From: Procambarus clarkii | Lineage: Eukaryota; Arthropoda; Malacostraca; Decapoda; Cambaridae | DNA: 64,000 nucleotides | Reading direction: 5' to 3' | NCBI RefSeq assembly: GCF_040958095.1 | Contig: NC_091227.1 | Span: 21,736,526 to 21,800,525 of the forward strand | In this document: in pieces, positions 1 to 64,000 of the stretch | Layout: each line of letters begins with the position of its first letter | Position numbering within the stretch: the first letter of the stretch is position 1 | The notes under the pieces: generated by a model | Databases searched by the model: none | What the model was told of the DNA's origin: nothing | Seen by the model: the letters and a program-made list of their open reading frames with translations, nothing else | Made by a program: the position numbers and the translations under genes

Positions 1-570
1 TGTAAGTGCCCATAGTGATTAAAGATGGAAACGACAGCAACACAACAGAGCTGCAGAATCTGTGGTGAGAGTGACGGACACTGCCTTGACCACTGCCTTG
101 ACCACTGCCTTGAGAGTCTGCCTACATAAGTGACATTAGAAATGTGTGTAGAATAATAAACCCAATATTGTTTGAGTTAGGAGATACTATTTGTCATATA
201 TAGATACAGTTCTTAAAAGATTACCCCAGTTTTCACCCGCAAGATAACATAACTGTAGGGGTTGGTAAATGATAATCTTCTGGTCTGATAATACAGTTAA
301 GCAAGTCCCAGGTGTGTTTGTGCAGAAGTGACTGGGTAAACAACCCAGTGACGTTGCCTAGTACTCTCATTATGGCTGTATGTTCACTCACAGGATGAGT
401 GACGCTGCCCCAATGAACACGCCCAAAACTATTGTGGTACAAATACAAATATTGTGGTACATTGTCTATATTTGTAGGAGCGGGGCGTCTCATCTTGGAG
501 TAATCTTTCTAACATTTCGACGGTGTTCCACACTCTGATGGCTTGGTGTGGAACACCATCTAAATGTTAA
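1..570. other. No gene seen; small tandem repeat and one hairpin
   Basis: I recognise no gene here. A 12-bp unit (ctgccttgacca) is repeated three times at 81-114. An imperfect inverted repeat lies at 511-568: the inner arms GGTGTTCCACAC (522-533) and its exact complement (546-557) enclose a 12-nt loop, and the outer parts of the arms also match (AACATTT / AAATGTT). Confidence 0.5.
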
Positions 571-657
571 GAGGACCCAACACAGGACCTTGCTAGAGGA
601 CCCAACACAGGACCTTGCTAGAGGACCCAACACAGGACCTTGCTAGAGGACCCAACA
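571..657. repeat. 25-bp minisatellite, about 3.5 copies
   Basis: The unit begins gaggacccaacacaggacc and repeats head to tail with no visible changes. The phrase resembles a segment inside the TIR-element copies near 47.6 and 56.1 kb (allowing for substitutions), so the unit may derive from that family. Confidence 0.8.
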
Positions 658-820
658 ACCTACACACAGCCTTTCTGCGCCCCCACTCTCTCCATCCCTC
701 CCCGCCCCATCTTTCCCTAGGCAGTTTACAGGGCTCTCCGCCCACAATGGTATCGATAACCGAACTGATGGCGGTGAAATATCCCTCTGCGGCCCTCACA
801 GCCCGGCGGAACTGTGACGT

Positions 821-928
821 GGGAGGGGGGGAGGGGGGGATATTACGTGCTTGCTATGGGGTTGGGGGGGAGGGGGAGGGGGGGATATTACGTGCTTGCT
901 ATGGGGTTGGGGGGGAGGGGGAGGGGGT
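821..928. repeat. G-rich 45-bp tandem repeat, about 2.4 copies
   Basis: Runs of G interrupted by single A bases surround the phrase tattacgtgcttgctatggg, which occurs twice 45 bp apart. The + strand has many G runs and could form quadruplexes. Confidence 0.75.
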
Positions 929-1040
929 TAGTTTACAGCGAGCGTGTCAGGGCAGGAAAAATAGGAGAGGGAGGTTATCTTGAGATAATTATAATATTTT
1001 AGGGAGGGATTATAATATTTTACGCATAGGGTGCGAGCGA

Positions 1041-1281
1041 GGGAGCCGGTCGGCCGAGCGGACAGCACGCTGGACTTGTGATCCTGTGGTCCCGGGTTCG
1101 ATCCCAGGCGCCGGCGAGAAACAATGGACAGAGTTTCTTTCATCCTATGCCCCTGTTACCTAGCAGTAAAATAGGTACCTGGGTGTTAGTCAGCTGTCAC
1201 GAGCTGCTTTCTGGGGGTGGAGGCCTGGTCGAGGACCGGGCCGCGGGGACACTAAAGCCCCCTCAAGATAACCTCAAGATA
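1041..1281 (+). mobile_element. tRNA-derived SINE, tail type III (core SINE copy 1)
   Basis: The head starts at the GAGCCGGTCGGCCGAGCGG A-box region and carries a B box (GGTTCGATCC near 1095). The central core at 1155-1195 reads gttacctagcagtaaaatag then gtacctgggtgttagtcagc. The 3' part (about 1217-1281) has aggcctggtcgaggaccggg and ends in two copies of acctcaagat-like sequence. That tail matches the 3' end of the LINE at 40795-41398. The tRNA-like head is a Pol III promoter relic; I do not call a functional tRNA. Confidence 0.85.
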
Positions 1282-1640
1282 GGGTTATAAACCCATTGAA
1301 CCGCCTACCCGCCGAAGCCGTGGCTACCACACCTCCTCAGTCCCTTTGCGTATATCGCACCTCTGTTGGGGTTTAAAATACAACTGAAAAAAGATCATCA
1401 GGGCAAATGAGGAGGGAGGGGGACCTTTGACAAGCTGCCGGCTTCCTGTCCTCGTCGAGGCCACCACTGTTAGTGGCCCCTCGGGTAAATTCAGGTAAAT
1501 AAGTGTTTGGGACACGTGAAGGGCTCAGGAGGGGGGCGGGGGCAGGGCGGCAGAAGGATAAGAGGATTAGTCAAGCCAGACTCATTATGGGGCTAACAGG
1601 CAGGGAGAGGAGTAGTGAGTCGGTCAACGAGAAGTGTTGT
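1282..1640. other. No gene seen
   Basis: Unassigned sequence. A phrase near 1420-1500 (ggacctttgacaagctgccg ... aggccaccact) resembles 58954-59010 in the GSE1 intron, so it is probably part of a dispersed element that I cannot name. Confidence 0.35.
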
Positions 1641-1644
1641 AACT

Positions 1645-1815
1645 TGAGGCAGGTTACCTTGCCTTGATTTCTGGGATCAAGTTCCCCGCGGCCCGGTCTC
1701 TTAACCAGGCCTCCTGCTTGCTGGACTGGTCAATCAGGCTGTTGGACGCGACTGCTCGCGGTGAATATGAATCACAGCCTGGTTGATTAGGTATCGTTTA
1801 GAGGTGTTTACACAG
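1645..1815 (-). mobile_element. LINE family III 3'-end fragment
   Basis: On the minus strand this reads as the family III 3' end: cctggttgatt, the agccgcgtccaacagcctg-like phrase, then aggcctggtt and the GC-rich ccgggccgcgggg motif. The best copy of this end is at 41270-41395. The fragment is diverged and has no coding part left. Confidence 0.65.
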
Positions 1816-2039
1816 TTCTCTCTTAAACCAGCCCGACCTCGCATACAAAGATCCAAGCTCGTTAATCCAGCCGCCAAACCCCCCGTTTATGAATGAAAAG
1901 CGGTTTTACACACGACTCACAACTGACGTCCGAACACTTCCGGAACAAATGCTTCGTTCACGTCCTCTGTTCGAACCACAACGCTATAAATGCTTCACCC
2001 ACGAACTTCAAATACAAATAATCGCCAACAGCACACAAC

Positions 2040-2186
2040 ACCTAACCTAACCTAACCTAACCTAACCTACGCCTAACCTAACCTAACCTACGCCTAACCT
2101 AACCTAACCTAACCTAACCTACGCCTAACCTAACCTAACCTAACCTAACCTAACCTAACCTACGCCTAACCTAACCTACGCCTAAC
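2040..2186 (-). repeat. Interstitial (TTAGG)n array
   Basis: CCTAA pentamers on the + strand, interrupted about every 15-40 bp by a TACG variant. TTAGG is the standard arthropod telomere repeat, but this array is flanked by unique-looking sequence of element M1. The second copy of that element (near 50960) has only a few degenerate pentamers at the same place. Confidence 0.9.
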
Positions 2187-2280
2187 TATATATAAAATGT
2201 TTATGAATAATGTTTATGTTTAATTTATATATGAAAACAAACCAAATTTTAACACACAATATGTTAAAATTGATGAATGC

Positions 2281-2380
2281 GTCTAGGGAGGACGGCCGCT
2301 GCTTTAACCAGCCTAGTGTGAGGACGGATTGTCTGGGGAGGACGGCCGCTGCTTTAACCAGCCTAGTGTGAGGACGGGTT
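2281..2380. repeat. 50-bp direct duplication at the right end of M1
   Basis: Two nearly identical 50-bp units (2281-2330 and 2331-2380) contain ggaggacggccgctgcttta and end in the aggacgg element terminus. This is an early stage of terminal repeat expansion comparable to the array at 47.7 kb. Confidence 0.75.
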
Positions 2381-2381
2381 G

Positions 2382-3125
2382 GTTGCACACTGTGAGGGGT
2401 GGACCGGTTACTGGGGACCAGCCTCTCTAATATTGTCCACGTGTAAGGTATGATGTAATTCCCGCCCCCCCCCCCCTCCTCCCCTCTTCCCCTACTCCCC
2501 CCCCCCTCCCCCCGCCTCCGCTCAGGAGAATACAGATTCAGGCATTTTAATCGATCCCAATAGTTTAGATGTTTTATTAATTATTATTAATTTAGTTTAT
2601 TTTATGTGGGTGAGGCAGGGGAGTGGAAGACACAAGGGGGAGGGCGGTGATGGGGTGGGGAGTAGGAGGTAATAGGGAAGGAGGGCAAGTATTTGATGGG
2701 ACGTGTGCCTGGCGAGGGAGGGAGCGTGAGTGTGGGGAGGGAGCGTGCGTGGTGTAGGGAGGGAGCGTGCGTGGTGTAGGGAGGAAGGGAGGGAGGTTAT
2801 AGGGTGTAGCCCCAGGAGAGCGGAAGGAAGGTTAGCCAGGGGTCACTTACCAAATTAACGGTGCGGCCGGCTGCCACTCTCTCTTCCAGGGGGGCGGGGG
2901 ACCCCTGGCTCCGCGCCCCCCCAGGGACCCCTGGCCCCGCCCCCCCCCCAAGGGACCTCTGGCTCCGCGCCCCCCCAGGGACCCCTGGCCCCGCTCCCCC
3001 CCCCCCCAGGGACCTCTGGCTCCGCGCCCCCCAGGGACCCCTGGCCCCGTCAGCCCCTGTAGGATGTAGAAGAGTTGCAAAACACCTCACACCATGAACA
3101 GACAACACCACCATGTTAGAGGACT
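2382..3125. repeat. Low-complexity C- and G-rich region with short minisatellites
   Basis: Poly-C tracts at 2465-2520, then a ggagggagcgtgcgtggtgt tandem at about 2715-2790. A GC-rich minisatellite follows at 2886-3055, with units beginning gggacccctggctccgcgcc or gggacctctggctccgcgcc. Both strands stay open over the GC-rich array because of its composition; I do not call a gene. Confidence 0.6.
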
Positions 3126-3230
3126 GTCATCCTCTAACTCTAGTTAGAGGATGACTCTGTCTGACTGTCAGTCAGTGTGACTAATGACTGACTTTGTCAG
3201 TCCTCTATGACTGTCAGTCATAGAGGACTG
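3126..3230. repeat. Two adjacent strong hairpins
   Basis: Positions 3126-3155 are a perfect inverted repeat with 14-bp arms (GTCATCCTCTAACT and its complement) and a 2-nt centre. Positions 3198-3230 form a second one (CAGTCCTCTATGACT and its complement) with a 3-nt centre. Both arm sets share the word CCTCTA and the sequence between is built from tgactgtcagtca-like words, so they may have arisen together. Confidence 0.8.
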
Positions 3231-3310
3231 GGAGCATCCCAGACACTGCCCGGACGCAGGTTCGAATTCTCGTCACGGCCCTTGTGGATTTGTTCATTTG
3301 ATGCATCACG
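3228..3310 (+). mobile_element. tRNA-derived SINE relic (family C)
   Basis: Shares cggacgcaggttcgaat, tctcgtcacggcccttgtgg and atttgttcattt with the copy at 15616-15735. The B box (GGTTCGAAT) is intact, but the 5' half of the head is lost or scrambled. Confidence 0.6.
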
Positions 3311-3724
3311 TTATTGTGATCTCAGTGTGAGATGTGCTTGAGTTGGAGATGCAGCCTCTCAGAGGTCCGCCCTAATCTATCTTGTAGTATACTGAGCGAA
3401 CCCTGAGTGGTCCGGTCAGTATACATATCTGTCCTCTTCCTGAGTGGTCCGATCAGTCCCTGAATGTGGGCTTATCTGTCTGGTCCGTGAGTTGTGCGCC
3501 CAGGTGGCTTATCTTGTCAACACTGGTGTATATAGTGCTCACGTCAGCCAATATCAGCTAGGTGGGAGACCCATTATGCTGCGGGATTTGAATAAGCATA
3601 CATTAAGCATAGGAACACACACCACACAACTGCTGGTGTGTAGGGAGCAAGCTGCTGGGAACTAGGAGGCGCGGGAGGCAGCTGACTTAGAGCTATAAAG
3701 CTCCAACATCTAAAGCTCTGTATT
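3311..3724. other. No gene seen; duplicated phrase
   Basis: The phrase cctgagtggtccggtcag is repeated with one change about 50 bp downstream (3401-3450). Nothing else is recognisable. Confidence 0.4.
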
Positions 3725-3800
3725 CCCTACTACGGGCTCACCATAGCCCGTGCTACTTGGAACTTTGTGTTCCAGGTGGTGAATCTTTACCAACAACAAC
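3725..3800. repeat. Short dispersed element with two small hairpins
   Basis: Contains ACGGGC-tcaccata-GCCCGT followed by a GGAAC...GTTCC stem and a gaatctttaccaac end. The same sequence recurs at 26466-26530, where the reading is cactacgggatcaccatagc. Function unknown; it may be the 3' end of a SINE or LINE. Confidence 0.55.
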
Positions 3801-3864
3801 AGTCTGTATTCCAAGAGCTAAAGTGACTGATGTGTATTTACTATTTATTTGGACTATTTGTATC

Positions 3865-3953
3865 TGCGGAATCGAGCTATTAGCTCTTGGGCCCCGCCTT
3901 TCTAACCAATTTATATTTTTCCTCTATTATGTCTACTACATATATTTCTCTCT

Positions 3954-4046
<93 letters not shown>

Positions 4047-4207
4047 AAGCAGCCCGTACCAGCTGTCAAACTCCCAGGTACCTATTTACTGCTAGGTATA
4101 CAGGTGCATCAGGATGAAAGAAACTCTTCCTATTTTTTTTGCAATCATCGGGGATCGAACCCTAGGGTTACGAGTCCAGAGCGCTGTCCACTCAGCTATC
4201 AGGTCCC
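3865..4207 (-). mobile_element. Core SINE, tail type I, with an internal (AC)n
   Basis: On the minus strand the order is as follows. First comes a tRNA-like head (GGGACCTGATAGCTGAGTGG, B box GGTTCGATCC). Next is the core (cctagcagtaaataggtacc tgggagtt), then gggctgcttcctgtgtgtg running into a 125-bp GT tract. It ends with gaaaggcggggcccaagagc and a CTCGATTCCGCAGA-like end. That end matches the 3' UTR of the LINEs at 4.3 and 10.7 kb (gaaaggcgggatccaagagt). The (AC)n at 3957-4084 on the + strand thus lies inside the SINE. Confidence 0.75.
3957..4084. repeat. (CA)n microsatellite
   Basis: About 63 uninterrupted CA dinucleotides, lying between the core and the LINE-like tail of the SINE on the minus strand. 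Confidence 0.98.
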
Positions 4208-4212
4208 AGAAA

Positions 4213-4270
4213 TGTGTGTGTGTGGAGGGGGGGAGGAGGGAGGCGGGGGCAGGTGATGGAGTGTGTGTGT
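4213..4270. repeat. Left flank repeat of LINE copy A
   Basis: A short GT run, a gga/ggg-rich stretch ending aggtgatggagtg, then another GT run. Almost the same 50-55 bp lie on the other side of the LINE at 5221-5281 (cgggtgatggagag). The LINE therefore sits between two copies of a compound GT/G-rich repeat. Confidence 0.75.
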
Positions 4271-5167
4271 ACTCACCTATATGTACTCACCTATATGTGC
4301 TTGCAGGATCGAGCATTGACTCTTGGATCCCGCCTTTCTAGCTATCGGTTGTTTACAGCAATGACTCCTGTCCCATTTCCCTATCATACCTAGTTTTAAA
4401 AGTATGAATAGTATTTGCTTCCACAACCTGTTCCCCAAGTGCATTCCATTTTTCTACTACTCTCACGCTAAAAGAAAACTTCCTAACATCTCTGTGACTC
4501 ATCTGAGTTTCCAGTTTCCACCCATGTCCCCTCGTTCTGTTATTATTACGTGTGAACATTTCATCTATTTCCACTTTGTCAATTCCCCTGAGTATTTTAT
4601 ATGTCCCTATCATATCTCCTCTCTCCCTTCTTTTCTCTAGTGTCGTAAGGTTCAGTTCCTTCAGCCGCTCTTCATATCCCATCCCTCGTAGCTCTGGGAC
4701 AAGCCTCGTCGCAAACCTCTGAACCTTCTCCAGTTTCTTTATGTGTTTCTTCAGGTGGGGGCTCCATGATGGCGCGGCATACTCTAAGACGGGTCTCACG
4801 TAGGCAGTGTAAAGCGCCCTAAAAGCTTCCTCATTTAGGTTTCTGAATGAAGTTCTAATTTTCGCCAGTGTAGAGTACGCTGCTGTCGTTATCCTATTTA
4901 TATGTGCCTCAGGAGTTAGATTAGGTGTCACATCCACTCCCAGGTCTCTTTCTCGAAACGTTACAGGTAGGCTGTTCCCCTTCATTGTGTACTGTCCCTT
5001 TGGTCTCCTGTCACCTGATCCCATTTCCATAACTTTACATTTACTGGTGTTAAACTCCAGTAGCCATTTCCCTGACCATCTCTGCAGCCTGTTTAAGTCC
5101 TCTTGGAGGATCCTACAATCCTCGTCTGTCACAACTCTTCTCATTAATTTTGCGTCATCTGCAATCA

Positions 5168-5169
<2 letters not shown>
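4271..5169 (-). mobile_element. LINE family I, copy A: 5'-truncated RT C-terminal part
   Basis: An open frame without stops runs on the minus strand from about 5169 down to 4353. It begins inside the reverse-transcriptase catalytic box (ADDAKLMRRVVTDED, the FADD-type motif) and continues with WLLEFNTSKCKVM, the LNRITTAAYSTLAKIRTSFR-like thumb region and YVRPVLEYAAPSWSP. It ends in YDREMGQESLL. The 3' UTR (4271-4352) contains gaaaggcgggatccaagagt in sense and ends in two tataggtgagtaca repeats. It differs from copy B by only a few residues, so both are young. The palm domain upstream of the catalytic box and the endonuclease are missing. The break abuts (GT)n at 5171. Confidence 0.9.

Positions 5170-5170
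<1 letters not shown>

Positions 5171-5233
<63 letters not shown>
5171..5233. repeat. (GT)n microsatellite at the 5' junction of LINE A
   Basis: About 31 GT repeats start directly where the LINE sequence breaks off. Confidence 0.97.
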
Positions 5234-5234
<1 letters not shown>

Positions 5235-5263
5235 AGGGGGGAGGCTGGGGCGGGTGATGGAGA

Positions 5264-5307
5264 GTGTGTGTGTGTGTGTGTCAACACAGCGGCCTTGTTG
5301 GTTTGTT

Positions 5308-5402
<95 letters not shown>
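5264..5402. repeat. (GT)n-hairpin-(AC)n
   Basis: A GT run (5264-5281) is followed by GTCAACA, an 18-nt spacer and TGTTGAC, then about 47 AC repeats (5309-5402). The two runs and the 7-bp arms are mutually complementary, so one strand can fold into a long stem. Confidence 0.85.
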
Positions 5403-5405
<3 letters not shown>

Positions 5406-5454
5406 AACACAGCCCCGCCCCTCCTTCCCTCTCCCGTCAACCACCCACACATGG

Positions 5455-5560
5455 TGTCAGCAAGGCGGACAGTCCGACGGCTTTCATAACTCTCGCTGTA
5501 TTTCCCACTTCTAAACTTTACCCTTCACTTGTACCTCTCCATCTTCTTGACTTGCCTCCC
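5455..5560 (-). repeat. Dispersed repeat R, inverted copy
   Basis: Minus-strand sequence gtcaagaagatggagaggta ... gggtaaagtttagaagtggg ... ccgccttgctgacaccatgt matches 7349-7455 on the + strand with few changes. The similarity stops upstream of gtcaagaagatgg in both copies. A further remnant of its palindrome (ggcggacagtccgcc) lies at 5680-5694. Confidence 0.75.
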
Positions 5561-5752
5561 CTATATTGTACTTTATCCCATAATCTCCTGGCCAGTATCG
5601 CTCTTTCCCAGTCCGCCTGCCCCTCCCACACACCCCTCCCACACACCCCTCCCACACACCCCTCCCAGCGTGGCAGCAAGGCGGACAGTCCGCCAGATTT
5701 AAAGGCACACTTTACCTGCTATTTTCACAATGTGCCTTAATCTATACCCCTT

Positions 5753-5755
<3 letters not shown>

Positions 5756-5836
<81 letters not shown>
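5756..5836. repeat. (TA)n microsatellite
   Basis: About 40 TA dinucleotides, directly following the 3' end of the minus-strand SINE next to it, so probably grown from its tail. Confidence 0.97.
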
Positions 5837-5839
<3 letters not shown>

Positions 5840-5978
5840 AACAAGCCTGAATGGTCCCCAAGACAATATGCAACTGAAAACTCACACCCCAGAAGTGACT
5901 CGAACCCATACTCCCAGGAGCAACGCAACTGGTATGTACAAGACGCCTTAATCCACTTGACCATCACGACCGGACAAA
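5837..5978 (-). mobile_element. tRNA-derived SINE (family D)
   Basis: On the minus strand: gtccggtcgtgatggtcaag (A-box region), ...tgggttcgagtcacttctgg (B box GGTTCGAGTC), a short body ending ccattcaggcttgttcgc, then the (TA)n tail. This is the organisation of a tRNA-derived SINE with a simple-repeat 3' end. No core of the core-SINE type is present. Confidence 0.7.
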
Positions 5979-6229
5979 ATGAGGTGATAGCCTAAGCTAT
6001 TTGAACCACCCCACCGCCGGCACTCGGATAGTAATCTTGGGCATAGCATGATGGTCTTGGGCATGAGGTGATTTGGTAAAATGCAGACCTTTAGCGAAAC
6101 ATATGAAAGGCTGTATTAGTATGACAAGAAGTAAACATTTCCAGTTAAATACATGAACTCCAAACAAACATCGATGTATATATCTAACATTGTTTTGTCC
6201 TTAAGCACCGCCATAGTCACTGTGGGAGA

Positions 6230-6371
<142 letters not shown>

Positions 6372-7067
6372 CCCTACTGGTGTTGCAGATGCTGCTGATG
6401 TTTCAGTCGCTATTGTTCCCTATGCTTCTGCTGGCAATGTTCCCTATGCTTGTGTTGCTGCTACTGCTGCAGCTCCTGATCTACTGCTGTTGTTGCTGCT
6501 GGTGTTCCTGCTGCTGTTGTTGATATTCCTGCCGCTGTTGTCTTTTGTTTCTGCTGCCTCGGGGGGGGGGGGGGGGGCGCTAGCTGTTGACACAGGCGAC
6601 TGGGGGGGGGGTGTTTGTATGCGGGTAGACGTAAAGAAAACGGGAGGCGGCGTCTCGGGTGATAGAGCAGATATAGTGAGTATAGTGATATATCAGTATA
6701 GTGAGCACCTGGTCGCTCACTATACTGGTATCCCCCGGTCCACCTCACCCACATAGGTGAGCTTTTTTAGGTATGACAGTCACTGTTGGCCTGGGGGGGG
6801 GGGGAGGGGGGATGTCATCCCTTCTTTCACTGTCTCCTCCGTGAACCTATCCCCTCCTCCCCCTCCCTCCCCCACGCATCCATTAGGTCTAAGGGATAGG
6901 AGGTTACCGAAGAGGGGAATGGTTGTCTGGCTCGTTGGGGAGGGGTTTGAGGGGGTACAAGGAGGGGACGGAAGAGCACTACCCGCAGTGTTTGCATAGT
7001 GAATGAGGGGAGTCCATTACCTCGGTAACGATAAGAGGACCAGGGATGTTGAGGGCTGGCTGGCTCT
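6372..7067. other. No gene seen; CTG-rich and G-rich low complexity
   Basis: Imperfect CTG/TTG trinucleotides (6385-6550), two poly-G tracts (6559-6577, 6602-6611), and a hairpin at 6694-6727 (arms CAGTATAGTGAGC and its complement, 8-nt loop). C-rich and G-rich tracts follow at 6790-6970. The open frames here are composition artefacts. Confidence 0.5.
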
Positions 7068-7176
<109 letters not shown>

Positions 7177-7224
7177 CTTTTCTTTTTGAGCATCAGAAGG
7201 GCGCCATTATATCGTCAAGCTTCA

Positions 7225-7346
7225 CACTGATTGGTTGACGCTTAAACTGCTAACCAATCACATGGAGCCTGGTGTGGCGGGGCTCTGGGTTTACACGTCA
7301 CATATGACGTCAAGACTTTCGTGACGTCACATTCCCTTATTTATAA
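7225..7346 (+). promoter_or_regulatory. Promoter-like cluster: CCAAT, CRE and TATA motifs
   Basis: In about 120 bp there are two CCAAT boxes in opposite orientation (tgattggtt; taaccaatcac). They are followed by three CRE-like motifs (cacgtcac, tgacgtcaag, gtgacgtcac) and a TATA-like ttatttataag about 20 bp further. The spacing resembles a Pol II core promoter pointing right, into repeat R at 7349. I see no coding sequence downstream, so it may be the promoter of a mobile element or a chance cluster. Confidence 0.35.
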
Positions 7347-7348
7347 GT

Positions 7349-7455
7349 CAAGAAGATGGAAAGGTACACGTGAAGGGTAAAGTTTAGAAGTGGGAAATAC
7401 CGTGAGAGTTAGGAAAGCCGGCGGACTGTCCGCCTTGCTGACACCATGTGTGGGA
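7349..7455 (+). repeat. Dispersed repeat R, direct copy
   Basis: Counterpart of 5455-5560 in the opposite orientation, 1.8 kb away. It contains the perfect palindrome GGCGGAC-T-GTCCGCC (7422-7436). Confidence 0.75.
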
Positions 7456-7470
7456 GAGTTATCAGGGGGG

Positions 7471-7633
7471 AAAGCGCAAAGCCATTACGACTATATAGCA
7501 CTGGGAAGGGATCAGGATTTGGGATGGGATAGGGGGAAGGAATGGTGCCCAACCACTTGGACGGTCGGGGATTGAACGCCGACCTGCATGAAGCGAGACC
7601 GTCGCTCTACCGTCCAGCCCAAGTGGTTGGGCA
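7471..7633 (-). mobile_element. tRNA-like SINE family B, copy 1
   Basis: On the minus strand: ggacggtagagcgacggtct, cgcttcatgcaggtcggcgt, a B-box-like GGCGTTCAATCCCC, then gtccaagtggttgggcacca. The 3' part reads atcctgatcccttcccagtg and ctatatagtcgtaatggctt. Further copies lie at 20906, 42440, 44857 and 60938. Confidence 0.8.
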
Positions 7634-7949
7634 CACGATGTGTGGGTGTTGGCAGCTAAGCTAAGCTTGCTCTCTCTTGTCAGGGAGCTGTGAGTGCGTG
7701 AGAGGTTCTTCACATGAGTTTCACCACACATGTTCATTAATGAACATGTGTAGTAGTCACATATACACTCAGATGATTTCACACATGTTGTGATGTTCTG
7801 TTTAAGGCTTTTTATTTTATTATTTTTCATTTGTTTAGGTGTTTCTAAAAGAGGAGTTTCTGATGAGTATTTCATGTAGGAATCATGTATTCTGGGGCTG
7901 GGTTTTCATCAAAGCTCCTGGGCCTGTTGAGTGCCATATATTCTCTTCC
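7634..7949. other. No gene seen
   Basis: Unique-looking AT-rich sequence with a short direct and inverted arrangement of aacatgtg near 7725-7750. No supportable coding frame. Confidence 0.4.
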
Positions 7950-8105
7950 CTTGTCCCCTGTCACCCCTTTGTCCCCCGTCACCCCCTTGTCCCCCGTCAC
8001 CCCTTGTCCCCCGTCACCCCTTTGTCCCCCGTCACCCCCTTGTCCCCCGTCACCCCCTTGTCCCCCGTCACCCCCTTGTCCCCCGTCACCCCCTTGTCCC
8101 CTTTA
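7950..8105. repeat. 18-bp minisatellite, about 8-9 copies
   Basis: The unit is gtcccccgtcacccccttg with 17- and 18-bp variants. Strongly C-rich on the + strand. All three + frames are open because of the composition. Confidence 0.95.
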
Positions 8106-8296
8106 TGTCTGTCACTTAGCGTGGGTTCTTTGTGTCAGTGACTTAGTGTTTGTTCCTCCCGCAGGTAAGCTGGTGCTGCAGGAGGGGTCAGTGATGGTCT
8201 TGCCTCAGTCTGTAAGTCAATAAACCGTTTATAGTGCGTCAATAAGATGTCACCAGACTCTGCAACACTGTCTCTGGAGAGTGTGTAGATGTGGTC

Positions 8297-8462
8297 ATGG
8301 GTATGTCAGCTCCAGGCACATGGGCACGTGGGTATGTCAGCTCCAGGCACATGGGCACGTGGGTATGTCAGCTCCAGGCACATGGGCACATGGGTATGTC
8401 AGCTCCAGGCACATGGGCACGTGGGTATGTCAGCTCCAGGCACATGGGCACATGGGTATGAA
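8297..8462. repeat. 31-bp minisatellite, about 5.3 copies
   Basis: The unit begins gggtatgtcagctccaggca and ends catgggcacgt or catgggcacat. Because the period is not a multiple of three, the reading frame shifts at each unit, which argues against coding. Confidence 0.95.
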
Positions 8463-8639
8463 GGCTCCAGGACCTGTCTGGGCACGTGAGGTCAGGGTAG
8501 CTAAGTGGCAGACGCTCTACCCATTCTATATTTTCAGACTGTCACTGCCCGGGTAATAGTGCAGGCAGACAGTGTCGGGCGGGAAGTGTCTGGATATAGC
8601 AGAATGCTCTATCGAATTTTTTTCTACTACCATTACTTC

Positions 8640-8800
8640 TGTCTTCTTCTGTTGCTGCCACAATTCTGAATGTTTTTTAAGGAGATAGGTGATAAGTTTG
8701 GAGATGTTGGTGAGTTTGGCGTGTGGCGCTGATGTTATCCGTTCCGCATGTGCCTCTGGGGGTACATTCATCCACTCCGGAGGTCGTCTTGTGTAGTGGA
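8640..8800 (-). mobile_element. Decayed LINE RT fragment
   Basis: The minus-strand translation contains PPEAHAERITSAPHAKLTNI. This aligns with the LTPEAHINRITTAAYSTLAK region of the LINE copies at 4.9 and 10.1 kb and with SPAAHIKRITSAAYARLANI of the other family. A short relic. Confidence 0.65.
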
Positions 8801-9172
8801 GTCTGGTGTGTTTCCCACACTGTACAACTGGTCCTTTCATCACTTCATGGTTAGGTCGTAGTTTAATTAGGCATAATACATGGCTTCTGACTGGGGCCTT
8901 ATGGTACCCTTCTTCAGAACTTTGTTGTGCTCTTCTGACTGTTCCAGTCTGTTTCTCTGATTTAGATATAGATATAAGATATTTTGATGTGTGTTACTAT
9001 GTCAAAATCTCTTTGGTAGTCTAGGAATGTGCAGTCTGCTCATTCCTTTCTGTCCTCTTGGGCGAAACTTGTCGTAGAACTTCAGTAGCTTCGCCACGTA
9101 CGATTTCCTGTCGTTAAAGTCTGATTTGTGTTGATGTACATTGGTTCAAATGTTCGTCAATGTTTGTTATTG

Positions 9173-9175
<3 letters not shown>
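8801..9175. other. No gene seen
   Basis: Unassigned, moderately AT-rich, possibly more decayed LINE sequence. Confidence 0.35.

Positions 9176-9240
<65 letters not shown>
9176..9240. repeat. (GA)n microsatellite
   Basis: About 32 GA repeats followed by GAGT variants. Confidence 0.97.
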
Positions 9241-9243
<3 letters not shown>

Positions 9244-9402
9244 GTGAGTGAGTGAGAGTGTGAGAGTTGCATGTGAGAGTGAGGGGAGGGTCCCAGCACA
9301 CACCAGGGAGCTACCTGCCATAATTACCGCCCTCACCTCGGGAAGAGCCACACGCACCCGCTGTTAACTACACACCACACAGCAGGGGATGATACTAGAC
9401 GA

Positions 9403-9404
<2 letters not shown>

Positions 9405-9495
<91 letters not shown>

Positions 9496-9515
9496 CGCAC
9501 ACACACACACACACA
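9405..9515. repeat. (CA)n microsatellite at the 5' junction of LINE B
   Basis: CA repeats with a few CG variants run directly into the first base of the LINE reading frame at 9516. Confidence 0.97.
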
Positions 9516-10755
9516 TGCCTAACAAACCTTTTAGAATTCTATGATAAAGTAACAAGGATAAGGCAGGACAGAGAAGGCTGGGCAGACTGCATATTTCTTG
9601 ACTGCCAAAAGGCCTTTGATACGGTACCGCACATGAGACTGCTATACAAACTTGAGAGGCAGGCAGGAGTAAGCGGAAAGGCCCTAGTATGGGTGAAGAA
9701 CTACCTAACAGGAAGGAGCCAGAGGGTAATGGTAAGGGGCGAAAAGTCGGACTGGCGAACAGTAACAAGTGGAGTACCTCAAGGATCGGTGCTGGGACCA
9801 ATCCTCTTTCTAATTTACGTAAATGATATGTTTACAGGAGTGGAATCATACATGTCAATGTTTGCAGATGACGCAAAATTAATGAGAAGAGTTGTGACAG
9901 ACGAGGATTGTAGGATCCTCCAAGAGGACTTACACAGGCTGCAGAGATGGTCAGAGAAATGGCTACTGGAGTTTAACACCAGTAAATGTAAAGTTATGGA
10001 AATGGGATCAGGCGACAGGAGACCAAAGGGACAGTACACAATGAAGGGGAACAGCCTACCTGTAACGATTCGAGAAAGAGACCTGGGAGTGGATGTGACA
10101 CCCAATCTAACTCCTGAGGCACATATAAATAGGATAACGACAGCAGCGTACTCTACACTGGCGAAAATTAGAACTTCATTCAGAAACCTAAATGAGGAAG
10201 CTTTTAGGGCGCTTTACACTGCCTACGTGAGACCCGTCTTAGAGTATGCCGCGCCATCATGGAGCCCCCACCTGAAGAAACACATAAAGAAACTGGAGAA
10301 GGTTCAGAGGTTTGCGACAAGGCTTGTCCCAGAGCTACGAGGGATGGGATATGAAGAGCGGCTGAAGGAACTGAACCTTACGACACTAGAGAAAAGAAGG
10401 GAGAGAGGAGATATGATAGGGACATATAAAATACTCAGGGGAATTGACAAAGTGGAAATAGATCAAATGTTCACACGTAATAATAACAGAACGAGGGGAC
10501 ATGGGTGGAAACTGGAAACTCAGATGAGTCACAGAGATGTTAGGAAGTTTTCTTTTAGCGTGAGAGTAGTAGAAAAATGGAATGCACTTGGGGAACAGGT
10601 TGTGGAAGCAAATACTATTCATACTTTTAAAACTAGGTATGATAGGGAAATGGGACAGGAGTCATTGCTGTAAACAACCGATAGCTAGAAAGGCGGGATC
10701 CAAGAGTCAATGCTCGATCCTGCAAGCACATATAGGTGAGTACATATAGGTGAGT

Positions 10756-10757
<2 letters not shown>
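9516..10757 (+). mobile_element. LINE family I, copy B: open reverse transcriptase, 5'-truncated
   Basis: A single frame is open from 9516 to the stop at 10671-10673 (385 codons). In order it has [33 protein letters not shown] (first catalytic Asp region), SGVPQGSVLGPILFLIYVND, SMFADDAKLMRRVV (catalytic FADD box), WLLEFNTSKC, the thumb, YVRPVLEYAAPSWSP, and a C-terminus rich in basic and aromatic residues ending GQESLL. The 3' UTR holds gaaaggcgggatccaagagt and ends in two tataggtgagtaca repeats that pass into (CA)n. The N-terminal ORF2 part with the endonuclease and all of ORF1 are absent. By motif style it belongs to the CR1/jockey/R1-like non-LTR group; a clade assignment needs a tree. Confidence 0.92.
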
Positions 10758-11059
<302 letters not shown>

Positions 11060-11079
11060 CGTGCGTGCATGTGCTAATA

Positions 11080-11285
11080 ACTTACTTCTGGAAGAGAAAA
11101 ACAAGAACTACGAGGAGAGGCTAGAGGTGTCAACTCTGTCAAAGCTGGAGGATAAAAGAAAGAGGTGATATGATCACTACATACAACATAGCAACAAGAA
11201 TCTACAAAATTGACAAGAGGAATTCTTGAAATTTGCAAATATAAGAACAAGAGGTCACAGAATCAAGCTCAAGAAACAAAGATGA
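11080..11285 (+). mobile_element. Decayed LINE RT C-terminal fragment
   Basis: The translation contains KNYEERLEVSTLSKLEDKR followed by a frame change and DMITTYN. This matches the MSYEERLRELNLTSLEDRRV-RGDMITTFK region of the intact copies. Frames are broken. Confidence 0.65.
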
Positions 11286-11352
11286 ATATATATATAACTA
11301 GTGGTAGTGTCTACTTTTCCTTAAAGGACAACACACTACTAAACTTAATATC

Positions 11353-11353
11353 A

Positions 11354-11391
<38 letters not shown>
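11353..11391. repeat. (CA)n microsatellite
   Basis: About 19 CA repeats. Confidence 0.95.
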
Positions 11392-11393
<2 letters not shown>

Positions 11394-11880
11394 GTTGACT
11401 AGTCAGTACAAAGATCTAATCACTTGGAACTCAAAGTATCTGACTTTGGAACACAGACACAATTACACTTGGAACATCTAGTGGCAGGGAACACTTATAC
11501 TTATCTTGCTTGGAGTAAAGAATAAGAGGAGGAGGAGGTAAAAAAGAGAAAGGGCAACTCCCACGTCCGTCCGCACCCGAGGTAGCGGCAGAAGTGTGCT
11601 GCTCCCTGTGGCGTGGCTTGCTGCCTGCTTCATCAGCTGATCATACAGTAACCCTTATTGATTCTCTAACACAATATTAAATTGCCACTATGCAGTTCTA
11701 AGTATAACATCGTAGCTTTACAATACACTTAACAAATTATCATCACAGAGCCACTACATCTCTAGGAGCATCAAAAACACTTACGTCTGGCAAGGAAGCG
11801 ATCGCCCACCATTTACAAAATGAGGATATGTATATAAACTGCCAGAAAGTTCACTCCTTTAACCCAAACCTAGCTAAAAA
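11392..11880. other. No gene seen
   Basis: Unassigned sequence without a supportable frame, RNA gene or repeat. Confidence 0.4.
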
Positions 11881-11881
11881 A

Positions 11882-11990
11882 TCGACTTGAGAATGGTCCA
11901 GGACGGACCGAAACGTCGTCGTCCCATCACCTTCTAGTGTGTGGTCTGGTCAACATACTTTAGCCACGTTATTGTGACTCATCGCCTGCT
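11882..11990 (+). mobile_element. Fold-back element F, single-arm copy
   Basis: Starts aatcgacttgagaatggtcc, continues aggacggaccgaaacgtcgt and cgtcccatcaccttctagtg, and ends ttattgtgactcatcgcctgc. This is one arm of the inverted element at 43211-43401, with no opposite arm here. It defines the monomer of about 109 bp. Confidence 0.75.
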
Positions 11991-12199
11991 AGCTAAAACT
12001 ATAAATTAAATAACACTAATCCCACACATAAGCCAACACCTTCAGGGCCTTTCACTAAAATACTTAAAAGAGTGAAGGGTCCCTATTACATATGTAAACA
12101 AATGCAATACGATCCTGGATCCATTTGCCAGAGTGTAGTCTTGGGCCCAGGGTCGTAACAGAGGCTTCGAACCGTCATATGACAGAGTACTGGGAAGAC
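11991..12199. other. No gene seen
   Basis: Unassigned. Confidence 0.35.
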
Positions 12200-12292
12200 A
12201 GGACACCATACCTTGAGGTGCTTCCGGGGCTTAGCGTCCCCGCGGCCCGGTCGTCGACCAGGCCTCCTGGTTGCTGGACTGATCAGGTCGAC
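12200..12292 (-). mobile_element. LINE family III 3'-end fragment
   Basis: The plus strand reads accttgaggtgcttccgggg then cttagcgtccccgcggcccg, the complement of the terminal part of the LINE at 41330-41395. Only the non-coding tail remains. Confidence 0.75.
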
Positions 12293-14867
12293 TGTAGCTC
12301 TCACCCTGTAACTATGCAAAAGGACAACAGTATACAGGAAAATGGGTTTGGACTCTGCTACAGACAGTGTGAACTCTCACCACTTGTGTGTAGATAGCAA
12401 CAGGCTGGTAGGTCAGATCCAGAGCTCTGAAAATAATTACGGTATCAGAGACGTTACTGCCTTACTAATCCACTTGGGATTACAAGAACACAAGATTACA
12501 AGGTAGTGACAAGTTGTGTGTGTGTGTGTTGAAGCCCACAGCCTTGTGAGGAGTGGTGCAGAGATCCTCTAGGTAACTCAATGGTATAAGTACTGATCTC
12601 TGGGTCATATCACCAAACATCATCAATTCTACTTCAAGTAGGGAACATATAGTTAGGATATCTCTGTCAGATAATCATTTTGCCTCTTCCCAAGTGAGTC
12701 GGTCATTTAATTATCAGTGAATATTTTATTCTTAAGTATCCAGAGCATACTACTACTACTACTTTCCTTCCTCACTCACTACTGGGACACTTAAGTGGCT
12801 GACAGTTCCTCGAGATGTGAGGACTAAGACTGTTCCTCAGTCTTTAAAATAATGTGGCTAAATACAGGCTGGGGAGGATATTATGACTTATGTCTTCCTA
12901 TTTCACCCCTGGTTCCCTCGGTCCACGTAATATTTATATTATTAAATCAGGTGGTGGAGGCAGCGGGAGAGTTTGATATGGTTATTACTGGAAGTGAGGT
13001 TGTGTAGCATTATGTGTGTGAGAGCAGTGAGAGCGGTCTCTTGTGCGCTCTCATTTTCTCGCACTATCCTCTCCTCTCTCTCTCTCTCTCTCTCCCCCTT
13101 CTTTCCGCTTTCTCCTTCTTTCCCCTCTCTCCCTGACCTCTCTCTCCTTTCTTCCCTCTCTCCCTCTCTTCCCTCTCTCCCCTCTCTCCCCTCTCTCCCT
13201 CTCTTCTCCCTTTCCGTCAAGCTCACTACACATGCTGAAAACGGATCACAAATGCTAGGTCAATCTGGTATAGCATTGACGTGTTATAAATGGGGCCACG
13301 TTTGGTCTTTATAACTACACTATGGTAATTACACTTAGGTAATTACACACACACTTGAAACTGTCTATATGACAAGGGTATTTGCCACATTTATCCTATT
13401 TTAGGCGCCGTGAAGTCCCTCAAGTAAGATGTTTGGGAAAGGGTTTATGAGGTTTTCTAAACAGTATTCTCTCTTCAGTAAACTGAAAATTTAAACTGCT
13501 GAGGATTTGCCTCTGGTGACTTGCATACAAGGACAGTAACCACATCTAATATTTCTATTTTGGTTATCAGCACTTCCACCATATGGTTTGTGGTGTTTAG
13601 CAGCTCAGTACAGATGTGTGTGTCTTGGAGGTAGAGGCTGACCCCCATCCTGTAGCCTTTGTTTCTTGTCTCACTTAAAAAGATTGTATTTTGGTATCTA
13701 TGTTACAATGTGATAATAATATGGGTACCAAAGTTCTGTGAGTTTCTGGTAAGACTGCAAATGCTGCATTTGCCTCCGGAGGCTTCAACAGCCTCAGGAG
13801 GCTTCAACAGCCTCACGAGGCCTCAGCAGACAACAAAGTCCATATAATGGACTTTGTTTTGATGCCTTATATGTTGGCAAATATGAAAGATATTATCATA
13901 TTTGCGGGAGTGCTGAATATTATCATTTGTGTAAATATTTGCGATTCTGATAAGGGTGTCATTGTGTCTCCTGTATAGTGATTGACCCAGTTGGTGGTAC
14001 AGTTTTGACATAGCCATTTTTTCCTTACAAAAAATTCTCCCTGGTATATATGGTTGTTGCTGTGTTCATAACAGCACCCATTGGATTTTTATTCACCTGA
14101 TTTCTTTGATATGAAATCCTGGGCAGTCTCTGCTATAGCATTCTTTCTTGTTTAGTGAATTTTTCTACAGTTCTGGGTAGAAAAATTTGCAACAATCAGC
14201 ACCAAAAAATTTATGTATTTAGGATATTTTTATATTTTGTTGGATATTTGCAATTTCATTAGTTCTTGCACCAGCCTATGTTTACACACATGTTTACACA
14301 CATGCCTAATATGTGCAGGTTCCACGTTCCTTCCTTTCCTCTCCCCCCTCACATTCTCTTCACACTATGCCTAACACCGTGTACAAAATATATGACATAA
14401 GCACTTCAAAGCTGGGTTACATTGAGCTAATGGTTGTGCAGCGGCCTTAATGGTATAATTAATCTCGAATTGGTCTGCGGCAGCACGTCACAGCCTGCCA
14501 CTGAGCCTGCTTCCCTTCCACCCACTCACTCAACCTGTCAATCTGGAATCCTTTTATTATGATCAGCTTTAAGTTTTCTAGCTATCTCCTTTTATCATAT
14601 TAAAAAAAAACGTTTTTGTGTGTGTTTTCGATGTTTGTAGCTATCTCAAGAAGGCCTTCAACCTGGTATATATAATGTGGCTGACGAACCTCGTGTCAAT
14701 CTTCATTGGACTTTGCTGTCAGTTCTTAATGATGAGCACCTTGTGTTACTGGGGCGTGAGGTGTGGTGGTCTCTGTTCCGTCTCCCTCCTGTCTTGAGTC
14801 TGACCTCGGTGCTTGGGGGTGGAGGCGGCGGCCTCGTCTTGTTCTTCCATTGCATGCCACTTATTGG
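12293..14867. other. Gene-poor stretch; pyrimidine tract at 13070-13215
   Basis: No gene recognised. 13070-13215 is a CT tract with imperfect ccctctctccc units. 13770-13825 repeats a caacagcctcaggaggcttc-like phrase three times. The rest is AT-rich (13650-14640). The short open frames have no recognisable motif. Confidence 0.45.
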
Positions 14868-14870
14868 TGC

Positions 14871-14951
<81 letters not shown>
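14868..14951. repeat. (GT)n microsatellite at the 3' end of LINE C
   Basis: About 40 GT repeats joined to the gctcacctagttgtact tail repeat of the minus-strand LINE. Confidence 0.97.
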
Positions 14952-14953
<2 letters not shown>

Positions 14954-15201
14954 CACCTAGTTGTACTACTCACCTAGTTGTGCTTGCGGGGGTTGAGCTC
15001 TGGCTCTTTGGTCCCGCCTCTCAACTGTCAATCAACTGGTGTACAGGTTCCTGAGCCTACTGGGCTCTTATTATATCTACACTTGAAACTGTGTATGGAG
15101 TCAGCCTCCACCACATCACTGCCTAATGCATTCCATCTGTTAGCTACTCTGACACTGAAAAAATTCTTTCTACTGTCTCTGTGGCTCATTTGGGTACTCA
15201 G

Positions 15202-15202
<1 letters not shown>
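14951..15202 (-). mobile_element. LINE family II, copy C: 3'-end fragment
   Basis: The minus strand contains the last coding part (QMSHRDSRKNFFSVRVANRW, NALGSDVVEADSIHSFKCRY) and the 3' UTR with ttgagaggcgggaccaaaga, gctcaacccccgcaa and two actaggtgagtac-like repeats. It breaks off at ctgagtacc next to (GT)n at 15203. Confidence 0.88.

Positions 15203-15273
<71 letters not shown>
15203..15273. repeat. (GT)n microsatellite at the 5' junction of LINE C
   Basis: About 35 GT repeats directly at the truncation point of the LINE. Confidence 0.97.
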
Positions 15274-15275
<2 letters not shown>

Positions 15276-15409
15276 CTTTCCTCATCTGTATGGGTTTGCA
15301 GTGCAGAATTTTTAAATTAATATTTCCACTCAATAACTGTTTCTTGAATTGCCTTTGACAAACTTAATGTAATCTTTATCATGACAGAGGATCGCTTACA
15401 CTGTAGAGG

Positions 15410-15840
15410 CTCTTCCTCACATCTCCGTGACTCATTTGTGTCTCCAGTCTCCCTTCTGTCCTCTTGTTGTACTCTATCTCCTTTGGAATATTGCTTCTAC
15501 ATTTAATTGGTCAATTCCTCACAAGAGCTTTGATGTCGTTATCATGTCTGCCACATTATTTCTATCCTACAGTGTGGTGGGGTCCAGTTTCTTGAATGGT
15601 TCGATCTCAACTATATAAGAACCCTGTCGTAGCTCAGTCGATTAAGGCAGTGTCTGGGATGCTCCCGGACGCAGGTTCGAATCCTCGTCACGGCCCTTGT
15701 GGATTTGTTCATTTATATAATAAGGGTTCCCATGCCCGCAGCATACTCAAGAAAATGTCTTATTGTTTGTTGCACAGTTCGAAAGGCTTCATTATGCAAA
15801 TTTCTGGAGGCTATCCGGACTTTGGCCAGTGTGTCGACGT
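15410..15840 (-). mobile_element. Decayed LINE RT relic, split by a SINE
   Basis: 15410-15605 keeps the pattern of the LINE 3' coding region on the minus strand (plus strand: atctccgtgactcatttgtg, tctccagtctcccttctgtc). 15745-15840 continues as the complement of the thumb region. A SINE (15616-15735) lies between the two halves. Confidence 0.55.
15616..15735 (+). mobile_element. tRNA-derived SINE family C
   Basis: Head cctgtcgtagctcagtcgat (A box), B box GGTTCGAATCC near 15675, then tcgtcacggcccttgtggat and ttgttcatt. Flanking tatataa words on both sides could be a short target duplication. The relic at 3228 is the second copy. Confidence 0.75.
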
Positions 15841-15843
15841 TAC

Positions 15844-16160
15844 TCAGGTGTTAGTGTGGCCCTGGTGTTAGTGTGGCCCTGGTGTTAGTGTGACCCTGGT
15901 GTTAGTGTGACCCTGGTGTTAGTGTGACCCTGGTGTTAGTGTGACCCTGGTGTTAGTGTGACCCTGGTGTTAGTGTGACCCCTGGTGTTAGTGTGACCCT
16001 GGTGTTAGTGTGACCCTGGTGTTAGTGTGACCCTGGTGTTAGTGTGACCCTGGTGTTAGTGTGACCCTGGTGTTAATGTGGCCCTGGTGTTAGTGTGACC
16101 CTGGTGTTAGTGTGACCCCTGGTGTTAGTGTGACCCCTGGTGTTAGTGTGACCCTGGTCT
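15844..16160. repeat. 17-bp minisatellite, about 18 copies
   Basis: Unit tggtgttagtgtgaccc with occasional 18-bp and gtggccc variants. Confidence 0.95.
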
Positions 16161-16239
16161 TAGATTTAGTTGTGTCTGCACCAAAGTTGATCTCTTCTGA
16201 AGAGGGAAACTGTTTTCCCCGATCACTGTGTTGAATGTT

Positions 16240-16480
16240 TGTCTTTCTTACTCTCGTTTCTCTCCTCATAACTTTCCACTTGTCAGGGTTAAAGTCCTGA
16301 AGGTGGAGAGGAACAGGCTCTTTATATTGGGAGAAAGTAGGACAAAAAGACACAAGTGGAAGCTGGGAACATAAATGAGTAGTAGAACTATAAGGGTAAT
16401 ACTGGAGCCTTGTCCGGGTGGCCAACAGGTGGAGTGCGCTGGAAGGCCTGGAAGCCACCTCCATCCATAACTTTCCAGGT
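16240..16480 (+). mobile_element. Decayed LINE RT 3' relic
   Basis: Contains gtaggacaaaaagacacaag then tggaagctgggaaca and ggaagccacctccatccata. These correspond to the RTRGHKWKLET-like and EVVEATSIHNF-like C-terminal motifs of the LINE relics at 37.4, 48.8 and 51.9 kb. Several frame changes. Confidence 0.6.
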
Positions 16481-16869
16481 CCTACCACCAACAGTAGTAG
16501 GAGCAGGAGGGCCAGCGGCGGCCATCTCCCCCCTCCCTCCAATGGTAGGGGGAGGGGGCTACCCCCAGGGAGGTGAGGGGGCGGGGGCGTCTATTGATAG
16601 AAGCGGGTTTCCTATTCGCCTCTACATAAAAAGTTAAGGTATCCAAGTAGACTATGGAGGGGGGGGGGGTGGGGGTGAGGGTTGGTCGGAATGAGTAGGC
16701 TGCTGTGAATGTGGGGGGGGGAAGGGGAGGGGGGGCGAGGTACCAGTAGTGATAGTGGGTTATTTATACACGTTGGTGGCAACCTCATCCTTGGCGGTGA
16801 GTCCTGTGCAATTCAACGCCAGACCCACAATATTGACACAGGTGAACCATTATGATGAGAAACTAAAGT

Positions 16870-16872
<3 letters not shown>
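16481..16872. other. No gene seen; G-rich tracts
   Basis: G-runs at 16655-16672 and 16712-16738; otherwise unassigned. Confidence 0.4.

Positions 16873-16873
<1 letters not shown>

Positions 16874-16911
<38 letters not shown>
16874..16911. repeat. (GT)n microsatellite at the 3' end of LINE D
   Basis: About 19 GT repeats joined to tactcacctagttgtactca of the LINE tail. Confidence 0.96.
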
Positions 16912-16914
<3 letters not shown>

Positions 16915-17667
16915 CACCTAGTTGTACTCACCTAGTTGTGTTTGCGGGGGTTGAGCTCTGGCTCTTTGGTCCCGCCTCTCAACCGTCAATCAACAGGTGT
17001 ACAGATTCCTGAGCCTATTGGGCTCTGTCATATCTACACTTGAAACTGTGTATGGAGTCAGCCTCCACCACATCACTTCCTAATGCATTCCATTTGTCAA
17101 CCACTCTGACACTAAAAAAGTTCTTTCTAATATCTCTGTGGCTCATTTGGGCACTCAGTTTCCACCTGTGTCCCCTTGTGCGTGTTCCCCTTGTGTTAAA
17201 TAGCCTGTCTTTATCTACCCTATCAATCCCCTTCAGAATCTTGAATGTGGTGATCATGTCCCCCCTAACTCTTCTGTCTTCCAGCGAAGTGAGGTTTAAT
17301 TCCCGTAGTCTCTCCTCGTAGCTCATACCTCTCAGCTCGGGTACTAGTCTGGTGGCAAACCTTTGAACCTTTTCCAGTTTAGTCTTATCCTTGACTAGAT
17401 ATGGACTCCATGCTGGGGCTGCATACTCCAGGATTGGCCTGACATATGTGGTATACAAAGTTCTGAATGATTCTTTACACAAGTTTCTGAATGCCGTTCG
17501 TATGTTGGCCAGCCTGGCATATGCCGCTGATGTTATCCGCTTGATATGGGCTGCAGGAGACAGGTCTGGCGTGATATCAACCCCCAAGTCTTTTTCCTTC
17601 TCTGACTCCTGAAGAATTTCCTCTCCCAGATGATACCTTGTATCTGGCCTCCTGCTCCCTACACCTA

Positions 17668-17670
<3 letters not shown>
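16910..17670 (-). mobile_element. LINE family II, copy D: RT C-terminal part
   Basis: The minus-strand frame is open from 17668 to 17015. It starts IGVGSRRPDTRYHLGEEIL and continues through KDLGVDITPDLSPAAHIKRI, RTLYTTYVRPILEYAAPAWS and RGDMITTFKILKGID, ending HSFKCRYDRAQ. It is nearly identical to copy E. The 3' UTR has the conserved ttgagaggcgggaccaaaga and ends in two actaggtgagtac repeats. The catalytic domain is missing; the break abuts (GT)n at 17671. Confidence 0.92.

Positions 17671-17726
<56 letters not shown>
17671..17726. repeat. (GT)n microsatellite at the 5' junction of LINE D
   Basis: 28 GT repeats directly following the truncation point. Confidence 0.97.
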
Positions 17727-17728
<2 letters not shown>

Positions 17729-17810
17729 ACGAGGCGAGGCACACACGGTTAAACCTACAAATAAGCCGCTGCCAGAGAGTGGGGATCCCTGGCCTGGCCG
17801 GTCAATACGT

Positions 17811-17990
17811 GTCTGTACTTGCCTAGATGTGCTTCTTTGGTCGAGCTCTAGCTGTCGAGCCCCGCCTGGCCAACTGTGGGTCGTCTAATGCAGTCTCTCT
17901 TTATTCTTTTCTCTTGAAAGTTTGTGGAATTACATCCCAAGACATTCCATTTATTAACGTGTGGTCACTTTAGTCTTTCCTAACATCCTT
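17811..17990 (-). mobile_element. Divergent LINE 3'-end fragment
   Basis: The plus strand reads acttgcctagatgtgcttct, ttggtcgagctctagctgtc and gagccccgcctggccaactg. This is the same architecture as the family II 3' end (tail repeat, then GAGC hairpin, then ccgcct) but clearly diverged. An additional related LINE family is implied. Confidence 0.6.
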
Positions 17991-17997
17991 GCGGCCG

Positions 17998-18078
17998 ACG
18001 GGCTGCTTCCTGGGGGTGGAGGCCTGGTCGAGGACCGGGCCGCGGGGACACTAAAGCCCCGAAATCATCTCAAGATAT
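17998..18078 (+). mobile_element. Core SINE tail fragment (type III tail)
   Basis: Contains gggctgcttcctgggggtgg, aggcctggtcgaggaccggg and the actaaagccccgaaatcatc end. The head and core are missing. Confidence 0.8.
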
Positions 18079-18126
18079 ACCTGTATCTCTGGTCTATAGA
18101 TATGGTCCTTGTTCTTCCCTTGGATT

Positions 18127-18376
18127 GGAGCCGGTCGGCCGAGCGGACAGCACGCTGGACTTGTGATCCTGTGGTCCTGCGTTCGATCCCAGGCGCCGGC
18201 GAGAAACAATGGGCAGAGTTTCTTTCACCCTATGCCCCTATTACCTAGCAGTAAAATAGGTACCTGGGTGTTAGTCAGCTGTCCCGGGCTGCTTCCTGAG
18301 GGTGGAGACCTGGTCGACGACGGGGCCGCGGGGACACTAAAAGCCCCGAAATCATCTCAAGATAACCTCAAGATAT
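18127..18376 (+). mobile_element. Core SINE, tail type III, copy 2
   Basis: Full-length structure like 1041-1281: GAGCCGGTCGGCCGAGCGG head, B box GTTCGATCCC, core ttacctagcagtaaaatagg, tail aggtggagacctggtcgacg and a double acctcaagat end. It lies 50 bp after a fragment of the same family. Confidence 0.88.
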
Positions 18377-18807
18377 AACCCTTCCTCCTGGAGAACATGG
18401 CTTCTTTGACAACATTTAGTCCCTCGAGTATCGTACATGCATCATACCACCACAGTTCGGTGTCTCAAGTGCAGTAAGGTTCAGTGAGTGTGTCTTGAGA
18501 GGTCATGCACCCCAGGTGAGAGCCTCGCTGCCTCCGTCTTGAGGTGGCGGCCTCATCAAAGGACCACAAGTACACTTTAACATGAAGGAGTACACATGTA
18601 AACAATGGAGGAGCGTGGCTCTCACACGGCTCTCTCTCTCTCCTTTCACAACCACTGGAATACCTGCTTGTGTTCAAGCCCAAGTTATAGTCTACACAGG
18701 AAAGCAAGCACGGAGTATTAAATCAATTCCTGCAATTATACTTGAAGTAGCTGATAAACAAGGAGCCGTGTTTAACACAAGCCTCGGTAAATGTTAAGTT
18801 TACTAGC
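18377..18807. other. No gene seen
   Basis: Unassigned; no convincing frame or repeat. Confidence 0.4.
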
Positions 18808-18880
18808 CTATCAGGGAGGCCTGGTCGACGACCGGGCCGCGGGGACGCTAAGCCCCGGAAGCACCTCAAGGTAACCATCC
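18808..18880 (+). mobile_element. LINE family III 3' tail fragment
   Basis: Carries gggaggcctggtcgacgacc, gggccgcggggacgctaagc and cccggaagcacctcaaggta, essentially identical to 41337-41393. This indicates recent activity of the source. Confidence 0.8.
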
Positions 18881-18949
18881 TATATGTGTCTCGGTTACCT
18901 TTCTTGGGAACATCAGACCCTCCAACCACGGACCTAAATTATTGCGACC

Positions 18950-19256
18950 GTCTCAAAGCTCTCAAAATGTACTCTCTGAAAAGGACACGAGAAAGATATC
19001 AAATACATGGGAGATACTGGAGGGCCAGGTCCCAAATTTACACAGTAGAATAACAACATACTGGAGCGAAAGGTAAGGAAGGAAATGCAGAATAGAACCA
19101 GTGAGAAGTAGAGGTGCCATAGGCACAATCAGAGAACACTGATTGTCTGAGAACACTGTCTGAACATCAGAGGTCCACAGTTGTTCAACACCCTCCCAGC
19201 AAGCATTAGAAATATTACCGGAACAAAGGTGAATGTCCTCAAGAGGCACTTATACA
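18950..19256 (+). mobile_element. LINE relic, family IV
   Basis: The order agatactggagggccaggtc, acagtagaataacaacatac, agaggtgccataggcac, atcagaggtccacagttgtt, caacaccctcccagca matches the RT C-terminal layout of the family III LINE at 41 kb. There the protein reads VEGLVPNLHTEITAHETRRH and DIRGPRLFNTLPLHIRGI. Frames are broken. Related pieces lie at 55.1-55.5 kb. Confidence 0.65.
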
Positions 19257-19258
<2 letters not shown>

Positions 19259-19289
<31 letters not shown>

Positions 19290-19470
19290 AGATATATACA
19301 AGAGTTGTTACATTCTTGTACAGCCACTAGTACGCGTAGCGTTTCGGGCAGGTCCCTGGAATACGATCCCCGCCGCGAAGAATCGTTAGTTCTTGCAAGA
19401 AGTACCGGACCAACCAGGCTGTAGTGGATGTGTGACCCACGCCCGTCACACATCACTAGTCTGCTCCTCG
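19259..19470 (-). mobile_element. LINE 3' end with poly-A, tail type IV
   Basis: On the minus strand: a cctggttggtccggtactt phrase, then ggacctgcccgaaacgctac, gtactagtggctgtacaaga, atgtaacaactcttgtatat, and a run of about 30 A (T on plus, 19259-19288). The ctagtggct...acaagaatgtaa end is shared with the SINE at 59186-59433, so this is probably the LINE (or a sister) that supplies that tail. Confidence 0.6.
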
Positions 19471-20090
19471 TCAACCGGCTAATTCCAAGCGGACCGGCGT
19501 GAGAGCACGGTTGAGACGAGTCGACAACTCTTCGGCGTGTGTGTGTGCGTGAGCATGCTTACCCGCGCGTGTGTGTGTGTGCGTGGGGTTGCGTGAGTGA
19601 CTGCGACTTGGTGTACAAGTTTAGCTGCTGGTGTTTTAAGTAAGGGTTGGCCTTGGTGTTAAGTTGGACTTTACTGCACTTGAGAGACCGAACTGTGGTG
19701 GCCTGATGCATGTACGATACTCGAGGGACCAAATAATGTTGTCTGGGAGCCTCAGTGTCTGTTGGTCTCTCTCCTCGCGTGACCCTAATAGTCATGGCTG
19801 ACATATTGCTCCCGTTGTTTGTACTTAACCCTGTTGCCATCCTATTACTCCCGTTGTTGCCGTTGCTGGTACAGTTCCTCTGTTGTAACTGGCGCTGTTT
19901 TAACTTTCAGTCAAGCTGTTTCTGCTGTTTGTGTTACATGTGTCATATTGCTGAGTTCCAGCTGCTGTGAGGGGCTCAAGCTGGTGCTGTTGTTGCTGTG
20001 GAGCTGTGTGTTGCTTCTGTTGCTGCTGTGAAGCTGTGTGTTGCCACAGCTCTTCTCTCCAGCTCACAACCACACCTCACACTCGCTTGC
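19471..20090. other. No gene seen; CTG/TGTTG-rich
   Basis: A GTGTG stretch at 19537-19585 and a TGCTG/TGTTG-rich stretch at 19830-20045. Open frames here follow trinucleotide composition. Confidence 0.4.
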
Positions 20091-20097
20091 TTGCTTG

Positions 20098-20098
20098 C

Positions 20099-20129
<31 letters not shown>

Positions 20130-20147
20130 CATACATACATACATACA

Positions 20148-20176
<29 letters not shown>
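20098..20176. repeat. (CATA)n microsatellite
   Basis: About 19 tetranucleotide repeats. Confidence 0.98.
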
Positions 20177-20179
<3 letters not shown>

Positions 20180-20399
20180 CACAGACCGGGAGGCCGTATA
20201 CCTGGACGTTTCTGTACGTTTTAGACGCCTCTAGTTAACTAATTATTGAGATTTACCTGAGGGACTGGTTTAAATTGCAGGTGTGGTCGGGTGGAGATGA
20301 CTGGTGCTCCTGGGCATATGTTAACTGTATCGAGATAGGTAATTACAAGGTGCAGGTGGGCAGGTGTCCGCTGTACGTGTGGTGAAGGATGCCGGTGGG

Positions 20400-20575
20400 T
20401 GGGCAGGCTGTTAGGCAGGCTGGCAGGCTGGCTGGCTGGCTGGCAGGCTGGCAGGCTAGCTGGCAGGCAGGCTGGCTGGCAGGCTAGCTGGCAGGCAGGC
20501 TGGCTGGCTGGCTGGCTGGCAGGCTGGCAGGCTAGCTGGCTGGCTTGCTAGCTGGCTTTCTGGCTGGCTGGCTAT

Positions 20576-20650
<75 letters not shown>

Positions 20651-20652
20651 TT

Positions 20653-20686
<34 letters not shown>

Positions 20687-20692
20687 AGACAG
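20400..20692. repeat. (GGCT)n / (GGCA)n tetranucleotide array
   Basis: Nearly 290 bp of GGCT with blocks of GGCA and TAGC variants. The purest GGCT block is 20576-20648, followed by a pure GGCA block. Confidence 0.97.
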
Positions 20693-20905
20693 ATATGCAG
20701 GCCAACTTTACTGGCGTTGTAGACCCCATACTCACACCATATTATGGTTGTCACAGACAGGTAATTATGTAATACTGTTGTGGGGTTATTTTTGTGTATA
20801 TTAAGGTCATGTACTAATTTACACAACAAGTCATAAGATATTCTGAGCGACCGTCCTCCATATTGCTGCTTCGTTGTGTACTTCTTTGTCGCGAAGATAA
20901 AGGCT

Positions 20906-21045
20906 ACTTGGGCTGGATGGTAGAGCGACGGTCTCGCTTCATGCAGGTCGGCGTTCAATCCCCGACCGTCCAAGTGGTTGGTCACCATTCCTTTCCCCCC
21001 GTCCCAAATCCTAATCCTGACCCCTTCCCAGTTTGCAGGTCTATT
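20906..21045 (+). mobile_element. tRNA-like SINE family B, copy 2
   Basis: Starts acttgggctggatggtagag, then cgacggtctcgcttcatgca, GGCGTTCAATCCCC and gaccgtccaagtggttgg. The 3' part stops after ccttcccagt, before the usual tatatagtcgtaa end. Confidence 0.8.
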
Positions 21046-21214
21046 GATTTATAGATATATTGGATTTCCATGATTGGAAATAGGCCTATATGTCTTTGTT
21101 TATAATAGTATATAATTATTAGTTTTTCAAAAACATTTAAGATTTTGTCTCATATAGATTAATTAAATACTGCAGTCTATTATTGCTTGTTGAAGCAACA
21201 TGTGATATTCGTCC
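21046..21214. other. No feature seen
   Basis: AT-rich sequence without a recognisable element. Confidence 0.4.
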
Positions 21215-23417
21215 CTGTGTTGGTGAGGCCCTGAGTGTGTTGGTGAGGCCCTGAGTGTGTTGGTGAGGCCCTGAGTGTGTTGGTGAGGCCCTGAGTGTGT
21301 TGGTGAGGCCCCGAGTGTGTTGGTGAGGCCCCGAGTGTGTTGGTGAGGCCCTGAGTGTGCTGGTGAGGCCCTGAGTGTGCTGGTGAGGCCCCTGAGTGTA
21401 CTGGTGAGGCCCCGAGTGTGTTGGTGAGGCCCTGAGTGTGTTGGTGGGGCCCTGAGTGTGTTGGTGGGGCCCCGAGTGTGTTGGTGAGGCCCTGAGTGTG
21501 TTGGTGAGGGCCCTGAGTGTGTTGGTGAGGCCCTGAGTGTGTTGGTGGGGCCCTGAGTGTGTTGGTGGGGCCCCGAGTGTGTAGGTGAGGCCCTGAGTGT
21601 GTTGGTGAGGGCCCTGAGTGTGTTGGTGAGGCCCTGAGTGTGTTGGTGGGGCCCTGAGTGTGTTGGTGGGGCCCTGAGTGTGTTGGTGGGGCCCCGAGTG
21701 TGTTGGTGAGGCCCTGAGTGTGTTGGTGAGGGCCCTGAGTGTGTTGGTGAGGCCCTGAGTGTGTTGGTGGGGCCCTGAGTGTGTTGGTGGGGCCCCGAGT
21801 GTGTAGGTGAGGCCCTGAGTGTGTTGGTGAGGGCCCTGAGTGTGTTGGTGAGGCCCTGAGTGTGTTGGTGGGGCCCTGAGTGTGTTGGTGGGGCCCCGAG
21901 TGTGTTGGTGAGGCCCTGAGTGTGCTGGTGAGGCCCTGAGTGTGCTGGTGAGGCCCCTGAGTGTACTGGTGAGGCCCCGAGTGTGTTGGTGAGGCCCTGA
22001 GTGTGCTGGTGAGGCCCCGAGTGTGTTGGTGAGGCCCTGAGTGTGCTGGTGAGGCCCCGAGTGTGTTGGTGAGGCCCTGAGTGTGCTGGTGAGGCCCCGA
22101 GTGTGTTGGTGAGGCCCTGAGTGTGCTGGTGAGGCCCCGAGTGTGTTGGTGAGGCCCTGAGTGTGCTGGTGAGGCCCCTGAGTGTGTTGGTGAGGCCCTG
22201 AGTTTGTTGGTGAGGCCCTGAGTGTGTTGGTGAGGCCCTGAGTGTGTTGGTGAGGCCCTGAGTGTGTTGGTGAGGCCCTGAGTGTGTTGGTGAGGCCCTG
22301 AGTGTGTTGGTGAGGCCCTGAGTGTGTTGGTGAGGCCCTGAGTGTGTTGGTGAGGCCCTGAGTGTGTTGGTGAGGCCCTGAGTGTGTTGGTGAGGCCCTG
22401 AGTGTGTTGGTGAGGCCCCTGAGTGTGTTGGTGAGGCCCCTGAGTGTGTTGGTGAGGCCCCTGAGTGTGTTGGTGAGGCCCTGAGTGTGTTGGTGAGGCC
22501 CCTGAGTGTGTTGGTGAGGCCCCTGAGTGTGTTGGTGAGGCCCCTGAGTGTGTTGGTGAGGCCCCTGAGTGTGTTGGTTAGGTCCTGAGTGTGTTGGTGA
22601 GGTCCTGAGTGTGTTGGTGAGGCCCTGAGTGTGTTGGTGAGGCCCCTGAGTGTGTTGGTGAGGCCCTGAGTGTGTTGGTGAGGCCCCTGAGTGTGTTGGT
22701 GAGGCCCCTGAGTGTGTTGGTGAGGCCCCTGAGTGTGTTGGTTAGGTCCTGAGTGTGTTGGTGAGGCCCCTGAGTGTGTTGGTGAGGCCCTGAGTGTGTT
22801 GGTGAGGCCCTGAGTGTGTTGGTGAGGCCCTGAGTGTGTTGGTGAGGCCCCTGAGTGTGTTGGTGAGGCCCTGAGTGTGTTGGTGAGGCCCTGAGTGTGT
22901 TGGTGAGGCCCCTGAGTGTGTTGGTGAGGCCCCTGAGTGTGTTGGTGAGGCCCTGAGTGTGTTGGTGAGGCCCCTGAGTGTGTTGGTGAGGCCCCTGAGT
23001 GTGTTGGTGAGGCCCCTGAGTGTGTTGGTTAGGTCCTGCGTGTGTTGGTGAGGCCCTGAGTGTGTTGGTGAGGCCCTGAGTGTGTTGGTGAGGCCCTAAG
23101 TGTGTCGGTGAGGCCCTGAGTGTGTCGATGAGGCCCTGAGTGTGTGGGGGAGGCCCTGAGTGTGTTGGTGAGGCCCTGAGTGTGTTGGTGAGGTCCCTGA
23201 GTGTGTTGGTGGGGCCCTGAGTGTGTTGGTGAGGTCCTGAGTGTGTTGGTGAGGCCCTGAGTGTGTTGGTGAGGCCCTGAGTGTGTTGGTGAGGCCCCTG
23301 AGTGTGTTGGTGAGGCCCTGAGTGTGTTGGTGAGGCCCTGAGTGTGTTGGTGAGGCCCTGAGTGTGTTGGTGAGGCCCTGAGTGTGTTGGTGAGGCCCTG
23401 AGTGTGTGGGGGAGGTC
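21215..23417. repeat. 18-bp minisatellite, 2.2 kb, roughly 120 copies, with higher-order structure
   Basis: The basic unit is tgttggtgaggccctgag (18 bp) with 19-bp variants having an extra C or G. Groups of variants (ggggccctg, ggggccccg, gaggccctg, gagggccctg) recur together three to four times between 21437 and 21910. A two-unit alternation (tgtt...ctgag / tgct...ccgag) occurs at 21970-22170. The 333-residue minus-strand open frame over it is a product of the 18-bp period. Confidence 0.97.
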
Positions 23418-23984
23418 TGACTCCCCACGCCCCCACCATGGAGAACGAGCCACATTAGTCTGACCAATTATAATGGATATAAATTCTAGGTGTGTGGTGG
23501 AATAACGGTAATTAAGGTGGCGAGGCCCGCCCCTTACATGGTCGGTAATGCCAGCCCTCCCCCCCACACCCCACCACACACTCTCTCAAGGTCCAGAACC
23601 CGCTCCTGTTGGTCCTGTTGCGCCTGTCATTCCTCCTCCTGTTACTCCTGTCCCTCTTACACCTGTTGCTCACTTTACTCTTAGTGAGACAACATATCTT
23701 CGTATCATCCTTTGCAGAGGAGAGCAAAATCAGTTATGAAGACTACTATGATGACACTGAAAAATTTCACTTCAAGCCAGTATTAGTGAAGTTTATATTG
23801 TAACTCACTTTCCCCTCTCAGTGCAGGAGAGAAGTCCGTACTATAATTCAAAGAACATATATTTCACACATAGACACATATAATTATTAGAAAGAAGATA
23901 GGTTTGAGAAGTGATCTTCGTTGGAGTACGCTGGCGATATCTGGCGATTCTTTAAGATCTGATTCCTCACAGTGACTGTCTTCT
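23418..23984. other. No gene seen; possible tiny RT remnant
   Basis: The minus strand near 23690-23727 reads AKDDTKICCLTKS, which could be a corrupted FADDTKI box of a LINE, but the context is too poor to call. The rest is unassigned. Confidence 0.35.
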
Positions 23985-24745
23985 GTTACTTAGGAACACC
24001 CTTGGTGCATCTTTTCCGGCACTCTTTCCTGTTTCTCCAACTTATACCCTTAGTCTCTTACTGGGTACTGTGTCAAAGGGTCCAACTTATACCATTAGTC
24101 TCTTACTGGGTACTGTGTCAAAGGGTTCAACTTATACCATTAGTCTCTTACTGGGTACTGTGTCAAAGGGTTCAACTTATACCCTTAGTCTCTTACTGGG
24201 TACTGTGTCAAAGGGTTCAACTTATACCCTTAGTCTCTTACTGGGTACTGTGTCAAAGGGTTCAACTTATACCCTTAGTCTCTTACTGGGTACTGTGTCA
24301 AAGGGTTCAACTTATACCCTTAGTCTCTTACTGGGTACTGTGTCAAAGGGTTCAACTTATACCCTTAGTCTCTTACTGGGTACTGTGTCAAAGGGTCCAA
24401 CTTATACCCTTAGTCTCTTACTGGGTACTGTGTCAAAGGGTCCAACTTATACCCTTAGTCTCTTACTGGGTACTGTGTCAAAGGGTTCAACTTATACCCT
24501 TAGTCTCTTACTGGGTACTGTGTCAAAGGGTTCAACTTATACCCTTAGTCTCTTACTGGGTACTGTGTCAAAGGGTCCAACTTATACCCTTAGTCTCTTA
24601 CTGGGTACTGTGTCAAAGGGTTTCTGGTAATCCATAAATATGCAGTGCTGCCTTTGCCTTCCTGTTTTGTATGATTTCTGGCGCCTAGTCGTAGAATTAT
24701 ACTAAAATTGGGAGGCAAGATTTCCAGCCCTCGACCTGTGGTGAC
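23985..24745 (-). mobile_element. Decayed LINE RT fragment containing a minisatellite
   Basis: The flanks match the palm region of LINE E on the minus strand. The left flank tttcctgtttctccaactta corresponds to cctgcctgtctctccagctt at 29816. The right flank tgtcaaagggtttctggtaa, ataaatatgcagt and gtcgtagaattatac correspond to 29861-29950 (ctttccgacaatccaagaaaatg, gatcgtagaattcta). Between them one 45-bp piece is repeated 13 times. Confidence 0.75.
24038..24622. repeat. 45-bp minisatellite, 13 copies, derived from LINE RT
   Basis: The unit contains caacttatacccttagtctc then ttactgggtactgtgtcaaa, the complement of the codons for the FDTVPHKRLVHKLE segment of the reverse transcriptase. Copies differ only at a few sites (ttcaac/tccaac, ccatta/ccctta). 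The 221-residue plus-strand frame is an artefact of a 15-codon period. Confidence 0.93.
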
Positions 24746-25319
24746 GACGTGTTACAATGCCCCTGCTACTACACAACTGCTGAAGGTGAGGTGAACTGTG
24801 TCTCACAATACATGTGCAGGGAACTCCCTTCAAGCCACGTCAATGCATCTGTCTTCCACCTTTCTGTTGCGTCTCATATTTCCAGTGACTTATTACATAC
24901 CATAGAAAACGGCAAGTATAGGACCTCCGCTCCTTGGCAAAATAAAAGTATTCTTTTGTAACCATGATGAGACTGTGTGGTCCAGCAGCAATTGTTGGGT
25001 GTAGCTCCAGGGGATGCTGCCTTACTTCATCTCTGGTAGTCTCAAGGTCTCAGTACTTCTTGGTTTAACATAGTCTCCCTCAGTTCAGGTGATTTTCCTT
25101 CCTTTATTGTAAATACTTCTTGAAAGCTTGAAATCTGTTGAGTTCCTCACACACCTTGCTGTCATTCTCTGTGAGCATGTCTTCCCTGTTTTCAATTTCA
25201 TCCCCTGTACATTTACTGTTGAATGTGAGGGAGAAGGTGAGGGAAAATTGGAGGATCAGGGAAAACTGGCTAGAGGGGAATGCTAAGAGATGGGAGGGGA
25301 GAGGAATGTGAAGTGGGGA
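24746..25319. other. No gene seen
   Basis: Unassigned; possible old LINE flank. No supportable frame. Confidence 0.35.
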
Positions 25320-25480
25320 AGGGGGGGGGGTGGTGTAGGTTGTGGGGTGGGAGATGGTGCAATATGGGGTGATGGTGGGGGGTAGAGGGGATGCTGGGGG
25401 TTTGATTTGGGGTAGGGTGGTGGTACGGGGGGATGGTAGAGGTTGCTGGGTGAGGGGGAGGGGATAGTGGAGGTTGTGGG
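25320..25480. repeat. G/T-rich low-complexity tract
   Basis: Irregular ggtggtg, ggatggt and gggg words. The minus strand is Pro/His-rich when translated, a composition artefact. Confidence 0.6.
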
Positions 25481-25567
25481 ATCACAGATAAATCAATAAA
25501 TCAGATTACGTCTGGCAGAAACGATAAGAGACCTGCCGGATCTATAACTCTGCCTTTGTTGGTACAG

Positions 25568-25705
25568 AACCCCCCCCCCCCACCCCTCACGCCCACCCCT
25601 CACACCCATCCCTCACACTCACCCCTCACACCCATCCCTCACGCCCATCCCTCACACCCATCCCTCACGCCCATTCCTCACCTCACGTCCACCGTCACGC
25701 CCATT
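25568..25705. repeat. CACCCATCCCT-like minisatellite
   Basis: Repeats of cacccatccctca with cgcccatccctca variants, about ten copies. C-rich with hardly any G on the + strand. Confidence 0.85.
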
Positions 25706-25974
25706 TCATGTAAACCTTACCCCCACCGCCACACCCGCCCGCCCGCAAACGTCCAGTGCCTGACATCATTCCAACGCCTATCAGTACGCCCACACTCATA
25801 CCCACCCCCAGCTGCACGCCCACGCCAGTCAAGAGGGAAGAGGTGTAAGTGTGGAAGACTGGAGGGTGGTGGTGGTGGGGGTGCTTACCTAATAGTACTC
25901 GCCTAACATTGACTACGGGGATGTAAAACCTTCCTCTTTATGCTCCGCCTACGACCCTTCATTTAGCTTGATTG

Positions 25975-26140
25975 GTTACCTTGAGGTGTTTTCGGTGCTT
26001 AGCGTCCCCGCGGCCCGGTCGTCGACCAGGCCTCCTCGTTGAATTGGTCAACCAGGCTGTTGGACGCGGCTGCTCCCAGCCTGACGTATGAGTCACAGCC
26101 TGGTTGATCAGGTATCCTTTGGAGGTGCTTATCGAGTTCT
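25975..26140 (-). mobile_element. LINE family III 3'-end fragment
   Basis: The plus strand reads gcgtccccgcggcccggtcg, tcgaccaggcctcct, caaccaggctgttggacgcg and gacgtatgagtcacagcctg, the complement of 41272-41390. This is one of the longest copies of the tail. Confidence 0.78.
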
Positions 26141-26149
26141 TATCAAGTT

Positions 26150-26460
26150 GCTTATCTTATCTTATCGAGCTTATCTAGCTTGATTGGTTTGAATTTGCAT
26201 ATTTGTTCTTGTTTGAATTCTTTGTAAACTGGATGGAGGTGGTTTCCACAACTTCCTCTTTCAGTTCATTCCAATTACGAGTATTTCCTTCCATTTCTTC
26301 CACTCATTAGCGACTCCAGTTTCCACTTGTGTCCTCTTCTCCTACTTTCTCTGACATTAAAGAGGTTGTCCTTGTCCACCTTGTTAATTAACCCCCTCAG
26401 TCTTGTATGTTGTGATCGATCATATTCCTTCTGTTTCTTCCCACGTCTCCGTAGTCACTA
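26150..26460 (-). mobile_element. Decayed LINE RT C-terminal relic
   Basis: The plus-strand phrases ggatggaggtggtttccaca, agcgactccagtttccactt, gtgtcctcttct and aaagaggttgtccttgtcca are complements of the WKLE.. and EVVEATSIH-like C-terminal coding region. Frames are broken. Confidence 0.6.
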
Positions 26461-26465
26461 TGAGC

Positions 26466-26530
26466 CACTACGGGATCACCATAGCCCGTGCTACAAGGAA
26501 CGTTTTGTTCCAAGTAGCTGAATCTAAAAC
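26466..26530. repeat. Short dispersed element, copy of 3725-3800
   Basis: The match covers actacggg-tcaccatagcccgtgctac, the GGAAC...GTTCC stem and gaatcta-aacaac. Confidence 0.55.
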
Positions 26531-26744
26531 AACATTTAAATCACGTTAATGTGATTTGTGTGTGATTATAAAGTGTTGTTGTTCTATGTTCTAAATATTG
26601 GGAGGTTACCGAGTAATAAAATGGTATCTAAATGAGGTGGAGACAAAGTTTAGGTAAAGTTTAGGTAAACTGTGAGGTAACTGAGGTGTGAGGTGGCAGA
26701 GATTAATGAGGAGAGCTTAAGGTAATCTTAAGTGTAAACATCAT

Positions 26745-26958
26745 GCTTGGCTCCACTAACATGCTCCACTAACATGCTCAGCTAACATGCTCAGCTAACA
26801 TGCTCGGCTAACATGCTCAGCTAACATGCTCCACTAACATGCTCCACTAACATGCTCAGCTAACATGCTCAGCTAACATGCTCAGCTAACATGCTCCACT
26901 AACATGCTCAGCTAACATGCTCAGCTAACATGCTCAGCTAACATGCTCAGCTAACATG
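26745..26958. repeat. 13-bp minisatellite, about 16 copies
   Basis: Units aacatgctcagct, aacatgctccact and aacatgctcggct are mixed without strict order. Confidence 0.95.
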
Positions 26959-27019
26959 GGAAGAGCACAAGAACTAAAGGTGCAAAAGATATACTGGTCC
27001 ATAAGAGCCCAATATGTCT

Positions 27020-27880
27020 CACCTCCACTTGATCACGTGTATCAACAGGTTGATAATAGACATGGGATCAAGTAATCCCATGTCTATTATATTACCTGCC
27101 AATTTGTTCCATAGACCAACCATTCTACTTCCAAGCCAGTATTTACCCAGGTCTTTCCTGAATCTAAACTTATCAAATATATTTTGAGTGTTTTGTGTTC
27201 TATTTCGTGTTGATATATCTTGTACCTTAATAATATCTCATTTGTTATAGGCTTTTAGCCATTTGTATAGTTCAGTCATGTCTCCCGTAACTCATCGCCC
27301 CTCTAGGCCAAGGCTTGGGGGAGTAGAACTCCTAGAACCTCATCCAGGTACAATCCAGGTATAGACTGCAAATTGAGCTTTTTTAATCTCGCTGCATATA
27401 GAAAATTCGTAATTTTGTTTGTAAGTTCGCATTAAGTTTGTTATCTTTCTCTGAAGATGTTCAAGCCAATACTGTTCTATAGCATGATGACCAAAATTGA
27501 GCAGCATCGCCTAAATAGGCCTAACAAGAGCCAGGTAACATTGACAAGTAACTTGAGGTATTTTGTAGGTAACACTTCTGTAGGTAAATCCTAATATTCT
27601 GTTTGCCTTCTTGGTGAGGAGGCTTCCCTGTTACTGGTTCGGTAACAGGGTTGTTGATTTGTGGAACCAATTACCGCCTTACATAATAGAAGTAGGATCT
27701 TTTCATTGTTTCAAGCGTAGGTTAGACATATATATGAATGAGTTTGGGTGGGTATAAATAGGAGCTGCCTCGTATGGGTCATTAGGCCTTCTACAGTTAT
27801 CTTCTTTTTTAGGTTCTTCCAAACATTCATACATACAGTTTTCTCTATAGATCCATGTTAATTATGGCTCACAGATATCT
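27020..27880 (-). mobile_element. Decayed CR1-like LINE relic
   Basis: Plus-strand phrases such as tgccaatttgttccatagac, tatagttcagtcatgtctcc and tttctctgaagatgttcaag follow the pattern of the complement of LINE RT C-termini at 17.1-17.4 and 63.5-64 kb. It is strongly diverged. It contains a perfect hairpin at 27053-27090 (16-bp arms) and a smaller one near 27628-27650 (CCTGTTAC / GTAACAGG). Confidence 0.5.
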
Positions 27881-28716
27881 TTTTTTATTATTCAATACCA
27901 TCAAGTTGATATCTGGCAACGCTATCATCGTTACCTAGCCTCAGAGCCATACATTTGTCAGCATTAAAACTGCCTCTGTCAATCATTCGTCTATTTCAAA
28001 AGACTCTAGATAGTTTTGAAGCAATGTTGAACCTTCCGAATGTACAGAGTGTCCCAGAATTAGCTGTTTCTATGAAATTGCAAGAATTATAAAAAAAGGT
28101 CGTGTTTATTGATGTTTATCATTTTTAATGTATGTTATAAATGTAAACATTTTTCAATTGTTTCATCCGTTTTCAGAACTCTAATAATGAATACGGCAAA
28201 ATAAAGAACCTTTTTACAACCTCCCTTATGAACGGGTTACGATATAATGAAATCCTAGAAGGATCTGCAAAGAAATTTTACAGAATCGCTCCTACAGACA
28301 CAGCGAGTCTTGGGAACAAATTTAAGAACTGGATGGGTACAAAATGTGGTTCACGATGCTAAAGTTAGATATGAAATGTGTAGGGATTCAGGCGGAGCAC
28401 ATGTTGATTGTTCTCTGTTAAGATTGACTTATGATTTATAAATCTACCTGTTTTTTTGTATCAAAATTAGGTAATAACATGAAATTATGAGCTTGAAACT
28501 GTTGACATTTGTATGCATTACATTTGACCTTTTAAATATGTGTCCAATGATTTCCCCAGTACCTGTATTCCTCAATTTACAGCAGTGATAGGCCTAGGCT
28601 CTTAAAAATGTTATTTCAGTGCTAGACCTATAGGTGGCATTCTTCCGTGAATATTCGTGTTACAGTTTGATTGTTAGCCCTTGAATGACACATTATTAAT
28701 GTAACTGGTATACCAC
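27881..28716. other. No gene seen
   Basis: AT-rich. The phrase at 28190-28360 (translating in part to SLGNKFKNWMGTK) could be the ghost of a coding element, but I recognise no family. Confidence 0.35.
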
Positions 28717-28726
28717 TGTGTGTACT
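28717..28726. repeat. Short GT run at the 3' end of LINE E
   Basis: Only a few GT dinucleotides (tgtgtgt) precede the tail repeat. This is the weakest 3' (AC)n junction of the five LINE copies. Confidence 0.7.
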
Positions 28727-29973
28727 CACCTAGTTGTACTCACCTAGTTGTGTTTGCGGGGGTTGAGCTCTGGCTCTTTGGTCCCGCCTCTCAACCGTCA
28801 ATCAACAGGTGTACAGATTCCTGAGCCTATCGGGCTCTGTCATATCTACACTTGAAACTGTGTATGGAGTCAGCCTCCACCACATCACTTCCTAATGCAT
28901 TCCATTTGTCAACCACTCTGACACTAAAAAAGTTCATTCTAATATCTCTGTGGCTCATTTGGGCACTCAGTTTCCACCTGTGTCCCCTTGTGCGTGTTCC
29001 CCTTGTGTTAAATAGACTGTCTTTATCTACCCTATCAATCCCCTTCAGAATCTTGAATGTGGTGATCATGTCCCCCCTAACTCTTCTGTCTTCCAGCGAA
29101 GTGAGGTTTAATTCCCGTAGTCTCTCCTCGTAGCTCATACCTCTCAGCTCGGGTACTAGTCTGGTGGCAAACCTTTGAACCTTTTCCAGTTTAGTCTTAT
29201 CCTTGACTAGATATGGACTCCATGCTGGGGCTGCATACTCCAGGATTGGCCTGACATATGTGGTATACAAAGTTTTGAATGATTCTTTACACAAGTTTCT
29301 GAATGCCGTTCGTATGTTGGCCAGCCTGGCATATGCCGCTGATGTTATCCGCTTGATATGTGCTGCAGGAGACAGGTCTGGCGTGATATCAACCCCCAAG
29401 TCTTTTTCCTTCTCTGACTCCTGAAGAATTTCCTCTCCCAGATGATACCTTGTATCTGGCCTCCTGCTCCCTACACCTATCTTCATTACATTACATTTGG
29501 TTGGGTTAAACTCTAACAACCATTTGTTCGACCATTCCTTCAGCTTGTCTAGGTCTTCTTGAAGCCTCAAACAGTCCTCTTCTGTTTTAATCCTTCTCAT
29601 AATTTTAGCATCGTCCGCAAACATTGAGAGAAATGAATCGATACCCTCCGGGAGATCATTTACATATATCAGAAACAAGATAGGACCGAGTACAGAGCCC
29701 TGTGGGACTCCACTGGCGACTTCACGCCAATCGGAGGTCTCACCCCTCACCGTAACTCTCTGCTTCCTATTGCTTAGATACTCCCTTATCCACTGGAGCA
29801 CCTTACCAGCTACACCTGCCTGTCTCTCCAGCTTATGTACCAGCCTCTTATGCGGTACTGTGTCAAAGGCTTTCCGACAATCCAAGAAAATGCAGTCCGC
29901 CCAGCCCTCTCTTTCTTGCTTAATCTGTGTCACCTGATCGTAGAATTCTATCAAGCCTGTAAGGCAAGATTTA

Positions 29974-29980
<7 letters not shown>
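28722..29980 (-). mobile_element. LINE family II, copy E: most complete RT
   Basis: The minus-strand frame is open from 29980 to 28827, beginning EGKSCLTGLIEFYDQVTQIK. Motifs in order: FLDCRKAFDTVPHKRLVHKL (first catalytic Asp), SGVPQGSVLGPILFLIYVND, FLSMFADDAKIMRRI (catalytic box), WLLEFNPTKCNVMKIGVGSR, SPAAHIKRITSAAYARLANI, YVRPILEYAAPAWSP, and a C-terminus ending KCRYDRAR. The 3' UTR (28722-28826) has the conserved GAGC/ccgcc hairpin and two actaggtgagtac repeats. The endonuclease part is missing. No internal stop, so the copy is young. Confidence 0.93.

Positions 29981-30052
<72 letters not shown>
29981..30052. repeat. (GT)n microsatellite at the 5' junction of LINE E
   Basis: About 36 GT repeats begin right where the LINE sequence ends. 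Confidence 0.97.
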
Positions 30053-30053
<1 letters not shown>

Positions 30054-31090
30054 AGCAAGCTTGTCTAAACAGTTGTTGGCTGATAATCGTCGGCTCTCTC
30101 TGTGACCCTGTCTCTTGTCATAGTTCTCTGCTACAGTTGAACAATTGCCCTCTCATATATTAAGTATTAACACACTCTCCATTCTCTCTTCCACCTCACT
30201 GTAGCCTTCCCTCCCACACCACCTTGGCTGCCTTCCATCCCCACCTCCTTGGCTGCCTTTCCTGCCCCCACCTGCCTGCCTTTCTTCCCCACCTGCCTGC
30301 TTTCCCTTCCCCTTCTTCCTGGCCGTGTAAGACCCACCAGCATCTCAGCATTAAACATATTGCCCTCATGCATTATTCCTGAGAACCTCAATTGTACCTC
30401 TTCCCAGGGGTCGCTAGTCCCCCCTCACCCCCAGAGGGACGTGACAGGGTCCAGTTGTGAGCTACTAGGGGCAGGGGAGGTGGTGAGGCACTCCAGGGAA
30501 GATGAGGCACGAAGGTGCCAAATATGTTGCCCTAAAAACTGCTGAGCCACCCCTAGTCCCTTCCCCTGTATTTCCCTGTGGGAGTGTCCCAGTGGTCAGG
30601 GTCCCCTGCTAAGGGTTTACTAACCCTGGGGGAAGGAGGTTGGTTAGTGAGAGTGAAAGTTTTTTTAGAATTATACTTCAGTATATCTTGGATTCTCCGG
30701 GCTCGAACACCTACCCTATAAGAGGCGAGGCCATCGCTGCACGGTTAATCCCGGGCATTAAGAACAGTAATTGAAAGTAGAAATACCATATGTACACTAA
30801 GAGACAATTATATCAATATTAATGGCCCAAGAATTTTCAGAACCCTTCCTCTGTCAGTGTTGAAAAAGGAACTTGATAAACACCTCAAATAAACCGGGCA
30901 ATATTTCGTACACCAGAATTTGAGCTGCAGCATCTAGCAGCCTGGTTGATCCGACCTGGCCAGGGACCGGTTTTCTTTCCATTTTGAAAGTGGCCATTTA
31001 ACGTTGCTGGGTCTTTGTCTCCGTGTATTACCTGTCCAGTTATACCGTGATAAACACATTTGCAAATGTTGCTGTACACTTCGGCATCTA
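30053..31090. other. No gene seen; pyrimidine-rich and a tRNA-like ghost
   Basis: 30178-30320 is C/T-rich with imperfect cacctccttggctgcctt words. 30690-30765 (gggctcgaacacctacccta ... gcaaggccatcg-like) resembles the complement of a tRNA-like SINE head. 30930-30975 carries a LINE-tail-like cagcctggttgatccgacc. Confidence 0.4.
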
Positions 31091-31099
31091 AATTATCTA

Positions 31100-31500
31100 T
31101 ACATACCGTACAGTGGACAGTAAAGGCCCATGAACAGAGCCGTGGGGCAATCCACCCGTCACTCTGGCCTCCAACAGGGCTCAGTCCTTGACTCCATACA
31201 ATTTGTGACGCCCATCAGTGACCTACCGAGAAGACGATGCAAAGTTAATGAGAAGTGTGATACTGTACAATACAGCTCGAGGACCCGAACACGCAGCAAG
31301 TTTACCCACACAGTCGGTCAGTAGCCGTAATTACCAGTTAACGTAATGCATTTTGAGAGTGAAGAGAATGGGGGAGAAAGACATGGCCACGAATCATGAG
31401 GAAGACTTGGGAATGTACGTAACGCTCACTAACATGAATATCATCAGCAGGTATGCAACACACCTTTCAGACAAGGTGGATGTGCTCTGGCATGAGTGGA
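31100..31500 (+). mobile_element. Decayed LINE RT relic
   Basis: The translation contains GLQQGSVLDSIQFVTPISDLP, a corrupted GVPQGSVLGPILFLIYVNDLP box, then gacgatgcaaagttaatgag (the DDAKLM box with the frame lost). 31395-31480 (EEDLGMYVTLTNMNIISRYA) echoes the RDLGVDVTPNL region. 31526-31567 is a hairpin with perfect 13-bp arms. Confidence 0.6.
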
Positions 31501-32056
31501 CACAAGTGAGACTCGGGACACGGCGTTCCACTACACGGGGTTCTTCAACTATCGCCGTGTAGTGGAAGAACTAAGGCAGAGGCGGTGGCAAGGCATGGTG
31601 GTAACAAGATGTCTAGGACTCATAGGTGAGGAAGAGCATTGCAGCACAACGACATCAGATGTGATAGAGTTGGTTGAAACAGGCCTCAGGGCTGATGCCA
31701 ACTAAGAACCTACCAGAGGCACTGTCAGGCTGTTCAATGCCCAAAAGAAGCATAACCAGCATGGTGTTTGTTATTTTAATTAGAGGAATCACCAGGTTAA
31801 GTTTATGAGCTGGATCAGGGTTAATGATTAATGTAAAGTGTACAGTTTAAGCCTAAGTTATGTTGGATTATAGTTTGGTCAGCACCTTTGTGATCACTGT
31901 GAGTAAACAGTGTTTGTGAATAAATAAGTTTAACATTATTACTGAATTCAATTTTTATGTATTTGGGATACTGGTGGAGTTATTGAGCAGGGACGACCAG
32001 GAGTGTGTATATCTGACAGTAGGAGATTTTCTTGATCCCACTCCCTGAAAAAAGAC
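31501..32056. other. No gene seen
   Basis: 31690-31740 (actaagaacctaccagaggc, actgtcaggctgttcaatgc) resembles a LINE 3' coding end; the rest is AT-rich. Confidence 0.35.
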
Positions 32057-32755
32057 TAGGTAGTGTGAGACACAACGAGCAGTAACCATTGTGTATGTAG
32101 TGTGGGGCACGACAAGCAACAACCATCGTGTGGGTAGTGTGGGGCACGACAAGCAAAAACCATCGTGTGGGTAGTGTGGGGCACGACAAGCAAAAACCAT
32201 CGTGTGGGTAGTGTGGGGCACGACAAGCAACAACCATCATGTGGGTAGTGTGGGGCACGACAAGCAACGACCATCGTGTGGGTAGTGTGGGGCACGACAA
32301 GCAACGACCATCACGTAGGTAGTGTGGGGCACGACAAGCAACGACCATCGTGTGGGTAGTGTGGGGCACGACAAGCAACAACCATCGTGTGGGTAGTGTG
32401 GGGCACGACAAGCAACGACCATCGTGTGGGTAGTGTGGGGCACGACAAGCAACGACCATCGTGTGGGTAGTGTGGGGCACGACAAGCAACGACCATCACG
32501 TAGGTAGTGTGGGGCACGACAAGCAACGACCATCGTGTGGGTAGTGTGGGGCACGACAAGCAACAACCATCGTGTGGGTAGTGTGGGGCACGACAAGCAA
32601 CGACCATCGTGTGGGTAGTGTGGGGCACGACAAGCAACGACCATCGTGTGGGTAGTGTGGGGCACGACAAGCAACGACCATCACGTAGGTAGTGTGGGGC
32701 ACGACGAGGAACGACCATCACGTAGGTAGTGTGGGGCACGACGAGGAACGACCTT
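32057..32755. repeat. 37-bp minisatellite, about 19 copies
   Basis: The unit contains gtagtgtggggcacgacaag and caacgaccatcgtgtgg. Two variant classes (catcgtgtgg, catcacgtag) recur in a periodic order between 32290 and 32720, a sign of segmental amplification of several units at once. Confidence 0.96.
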
Positions 32756-32892
32756 ACCAGTGTGACTGTGGTGGTGTGGGTTGAGGACAGTACTTAAGAG
32801 CTTCGGAGTTCACTTGTCCTTTGTCCTCGCCTCCCCTTACACTATACACTTACAATACTCGGGATCAATACAAATATTAATAAATAATTTAC

Positions 32893-33940
32893 ACTCACCA
32901 AGCCACACCCCGCCACCCTCACTGAGCCACACCCCGCCACCCTCACTGAGCCACACCCCGCCACCCTCACTGAGCCACACCCCGCCGCCTTCACCAAGCC
33001 ACACCCCGCCGCCTTCACCAAGCCACACCCCGCCGCCTTCACCAAGCCACACCCCGCCGCCTTCACCAAGCCACACCCCGCCGCCTTCACCAAGCCACAC
33101 CCCGCCGCCTTCGCCAAGCCACACCCCGCCGCCTTCACCAAGCCACACCCCGCCGCCTTCACCAAGCCACACCCCGCCACCTTCACCAAGCCACACCCCG
33201 CCGCCCTCACCAAGCCACACCCCGCCACCCTCACCAAGCCACACCCCGCCGCCCTCACCAAGCCACACCCCGCCACCCTCACCAAGCCACACCCCGCCAC
33301 CCTCACCAAGCCACACCCCGCCACCCTCACCGAGCCACCCCTCACCAAGCCACACCCCGCCACCCTCACCAAGCCACACCCCGCCGCCTTCACCAAGCCA
33401 CACCCCGCCGCCTTCACCAAGCCACACCCCGCCACCCTCACCAAGCCACACCCCGCCACCCTCACCGAGCCACCCCTCGCCACCCTCACCAAGCCACACA
33501 CCGCCACCCTCACCAAGCCACACCTCGCCACCCTCACCAAGCCACACACCGCCACCCTCACCAAGCCACACCCCGCCACCCTCACCAAGCCACACCCCGC
33601 CACCCTCACCAAGCCACACCCCGCCACCCTCACCAAGCCTTACCCCGCCACCCTCACCAAGCCACACCTCGCCACCCTCACCAAGCCACACACCACCACC
33701 CTCACCAAGCCACACCCCGCCACCCTCACCAAGCCACACCCCGCCACCCTCACCAAGCCTTACCCCGCCACCCTCACCAAGCCACACCCCGCCACCCCTC
33801 ACCGAGCCACACCCCGCCCCCCTCACAAAGCCACACCCCGCCCCCCTCACAAAGCCACACCCAGGCACCTTCACCAAGCCACACCCCGCCACCCCTCACC
33901 AAGCCACACCCCACCCCCTTCACAAAGCCACACCCAGGCA
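32893..33940. repeat. 24-bp minisatellite, about 43 copies
   Basis: Unit caccaagccacaccccgcca (first 20 bases) with gccttc/ccctc variants. The + strand is almost free of G; the minus strand is G-rich (ggcggggtgtggc) and stays open for 351 codons. The plus frame (PPPSPSHT repeats) also stays open. I treat both as artefacts of an 8-codon unit, not as genes. Confidence 0.95.
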
Positions 33941-34067
33941 CTCTCATCCCCTGGATCTTATCGAGTTATGGTGTGATCATACTGGGAAGAAGCCAGGTGG
34001 GGCGGTGCTCATCTCTGCCACTCTTGTTTTTCCTTCCCCCTGGTGAGTGGCGTCTCCATGGTTACCG

Positions 34068-35118
34068 TCACCTCCATCACTGGCACCTCCATCACTGGCA
34101 CCTCCATCATTGCTACCACCATCACTGTCACCACCATCACTGGTACCACCATCACTGCCACCACCATCACTGCCACCACCATCACTGCCACCACCATCAC
34201 AGCCACCACCATCACTGCCACCACCATCACTGCCACCACCATCACAGCCACCACCATCACTGCCACCACCATCACTGCCACCACCATCACTGCTACCACC
34301 ATCACTGCTACCACCATCACTGGCACCTCCATCACTACCACCACCATCACTGCCACCACCATCACAGCCACCACCATCACAGCCACCACCATCACAGCCA
34401 CCACCATCACAGCCACCACCATCACTGTCACCACCATCACTGTCACCACCATCACAGCCACCACCATCACTGTCACCACCATCACAGCCACCACCATCAC
34501 AGCCACCACCATCACTGTCACCACCATCACAGCCACCACCATCACAGCCATCACCATCACAGCCACCACCATCACTGTCAACACCATCACTGTCACCACC
34601 ATCACTGTCACCACCATCACTGTCACCACCATCACTGTCACCACCATCACTGTCACCACCATCACTGTCACCACCATCACAGCCACCACCATCACAGCCA
34701 CCACCATCACTGTCACCACCATCACTGTCACCACCATCACAGCCACCACCATGACAGCCACCACCATCACTGTCACCACCATCACTGTCACCACCATCAC
34801 AGCCACCACCATCACTGTCACCACCACCATCACAGCCACCACCATCACTGCCACCACCATCACAGCCACCACCATCACAGCCACCACCATCACAGCCACC
34901 ACCATCACTGCCACCACCATCACTGCCACCACCATCACTGCCACCACCATCACAGCCACCACCATCACAGCCACCACCATCACAGCCACCACCATCACAG
35001 CCACCACCATCACAGCCACCACCATCACTGCCACCACCATCACAGCCACCACCATCACAGCCACCACCATCACAGCTACCACCATCACAGCTACAACCAT
35101 CACAGCCACCACCCCTTT
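34068..35118. repeat. 18-bp minisatellite (CCACCATCAC), about 58 copies
   Basis: Unit accaccatcactgccacc with acagcc, actgtc and actgct variants. Five frames remain open for over 230 codons (for example HHHC/HHHS repeats on plus, MVVAVMVV and GGCDGGGS on minus), which is expected for an 18-bp period free of stops. No start context or conserved flank supports a gene. Confidence 0.95.
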
Positions 35119-35167
35119 CCCTGATAGACATGGAAATGCAGCCATATGAGCAACGACCCCTCTAGAA

Positions 35168-35307
35168 AAACAAAAGCAGCCCAGTGGCATAGAAGTAATG
35201 TCCAGTGGCATAGAAGTAATGTCCAGTGGCATAGAAGTAATGTCCAGTGGCATAGAAGTAATGTCCAGTGGCATAGAAGTAATGTCCAGTGGCATAGAAG
35301 TAATGTA
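35168..35307. repeat. 21-bp minisatellite, 6.5 copies
   Basis: Unit gtccagtggcatagaagtaa plus t, with identical copies, so recently amplified. Confidence 0.96.
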
Positions 35308-35344
35308 CACTAATGCAGATGGGATTACAAATTAAGGGGTAGAA

Positions 35345-35930
35345 TTACGGGAAAGAGTGGCAGAACAACCTGGTGATGGCAGTAAAGGAAACAAAACTGA
35401 CAAGTGTTAGAGGAAATGCTATCTTGCCACGAGGATATCAAGTAAAAGGGAAAGATGGGGTGTACAAAGATGGTGGTGTTGCGGCTCTCTTACTACAGCT
35501 TGAAGAAATAACATTATCAGAGGAATCAGAGCAGCGAGATTACATACTAGCAATAACATCAGTGGGGGACATGAGGATAGTAGGAGCTAAGTCGAAGAAA
35601 GAAGAGATGAAAAAGGTCTGAAAAAAGTACAGAGCAATAGAAATAGGACAATAGATAGACACTGAAGAGAAACGGAAATGAATACGCCCGTGTCTGGAGA
35701 GAAACCAAATTTGAAAATGACGTTGCGGCAAAAGATAAGGATCAACTGAAGCCAGATAAGGAGAGAAAAACAGCGAGAGACCACGTACTCAGACCGAGGA
35801 GACAGCGGATAATTTAACAAAAAGAAAAGGCCAAAGTTGCAGGATAACAGTCCAGAAGAAGCAATGGAAGACATTGTAGTCACTACAGAAGTAGAAAACA
35901 AAGACACTGCTCTGTAATTTTAGTGGTTCC
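35345..35930 (+). mobile_element. LINE endonuclease and linker relic
   Basis: 35370-35621 translates to MAVKETKLTSVRGNAILPRG, GYQVKGKDGVYKDGGVAALL and QLEEITL. This is the pattern of the apurinic-type endonuclease domain of non-LTR retrotransposons (…VQETKL… motif). 35628-35800 is the linker region upstream of the RT, and nearly the same sequence recurs at 37115-37290. Stops and deletions make it inactive. Confidence 0.65.
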
Positions 35931-36340
35931 TGGCATCCCCATTTTAAATTGAGGGAGTACATTTGTTTTTTTTCCAGAATCTTGGGAGATTTCCTGACTC
36001 TAGCACTTTAGTAAAAATTGTAGATAACTAAATTGTAGATAATAATATTCTCCTTATACGGCTTCAGTTAGTCCTTAGCTTTGGCCACAATGTCATTTTC
36101 AAATTCCCTGTTTTTTCTGCTGACTCGGCTGTATTCATTTCCGTTTCTCTTTAGTGCCTCTCTATTGTCCTTTGTTCCTATTTCTCTCTACTTTTTCCAG
36201 GCTTTTTTTCTCTTCTTTCTTTAGCTAGCCTTCATTGCCTATTGAACCAGAGGTTTACTTTTCTCCTCCTTGAATGAACTGCTCAGTTGCATCGGCAGAT
36301 TTCCAAGTGAAAGAGTAAGAGTGACTGAGAGAGAGTAACA
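35931..36340. other. Probable LINE-derived sequence, minus strand in part
   Basis: 36110-36200 (plus: tgctgactcggctgtattca, tttccgtttctctttagtgc) looks like the complement of the linker region present at 35640-35710 (actgaagagaaacggaaatg). An inverted partner of that segment is therefore likely. Confidence 0.45.
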
Positions 36341-36354
36341 GTGAGAGAAAAGTG

Positions 36355-37565
36355 TCAGAAAGTGTTTGAAACTGTCCCTCACGAAAGACTGGTGTACAAG
36401 ATGGAGAAGCAGGCTGGGATGACTGCAAAAAACACTGAGCCGGATAAGGGAGTAAGTACCTGAAGGATAGACGGCAAAGAGTCAGTCAGAGAAGCGGTTT
36501 TAAGCTGGAGGAATGTAATAAGTTTGGTCTCTAAAGGCTCGGTCCTGGTGCCGCTGCTGCTCCTGATTTATGTGACCGACCTCCCCCGAGGAAGTCGGCT
36601 CGTTCATGTCAGTGTTTGTAGATGATGCAAAGCTGATTAGGAATGTGAGAGGAGAGGACGTTGACAAACTCCAGGGGAAGGCAAACAAATGGTTGCTGGA
36701 ATTTAATCCTAATAAGCGCAAGTTAATGAAAACGGGAAACGGAGGCAGGAAAATGAGAAGTATCTACACCATTAGGGAAAGACTGCTACATGAATCAGAA
36801 CGAGAGTGACATTTGGGAGTGGATATAATTCCAACACTAACACTGGAGGTAGACATAAACAGGGCAACATCAGCAGCATATGGGATGCTGGCAACTGTAA
36901 TAACATCATTTAGAAGTCTAAATCAGGGCTTCTTGAAGGCACTCTACACCACCTTTGTTAGACCAATACTGGAATATCCAGCACCGGCTTAGAATCCGCA
37001 CCTTGTGAAGCATTAAACCAGAGATTTAAAAAGTACAGAAATTTGTAGCAAAATTGGTGCCAGAGCTAAGAGTGCTAAGCTAAGAGGATAGGCTCATGGA
37101 ACTAAATCTCACAACCCACAGAGCAATAGAAACAGAGGACAATAGATAGACTCTGAAGAGAAACGGAAATGAATACGCTCGTGTCGAGAGAGAAATAGAA
37201 TTTGAAAATGACATTGCGGCAAAAGATAAGGACCAACTGAAGCCAGATAAGGAGAGAAAAACAGCAAGAGACCACATACTCAGACTGAGGAGGTCTACCC
37301 AAGAGGGTAGAACAAACATGGGGGATATGATTACAACATACAAGATGCTGAAAGGAATAAAGGTGGACAAGGATGGCCTCTTCAGACTGAGAGGAAGTAG
37401 GACGAGAGAACACAGGTGTAAGCTGGAAACACAAAGGAGTCGGAGGAATGTAAGGAAATACTCGTACTCTATTGGTAGTCAATAATTCCACGGAAAGAAG
37501 AAGTTGTGGAAGCCACCTCCATCCACAACTTCAAGCCCAGATTCAACAAAGAATTTGAACATGAG
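36355..37565 (+). mobile_element. Decayed LINE RT, several frameshifts
   Basis: The order of motifs is preserved: FETVPHERLVYKMEKQAGM, GSVLVPLLLLIYVTDLPRGS, SVFVDDAKLIRNV, KWLLEFNPNKRKLMKTGNGG, LTLEVDINRATSAAYGMLAT, TFVRPILEYPAPA and WKLETQRSRRNVRKYSYSI. It ends with a GSHLHPQLQAQIQQRI-like segment in shifted frame. A copy of the upstream linker (37115-37290) is inserted or duplicated in the middle. A third, older LINE family. Confidence 0.75.
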
Positions 37566-38092
37566 AATAGTTGAATGCAACAAGTACAAGGGGAGTTTTT
37601 TCAGGGATATTCCTGCGCGGGCCGTAAGCCTCTGGCTGACCCACTAACTGTTACTTTGTTTTAGTTTTTGTCTTAGGCGGAGTATGAGTAATTATGACTC
37701 GTGAGTATACTTCTCCAAGGGGAGTGGACGAGGCATGGAGAGTTGAACCCCATTCCCCGTAGACACGATTAGGTAAGTACTGATAGGCAAGCATCATCAT
37801 CATCACTATCACCACCACCATCAGCCGCCGCTACACCCATAACCCTCCCCCCTCCCCATCACCTCGCCCCTCCCCCCTTCTCTTCCTCTCTCTCTCCTGG
37901 GGAAAGGTTGGTGTCATTTCCCGCCCCGTTGCTCCTTCCTCATTACCACTATTATCTCTCGTGTCTCTCCCTCCCCCAACCTTGCCTCTCCACCCTGCCC
38001 CCAACATCTCCCACAACATGAGACGCGCTGCCTCTCCCCGTTCCTCTCAGCCAGGGCTCTGAGGGAGACTGCCAGCATCACCAGCACCCCGC
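37566..38092. other. No gene seen; short trinucleotide and C-rich tracts
   Basis: 37792-37830 is catcatcatc/caccacc, followed by a C/T-rich stretch (37845-38000). Confidence 0.4.
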
Positions 38093-38338
38093 TGTGGCCA
38101 CCATTCACCAGGTGAGAGGCAGCGTCCACCAGGTGAGAGGCAGCGTCCACCAGGTGAGAGGCAGCGTCCACCAGGTGAGAGGCAGCGTCCACCAGGTGAG
38201 AGGCAGCGTCCACCAGGTGAGAGGCAGCGTCCACCAGGTGAGAGGCAGCGCCCACCAGGTGAGAGGCAGCGCCCACCAGGTGAGAGGCAGCGCCCACCAG
38301 GTGAGAGGCAGCGTCCACCAGGTGAGAGGCAGCGTGTA
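38093..38338. repeat. 21-bp minisatellite, about 11.5 copies
   Basis: Unit caccaggtgagaggcagcgt plus c, with a cgccc variant in three neighbouring copies. Every unit contains caggtgag, identical to a strong splice-donor consensus on the + strand; a curiosity unless transcribed. Confidence 0.96.
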
Positions 38339-38388
38339 CAGGCTAAGATTCCTGTGGCCGGACTCAGCACCTTGCGCCTTCTCCATCA

Positions 38389-38597
38389 TTGGGCTATCCT
38401 CCTCCCTCTTCTCTACTTCGTCTCCCCATCTTCCTCCCTTTCTTCTTCCCTTTCTTCTCTACTCTGTCCTTCCCTCATCTTCCTCTTCTAGTCCTCTCCT
38501 CCTCTTCTTGTTATTCCTATTCATCCTCGTGCTCTCCTTTCTTCTATTCCTCCTCTCCTCTTCATTTTACTCCTCCTCCTTCTTCTCCTAATTCTTC
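38389..38597. repeat. Pyrimidine-rich tract
   Basis: Irregular tcctc/ttctt sequence; its Ser/Leu/Phe-rich open frames are artefacts. Confidence 0.6.
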
Positions 38598-38985
38598 ACC
38601 TTATTCCCTCAGTGTACACCTTCTTTAGTGTGGGTTTACACTCATAATCCCTCAGTGTACACCTCCTTTAGTGTGGGTTTACACTCATAATCCCTCAGTG
38701 TACACCTTCTTTAGTGTGGGTTTACACTCATAATCCCTCAGTGTACACCTTATTTAGTGTGGGTTTACACTCATAATCCCTCAGTGTACACCTTATTTAG
38801 TGTGGGTTTACACTCATAATCCCTCAGTGTACACCTTCTTTAGTGTGGGTTTACACTCATAATCCCTCAGTGTACACCTTATTTAGTGTGGGTTTACACT
38901 CATAATCCCTCAGTGTACACCTTCTTTAGTGTGGGTTTACACTCATAATCCCTCAGTGTACACCTTATTTAGTGTGGGTTTACAG
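38598..38985. repeat. 43-bp minisatellite, about 9 copies
   Basis: Unit ccctcagtgtacaccttctt followed by tagtgtgggtttacactca. cttctt and cttatt variants alternate. Each unit has complementary agtgta and tacact words about 20 bp apart. Confidence 0.96.
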
Positions 38986-38992
38986 TCATGAT

Positions 38993-39281
38993 GGGAGCCG
39001 GTCGGCCGAGCGGACAGAACACTGGACTTGTGATCCTGTGGTCCCGGGTTCGCTCCCAGGCGCCGGTGAGAAACAAATGGGCAGAGCTTCTTTCACCCTA
39101 TGCCCCTGTTACCTAGCAGTAAAATAGGTACCTGGGTGTTAGTCAGCTGTCACGGGCTGCTTCCTGGTGTGTGTGGTGTGGAGAGAAAACAAAAATTAGT
39201 TAGTAAACAGTTGATTGACAATTGAGAGGCGGGCCGAAAGAGCAAAGCTCAACCCCCGCAAACACAACTAGGTGAATATAT
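38993..39281 (+). mobile_element. Core SINE with LINE family II tail (type II)
   Basis: Same head (GAGCCGGTCGGCCGAGCGG) and core (ttacctagcagtaaaatagg) as the type III copies. After gggctgcttcctgg the sequence switches to gtgtgtggtgtgg, then gttgattgacaattgagagg, cgggccgaaagagcaaagct, caacccccgcaaacacaact and aggtga. From gttgattgac onward it matches the 3' UTR of LINE copies C, D and E. The SINE therefore uses the 3' end of that LINE. Confidence 0.88.
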
Positions 39282-39475
39282 AGGGCCGCCTGTTGAGCCT
39301 GCCCCCAAGAGAGAGGCGGCCACAACGCCATCATCTATCATGCAGGCCTCTGGTCCGTGGCGAATTGTGCGGACTTAACAAGAGGCGCAACATCTCTGGT
39401 GGATCTTAGGAGACACACCTTTCATCTTTCTTGGTTTACTTAAGCTGCCTGTGGTGGAGAGGTGAACACCTTAGT
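39282..39475. other. No feature seen
   Basis: Unassigned GC-richer sequence. Confidence 0.4.
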
Positions 39476-39477
39476 TC

Positions 39478-39600
39478 AGGGATACGGCGCTGCCTGGTGA
39501 GGCTTGTGTGTAGTGGTGGTGACTGGTGAGGCTTACTGCCTGGTGAGGCTTGTGTGTAGTGGTGCTGCCTGGTGAGGCTCGTGTGTAGTGGTGTTGCTAC
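39478..39600. repeat. Degenerate minisatellite (tggtgaggctt / gtgtgtagtggt)
   Basis: About five irregular units combining ctggtgaggctt and gtgtgtagtggtg. Confidence 0.75.
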
Positions 39601-39759
39601 GGGCTGTCCACGTACAGTGGTGAAGACTTGTAACAAGAAGCGAAGGTCAGGAGTCAGCAGTGAGCCCGCCAGGGGGAGGGGGACCACCCGCGTCATTATG
39701 TATGCAAGAAAGAGCTTGATAAGTTGCTTGAGGGTGCACGTCGTAGGGCGGGCGGCACG

Positions 39760-39865
39760 GGCTCAACACCACTGCCACCTCACGAATACCAATTGGCTAG
39801 TATTGGACCAATCACGCTCCTTCCCTTTGATCTCCCGCCCTACACCATATTATATATATCTTGTT
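39760..39865 (+). promoter_or_regulatory. CCAAT/TATA promoter-like motifs
   Basis: Two or three CCAAT-type words (accaattggc, attggaccaatcac) lie about 40-70 bp before a TATA-like tattatatatat at 39848-39858. No gene follows that I can recognise, so this is only a motif-level call. Confidence 0.25.
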
Positions 39866-40192
39866 CTACTTGACCGAAAGGCTCAGATTAATGATTCTAA
39901 CACCAATCATTTCAATATTTATTATGTTCTCCTTCACTGTCGTGGGAAGTTAAAACAATGAACTCTCCAAAGTTCGTTTTCACACTTATTTTTGGTCTGA
40001 CGCCTTGGGATGCGTATCGCAAGGTTACTCCTTACATTCTCAGATGTAAGGAGTATGTGTGTGTGTATAATGTGGCCAGGTTATGGAAGGACTGGTCCCA
40101 GAGTTCACCAGGAGCTGTACCCGGGTATAAACAAAGCGGTTTTCTCTTTGTCTCGGTGATGACGGCTTTTGTATTTTGTTACGCCCATGCTC

Positions 40193-40415
40193 GGGTACGC
40201 CCACACTTGGACACGCGCACACATGGACACGCCCACACATGGATACGCCCACACTTGGATACGCCCACACATGGACACGCCCACACATGGATACGCCCAC
40301 ACATGGATACGCCCACACATGGATACGCCCACACATGGATACGCCCACACATGGATACGCCCACACATGGATACGCCCACACTTGGACACGCCCACACTT
40401 GGACACGCCCACATA
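40193..40415. repeat. 16-bp minisatellite, about 14 copies
   Basis: Unit acgcccacacatggat with cttgg and gacac variants. A stretch of the same array lies beyond the SINE at 40687-40709, so the SINE interrupted it. Confidence 0.95.
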
Positions 40416-40686
40416 GGGGCCCTGTAGACTGGTGGATAGCGCGCAGGACTCGTAATTCTGTGGCGCGGGTTCGATTCCCGCACGAGGCAGAAACAAATGG
40501 GCAAAGTTTCTTTCACCCTAAGTGCCCCTGTTACCTAGCAGTAAATAGGTACCTGGGAGTTAGTCAGCTGTCACGGGCTGCTTCCTGGGGTGTGTGTGTG
40601 GTGTGGAAAAAAAAAAGTAGTTAGTAAACAGTTGAGAGGCGGGCCGAAAGAGCAAAAGCTCAACCCCCGCAAAAACACAACTAGTA
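40416..40686 (+). mobile_element. Core SINE with a different tRNA head, tail type II
   Basis: Head ggggccctgtagactggtgg, atagcgcgcaggactcgtaa, B box GGTTCGATTCC; this is not the head of the other copies. The core (ttacctagcagtaaataggt) and tail (ttgagaggcgggccgaaaga, gctcaacccccgcaaaaaca, caactagta) are those of the type II copy at 38993. The phrase cacttggacacgcccaca stands on both sides and may be the target duplication, although it is also the minisatellite unit. Confidence 0.88.
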
Positions 40687-40794
40687 AACACACTTGGACA
40701 CGCCCACACCAAGAAGGGGATGGTGGCCAAAACTGTGAGTAATTCCAAAGCGTCATATGAGAGTGGCGTAGTATCTACATTTAGGTGTAGTTAC

Positions 40795-41398
40795 ACTTCA
40801 AAACGCTAGTACTCTCTAGAGTGGAGTACGGCTGCACAATGACAGCCCCTTCCAAGCTGGAGAAATTTCTGACCTGGAGACCGTGCAGAGATCCTTTACT
40901 GCTAAAATCCACTCCGTAAAACATATAAACTACTGAGACCGACTAAAGAGCCTAAATCTGTATTCTCTTGAGCACAGGCGGGAGAGATACATAATAATCT
41001 ATACGTGGAAAATAGTAGAGGGGCTGGTCCCAAACCTGCACACAGAAATAACAGCACATGAGACCAGAAGGCATGGCAGGATGTGCAGAATACCCCCGTT
41101 GAAGAGCAGAGGTGCAACAGGTACTCTGAGAGAGAACTCTATCGACATCAGAGGCCCGAGACTGTTCAACACGCTTCCACTACACATAAGGGGCATAACT
41201 GGCCGACCCCTCACACTGTTCAAGAGAGAACTTGACAAACACCTCCAAAGGATACCTGATCAACCAACCTGTGACTCATACGTCAGGCTGCGAGCAGCCG
41301 CGTCCAACAGCCTGGTTGATCAGTCCAGCAACCAGGAGGCCTGGTCGACGACCGGGCCGCGGGGACGCTAAGCCCCGGAAGCACCTCAAGGTAAGGTA
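40795..41398 (+). mobile_element. LINE family III: RT C-terminus and 3' UTR
   Basis: The translation in shifting frames gives LEYGCTMTAPSKLEKF-like sequence, then KSLNLYSLEHRRERYIIIYT, VEGLVPNLHTEITAHETRRH, GRMCRIPPLKSRGATGTLRE, RGPRLFNTLPLHIRGITGRP and FKRELDKHLQRIPDQPTCDS. These are followed by the tail cagcctggttgatcagtcca, ggaggcctggtcgacgaccg, gggccgcggggacgctaagc and acctcaaggtaaggtaa. The 3' half is intact. This 3' end is the source-type sequence for the type III SINE tails. Confidence 0.82.
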
Positions 41399-41915
41399 AT
41401 TACACCTGGCTGTACGACACTACTATCCTAGCTGCCTCATTGGTATCATAGTAATGGGATCATGGAAAATGGGGAAAATAGACATTTAAGGGGGTAATCG
41501 GAATATAATTGGAAAATTGACATGTAATGGAAATTATATATGTAATGGAATACGAAATGGGGGAAGGAAGAAATTGTATACACCAATGTACAGGATCAAA
41601 TAATATAATGTTACAGAATGTGTAGAAAAAAGTGTTGTCCCATAATTATTATAGAAAATGGTGATGCTTCTTGCAACGATTCAATGAACAGATTGACAGA
41701 GTTATGTTGAAGTGCCACAGGTGCCACAGGTGCCTCACTGGTGCCACAGGTGCTATACTGGTGCCACAATATATTATATATATGTGTAAACGCTTATTTC
41801 TGTGACAATTAAGAGTTGGCAGGTGTGATTAATTATGTTTTGTCCCTCCACAGGTGAGTTGTGGAGGTCGTTGGCAGCGCTGACTGACCTGGAGGACTGT
41901 TGCTGCGTCCTGTAC
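41399..41915. other. No gene seen; short gtgccacag tandem
   Basis: AT-rich, with gtgccacaggt words repeated at 41711-41768. Confidence 0.4.
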
Positions 41916-41917
41916 GT

Positions 41918-42052
41918 AATGGGCCCATGTTGGGGTACATAATGGGGGCCCATGTTGGGGTACATAATGGGGGCCCATGTTGGGTACATAATGGGGCCAT
42001 GTTTGGGTACATAATGGAGCCCATGTTGAGGTACATAATGGGGTACATAATA
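41918..42052. repeat. 24-bp minisatellite, about 5.5 copies
   Basis: Units share cccatgttggggtacataat followed by gggg; later units are diverged. Confidence 0.9.
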
Positions 42053-42435
42053 CAGCAGACATCATGCAGGAGACATCAGGCAGCGGACATTATACACGAC
42101 CCATCACTACACACGTGTACACAAGCCCTTAAAGCCAAAATAGACCTACATTGCAACAGAACAATCAACAAAAGCAACAAAAGCACCTCAACAAGAACCA
42201 AAATCTAGCACAAAAAAGCCTTTCAATAAAGCCAAGCCGTGGGGCTGGAGGAAGATAAAATACTCGAGCACATAAAAATAAAGTTTGAGGATCATTACAG
42301 GTGACCCAGAGGTACGCTGGAACCCCTTTTAACGGTATTGCAGAGGCCCGTCGCGGTGTTAAATCCTGGCGTAATATATAGCTCCGGGATGCCCTCACTC
42401 TAAGCCTTAGGGAGGGGGGGGGGTGCAGCTGGGTC
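42053..42435. other. No gene seen
   Basis: Unassigned. Confidence 0.35.
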
Positions 42436-42437
42436 GG

Positions 42438-42690
42438 TTTGCTTGGGGTCTAACACCATCCACTTGGACTGGTACGGTCGGCGTTCGATCCCCGATGGTC
42501 CAAGGGGTTGGATATCATTCCTTCACCTTGTCCTTATATCCCAACTCCTTGTCCTCAATATCCCAGCTCCTTGTCTTCAATATCCCAGCTCCTTGTCCTC
42601 AATATCCCAGCTCTGCCCTCATATCCCAGCTCCTTGTCCTTATATCCCAGCTTCTTGTCATGTTGGCTTAGCACTTTCTCCACATAAGTG
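42438..42690 (+). mobile_element. SINE family B copy 3, with internal minisatellite
   Basis: Begins gggtctaacaccatccactt, then ggactggtacggtcggcgtt, GGCGTTCGATCCCC and ggtccaaggggttggatatc. Its 3' part has become an imperfect 19-21-bp repeat (tatcccagctccttgtcctc) at 42539-42660 and ends gttggcttagcactttctcc. Confidence 0.65.
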
Positions 42691-43197
42691 CCTCACCTTC
42701 TACTCCCCAAGCCCGCCCTGGGGCCAGGCCATAGCTTGATTTCGTTGATTTGTGCAGAGATAAGACAAAAGTCAAGGAAATTACCCAATATTTATACAAA
42801 AAGAGAGAAATATAGACAGGATATAGAGACAGAGTCCTCTTCAGCAGTGAGCAAGAGAGATAGTTCAGGTACTGCCACATGTTATCATTACCTAAGTACT
42901 TCTCATCCCGCCCGAGTATATAATTAGGACTGCTGTGTGTTCCAAGACCTGTTGCTGTAAGTGATTAGGGGATACCATTGGTGAAGTGCCGTGTATTAAG
43001 GTGTTAAGATGGCCTCCTGGAGAGACGAATGCCTGAGGGAACCTCAGTAATATTGGTGGCCACTTCCTCAAGTAATAATATCTCATTATCTTCGTAAATA
43101 ACTTTCTGTGGTTTTAATAACACTTGTTACTGATACCACAAACATCATGAAACCTGATTCTTTAAGTAAATTGTCTTCGAGCTGACGACCTGTCTAG
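42691..43197. other. No gene seen
   Basis: Unassigned AT-rich sequence. Confidence 0.4.
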
Positions 43198-43414
43198 TCG
43201 TATCACATTATGCCGGCGATGAGTCACAATGACGTGGTTAAAGTATGTTGACCAGACCACACACTAGAAGGTGAAGGGACGACGACGTTTCGGTCCGTCC
43301 TGGACCATTCTCAAGTCGATTGAGGCACAATCGACTTGAGAATGGTCCTGGACGGACCGAAACGTCGTCGTCCCTTCACCTTCTAGTGTGTGGTCTGGTC
43401 ATCGTATCACATTA
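43198..43414. mobile_element. Fold-back element F with 13-bp target duplication
   Basis: The arms 43250-43321 and 43329-43400 are complementary at 71 of 72 positions around a 7-nt loop. The left side extends further (tgccggcgatgagtcacaat ... aaagtatgtt), giving one complete monomer inverted next to one truncated monomer. The element 43211-43401 is flanked by identical tcgtatcacatta at 43198-43210 and 43402-43414. No coding capacity. Other copies: 11882-11990 (one arm) and 62938-63105. Confidence 0.85.
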
Positions 43415-43434
43415 ATTTGACATTGGAACCCACC

Positions 43435-43437
<3 letters not shown>

Positions 43438-43500
<63 letters not shown>
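43438..43500. repeat. (GA)n microsatellite plus poly-G
   Basis: About 27 GA repeats followed by a run of G. Confidence 0.97.
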
Positions 43501-44585
43501 TAGGTGGGATAGTTGACTGTTGTGTGTGTAGCTAGTTTGGGTCTCTCGATGGTTTCTGGCAAGGTCTATTATTGATGCGAACTTGTTAAGCTCAATGGCG
43601 TCTCGAAGAACTGAGAGCCAAGGTCTTCCATATCTGGATGAGCTGGTGTCTGTGAGTTAGATCTTAAGATGTTTGGTGTGGTAACGTAAAGGAAGAGAGA
43701 GGATATTACCAGGAGTGTACCTGAAGTCAGTTCTGAGAGTTCTAGTAGTCCCCTAGCCCGACCTGGAGCCAGGTATGTCATGTATGAACCCTCCAGTATG
43801 ACCGGACACCTCACGTTGTACAAATGTGACGCCGGTGTCAGCTTTGCCTGGAAATTAAGAGAAAACGGGACTCGGGGCGGCCATGTGCAAAGGCGCTCGC
43901 TCACTCATTGATATTTAACGACCAGTCTCAAATCGTAATTAATGTTGAGATTCAGAATTTTTATGTTGCATTTTATCCCCGGTGCTTGAGTTATGAAGAG
44001 GTCTAATGCCATAATAGGCTATTAGTGAATACTTTAGGTTTCCTCTAATTGAGCGATAATGGGCATTAATAAGCGAGGAAATCCTACCTCCATAAATTAG
44101 GTGTCGAGTCTTGGTATAAATATAGGAATGGGTGTGAGGAAGAGTGTATATATTAATATGTAGCGCGGCGGCGCCCTCTTGTTGGGTTGGTGAGGACGGG
44201 GGCGTGCGGGCCGTAATTGGTGTGGTGAGGATAAGTTATGGGCTGGAGATAAGGATTTACGGCCAGGGTGCATTGTGGTGGGTGGCCAGGTTTACCTCAG
44301 TCTCCCCCTCCCAGCGCCATTTCCTGTGTTGATACGTTCTTTGTTCCCGCCAGTCTGCTGGTCGCTGTGTCCACCACCGCCATACTGGAGCTGAAGGCGT
44401 CGGTTACACCAAAAAACTGTTCACGAAGAGTACAGACGAGTTATTACAGTAAGACGAGGGACATTTCACGTGAATCCAGTGGGGAAGAGAAATGGATGGT
44501 AAGATAACAAGTGAGATGACGGAATCCATTGCTGGATAATGCGCCAATATAAAGGAGCAGTTTATACCACTCAAGGAGCAACCCG
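43501..44585. other. No gene recognised; GC-rich block at 44155-44400
   Basis: 44155-44400 is richer in G/C and CpG than its surroundings (gtagcgcggcggcgccctct, gggggcgtgcgggccgtaat, cgccatttcctgtgttgata). It could be a promoter or 5' exon region, but I see no matching protein or splice pattern. Confidence 0.35.
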
Positions 44586-44725
44586 TCCTAATAGAACGTC
44601 GCATTTTGACGTATACTCAACCTAAGACCAAAAATTGTCGTACTAGAAAATGGTAGCGGCTCGTGAAATTGACATACTGTCCCGTTTTCTGTTTTGGATC
44701 CTCTGGTAGGTTAGGGTAAGGGCCC
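44586..44725 (-). mobile_element. TIR element fragment M4 (right half)
   Basis: On the minus strand: ctaccagaggatccaaaaca, gaaaacgggacagtatgtca, agccgctaccattttctagt, acgacaatttttgg, acgtcaaaatgcgacgttct, ending aggacgggttg. The same half element is found at 47605-47720 and 56110-56238. Confidence 0.72.
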
Positions 44726-44856
44726 TCTAGTGTGACGGTTTCTTGACCTTGGGAAACCTTAGGTGAACGGGCTGCAAGAAGGCTGTGAACGAGAAAAGTA
44801 AATTAAATCCCTGGTTTAATAGGCAATGCAGGGAGGCTACAGACAGACTATCAGAA

Positions 44857-45027
44857 GAAAGCGCCAAGCTATTACGACTATATAGCACTGGGAAGGGATC
44901 AGGATAAGGATTTGGGATGGAGCGGGCGGGAAAGGAATGGTGCCCAACCACTTGGACGGTCGGGGATTGAACGTCGACCTGCATGAAGGGAGACCGTCGC
45001 TCTACCGTCCACCCCAAGTGGTTGGAC
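44857..45027 (-). mobile_element. tRNA-like SINE family B, copy 4
   Basis: Plus-strand order gcgccaagctattacgacta, ctgggaagggatcaggataa, aaccacttggacggtcgggg, gacctgcatgaagggagacc, gtcgctctaccgtccacccc is the exact complement of the family B layout. Nearly full-length and inserted into the LINE relic. Confidence 0.8.
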
Positions 45028-45387
45028 GCTAAAGAAAGGAAAAAATAAACTGGCAAGAGCACAGAGAACTGGGAACAGATGACAATAGAGAGGCACTAAA
45101 GTGATTCAGAAATGAATACACCTGAGTTAGGAGAGAAGCTGAGAGGCAATTTTAAAATGACATTACTGCAAAAGCTAAGGACTAACGAAGGCTCTTCTAT
45201 AGCCATGTAAGGAGAACAACAGTAGTCTGAGACCATGTTATCAGATTGATAACACAAGGGGAAGTCTTACAGAAAATGATAATGAGGTAATTGAGGAACT
45301 TGACAAAAGCTTTCAGAAGGTCTTTACAGTAGAACCAGCGGAGGGACCAAGGGTGAGAGGTGAAGGGCCAGAACAATGGGTGACACA

Positions 45388-45603
45388 GTCACTCTCGAAG
45401 AGGAGTGACACAGTCACTCTAGAAGAGGAGTGACAGTCACTCTAGAAGAGGAGTGACACAGTCACTCTAGAAGAGGAGTGACACAGTCACTCTAGAAGAG
45501 GAGTGACACAGTCACTCTAGAAGAGGAGTGACACAGTCACTCTAGAAGAGGAGTGACACAGTCACTCTAGAAGAGGAGTGACACAGTCACTCTAGAAGAG
45601 GCA
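45388..45603. repeat. 25-bp palindromic minisatellite, about 9 copies
   Basis: Unit gaagaggagtgacacagtca followed by ctcta. Each unit contains GAGTGAC-aca-GTCACTC, a perfect 7-bp inverted repeat. The outer sequence is LINE ORF2 coding (VTQSLSKRSDTVTLEEE), from which the unit was drawn. Confidence 0.93.
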
Positions 45604-45810
45604 AGACAACATCTGGAGGAACTGCATGTGACAAAATCAATTCACCGACAGTCTCACGCCGCGTGCTGAAGGAGGCTGCAGAAGTACTTTGTCATCCATT
45701 ACCTAAAAGCTCCCTCGTAGACACTCAAGGTGAGTATTGTTAAGTCACTGGGATTGTAAATGGCTTCAGTTTCTTTATAGTTTGTGTCGAGTTGAATATT
45801 TTGTAGTGCG

Positions 45811-46500
45811 GTGACGGGCCGCCCTCGTCACACCTGTATGGTGACGGGCCGTCCTCGTCACACCTGTATGGTGACGGGCCGCCCTCGTCACACCTGTATG
45901 GTGACGGGCCGCCCTCGTCACACCTGTATGGTGACGGGCCGCCCTCGTCACACCTGTATGGTGACGGGCCGTCCTCGTCACACCAGTATGGTGACGGGCC
46001 GTCCTCGTCACACCTGTATGGTGACGGGCCGCCCTCGTCACACCTGTATGGTGACGGGCCGCCCTCGTCACACCTGTACGGTGACGGGCCGCCCTCGTCA
46101 CACGTGTATGGTGACGGGCCGCCCTCGTCACACCTGTATGGTGACGGGCCGTCCTCGTCACACCTGTATGGTGACGGGCCGCCCTCGTCACACCTGTACG
46201 GTGACGGGCCGCCCTCGTCACACGTGTATGGTGACGGGCCGCCCTCGTCACACCTGTATGGTGACGGGCCGTCCTCGTCACACCTGTACGGTGACGGGCC
46301 GCCCTCGTCACACCTGTATGGTGACGGGCCGTCCTCGTCACACCTGTATGGTGACGGGCCGTCCTCGTCACACCTGTATGGTGACGGGCCGCCCTCGTCA
46401 CACCTGTACGGTGACGGGCCGCCCTCGTCACACGTGTATGGTGACGGGCCGCCCTCGTCACACCTGTACGGTGACGGGCCGCCCTCGTCACACCTGTACG
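45811..46500. repeat. 30-bp minisatellite, 23 copies
   Basis: Unit gtgacgggccgccctcgtca followed by cacctgtatg; variants gtcctc, cgtatg and tgtacg. GTGACG and CGTCAC within each unit are complementary. The variant order gcc-gcc/tacg/cgtg repeats in blocks (45961-46240), suggesting amplification of several units together. Long open frames on both strands follow from the 10-codon period. Confidence 0.97.
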
Positions 46501-47006
46501 GTAAACTATTATTTGCTTTAATATCTTGTTGTTCTCTTTCATTTAACTGGCGAAGTTGGAGCTAAATAGGTTTTTTGTGGGAGATATAATTGTCTTTATT
46601 ATTTTGCACTGAAGTGATAATTTATTGAATTTCTTCTCGTTTCAAGATTTTCTGCGATATTACCATCAATAAAACGAAAAAAGTGTATTTTACAAATTGT
46701 ATAAGAAACAGTATTTCAATTATATTTTTTGTGGCCTCCTATGAAGCAAATTTTATCTTAATTGTCTATTTAACTTCCCAATATTTTATGTCAATGATTG
46801 TGTTGTGTTCGTTCATAATACAAATATATGTTCTCAACCCTCATTCAAGATTCTTTTGACTAGATTATTTGTTGCTTCCCTTTCGTGTCTATTATTTAAT
46901 TAATGTGAAGGTAAAGTTGCAATTTCTGAACAAATCTGATCCCGTGTATGACACCACCAGCACACAATTGTGACCAGGCCAGAGAACGTGCCTTGTCTTA
47001 ACCTAC
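46501..47006. other. AT-rich, no gene seen
   Basis: Strongly AT-rich with no supportable frame; may be intergenic or the interior of an unrecognised element. Confidence 0.4.
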
Positions 47007-47719
47007 CAGCCCGTCCTCCAAAAATGGGGTGGTAAATGTAAGAAGACAATTAAGTGCAATTATGTACTATTCATAGCAGTTAGGAATTGTACTTATTTTC
47101 ACTTAGTATTAAATCGTACTGTCAAATATATTGTGAATATTTGAGTTTACCTGAAAAACTGAATAGAAAACCACAACCTCACCTAACCGTCTTAGTTTTT
47201 GAAGATAATAATTTTATTGCTTCCTAATTACAATTAGTACTTAACTTATAGCTATATTGATATTACAGTTTTATAAAACTAATAAAACAAAACTAAAATA
47301 TATCAATAAATTGTAAATTAACTCAGGATATTTTAAAATTTTGCATAAAATCTATGTTGTTTAATAAACCTGAAAAAGAAATTCCTGATATTTAAAACTT
47401 GTGTATTGCAAATCGAAATTGAAAACGTCATCCTAAAATTCTGAGTGACTTAACAGAAAACGAGAAAAATTAAAGCGGGGGAGGGAGTTGGGTCAATGTA
47501 ACAGCCCCGTAAGTGCAATTATGCACTGCTTATTACAGTAAGAAAGTGTACTTATTACACTTAGTATTAAATCGTACTGTCAATTCGGAGGATGGGTTGC
47601 ACCTACCACAGGACCTACCAACAGAAAACGGGATATTGTCAATTTCGCGAGCCGCTGCCATTTTCCAGTACGACAGTTTTGGCCTTAGGTAAAGAACACG
47701 TCAAAATGGGAGGACGGGT
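47007..47719. mobile_element. TIR element M3, composite
   Basis: The left end is cagcccgtcctcc (47007-47019). An 80-bp segment (ttaagtgcaattatgtacta ... ttagtattaaatcgtactgt) is repeated at 47515-47582. A terminal-type ggaggatgggttg stands at 47587-47599, and the half element shared with 44586 and 56110 follows to 47719, ending ggaggacgggttg. The interior is AT-rich with no transposase. It looks like two related elements joined or one with an internal duplication. Confidence 0.6.
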
Positions 47720-48528
47720 TGGGAGGACGGGTTGGGGGGACGGGTTGGGGGGACGGGTTGGGGGGACGGGTTGGGAGGACGGGTTGGGGGGACGGGTTGG
47801 GGGGACGGGTTGGGGGGACGGGTTGGGAGGACGGGTTGGGAGGACGGGTTGGGGGGACGGGTTGGGGGGACGGGTTGGGAGGACGGGTTGGGAGGACGGG
47901 TTGGGGGGACGGGTTGGGGGGACGGGTTGGGGGGACGGGTTGGGAGGACGGGTTGGGAGGACGGGTTGGGGGGACGGGTTGGGAGGACGGGTTGGGAGGA
48001 CGGGTTGGGGGGACGGGTTGGGAGGACGGGTTGGGGGACGGGTTGGGAGGACGGGTTGGGGGGACGGGTTGGGAGGACGGGTTGGGGGGACGGGTTGGGA
48101 GGACGGGTTGGGGGGACGGGTTGGGAGGACGGGTTGGGGGGACGGGTTGGGAGGACGGGTTGGGGGGACGGGTTGGGAGGACGGGTTGGGAGGACGGGTT
48201 GGGGGGACGGGTAGGGAGGACGGGTTGGGGGGACGGGTTGGGAGGACGGGTTGGGGGGACGGGTTGGGGGGACGGGTTGGGAGGACTGGTTGGGGGGACG
48301 GGTTGGGGGGACGGGTTGGGAGGACGGGTTGGGGGGACGGGTTGGGAGGACGGGTTGGGGGGACGGGTTGGGAGGACGGGTTGGGAGGACTGGTTGGGGG
48401 GACGGGTAGGGAGGACGGATAGGGAGGACGGGTAGGGAGGACGGGTTGGGGGGACGGGTTGGGAGGACGGGTTGGGGGGACGGGTTGGGAGGACGGGTAG
48501 GGAGGACGGGTTGGGAGGACTGGTTGAG
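47708..48528. repeat. 13-bp G-rich satellite, about 63 copies, grown from a TIR end
   Basis: Units ggaggacgggttg and ggggacgggttgg alternate irregularly. The first unit is the right end of TIR element M3. The + strand has GGG or longer runs about every 6-7 bp throughout. Open frames in all three plus frames and the 311-residue minus frame are artefacts of the 39-bp frame cycle. Confidence 0.95.
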
Positions 48529-48772
48529 GTGGGAGCGGGCTCGACAGTGTCACTGGTACTATGTGGGTGAACATTATGATGAGGCTTCTATTGAAATGAT
48601 GAGAGTACGAGTGATCATGTTGACCTCAGCACCCGCCACCATTACAACACAATTGCATCACCGACTGCCAACCAGCGCCACTCAACGCTACTGCACCCTG
48701 CCACCACGTCCTAACTACGCCCACTTACATGCAAATGTATATAAATGCCCTATAAGAGTATCCAGTAAGTGA
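48529..48772. other. No gene seen
   Basis: Unassigned. Confidence 0.35.
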
Positions 48773-48774
48773 AA

Positions 48775-48872
48775 TGCACTGAAGGAAGAAGTTGTGGAAG
48801 CCACCTCCATCCACAACTTTAAGGCCAGATTCGACAAAGAATTCGAACGTCAAAATATTTAAATTAAATTAT
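48775..48872 (+). mobile_element. LINE RT C-terminal relic
   Basis: aagttgtggaagccacctcc and atccacaactttaaggccag, then attcgacaaagaattcgaac, translate to EVVEATSIHNFKARFDKEFE, the C-terminal LINE motif. Nothing upstream remains because the satellite lies there. Confidence 0.7.
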
Positions 48873-48889
48873 AATGCAGTACTGCCTCA

Positions 48890-49215
48890 CACCACCACCC
48901 ACAACACCCACAAGTACTGCCTCACACCACCACCCACAACACCCACAAGTACTGCCTCACACCACCACCCACAACACCCACAAGTACTGCCTCACACCAC
49001 CACCCACAAGTACTGCCTCACACCACCACCCACAAGTACTGCCTCACACCACCACCCACAACACCCACAAGTACTGCCTCACACCACCACCCACAACACC
49101 CACAAGTACTGCCTCACACCACCACCCACAACACCCACAAGTACTGCCTCACACCACCACCTACAACACCCACAAGTACTGCCTCACACCACCACCCACA
49201 ACACACCACTGCCTC
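48890..49215. repeat. 35-bp minisatellite, about 9 copies
   Basis: Unit actgcctcacaccaccaccc followed by acaacacccacaagt; two units lack the acaacaccc part. C/A-rich. Confidence 0.95.
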
Positions 49216-49480
49216 ACACCTTACCAATAAAATAATGGGCTAGGTGTATAAAGAGAGACCCCGCGTGCCTGGCGTAATACGGACTCTTGGACCCACCCAG
49301 CAAGCATATCTTGATGCAAGACACCTCAGCACCACCAAGAACAAGGGCACCCACCGCCGCCTCTGTGTACCAGTTGTCTTCAAATACATAATGGAGCAAA
49401 AGGAGGAAGTCAGACCACGAACATATTATGTAAGGTTCAATATTACGTATGTGGAGACTACAGGAAGAGAACCCTTGGAT
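49216..49480. other. Open frame of unknown nature
   Basis: A + frame from 49244 to 49486 reads without stops but has no recognised motif. It precedes the LINE relic and may be part of the same element. Confidence 0.3.
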
Positions 49481-50120
49481 CGATAGGCAATGATGGGAGA
49501 GAAAACAAGTGAAAACAAAACAATGGAACCAAACACAGGGGACTATAGAGGAACTAGGGAGTACACCAAGTCAGCAGGGTAGCTGAGGGCCAATTATAAA
49601 ACGACATAGTGCTAAGAAGCTAAGAAACAAAGAGTGCTGTTGTATAGCCATATTAGGAGATCAAGAACAATAGGAGACCATGTAATCAAGGAGAGGAGAC
49701 AAGGAGGAAGTCTTTAAGAAATTCGAAAACAAAAATGGTTAAGAGAAACTTGACTAGAGTTTCAAGAGTCTTCATAAAGGCACTGTGGACTCAAGGTTGC
49801 GAGACGAAAAGTGGTTAGAAGAAACAGTAGGTAAAATAGTAATGACTATTGATGATATACAGGACCAGATTTAATATCACAGTGGCTGCTGAACGAGGCA
49901 GCAGAAGTGGTTTGGCATTTGCTAAATAAACTTATCAGCACAACACTTGACACAGGTCCCCTTCCCCCCCCCCCCCCAGAAATTCGGAAAAAGACGTGAA
50001 GTTCCAATATATAAACAGAGGGCAGATATGAGGTACTAAATTATAGACCCGTGCCACTGACAACTATTGTGTAGTGTTGCAAAAAGTAGTCAGGATGAGA
50101 GGAGCTGCGACTGCGACTGG

Positions 50121-50370
50121 GGGAGCCGGTCGGCCGAGCGGACAGCACACTGGACTTGTGATCCTGTGGTCCCAGGTTCGATCCCGGGCGCCGGCGAGAA
50201 ACAATGGGCAGAGTTTCTTTCACCCCATGCCCCTGTTACCTAGCAGTAAAATAGGTACCTGGGTGTTAGTCAGCTGTCACGGGCTGCTTCCTGGGGGTGG
50301 AGGCCTGGTCGAGGACCGGGCCGCAGGGACACTAAAGCCCCGAAATCATCTCAAGATAACCTCAAGATGA
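50121..50370 (+). mobile_element. Core SINE, tail type III, copy 3
   Basis: gggagccggtcggccgagcg head, B box GGTTCGATCC, core ttacctagcagtaaaatagg, tail aggcctggtcgaggaccggg and a double acctcaagat end. Intact length, little diverged from 18127 and 1041. Confidence 0.9.
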
Positions 50371-50752
50371 GAATAATAGAACCCCTGGAAAGGATACACT
50401 TTGTAACGGAATAGCAACTGGAATTCAGAGGGAAAGTCATGTCAAAAGAAGTTGATAAAGTTCTGTGACAAGACTACCAATTACCTGTTGGACCAAGTTA
50501 TCGCAAGTCGAGCCGGGCTCGGGGAGTAGAACTACTTCAGAGACCCTCTCCAGGTAAATCAGGTAAGATTACTAAATACAAGGGAAAAAGAAGGCTGAGT
50601 AGACTATCTTCCTAGATTATCAAAGAACCATTTAACATTGTTCCAGCATGGAGAAATATGCTGGAATAACTTGAGAAACTCTGAACTGGGTTAGGGAGTT
50701 CTTGACCGACAAAAGGCAGAGTTCCAGTCTGTCGAGCTGGATAATTGTAACA

Positions 50753-51128
50753 CAGCCCGTCCTCCAAACAAAGACCCAAAAATGATTCCATGCACCCGCC
50801 AAACCTTCTGTTTATGAATGAAAAACGGTTTACACACGACTCAACTGATATCGTTCGAACTTTTCCGGAACAAGTGCTTCACTGACGAATTTTGTTCGAA
50901 CCACAACTCTGTAAATGCTTCACTCACGTACTACAAATACAAATAATCGCCAACAGAACCTAAACACCTAACATAACCTATGCCTATATTTGCGCAATAT
51001 GCTAATATATTATAATATTAATTTATATTTCAAAAAATTCCTCTTTTGAATTAAAAATGTTAAAATTTATGAATGCGCCTGTGGGGGTCGACCGCTGGAT
51101 GGAATGGACTTGAGTCTAGGACGGGTTG
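50753..51128. mobile_element. TIR element M2 inside LINE ORF2
   Basis: The left end is cagcccgtcctcc and the right end aggacgggttg. The interior shares gtttatgaatgaaaaacggt, ttccggaacaagtgcttcac and aatacaaataatcgccaaca with M1. The TTAGG region of M1 is represented only by a few words (cacctaacataacctatgcc). Confidence 0.68.
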
Positions 51129-51373
51129 CGGTACTGGAACCACTGCTCTTCCTAGTTAATGCAAATGATCTACCCAGAGTGAGTGAACTCGTACATGTCA
51201 ATGTTTACAGATGACGCAAAGCTGATGAAGACTGTACAGAGAGAGGACTGCAGAAAATTACAAGAAGACCTTGATAAACTCGGAGTGGGCAGACAAATGG
51301 TTATTCAACCCCAGCAAGAGTAAGGTAGGTGATAAAGATGGGAACAGGAGAAACACCAGATAATCTCCTTTCT

Positions 51374-51414
51374 CCGTTTGGTGTAGATCGTTTTTCTGGA
51401 TCTACACCAAGCGG
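51374..51414. repeat. Hairpin in the LINE relic
   Basis: Arms CCGTTTGGTGTAGATC and GATCTACACCAAGCGG (one mismatch) around a 9-nt loop. Confidence 0.75.
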
Positions 51415-52030
51415 GGAAATACTACTGGAATCGGAAATTATATAATACCAACACTGAGCCCAACACCAGGAGCCGTATGCAAGTAAAATAACATTGACAT
51501 GCGAACCTGGCAAACATTAGACCAGAATTTAAACAACAAATACATTCTATACAGCCTATGATAGAATGTGCAGCACCGGCCTGATATCCACACCTTGCGT
51601 AGCATAAAAAAAAGACAAAAGTACAGAGATTTCTACAAAGTTAGTGCAAGAATTGAAAAGATTAGGCTACGAAGTTAGCTTAAGGGAGCAAAACCTCACA
51701 ACGCTAGAATAGAGAAGGAATACATGGAATTTGATCACTAAATGCAAGATGCAGAGGGAAATAGACAGTATGAACAAGTAATTTTTTTAAATTAAGAAAA
51801 AGACAAGAGGACTTAAGTGGAAACTGGAAACGGAAATGTGACAAGAAATGTACGTTAATACTCGTACCCCGTACGGGTGGTCAACAACTTTGTCAGTAAT
51901 GATGATGATGATAATAATAATAATACTAATAATAAACAAGTGGAATGTTCTGGAATAAGATGTGAAAGCCACCTCCATCCATAACTTTAAGGCCAGATTT
52001 GAAAACAAAAAAATCAAATAAAATTAAATT

Positions 52031-52960
52031 AAAATGCAACAGGTTCATGGAGGAGAGCAGGCGGGCCGCGGGGGTATAAGGAGCTAGACCTCACCACCCC
52101 CATAGTAACTAAGTGTTAGGTAAGCCCCTCATACCACCCTATCATATCTTCATGATGTATAACAAGTTGCTTGATGAGCGGACTAGAATCGGTAGCCTTT
52201 GTTATGACCAGTACGGCTGTGAGATGTGTTCAGATTTCAAGTTTGGAGTTATGTGTTTATGTGCGGGGGAATAGCACCTCACGACTAATATGTATGAAAG
52301 AATTGTTAAGAGTGCTTGAATTTTCTACCCTGTTCTTGTCCTTAATAATTCGTGTATGTAGATAACCAGCTGCCCAAACTTAACTCGAGAGGGCGTTATC
52401 GACTCGTTTAAAGGCTATTCCTTGTTTATTGATGTGTTCTCTCGCCCATTTATCCTTTCAGCTGCTGAGACGTTCTTCAGCTTTTTAAGACATTTGTTTT
52501 TTACGCTTGTAGGGATGTCTGTTGACGTGCTGAAGCACTTGTTCCACCTGCTGGGCCATTCCTCCACCTCCCCGGCCGACGTTCGTTATGGAGGTGTTGA
52601 GCTGCTGAGCGGGCCTCTCCACACACACCACCACCACCACCCTCGCCCCCTGCAGGCGAGGGAAGATGGTACCAACCACGTATATGCGGGCAGCACTTCG
52701 CCAAGCTGCTCACGTAACTACCTCTCTCTTTGTTGATCATTGTCTTCTCCCACATTCTTGGCTTCCTGTTAATTCCCCTCCGCTTCCCTACTTCGTCAAA
52801 ATCCCCCTCTTCCTCCTGCTGCAGCAGCGGCGTCACCGCTGGCTCAACATTCCTGTCCCGGGAAAGTAAAGACCTCATTTGTTTTCTTCCTGCGACAATC
52901 GATCTGCTGGTGGCATCATCTTCTCCTAATTGGTTGGTGAAAGGCAGACTCGATAGGTGT
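52031..52960. other. No gene recognised
   Basis: Open frames here (for example a basic/aromatic stretch at 52422-52736) show no known motif. A caccaccacc tract lies at 52625-52642. Confidence 0.35.
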
Positions 52961-53176
52961 TGTTGGATGTGACGTCGGGTGCTGTATGTGACGTCTGGTG
53001 CTGCTGGATGTGACGTCGGGTGCTGTATGTGACGTCTGGTGCTGCTGGATGTGACGTCGGGTGTTGTATGTGACGTCGGGTGCTGCTGTATGTGACGTCG
53101 GGTGCTGCTGGATGTGACGTCGGGTGCTGCTGGATGTGACGTCGGGTGCTGCTGGATGTGACGTCGGGTGCTGCAG
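52961..53176. repeat. 22-bp minisatellite with TGACGTC in every unit
   Basis: About ten units of ggatgtgacgtcgggtgctg plus ct; some units are shortened to tgtatgtgacgtc. Each has the CRE-type core TGACGTC. Confidence 0.93.
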
Positions 53177-53433
53177 AACCAGGATGCAGATGTCTAGTTG
53201 AATGGCATTGCTGTTTCTGCAGTGTAGGCACTTCTTGCTGATTCTCGAAGCTGTTTATATATTATTAATGTCGTCATAGCCAATAGGAGTCATGGCCTAA
53301 CCTTGCCAGAATAAAGGCTGACAATAATTTTATTGAAATAATATATTCACATCTAATGCTGGAAACATTGTGGGTATTAGTGGCTTCAGGCGACGTAAGT
53401 GCCTACCTGCGAGTCCAACAATCTGCGTGTTTG

Positions 53434-53434
<1 letters not shown>
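53177..53434. other. No feature seen
   Basis: Unassigned. Confidence 0.35.

Positions 53435-53521
<87 letters not shown>
53435..53521. repeat. (GT)n microsatellite
   Basis: About 43 GT repeats. No LINE sequence abuts it on either side. Confidence 0.97.
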
Positions 53522-53525
<4 letters not shown>

Positions 53526-55095
53526 TTGCCTAAATAAAATGTTTATGGTTTTATGTTTTTAATGAACAAAGAAAACCAGTGAAATGTATTTCAGTGTATG
53601 GCAAACATTTCAAATCACCTTTTAAGATACATGAATACCATAACAATAAACGTTTTGATACAAAAATAGCTTGAGTTTCTCTGACAATTATTTTCGCATT
53701 CTATATTTTGTATTGGAAGTAATTATTTAAAAAATGCACCAAGCCAGGAAGACTTGCTTACAGTATACAACCTTGAAAGTTAAAATATCACTTTTTTGGG
53801 AGTGGGGGGCTCCTATGGTGGTCTCTTGAGCTAGCAATCTGGATAACTCAACCAAACTCAATCCATACCAGGCCTTTGCGAGTCACTATAAGCCTGCCAG
53901 GGACTATAGGTCAAAACCTGCCCCCCTCCCCCTCACGCAGGCACAAGAAACGGGGGCCATTAGATGAGCGACCAACACCCTGACCAAGAAAAGGAAACCT
54001 GAAAGGTGTTTGATTTATGGGTTACGATGGTAGTAGTGCTGGATGTGCCCTGGCATGCCTTAAAGAGTAAAATGCATTAGTAAAGAGTAAAATAAAACGG
54101 TTATATATACACACATTGCCTGTCAGTAGTGTGTATATAGCCTGTAATGTGTATGTAGCCAACCAGTGTATTTGGGAAGGCCGAGAAAACCGCAGGGAGG
54201 GAAGCACCAGCCCTGAAGCCCACACAGAAAACACAGGGTAGCGAAACAAGCACGAAGGCCCATCCTAAACTTGTATCTAAATGGGCTAATGTGCAAAAAT
54301 GTCTGCAAGTGACCTCCAGCAGAGCAAGAGCCCACCAAGCCCCAAGGGCACATGAGGAGCTAAGCAAGACCCTCCAACTCCCAGCACCTCTCAGCACACC
54401 TAGCTCCGGACACAGTTTCTCCGACTGAAGAACCAACAGGAAAACAGAAAATCTATCAACTTCCCAAGCGATGACTGACCAGGTTTCATATCCAACTAGG
54501 CCGTTGAAGTGAAACGCCTGTCTAAGCTACTCTATCTCTTTGAGATGTATTTTCTTGTCTCAATAAACATACTTGAACTTGACGGCAGTACTGAGACCCA
54601 GTTGGTAAAATCGTGTCAATTGTTCAAGCAGTCCCAGACAGAGCAGGTATTTAGAAGTCCGCACGCCACCAAGGTTGAACCAGGAGTCCCACCAGAAAAA
54701 TTTACGAGCCAAAACATACATTCAGCATGGTAAACAAAGCCTAGAAAATGAGACCGAACGCCCAAAACAAAGGAACCATCCAATCATGAAGCATTTCACT
54801 AGTTATTTCACCTGCGCATCACCAGGGGATTATACAGTCCTCCTTGATACCATAGCTTTAACACACCAGTCAATTGGCCCTGCATAACTGTATAAAACTT
54901 GCTGTAACATTCCTCATTCCTGCTGCAGTACTCTCAGAATCCCGTTTTTCAGATAAAAGTTGGCCATTCTGGGCACAGTTCTTTGTATGGCAGAGGGACG
55001 TTTGTGTATTTGTTCAGTATTTTCGTATTTGATTCACAGTTTGTGTATATTTATGTCTCGCTTGTTGTATGGACTATGTTCATCCAAAACTGCGT
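53522..55095. other. No gene recognised
   Basis: Mixed sequence. The minus-strand open frame at 54101-54436 (Leu/Cys/Trp-rich) has no motif I know and is probably within an old repeat. Confidence 0.35.
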
Positions 55096-55099
55096 ATTT

Positions 55100-55240
55100 C
55101 TGGTGAAGATACTGGAGGGCCAGGTCCCAAAGTTGCACAGTAGAATAACAACATACTGGAGTAAAAGATACGGAAGGAACTGCAGAATAAAGTCAGTTAA
55201 ATTAAGAGTAGAGATGCTGTAGGCATCTTTACATCTTGAA
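55100..55240 (+). mobile_element. LINE family IV, 5' part of the 3' region (sense)
   Basis: gatactggagggccaggtcc, cacagtagaataacaacata, ctgcagaataaagtcag and gtagagatgctgtaggcat match 19008-19122. Confidence 0.65.
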
Positions 55241-55255
55241 GAAGCATTTATTTTG

Positions 55256-55540
55256 TTCATACCTTGCTTAGGTTCTCGTAGTAGTTCTACTCCCCAAGCC
55301 CGGCCCGAGGCCAGGCTCAACTTGTGAGAGCTTGGTCCAACAGGCTGTTGCGTGAGCAGCCTGCAGGCCCATTTACCCACCACAGCCCGGTTGGTCTGGC
55401 ACTTCTTGAAGAAAACTATTTAGTTTTCTCTTAGTCCTCCACTTTTGTTCCGGGAATATATCTTGTGCTCACTGGGAGGATGTTGAACAACCGTGGACCT
55501 CTGATGTTCATGCAGTGTTCTCTGATGGGTTTATTACCCT
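55256..55540 (-). mobile_element. LINE family IV, 3' part (antisense to its neighbour)
   Basis: On the minus strand: catcagagaacactgcatga, acatcagaggtccacggttg, ttcaacatcctcccagtgag, then a tail with gcctgttggaccaagctctc and gggcttggggagtagaacta. This should follow 55100-55240 in an intact element but is inverted. Confidence 0.65.
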
Positions 55541-56050
55541 GTGCAGAGGTTAGCTATGCTATTACATCGTAATTATGTTATAATATTTACGAAAAAAGAA
55601 TAATGATTTGAATTGAATGACACTACGATTCAGTTGCTGTAGATGTTGATGGATATTGTGTAGAAAAAGTTTGCTGAAGAATATTCATCAACAGCCTTAT
55701 AGGAATTATTGCATATATTTTCTTTGTGTCATTCTATTTCCAGCAAAGAATTATCATCACATTCCATATACTATACCTAACTTTCAGAATTCAATACAAT
55801 TAATTTTATTTAATATGGTAATTCCATTTTCCACAATATACCTTAAAAATATTTAATAATTGTTATTACAAAACATAATCAAAGTACTGTAATTTAATTA
55901 AGAGTGCTTTTATGTTGCCTATAAAATATAGCATTAAGATTTATGATACTGAAATAAATACACTAATACACATTTTGACCAGTTGTTACTACTGGAATGT
56001 TAAATATTATATTGCTAGGTAAAATACCTTTGTTTTGTCTACCATCATCT
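55541..56050. other. AT-rich, no gene seen
   Basis: About 500 bp of AT-rich sequence with no element recognised. Confidence 0.4.
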
Positions 56051-56051
56051 T

Positions 56052-56238
56052 CCAGCCCGTCCTCCTAAAGTTTCCCAACGTCAAGAAAATAAATTAAAGT
56101 GTCTTCTAACCTACCAGAGGACCCAAAACAGGAAACGGGACAGTACGTCACTTTCGCCAGCCGCTTCCATTTTCTAGTACGACAATTTTTGTAACGCATA
56201 CGATCGAAATGCGACGTTCTTTGTAAGAGGACAGGTTG
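56052..56238. mobile_element. TIR element M5, short form
   Basis: The left end is cagcccgtcctcc (56055-56067) and the right end aggacaggttg. The interior is the common right half (accagaggacccaaaacagg, aaacgggacagtacgtcact, agccgcttccattttctagt, cgaaatgcgacgttctttgt). At about 187 bp this is the most compact copy and gives the minimal form of the family. Confidence 0.72.
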
Positions 56239-56454
56239 AATCATCATCATACACCATCAGTATCATTATTGGCACCACCACTGCCAAGGCCATCCACCAT
56301 TATGGACACCAAAACCATCATATTAAATTGTACAAAAGAAGCTTGGTCCCACAAAGTACTGTCTTTCTCGTCCTCGTTGAAGCTACAGCAATACAATCAG
56401 TTTTGTGTCACTGTGAGTCATCATTCGTTGATAACACCATAATTACGCTGATTT

Positions 56455-57060
56455 GGTGATAGGTAATTCAATGGGTTTATAACCCTATGGGTGAAAAAGC
56501 ATCTGTTCTCAGTTCTAAATTGTGGCTTGATCAGCTTGAAACCGTTGCTCATCGTTTGTTACATGTGACCTTTTATAGAAGTTGTCTGGATCAGTGTCCT
56601 CCAAATTGTTCAGTATTTTAAGTTTCAATGAGATCAGCCCTGTCAAGTCTAGTTTACAGTGTTAACCCCATAACTGTTCATGGCATGAGAGTTGACTTGG
56701 CTCTGGAATGTGTTTTGTTGCCCGGTGTTGAACTTTTTCCAAAGCAGCTATGTTTTTCTGAAGATATAATCTTCATGCTTAGATAAAATAATCCAAGTGG
56801 GAATGCATCAGAGATTTATACAGTTGAATAACTACCTTCTTTTCCTTGAAGTCAATGGTTCACTTGATTATTCTTAGGGTTTGGTTAGTTTTTTTTTTTT
56901 ACTGTAGCTCCCACTTGTTGTGAAAGTTTCAGTGAATGGTGGATTCTGACTCCAAGGTCCTTTTTCATCAATCTGCTGCAATGTAATATTAATTTGGTAA
57001 TTGTGACATGCATTGTTATGTCCCACATGCAAGGTCTTGCATTTGTAAGAAAATCCACAG
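56455..57060 (-). mobile_element. Old CR1-like LINE relic
   Basis: Plus-strand phrases ttcaatgggtttataaccct, atgggtgaaaaagcatctgt, tcaatgagatcagccctgtc, ttatacagttgaataactac and tctgactccaaggtcctttt recur in the same order with changes at 62770-63320. The pattern is that of the complement of an RT C-terminal region. Heavily decayed. Confidence 0.6.
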
Positions 57061-58498
57061 AAGGCGTGATGAGGATTCGAACCTATGCGCTGGGTGTTCT
57101 TCTCTCCGTGAGCTTGCAAGTGTGAGAGATCAAGCTAATCAGATGGTAGTTTTCTGCTGAGCTCTTTCTGCCTTTTTTTTTAAATAGATTATGACATTTG
57201 CACATATCCAATCTAGGGGAACTATCCCTTGATCGAAAGATTTTCTGAAAAGGAGTTTCAGTGGTAGGCATAGTGCATCTGCCAGTTCCATCACGAATTT
57301 GGATTGAATTCCGTCCACACCTTAGATTAAGCACCATACACAGATTAAGAACCTGCTGGAAATGCTGTGTGTGTGTTAGTGGCTTTGCAAGACTGTAACA
57401 CTCAAACACCAATGTTATGTAGTCTCACAACCCAATACTGTATACCCAAAATGTATATAAATAAATAAATAAAGTAAACACCTGGGGCTTTTGAGTACAG
57501 TATTTTAGTTTGTCATTGTTCTTCCTGATTGTCATACGTTATGGAAATACAGTACCCCATAATTCGTTCTCTTCACCTCCTTCACACATTTGTGTGGGTA
57601 ATGTGATATTGTCTGATCTCTCGGGTGTGAACACTGATGTAAAGTATTAATTCAATGTCTTTTGTTTTGGTTTTACTACTTATATAAGCCCAGTTTAAGC
57701 AAGTTTTCTTTCATAGTTTCTTTTGGCTGATCTGATTTCCTAGGAGGCTAAATTTAATGCCCTTCTGTATATCTCATAATCTATGTTATTCTTCGTGGAT
57801 TTATACCTTTTCCAGAGGTTCCGCTAAGAAATTTCACCAACAAATGGATATTGTCTGCCAGCAATAAAATACCACCAGTCCCAGAATGTCATTTTTTATT
57901 TTCAGCCAATGAGTCTGATAAACCAGTTAATTTTCAGCCTAAATGAGTTAAGATTATTTTTTTACAAAGTTTTGCATTTACAGTAATTAGAGATACATTA
58001 ATGTGCCCCATCCAATTTTTTATAGTTACATATTTTTCAGTTGGCTGATTAGATAAAATAAATTATACGGTAATAACATTTTCATTTGATGTGTGGTAAA
58101 TGGATGTACAGTATTTTCAAAAGGATGTATGGTAGTCCTAGGTTATTGTTCTGCTTAGCTGTTGTGAACTTTGAAATGCCTTGTTTTTATTCCATTCGCA
58201 ATCAAGCAAAAAAATCCTCATTGTAATGTAACTACAAGCTGTTGATCAGGCACAAAGTTCCAATTATGCTTCCCTCAACCTAACCATTTGCCTTGGCTAT
58301 TGTGCACATATTTCTGTGAGGGATTGTCAAGTACGGTAGACCTACATGTACCTGTACTAGAATTTCTCTATTAATGTTTAGAACTGAAACTACCTATACT
58401 TTCTGTGAATGGCTGAGTACAGTTTTGGTGAGCCCAAGGTGTTCCTAGTTTATTTAGATGATGAAGTTTATTTATGTTTATCTTTTTTTTTTTTGCAG
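57061..58498. other. Probable GSE1-like intron, 3' part
   Basis: 57360-57420 (gtgtgtgttagtggctttgc, aagactgtaac) is a scrap of a type IV SINE/LINE tail. The rest is AT-rich without frames. It ends in a pyrimidine tract and the tttttgcag acceptor at 58498. Confidence 0.5.
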
Positions 58499-58834
58499 GT
58501 GTTGGTGGTAAACCTCCCAGCCTTCCGCCTCACCTTCTACCACCAGGTTCTGCTGCTGCCGCTGCTGTAGCAGCAGCGGCAGCAGCAGCTGGAGTGAGCA
58601 GTGCCAGCAGTGTTAGCAGCAGTAGCTGCAGCAACAGCATTGTCATGAGTAGTGATGGTGTGGCACTAAGTAATAAGGGCGTGAGAACAACTGCTACAGT
58701 GCCACCTCTGGGACTGAGCACATCTCTGGCACCTCTGACAACAACAGCTGGTGCAAGGGCTCCCTCACCTACATCCTCATCTTCCTTTGCAGCAGCACTT
58801 CGATCCCTTGCCAAACAAGCCACAGCTCCCCCTG
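58499..58834 (+). CDS. GSE1: GSE1-like protein, internal exon (N-terminal region)
   Basis: This 336-nt exon lies between a polypyrimidine-AG acceptor (58480-58498) and a G|gttagt donor, both in phase 1, encoding about 112 residues. In order: a Pro-rich start (KPPSLPPHLLPPG), a poly-Ala tract, a Ser-rich tract, RTTATVPPL (58684 on), and SSFAAALRSLAKQA (58780-58821). From memory, vertebrate GSE1 has RTTATV followed by SSFAAALRKLAKQA in the same order, and that pairing is the basis for the call. GSE1 is a nuclear protein reported with the LSD1/CoREST/HDAC1/2 co-repressor machinery. The frame is fixed by the match and by continuity with 60377-60734. The gene start lies on an unseen exon upstream. 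Confidence 0.85.
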
Positions 58835-59185
58835 GTTAGTTGACTATAATTAAATTGTGTACTGTATCTGTGTGCATTTATAGTTTATGCATATTACAGC
58901 AATTCAAAATCCAATTGGAAAAAATCCTCGGTAAAAAAAGGGGGGTGGGGGGGACCTTTAACAAGCTACTGTCGTCCTGCACCTGTCAAGGCCACTAGAT
59001 GGTGCCCTCTCAGGTAAATAAACATAGTGGTAAAATCCATTGTAGATACTATTCCCAAATGTAACCATTATACAGCATTATAGTAGTTTAGTATATTAAG
59101 TGCAAGCTGTACAATATTTTAAGTGAACACATGTTAACTGAATTTGGTACATGTTAATATCATATTATTGAGGAACATTCAATCA
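58835..59185 (+). other. GSE1-like intron, 5' part
   Basis: Intron sequence after the gttagt donor. It contains a poly-G run near 58940 and the dispersed phrase gacctttaacaagctactgt also seen near 1427. Confidence 0.55.
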
Positions 59186-59433
59186 GTCCCTATGGTGCAG
59201 TGGTAAAGCACTCGCCTGGCGCTTCACAAGTGCTTTGGCCTGGATTCGTATCCTTGCCAGGGACAATTGACTGGGTGCCAATTCTTGACTGCAGTCTCTG
59301 TTCACCCAGCAGTGAATGGGTACCTGGTTGTTAAACGATTTGGTGGGTCATAGTCTGGGAAAATTAGGATTAAAGACCTGCCTGAAAAGCTGTGTGCGCT
59401 AGTGGCTTTACAAGAATGTAAGAACTTATATAC
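59186..59433 (+). mobile_element. Core SINE with a third tRNA head, tail type IV
   Basis: Head gtccctatggtgcagtggta, aagcactcgcctggcgcttc, B box GGATTCGTATCC. The core is diverged but recognisable (cacccagcagtgaatgggta, cctggttgtta). The tail gacctgcctgaaaagctgtg, gctagtggctttacaagaat and gtaag matches the LINE 3' end at 19289-19360. It is followed by a short GT run and lies in sense orientation within the GSE1-like intron. Confidence 0.78.
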
Positions 59434-60376
59434 AGTGTGTGTGTGTGTGTGTGTGTATTAGGGCAGATGGAATGCCACTCACATTAAACAAAAAAAAAGT
59501 AAAAACAAAGTAAATAAAACTGCTATGTAGATCTCTTCACTGTGTGGTAGCTGTAGGATAAATTACAAAGAATAAAAATTTAAATACTTTACTATGACAA
59601 AAAATGATTAACAATTTACATGAAATAAAAATAGTTCCTCTATGACTTGGCTTAATAATACAGTGCATAAATGAAAAGCAAACAAACAAGTTAACATTAT
59701 GTTAAAGATCAAAATAATTGGTGCTGGAATACTATGTACAATACTGCATATATCTACCACCACACAGGGTAGTGTGAGAGCAGATGTAGGCAGGTTGAGC
59801 ACTGGAGAGTATTCTGAAGGACTAGTGGCTGGTGGGCTCCTTATATACACGGGTTTGGCTGCGTAGGTGGTGCTGGTGTGCCGATAATTGGAAGCAGGCA
59901 GGTATAAACGAGCAATGTGCTTGTTAACCAGCGAGTGGGGTGACTCCCAGGTGTGTCGGGGTCACAGGTATGGGATAGGTAGGGTGGTAGAGGCTCGTCT
60001 AGACATGGCTTCTGAGAACATGTTGTCGTTGAATATGCAAACGTGTTGTTGTTGAATAGGCGATGTAGGAATAGGCCCAATCTCTTTTCTTAGAGAGATA
60101 ATCTCTTTTTCCTAGAGATAATGAATGAATTAATGAATTAGGTAAGGTATATGGCTATATCCTGGCCTCAGATATAACATCACTGAGGCTTGCCTTTCAG
60201 TGGTACCTTTGGAATGCTATATCCACCTTTTGTCAGTCCTGGAAATACTGCTGTATTGTAATTGAAAATAAATTATGTCATAATCTTATACAAGGTTTTA
60301 GTATTGTATACTGTATTATAAAACAAAATGCCAATGCAAATCTGATGTAGTACACAACACATTTCACCCACTACAG
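59434..60376 (+). other. GSE1-like intron, 3' part
   Basis: A GT run at 59436-59457, then AT-rich sequence. 59760-60060 is a GC-richer patch with a TATA-like word on the minus strand (tatataagg at 59840-59848), not supported as a promoter. It ends with the cccactacag acceptor at 60376. Confidence 0.5.
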
Positions 60377-60734
60377 GCACAGAGAAGGATGGTTCATTAT
60401 CAGGAGAGCCCCAGAGACTCTCTCCTAAGGTTTCAGTCCTCACACCGTCTACGACAGGACATATAAGTTTATCTGCGGGGTCTGCACCACCTGTTGTTAC
60501 TATTGCACCAAACCACTCCCATGTTACTACCACTGAGGCAGAACGTGGATCCGGTGTCAATGAAGAGTTAGTGAGGGGTTTCCAACCCTACCGTGCCCCA
60601 GATGTCCAAGCCACACCTCCTTCGGCCACACCTGGAGCATCTCTACGACCTCCAATGTCTCCACTAGATCTTCCTCATTCATACCCTGCATACCACCCTT
60701 CACTCTACCCTCACCATTTAGCTCACCAGTACAG
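60377..60734 (+). CDS. GSE1: GSE1-like protein, next internal exon
   Basis: 358 nt between a ctacag acceptor and an AG|gtttgt donor. It enters in phase 1, continuing the frame of 58499-58834 exactly, and leaves in phase 2. It encodes about 119 residues: a Ser/Thr/Pro-rich segment, PPVVTIAP (60487-60510), VNEELVRGFQPYRAPD (ending at 60603) and a Pro/His/Tyr-rich end (SPLDLPHSYPAYHPSLYPHH). From memory, vertebrate GSE1 has PPVVTIAP and then a YLRSFRPYH..DDLR segment followed by a Pro/Tyr/His-rich stretch, so order and spacing agree. The long Arg/Glu-rich coiled-coil part of the family is expected on later exons outside the window. Confidence 0.85.
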
Positions 60735-60937
60735 GTTTGTAATCTATCTGGCATTGTACTTGTGTTGCAGGAAAAGTGTTTAATATGAAATGCTGAACAT
60801 TTTCTAAGTTCTATTGTTTTAAGCTATAATAATATTCTTAAATAAGCCTTATAATAATTTACATTCTTAGCTTCATATCTAGATTTTTGTGAATAATTTT
60901 GTTGAAATAATACAGTACTATACTACTACTGCAACGG
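60735..60937 (+). other. GSE1-like intron
   Basis: AT-rich intron start after the gtttgt donor; nothing else seen. Confidence 0.5.
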
Positions 60938-61118
60938 TCCAATCACTTTGGATGGTAGAGCAGCGGTCTCGCTTCATGCAGGTCGGCGTTCAATACCCGA
61001 CCGTCCAAGTGGTTGGGCACCATTCCTTCTCCCCGTCCCATCCCAAATCCTTATCCTGACCCCTTCCAAGTGCTATAAAGTCGTAATTGCTTGGCGCTTT
61101 TCCCTGATAATAAAAAAA
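60938..61118 (+). mobile_element. tRNA-like SINE family B, copy 5
   Basis: Complete: atcactttggatggtagagc, agcggtctcgcttcatgcag, GGCGTTCAATACCC, accgtccaagtggttgggca, ccttatcctgaccccttcca, agtgctataaagtcgtaatt, ending gcttggcgcttttccctgat and a short A-rich tail. This copy shows the full 3' end of the family. Confidence 0.83.
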
Positions 61119-62555
61119 CTACTACAACATTTTATTTAATGTGCTTACATCTGTTCGTATCACATCTGTGTTTTTTGATACACACTACAGTATAATGATA
61201 ATGGTGTTGGTTATGGGTTGTGATAGGTGCTGATGAATGTTGGTAAGTGATGATATTGATAGTAGGTAGCGTTGAGAGGTGGAGGTGGTAGGTGACGAGT
61301 GGTAGTAGGTAATGATATGTGGTGGTAGGAAAAGATGAACAGTGGTAGGTGATGACAGGTGGTGGTGATGGAAGCAGGACCCAGAGAGAGAGGAGAAGGT
61401 GTACAAACTTTAGGACATGGCAGTTATAGTACAAAAAGCCCCCATTAACAGTAATACCTAAGGAGTTTATCTTGCATATTCGAAAATGAACTTGTCTTTC
61501 AAAGTGTAGTGTTAAAATTTGCATTCATGTGTATGTTACACGAATAATTTCACATTACAACAAATTTTATCCCAAGCTGAAACATCTCGCATTTATGACA
61601 AATGTGTACTGTATTTCGTTAACCTTTAAAAGGATCACCTAATTGAGTCCTACATTGTGGTGTGCAATGACAAAAATAGTTAAGAAACTAAGGGCCAAAA
61701 ATTACATTTAATGATTCAAGCACAATAAGTATTTGGAGATACATGTAGTGATTTGAGCTGTTTAAGGTTAAACTGTCGCCCTCAAGCAATAGGGCACTCG
61801 TGCACCTATCGGTTGTGGGAGACTAGATGTGCCTTATTTTATTCAAAAGACCCATAAAAAATATGTGGATGTCATTCGACACTATAGACCTCGGGCAGTC
61901 TTTTGCCATTTTGAACAAAATTCAGAAAACCTTTGTTTCTTTCCTGGGCCTTAGTAAAGAGAGGAGTACTATGTCAGGTGCATCATCACCCATTCACTGA
62001 TTCTAGTGCTAGACATTATTGATGCTATGTAAAATTTCAAGGACTTTTATAGATCTGAAAGATCTTAGTGATGAGCAGAAATCTAATACAAATAGTTAAC
62101 CTGAAAATTAGCCCTTGGTATATATCATCATTAACATTTCTTCACCACTTTACTGCCAAATTAAAATGAGCGGAATGCTTTTTGTATTTTTCCTGACATC
62201 AGCAGGCAATGCTTTATAATGTACAGTACAAATAATTTGTTATGCACACCAGGAAATTGACCTAATATTTACGTCCATAGATGGTTAAAGTACTGTTGTG
62301 GGGTTGTCATTAATTTATTTTATTTATTGAATTACATGGACTGTATACTAAAATTTTCTGTAACAAAATTCCATAGTGGGGGTAATTCAATTGTTTAGAT
62401 TAATCTTAAATTAATTGTCTAGTGTTTTATTTAAATCCTGTTTAATTTAATGATTAGATTTAATTATTTTATTTGTTAAAACACTAAGTACAATAATCTA
62501 AACTGTTAATCAGTAAGTTTGAACAGCTTAGCTGTTTTGAAAATCCACAGCCCAG
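61119..62555 (+). other. GSE1-like intron, no gene seen
   Basis: A ggtggtagg/gatgatag-rich patch lies at 61190-61380. The rest is AT-rich with no supportable frame, RNA gene or element. Confidence 0.45.
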
Positions 62556-62559
62556 AGGA

Positions 62560-63325
62560 TGAAAGACTCATTCACTGCTTCTTTGACTCTTCTCACATTT
62601 GCTTGTACCAGAATTTATCTGAATTTACCTCAGGAGCATCATCTCACTGGTGGCCTTGAAGAGGATAGGAAACCAGCAGCTTGTCAAAGGTCCTCCCCAT
62701 TTGTCTTGATTTTGTCCAGCTGGATTTTGATTGCAGCAGTGTTTCAGTATTTATGGCTTCGGCGGGTAGGCAATTAAATTGGTTTCTAACACTATGGGTG
62801 AAAAAGCATTTCCTTTTTTCTGTCCTACATTGTGGCTTGCTCAGCTTAAAACTGTTGGATCTTGTTTGTTACATCTGACCTTTTAAAGACATACAGTTTT
62901 TTTTTTTTTTTTGAATACTGTACTGATCAACATTCTCCAACGATGTTTCGGTCCGTCCTGGACCATTCTCAAGTCTATTGTGAGAATTCACAATCGACTT
63001 GAGAATGGTCCAGGACGGACCAAAACGTCGTCATCCCTTCACTTTCTAGTGTGTGGTTTGGTCAACATTTTTCAGCCACGTTATTGTGACTCCTTGCCTG
63101 CAATATTCTCCAAATTGTTCAATATTTTAAAAGTTTCAATGAGATCAGCCCTGTCATGTATGGTTTGCAGCATTGTTAGCAGTGGCCTTAAGTCATTCCT
63201 GGTATGAAAGTCGACTTAGTTCTGAGATGATTCTTGCATTCAAATTTATACAATAATATAACAGAGGGTGCACCAGAGATTTATGAAGTTGAATAACTAC
63301 CTTCATTTCCTTGAAGTCAAAAGTT
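62560..63325 (-). mobile_element. Old CR1-like LINE relic, split by fold-back element F
   Basis: Same order of phrases as 56455-57060 (atgggtgaaaaagcatttcc, tcaatgagatcagccctgtc, gagatttatgaagttgaata, actaccttcatttccttgaa). The fold-back element at 62938-63105 lies between the two halves. The sequences acattctccaa on its left and atattctccaa on its right are probably the duplicated target. Confidence 0.62.
62938..63105. mobile_element. Fold-back element F, third copy
   Basis: The left arm is short (acgatgtttcggtccgtcct, ggaccattctcaagtctatt), the spacer gtgagaattcac is itself palindromic, and the right arm is full (aatcgacttgagaatggtcc ... ttattgtgactccttgcctgc). Confidence 0.8.
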
Positions 63326-63525
63326 TGTTTTGACTATTTCTAGGGAAATTCACATGGGTAGCATGGGGCATTGCTCTGGAAAACTCACATGGGTAGAATG
63401 GGGCACTGGATGTGGAACTCGTATCAGTGACTATGGGGAAGTGACTGAGATCTAGCTCTTTATGCCCTATCTCCTGGGTGGTTGTACCTGGCATGCTAAT
63501 TACCTCTCAGTATTAACATTTTAAT
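63326..63525. other. Intron sequence with a small duplication
   Basis: The phrase aactcacatgggtagaatgg and a similar attcacatgggtagcatgg occur about 38 bp apart. Confidence 0.45.
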
Positions 63526-63529
63526 CATA

Positions 63530-64000
63530 TTTCATTTTAAAGTTGTGGATGTAGTTGGTTTCAACTTCATCTTCCTTCAATGAATTCCACTTTCCTACCA
63601 CCTGTATAGGGAATAAGAACTTTCTTACATCTCTGACTCGATTGCATATGCAAGACAGGGGGGGACGATGTCCCCTTGTCCCACCAATTTATAATTTAAA
63701 TTACTTATTTTATCCATTTTATACATTCCCCTCAAGATCTTGTATGTAGTTATTATATCTCCCCTGTTTCTTCTCTCCTCTTAGGTTGTGAGATTGAATT
63801 CTCTCAGCCTGTCCTCATAGCCGAGGCCTTTCAATTCTGGTACTAATCGAGTTGAAAGCTGCTGAATTTTTCACAAGTTTTGTTTATGCTTCACAAGGTG
63901 TGGGTTTCATGCTGGAATTACATACTCAACTAATGGTCTCACATAGGCAGTATGTATGAACTTTAAAGCCTCATTGTTTAGATTCTTAAATGATGTTACT
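63530..64000 (-). mobile_element. LINE RT C-terminal relic, continues beyond the window
   Basis: Plus strand: cttacatctctgactcgatt, gtccccttgtcccaccaatt, atcttgtatgtagttattat, tctcagcctgtcctcatagc and tctcacataggcagtatgta are complements of the RT C-terminal coding region. They match the layout of 4500-4860 and 17140-17470. The copy is diverged, with frame changes. Confidence 0.72.

Follow-up and report, generated by a model that had tools for sequence, protein, structure and literature searches.

CORE-SINEs are characterized by one core domain common to all of their members. Such elements (MIR/Ther-1, Mar-1, HpaI, AFC, UnaSINE) have a tRNA head, their tails being derived from various LINEs, according to the excerpted account (PMC3747384), and modular SINEs with LINE tails are thus an already known kind. 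HaSE1-3 (Helicoverpa) and PxSE (Plutella) share a head and body with differing 3' ends, or a body and tail with differing heads (PMC3272025; PMC8010984); the excerpts of these reports contain no tail-dependent target. The Bov-B LINE and the Sauria SINE exhibit a common Tn-TA insertion pattern; the two elements are nevertheless unlike in the first base of the duplication, which is linked to their different 3' repeats (PMC13295347). The excerpted text describes neither a microsatellite target nor a tail swap within one SINE superfamily. AC or (TG)n repeats are the targets of the Mino (R1 clade) and Togen (NeSL-related) LINEs (PMC3124438; PMC4640811), for which the excerpted passages mention no SINE partner.

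The SINE superfamily described here was found in a 64,000-nt stretch of the Procambarus clarkii genome (the window). Like the CORE-SINEs it combines a single core with various heads and LINE-derived tails, a likeness of architecture. Unlike them, it bears two tails on one head inside a single genome, and the insertion sites of the two forms were measured to differ. The sharing of modules recalls HaSE1-3 and PxSE. The LINEs A-E of the window resemble Mino and Togen by target (insertion into AC/TG repeats), and they share their tails with SINEs. In the literature searched there was no case of the target changing with the tail inside a single SINE superfamily, and no paper matching six element strings. 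Searches with the core, tail III and LINE protein of a viral contig set, and with the core of collected genome contigs, returned no relatives.

The window contains seven SINE copies with the common core, all where the first-pass annotation had placed them: 1041, 18127, 38993, 40416, 50121 and 59186 on the plus strand, and about 4207-3850 (here 3865) on the minus strand. Their length is about 240-370 nt. In the minus-strand copy the (TG)n linker measures about 88 nt and the 5' flank contains an AC run of 12 nt; this copy was left out of the sample tables of AC counts owing to a core-to-tail distance of 169 nt. Flanks were read by eye, and target-site duplications are masked by AC arrays and satellites. 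The features are listed in the table.

Table. Features of the SINE superfamily, its LINEs and the associated (AC)n arrays, in window positions
Feature	Position	Strand	Remark
SINE, head a, core, tail III	1041..1281	+	blastn 93% to the 50121 copy
SINE, head c, core, tail I	3850..4207	-	
LINE A, tail I partner	4262..5169	-	5'-truncated at (AC)n array
(AC)n array 5' of LINE A	5170..5233	-	
(AC)n array 5' of LINE B	9406..9515	+	
LINE B, tail I partner	9516..10755	+	RVT_1 (E 1.9e-22); (AC)n both sides
(AC)n array 3' of LINE B	10756..11056	+	
(AC)n array 3' of LINE C	14875..14950	-	
LINE C 3' end, tail II	14951..15202	-	(AC)n both sides
(AC)n array 5' of LINE C	15203..15272	-	
(AC)n array 3' of LINE D	16874..16911	-	
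LINE D, tail II	16912..17669	-	(AC)n both sides
(AC)n array 5' of LINE D	17670..17725	-	
Type III SINE, 5'-truncated	17998..18082	+	additional to the seven copies
SINE, head a, core, tail III	18126..18376	+	
Type IV SINE, 5'-truncated	19259..19391	-	poly(A) about 30 nt; inserted in plus-strand LINE
LINE E, tail II	28710..29980	-	RVT_1 (E 9.6e-25); (AC)n 5', 3' just ACACAC
(AC)n array 5' of LINE E	29981..30052	-	
SINE, head a, a-type core, tail II	38993..39276	+	presumably recombinant combination
SINE, tRNA-like head b, core, tail II	40416..40684	+	
Core 20-mer	40534..40553	+	potential hairpin TACCTA-loop-TAGGTA
LINE III, C-terminal coding part and tail III	40795..41398	+	
SINE, head a, core, tail III	50120..50369	+	ARAGORN: tRNA-Thr-like 50125-50196
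SINE, head d, diverged core, tail IV	59186..59432	+	core above 2,000 shuffles

A search of the window with the core (up to 3 mismatches) gave 3 matches against 0.01 expected, the four GAGCCGG copies escaping the pattern by one extra A in the loop. The diverged core of the 59186 copy scored 40, 40 and 35 against three other cores, the highest of 2,000 shuffles each being 33. Across the 4.03-Gb parent assembly there are 55,326 exact matches to the 20-nt core. The core hairpin is included in the lowest-energy fold of the 50121, 40416 and 3865 copies and is absent from that of 1041, 18127, 38993 and 59186; this hairpin, for which 59186 has a single compensatory T-A to C-G change, is only suggestive.

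Head b is tRNA-like (RF00005, 34.1 bits at 40419-40489), and is the sole head above threshold in the window. At a relaxed threshold ARAGORN made tRNA-like calls for heads a, b and d, and wrap-around calls only for the decayed copy of head c. In the genomic sample, a and b heads have a mean identity of 0.657 versus 0.882 for their cores, and b and c heads (first 200 pairs) 0.642 versus 0.857. Heads and tails form discrete classes in this sample, with head c set apart; the window copies by themselves do not clearly distinguish b from c (84% identity ungapped, 71% gapped).

Tail similarities to LINEs, which that annotation had made a test of its own claim, exceed shuffled sequences. Type II tails (38993, 40416) match LINEs C, D and E at 88-90% (scores 78-107; shuffle maximum 26, 200 shuffles each), and the type I tail matches LINEs A and B at 78% over 51 columns (score 45; shuffles at most 24, 200 each). 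The type III tails of three SINEs match the LINE at 40795 at 81-87% over 61-70 nt. Stem-loops are present in both tails II and III; the MAFFT alignment of tails I and II misaligned the inner stem and was given no weight as to covariation. Four separate tail lineages, as first proposed, were rejected: I and II are homologous and form one lineage. The tails of LINEs A and D are 80% identical, and the proteins of LINEs B and E 69% identical over 378 aa. The supposed switch point of the tails needs correction: it is located in the G-run/(TG)n linker directly following gctgcttcctgg, a motif absent from type IV.

The segment 19259-19470, previously taken for the LINE end partnering type IV, is not shown to be one and instead contains another, 5'-truncated type IV SINE. 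Over 19289-19391 (minus strand) this SINE matches the 3' portion of a SINE located in another genomic stretch (L079) and made up of a d-like head, core and tail IV (92 identities, 2 mismatches, 4 gap columns). It splits a plus-strand LINE, which covers 19000-19258 and picks up again at about 19392. For type IV there is a candidate LINE only, in one genomic stretch (L084) and its look-alikes, where the one LINE-like ORF tested upstream of the tail IV match had no Pfam match. The use of several LINE machineries was overstated in number: more than one is used, and two are shown (I/II and III). RVT_1 was found in at least one LINE copy of each, including a genomic copy of LINE III (L081); the ORF pieces of LINEs A and D had no Pfam match. 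The elements thus have the features of tRNA-derived SINEs: a tRNA-like head, short length, dispersion, a very high copy number and, for I/II and III, a tail common to an RT-bearing LINE.

Exact patterns in the assembly, with duplicated loci not collapsed and segmental copies present, number 660 for a-II (tail identity verified on one local copy), 29,650 for a-III, 7,005 for b-II and 10,782 for b-III. In local sequences, tail II was present in 21 of the 21 b-II matches, and tail III in all 23 b-III matches. One head with two tails and one tail with two heads, as already noticed in the window, thus recur genome-wide. The modular head/core/tail structure and the use of more than one LINE are well supported, and the four head-tail combinations suggest that both heads and tails have been exchanged between lineages.

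The tail correlates with the location of the insertion: tail II is associated with (AC)n sites with either head, and tail III with sites without AC. Among forward-strand copies, an AC run lies just upstream in 2,650 of 3,645 b-II, 70 of 5,347 b-III and 196 of 324 a-II copies (1-2 of the a-II copies being inspected individually). About 27% of the b-II copies and 40% of the a-II copies lack it; both type II SINEs of the window are likewise away from AC arrays, 38993 adjoining a 43-bp satellite and 40416 a 16-bp minisatellite. The run has the opposite orientation in 77 of the 3,645 b-II copies, the sense strand of tail II copies running along the AC strand. The background is 128 of 6,392 80-nt windows. 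In a sample of 74 kept copies, reduced to 52 by collapsing duplicated loci, AC was found in 11/14 b-II, 0/20 b-III, 0/8 a-III (the source of the a-III rate), 0/7 c-III and 1/2 a-II copies. The result stands when the core pattern is relaxed, AC then being found in 10/13 b-II, 0/20 b-III and 0/1 a-II copies.

The partner LINEs follow the same pattern. LINEs A-E have a 5' AC array in 5/5 cases and a 3' AC run of at least 10 nt in 4/5. Such a 3' run is found in 11/20 genomic copies of LINE II, indicating a preference and not a strict specificity, and in 9/13 after grouping look-alike flanks by eye. An AC array lies downstream of LINE III in 0/30 sampled copies. Two genomic LINE II copies with the end of LINE E homology in view have no AC there (0/2); one of them (L122) looks rearranged. 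The first-pass annotation mentioned neither the location of LINEs A-E at (AC)n arrays nor the dependence of target on tail.

The AC arrays might have grown after insertion, tail II copies entering short ACAC sites and slippage expanding both flanks. Tail II already ends in ...TACAC, LINE E has only ACACAC on its 3' side, and microsatellite growth beside elements after insertion is described for maize TAFTA in the excerpted report (PMC5907723). We regard this as unlikely: the 5' array is outside the element and absent from copies that bear tail III on the same head (0/20), and the arrays 5' of LINEs A-E measure 56-110 bp. Even with later growth, the initial choice of site would remain tail-dependent. 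Equally doubtful is targeting by base-pairing instead of the LINE endonuclease, with the SINE RNA annealing to AC/GT DNA by its (UG)n linker or by its ...ACAC 3' end. Type II SINEs do possess a (TG)n linker after the core and a 3' end complementary to (GT)n. Yet LINEs A-E lie at AC arrays with no (TG)n in the displayed stretch from ORF end to tail, which counts against the linker and not against 3'-end annealing, and 38993 and 40416 have the linker without the array.

It is quite improbable that the type II copies in AC arrays mostly stem from one segmental duplication, or from 5' transduction of an AC-bearing master. Duplicated loci are common, as the reduction of the sample shows, but AC persists in b-II after collapsing, the bases between array and head vary among copies, and a-II behaves alike. 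Decay of a single SINE with no exchange, to which the similarity of the b and c heads in the window could lend support, is already contradicted by the divergence of a and b heads relative to their cores, by the discrete head and tail classes of the genomic sample and by four head-tail combinations at hundreds to tens of thousands of copies, and has hardly any probability left.

We thus consider it very probable that these elements form a modular tRNA-SINE superfamily with exchanged heads and tails, in which the insertion site goes with a captured LINE tail, presumably through the protein of that LINE. The common core is presumably transcribed by Pol III from the tRNA-like head (a, b, c or d). 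The 3' tail is a captured LINE 3' end with its stem-loop and short terminal repeats, presumably recruiting the reverse transcriptase of its LINE, and template switching during reverse transcription may be the route of head and tail exchange. The LINE protein picked by the tail would nick the GT-rich strand, and the ...GTAC(AC) end of the RNA could prime on the exposed GTGT 3' end. It is likely, with less assurance, that the tail of about 70 nt alone reprograms insertion, a swap from III to II moving the same head and core away from dispersed sites and into (AC)n microsatellites by way of another LINE.

A SINE is generally expected to insert where the endonuclease of its partner LINE directs. 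Here a single head is joined to either of two tails, in thousands of copies, and this expectation can therefore be tested with an internal control: on head b, the contrast between tails II and III is about 73% versus 1%. If the tail alone reprograms insertion, the superfamily would be a natural target-swap system. This suggests that a SINE could enter a probably harmless niche, the microsatellites, by swapping one small module.

The SINEs of the window share a core and carry a tRNA-like head (a, b, c or d) and a 3' tail (I to IV), "b-II" denoting head b with tail II. All seven copies that the first-pass annotation had placed were found at their positions, together with a 5'-truncated type III copy. 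Head a is 90-96% identical among four window copies (1041, 18127, 38993, 50121; gaps counted) and 68-72% identical to head b (40416), while the cores of the same copies are 90-94% identical. Among 52 independent copies (at most the first 200 pairs per comparison), mean head/core identities are 0.657/0.882 (a-b), 0.640/0.812 (a-c) and 0.642/0.857 (b-c) between classes, and 0.879/0.906 (a), 0.945/0.976 (b) and 0.799/0.820 (c) within them. The heads thus form discrete classes, as had been proposed, head c being the most decayed. In the type IV copy (59186), whose core is diverged, one two-sided change could keep the core hairpin paired; its lowest-energy fold omits the hairpin.

Repeats and elements located in the window
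Position	Feature	Remark
1041, 18127, 50121	SINE a-III	
38993	SINE a-II	
40416	SINE b-II	
3850-4207	SINE, head c, tail I	minus strand
59186	SINE d-IV	
17998-18082	SINE, type III	5'-truncated
40534-40553, 59305-59324 (examples)	core hairpin	5-6 bp, can form
40795-41398	LINE III	
2040-2186	(ACCTA)n array	147 bp, arthropod telomere type
21216-23415, 32894-33946, 34069-35113 and others	long minisatellites	many

The pentamer array corresponds to the AACCT/TTAGG motif described for arthropod telomeres in PMC3124438; the repeats have a decapod-like look. ORFs within the long minisatellites seem to arise from the repeat period rather than to be genes.

The parent assembly comprises 4.03 Gb in 2,308 contigs. 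Exact patterns counted on both its strands gave 660 a-II, 29,650 a-III, 7,005 b-II and 10,782 b-III matches, with none genome-wide for the reversed-pattern control of any of the four. In local sequences the expected tail was confirmed in 21/21 b-II, 23/23 b-III, 1/1 a-II and 3/3 a-III matches. The claim that one head occurs with two tails, and one tail with two heads, therefore holds genome-wide, and the existence of all four combinations points to recombination between heads and tails, an exchange read from the combinations themselves. Core variants mix too: in the 52-copy sample, b heads whose core is followed by GAGT are found with either tail (II or III), and those with GTGT with tail III only. 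An identical tandem SINE, in which head a, core and tail III are followed by another core with its own tail III, lies with a shared flank at five places on contig C1 (L018, L026, L027, L030, L034), apparently by duplication.

The tails are common to SINEs and LINEs. Identity to LINEs C, D and E is 88-90% for the SINE II tails; for the SINE I tail it is 78% to LINEs A/B and 75% to LINE D. Since the tails of LINEs A and D are 80% alike, and the proteins of LINEs B and E are 69% identical over 378 aa, tails I and II with their LINEs constitute one lineage. Among the ORFs of LINEs A, B, D and E, RVT_1 was detected by Pfam in LINES B and E; for LINEs A and D, whose ORF pieces are shorter, Pfam returned no match. 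Of the four tail types proposed, tail III does belong to a separate LINE: the LINE III reverse transcriptase is 34% identical to that of LINE E, RVT_1 is present in two LINE III copies (L081, L072), and all 30 copies sampled carry tail III. The LINE III ORF terminates in ...NQEAWSTTGPRGR, so that the first tail III hairpin falls inside its last codons. Tail hairpins, somewhat variable between copies, fold in the LINEs and SINEs tried. At two loci (L033, L036) internal LINE II coding sequence starts directly, a few bases after SINE tail II. Two SINEs with a-like heads (L008, L042) show an inverted part-copy of tail II ahead of tail II, a fold-back.

The supposed "LINE end" matching type IV (19259-19470) proved to be the 3' part of a further type IV SINE, aligning with an element of d-like head, core and tail IV (L079) over 92 identities, 2 mismatches and 4 gap columns. 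A tail-IV-like stretch lies 3' of a LINE-like ORF in L084, with look-alikes in L087, L095 and L096; the single such ORF examined gave no Pfam match. At 19000-19258 a plus-strand LINE, a LINE III relative (69% over 133 nt), is split by a type IV SINE, which lies on the minus strand and carries a poly(A) of about 30 nt; the LINE resumes at about 19392.

The 5'-truncated starts of LINEs A-E all (5/5) abut an (AC)n array, 56-110 bp long, the sense strand running along AC, and 4/5 are also followed 3' by an AC run of 10 nt or more. For LINE II (exact 36-mer, 31,294 occurrences genome-wide), 11/20 copies fetched by place have such a 3' run, or 9/13 after look-alike flanks were grouped by eye; one of these flank groups, with six members, sits in an ACAT-unit tract, and one copy (L127) has an unrecognisable tail. 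AC is absent from the point where LINE E homology ended in both LINE II copies for which that point fell inside the sequence examined, one of them apparently rearranged; in the remaining 18 the 5' end lies beyond the sequence examined. For LINE III (exact 33-mer, 10,473 occurrences), 30 copies yielded no 3' AC run of that length, duplicated loci counted separately.

The SINE sample comprised 97 of 100 exact-core (20-mer) places among the matches listed, all on C1 and forming 88 loci; three were left out. TGG was demanded right after the core, which left 12/88 loci without a match. The 89 matches and 7 in the window gave 96 (none came from the 30 LINE III loci scanned alongside), of which 74 met the head and tail criteria; collapsing common flanks left 52. 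The 22 dropped copies (18 itemised) include odd spacing, no head and no recognised tail, and among them is the window type I SINE, with its tail 169 nt from the core and a 12-nt AC run 5'. Within the 60 nt upstream, AC runs of 10 nt or longer were found in 11/14 b-II versus 0/20 b-III copies (Fisher 1.3e-6), and in 0/8 a-III, 0/7 c-III, 1/2 a-II and 0/1 d-IV. Downstream runs occur in 9/14 b-II versus 0/20 b-III; upstream GT runs were found in neither (0/14, 0/20). The background rate is 128/6,392 80-nt windows across the 64,000 nt. A looser recount without TGG (113 matches, 81 kept, 51 independent) gave 10/13 b-II versus 0/20 b-III (Fisher 3.1e-6), 0/8 c-III, 0/8 a-III, 0/1 a-II and 0/1 d-IV.

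Genome-wide, matches were counted on the forward strand, because several matches per copy inflate reverse counts. Upstream (AC)4 accompanies 2,650/3,645 b-II versus 70/5,347 b-III matches, an odds ratio of about 201, and upstream AC 196/324 a-II matches. The opposite-strand repeat precedes 77/3,645 b-II. Duplicated loci are included in all these counts. The flanks thus depend on the tail and are oriented by strand.

A survey of decapod repeats describes SINEs as rare, at 0.02-2.54% (PMC10454600). The nearest precedent is that of the CORE-SINEs, whose tails are those of L2, L3, RTE, RSg-1, CiLINE2 and UnaL2 (PMC3747384). LINEs targeting AC or TG repeats are described, namely Mino (PMC3124438) and Togen (PMC4640811), and for Bov-B/Sauria a common insertion pattern of LINE and SINE, first base excepted, is reported (PMC13295347). 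No report of a tail-dependent target change within a SINE superfamily was found in the literature searched, most subscription papers lying outside it.

Type III SINEs at L022 (both strands) and L054 lie within tracts rich in ACCTTACC or its complement, resembling the terminal repeat of tail III; such tracts are possibly a second target habit, that of type III SINEs. As to the AC arrays, a less likely possibility is that they grew later, after insertion. In the reading that we favour, the tail would recruit the LINE reverse transcriptase, a step backed by experiment for eel SINEs according to PMC3747384. Site choice would then reside in the endonuclease of the recruited LINE, or in an ...ACAC RNA end annealing to a GTGT primer; the data fit both.
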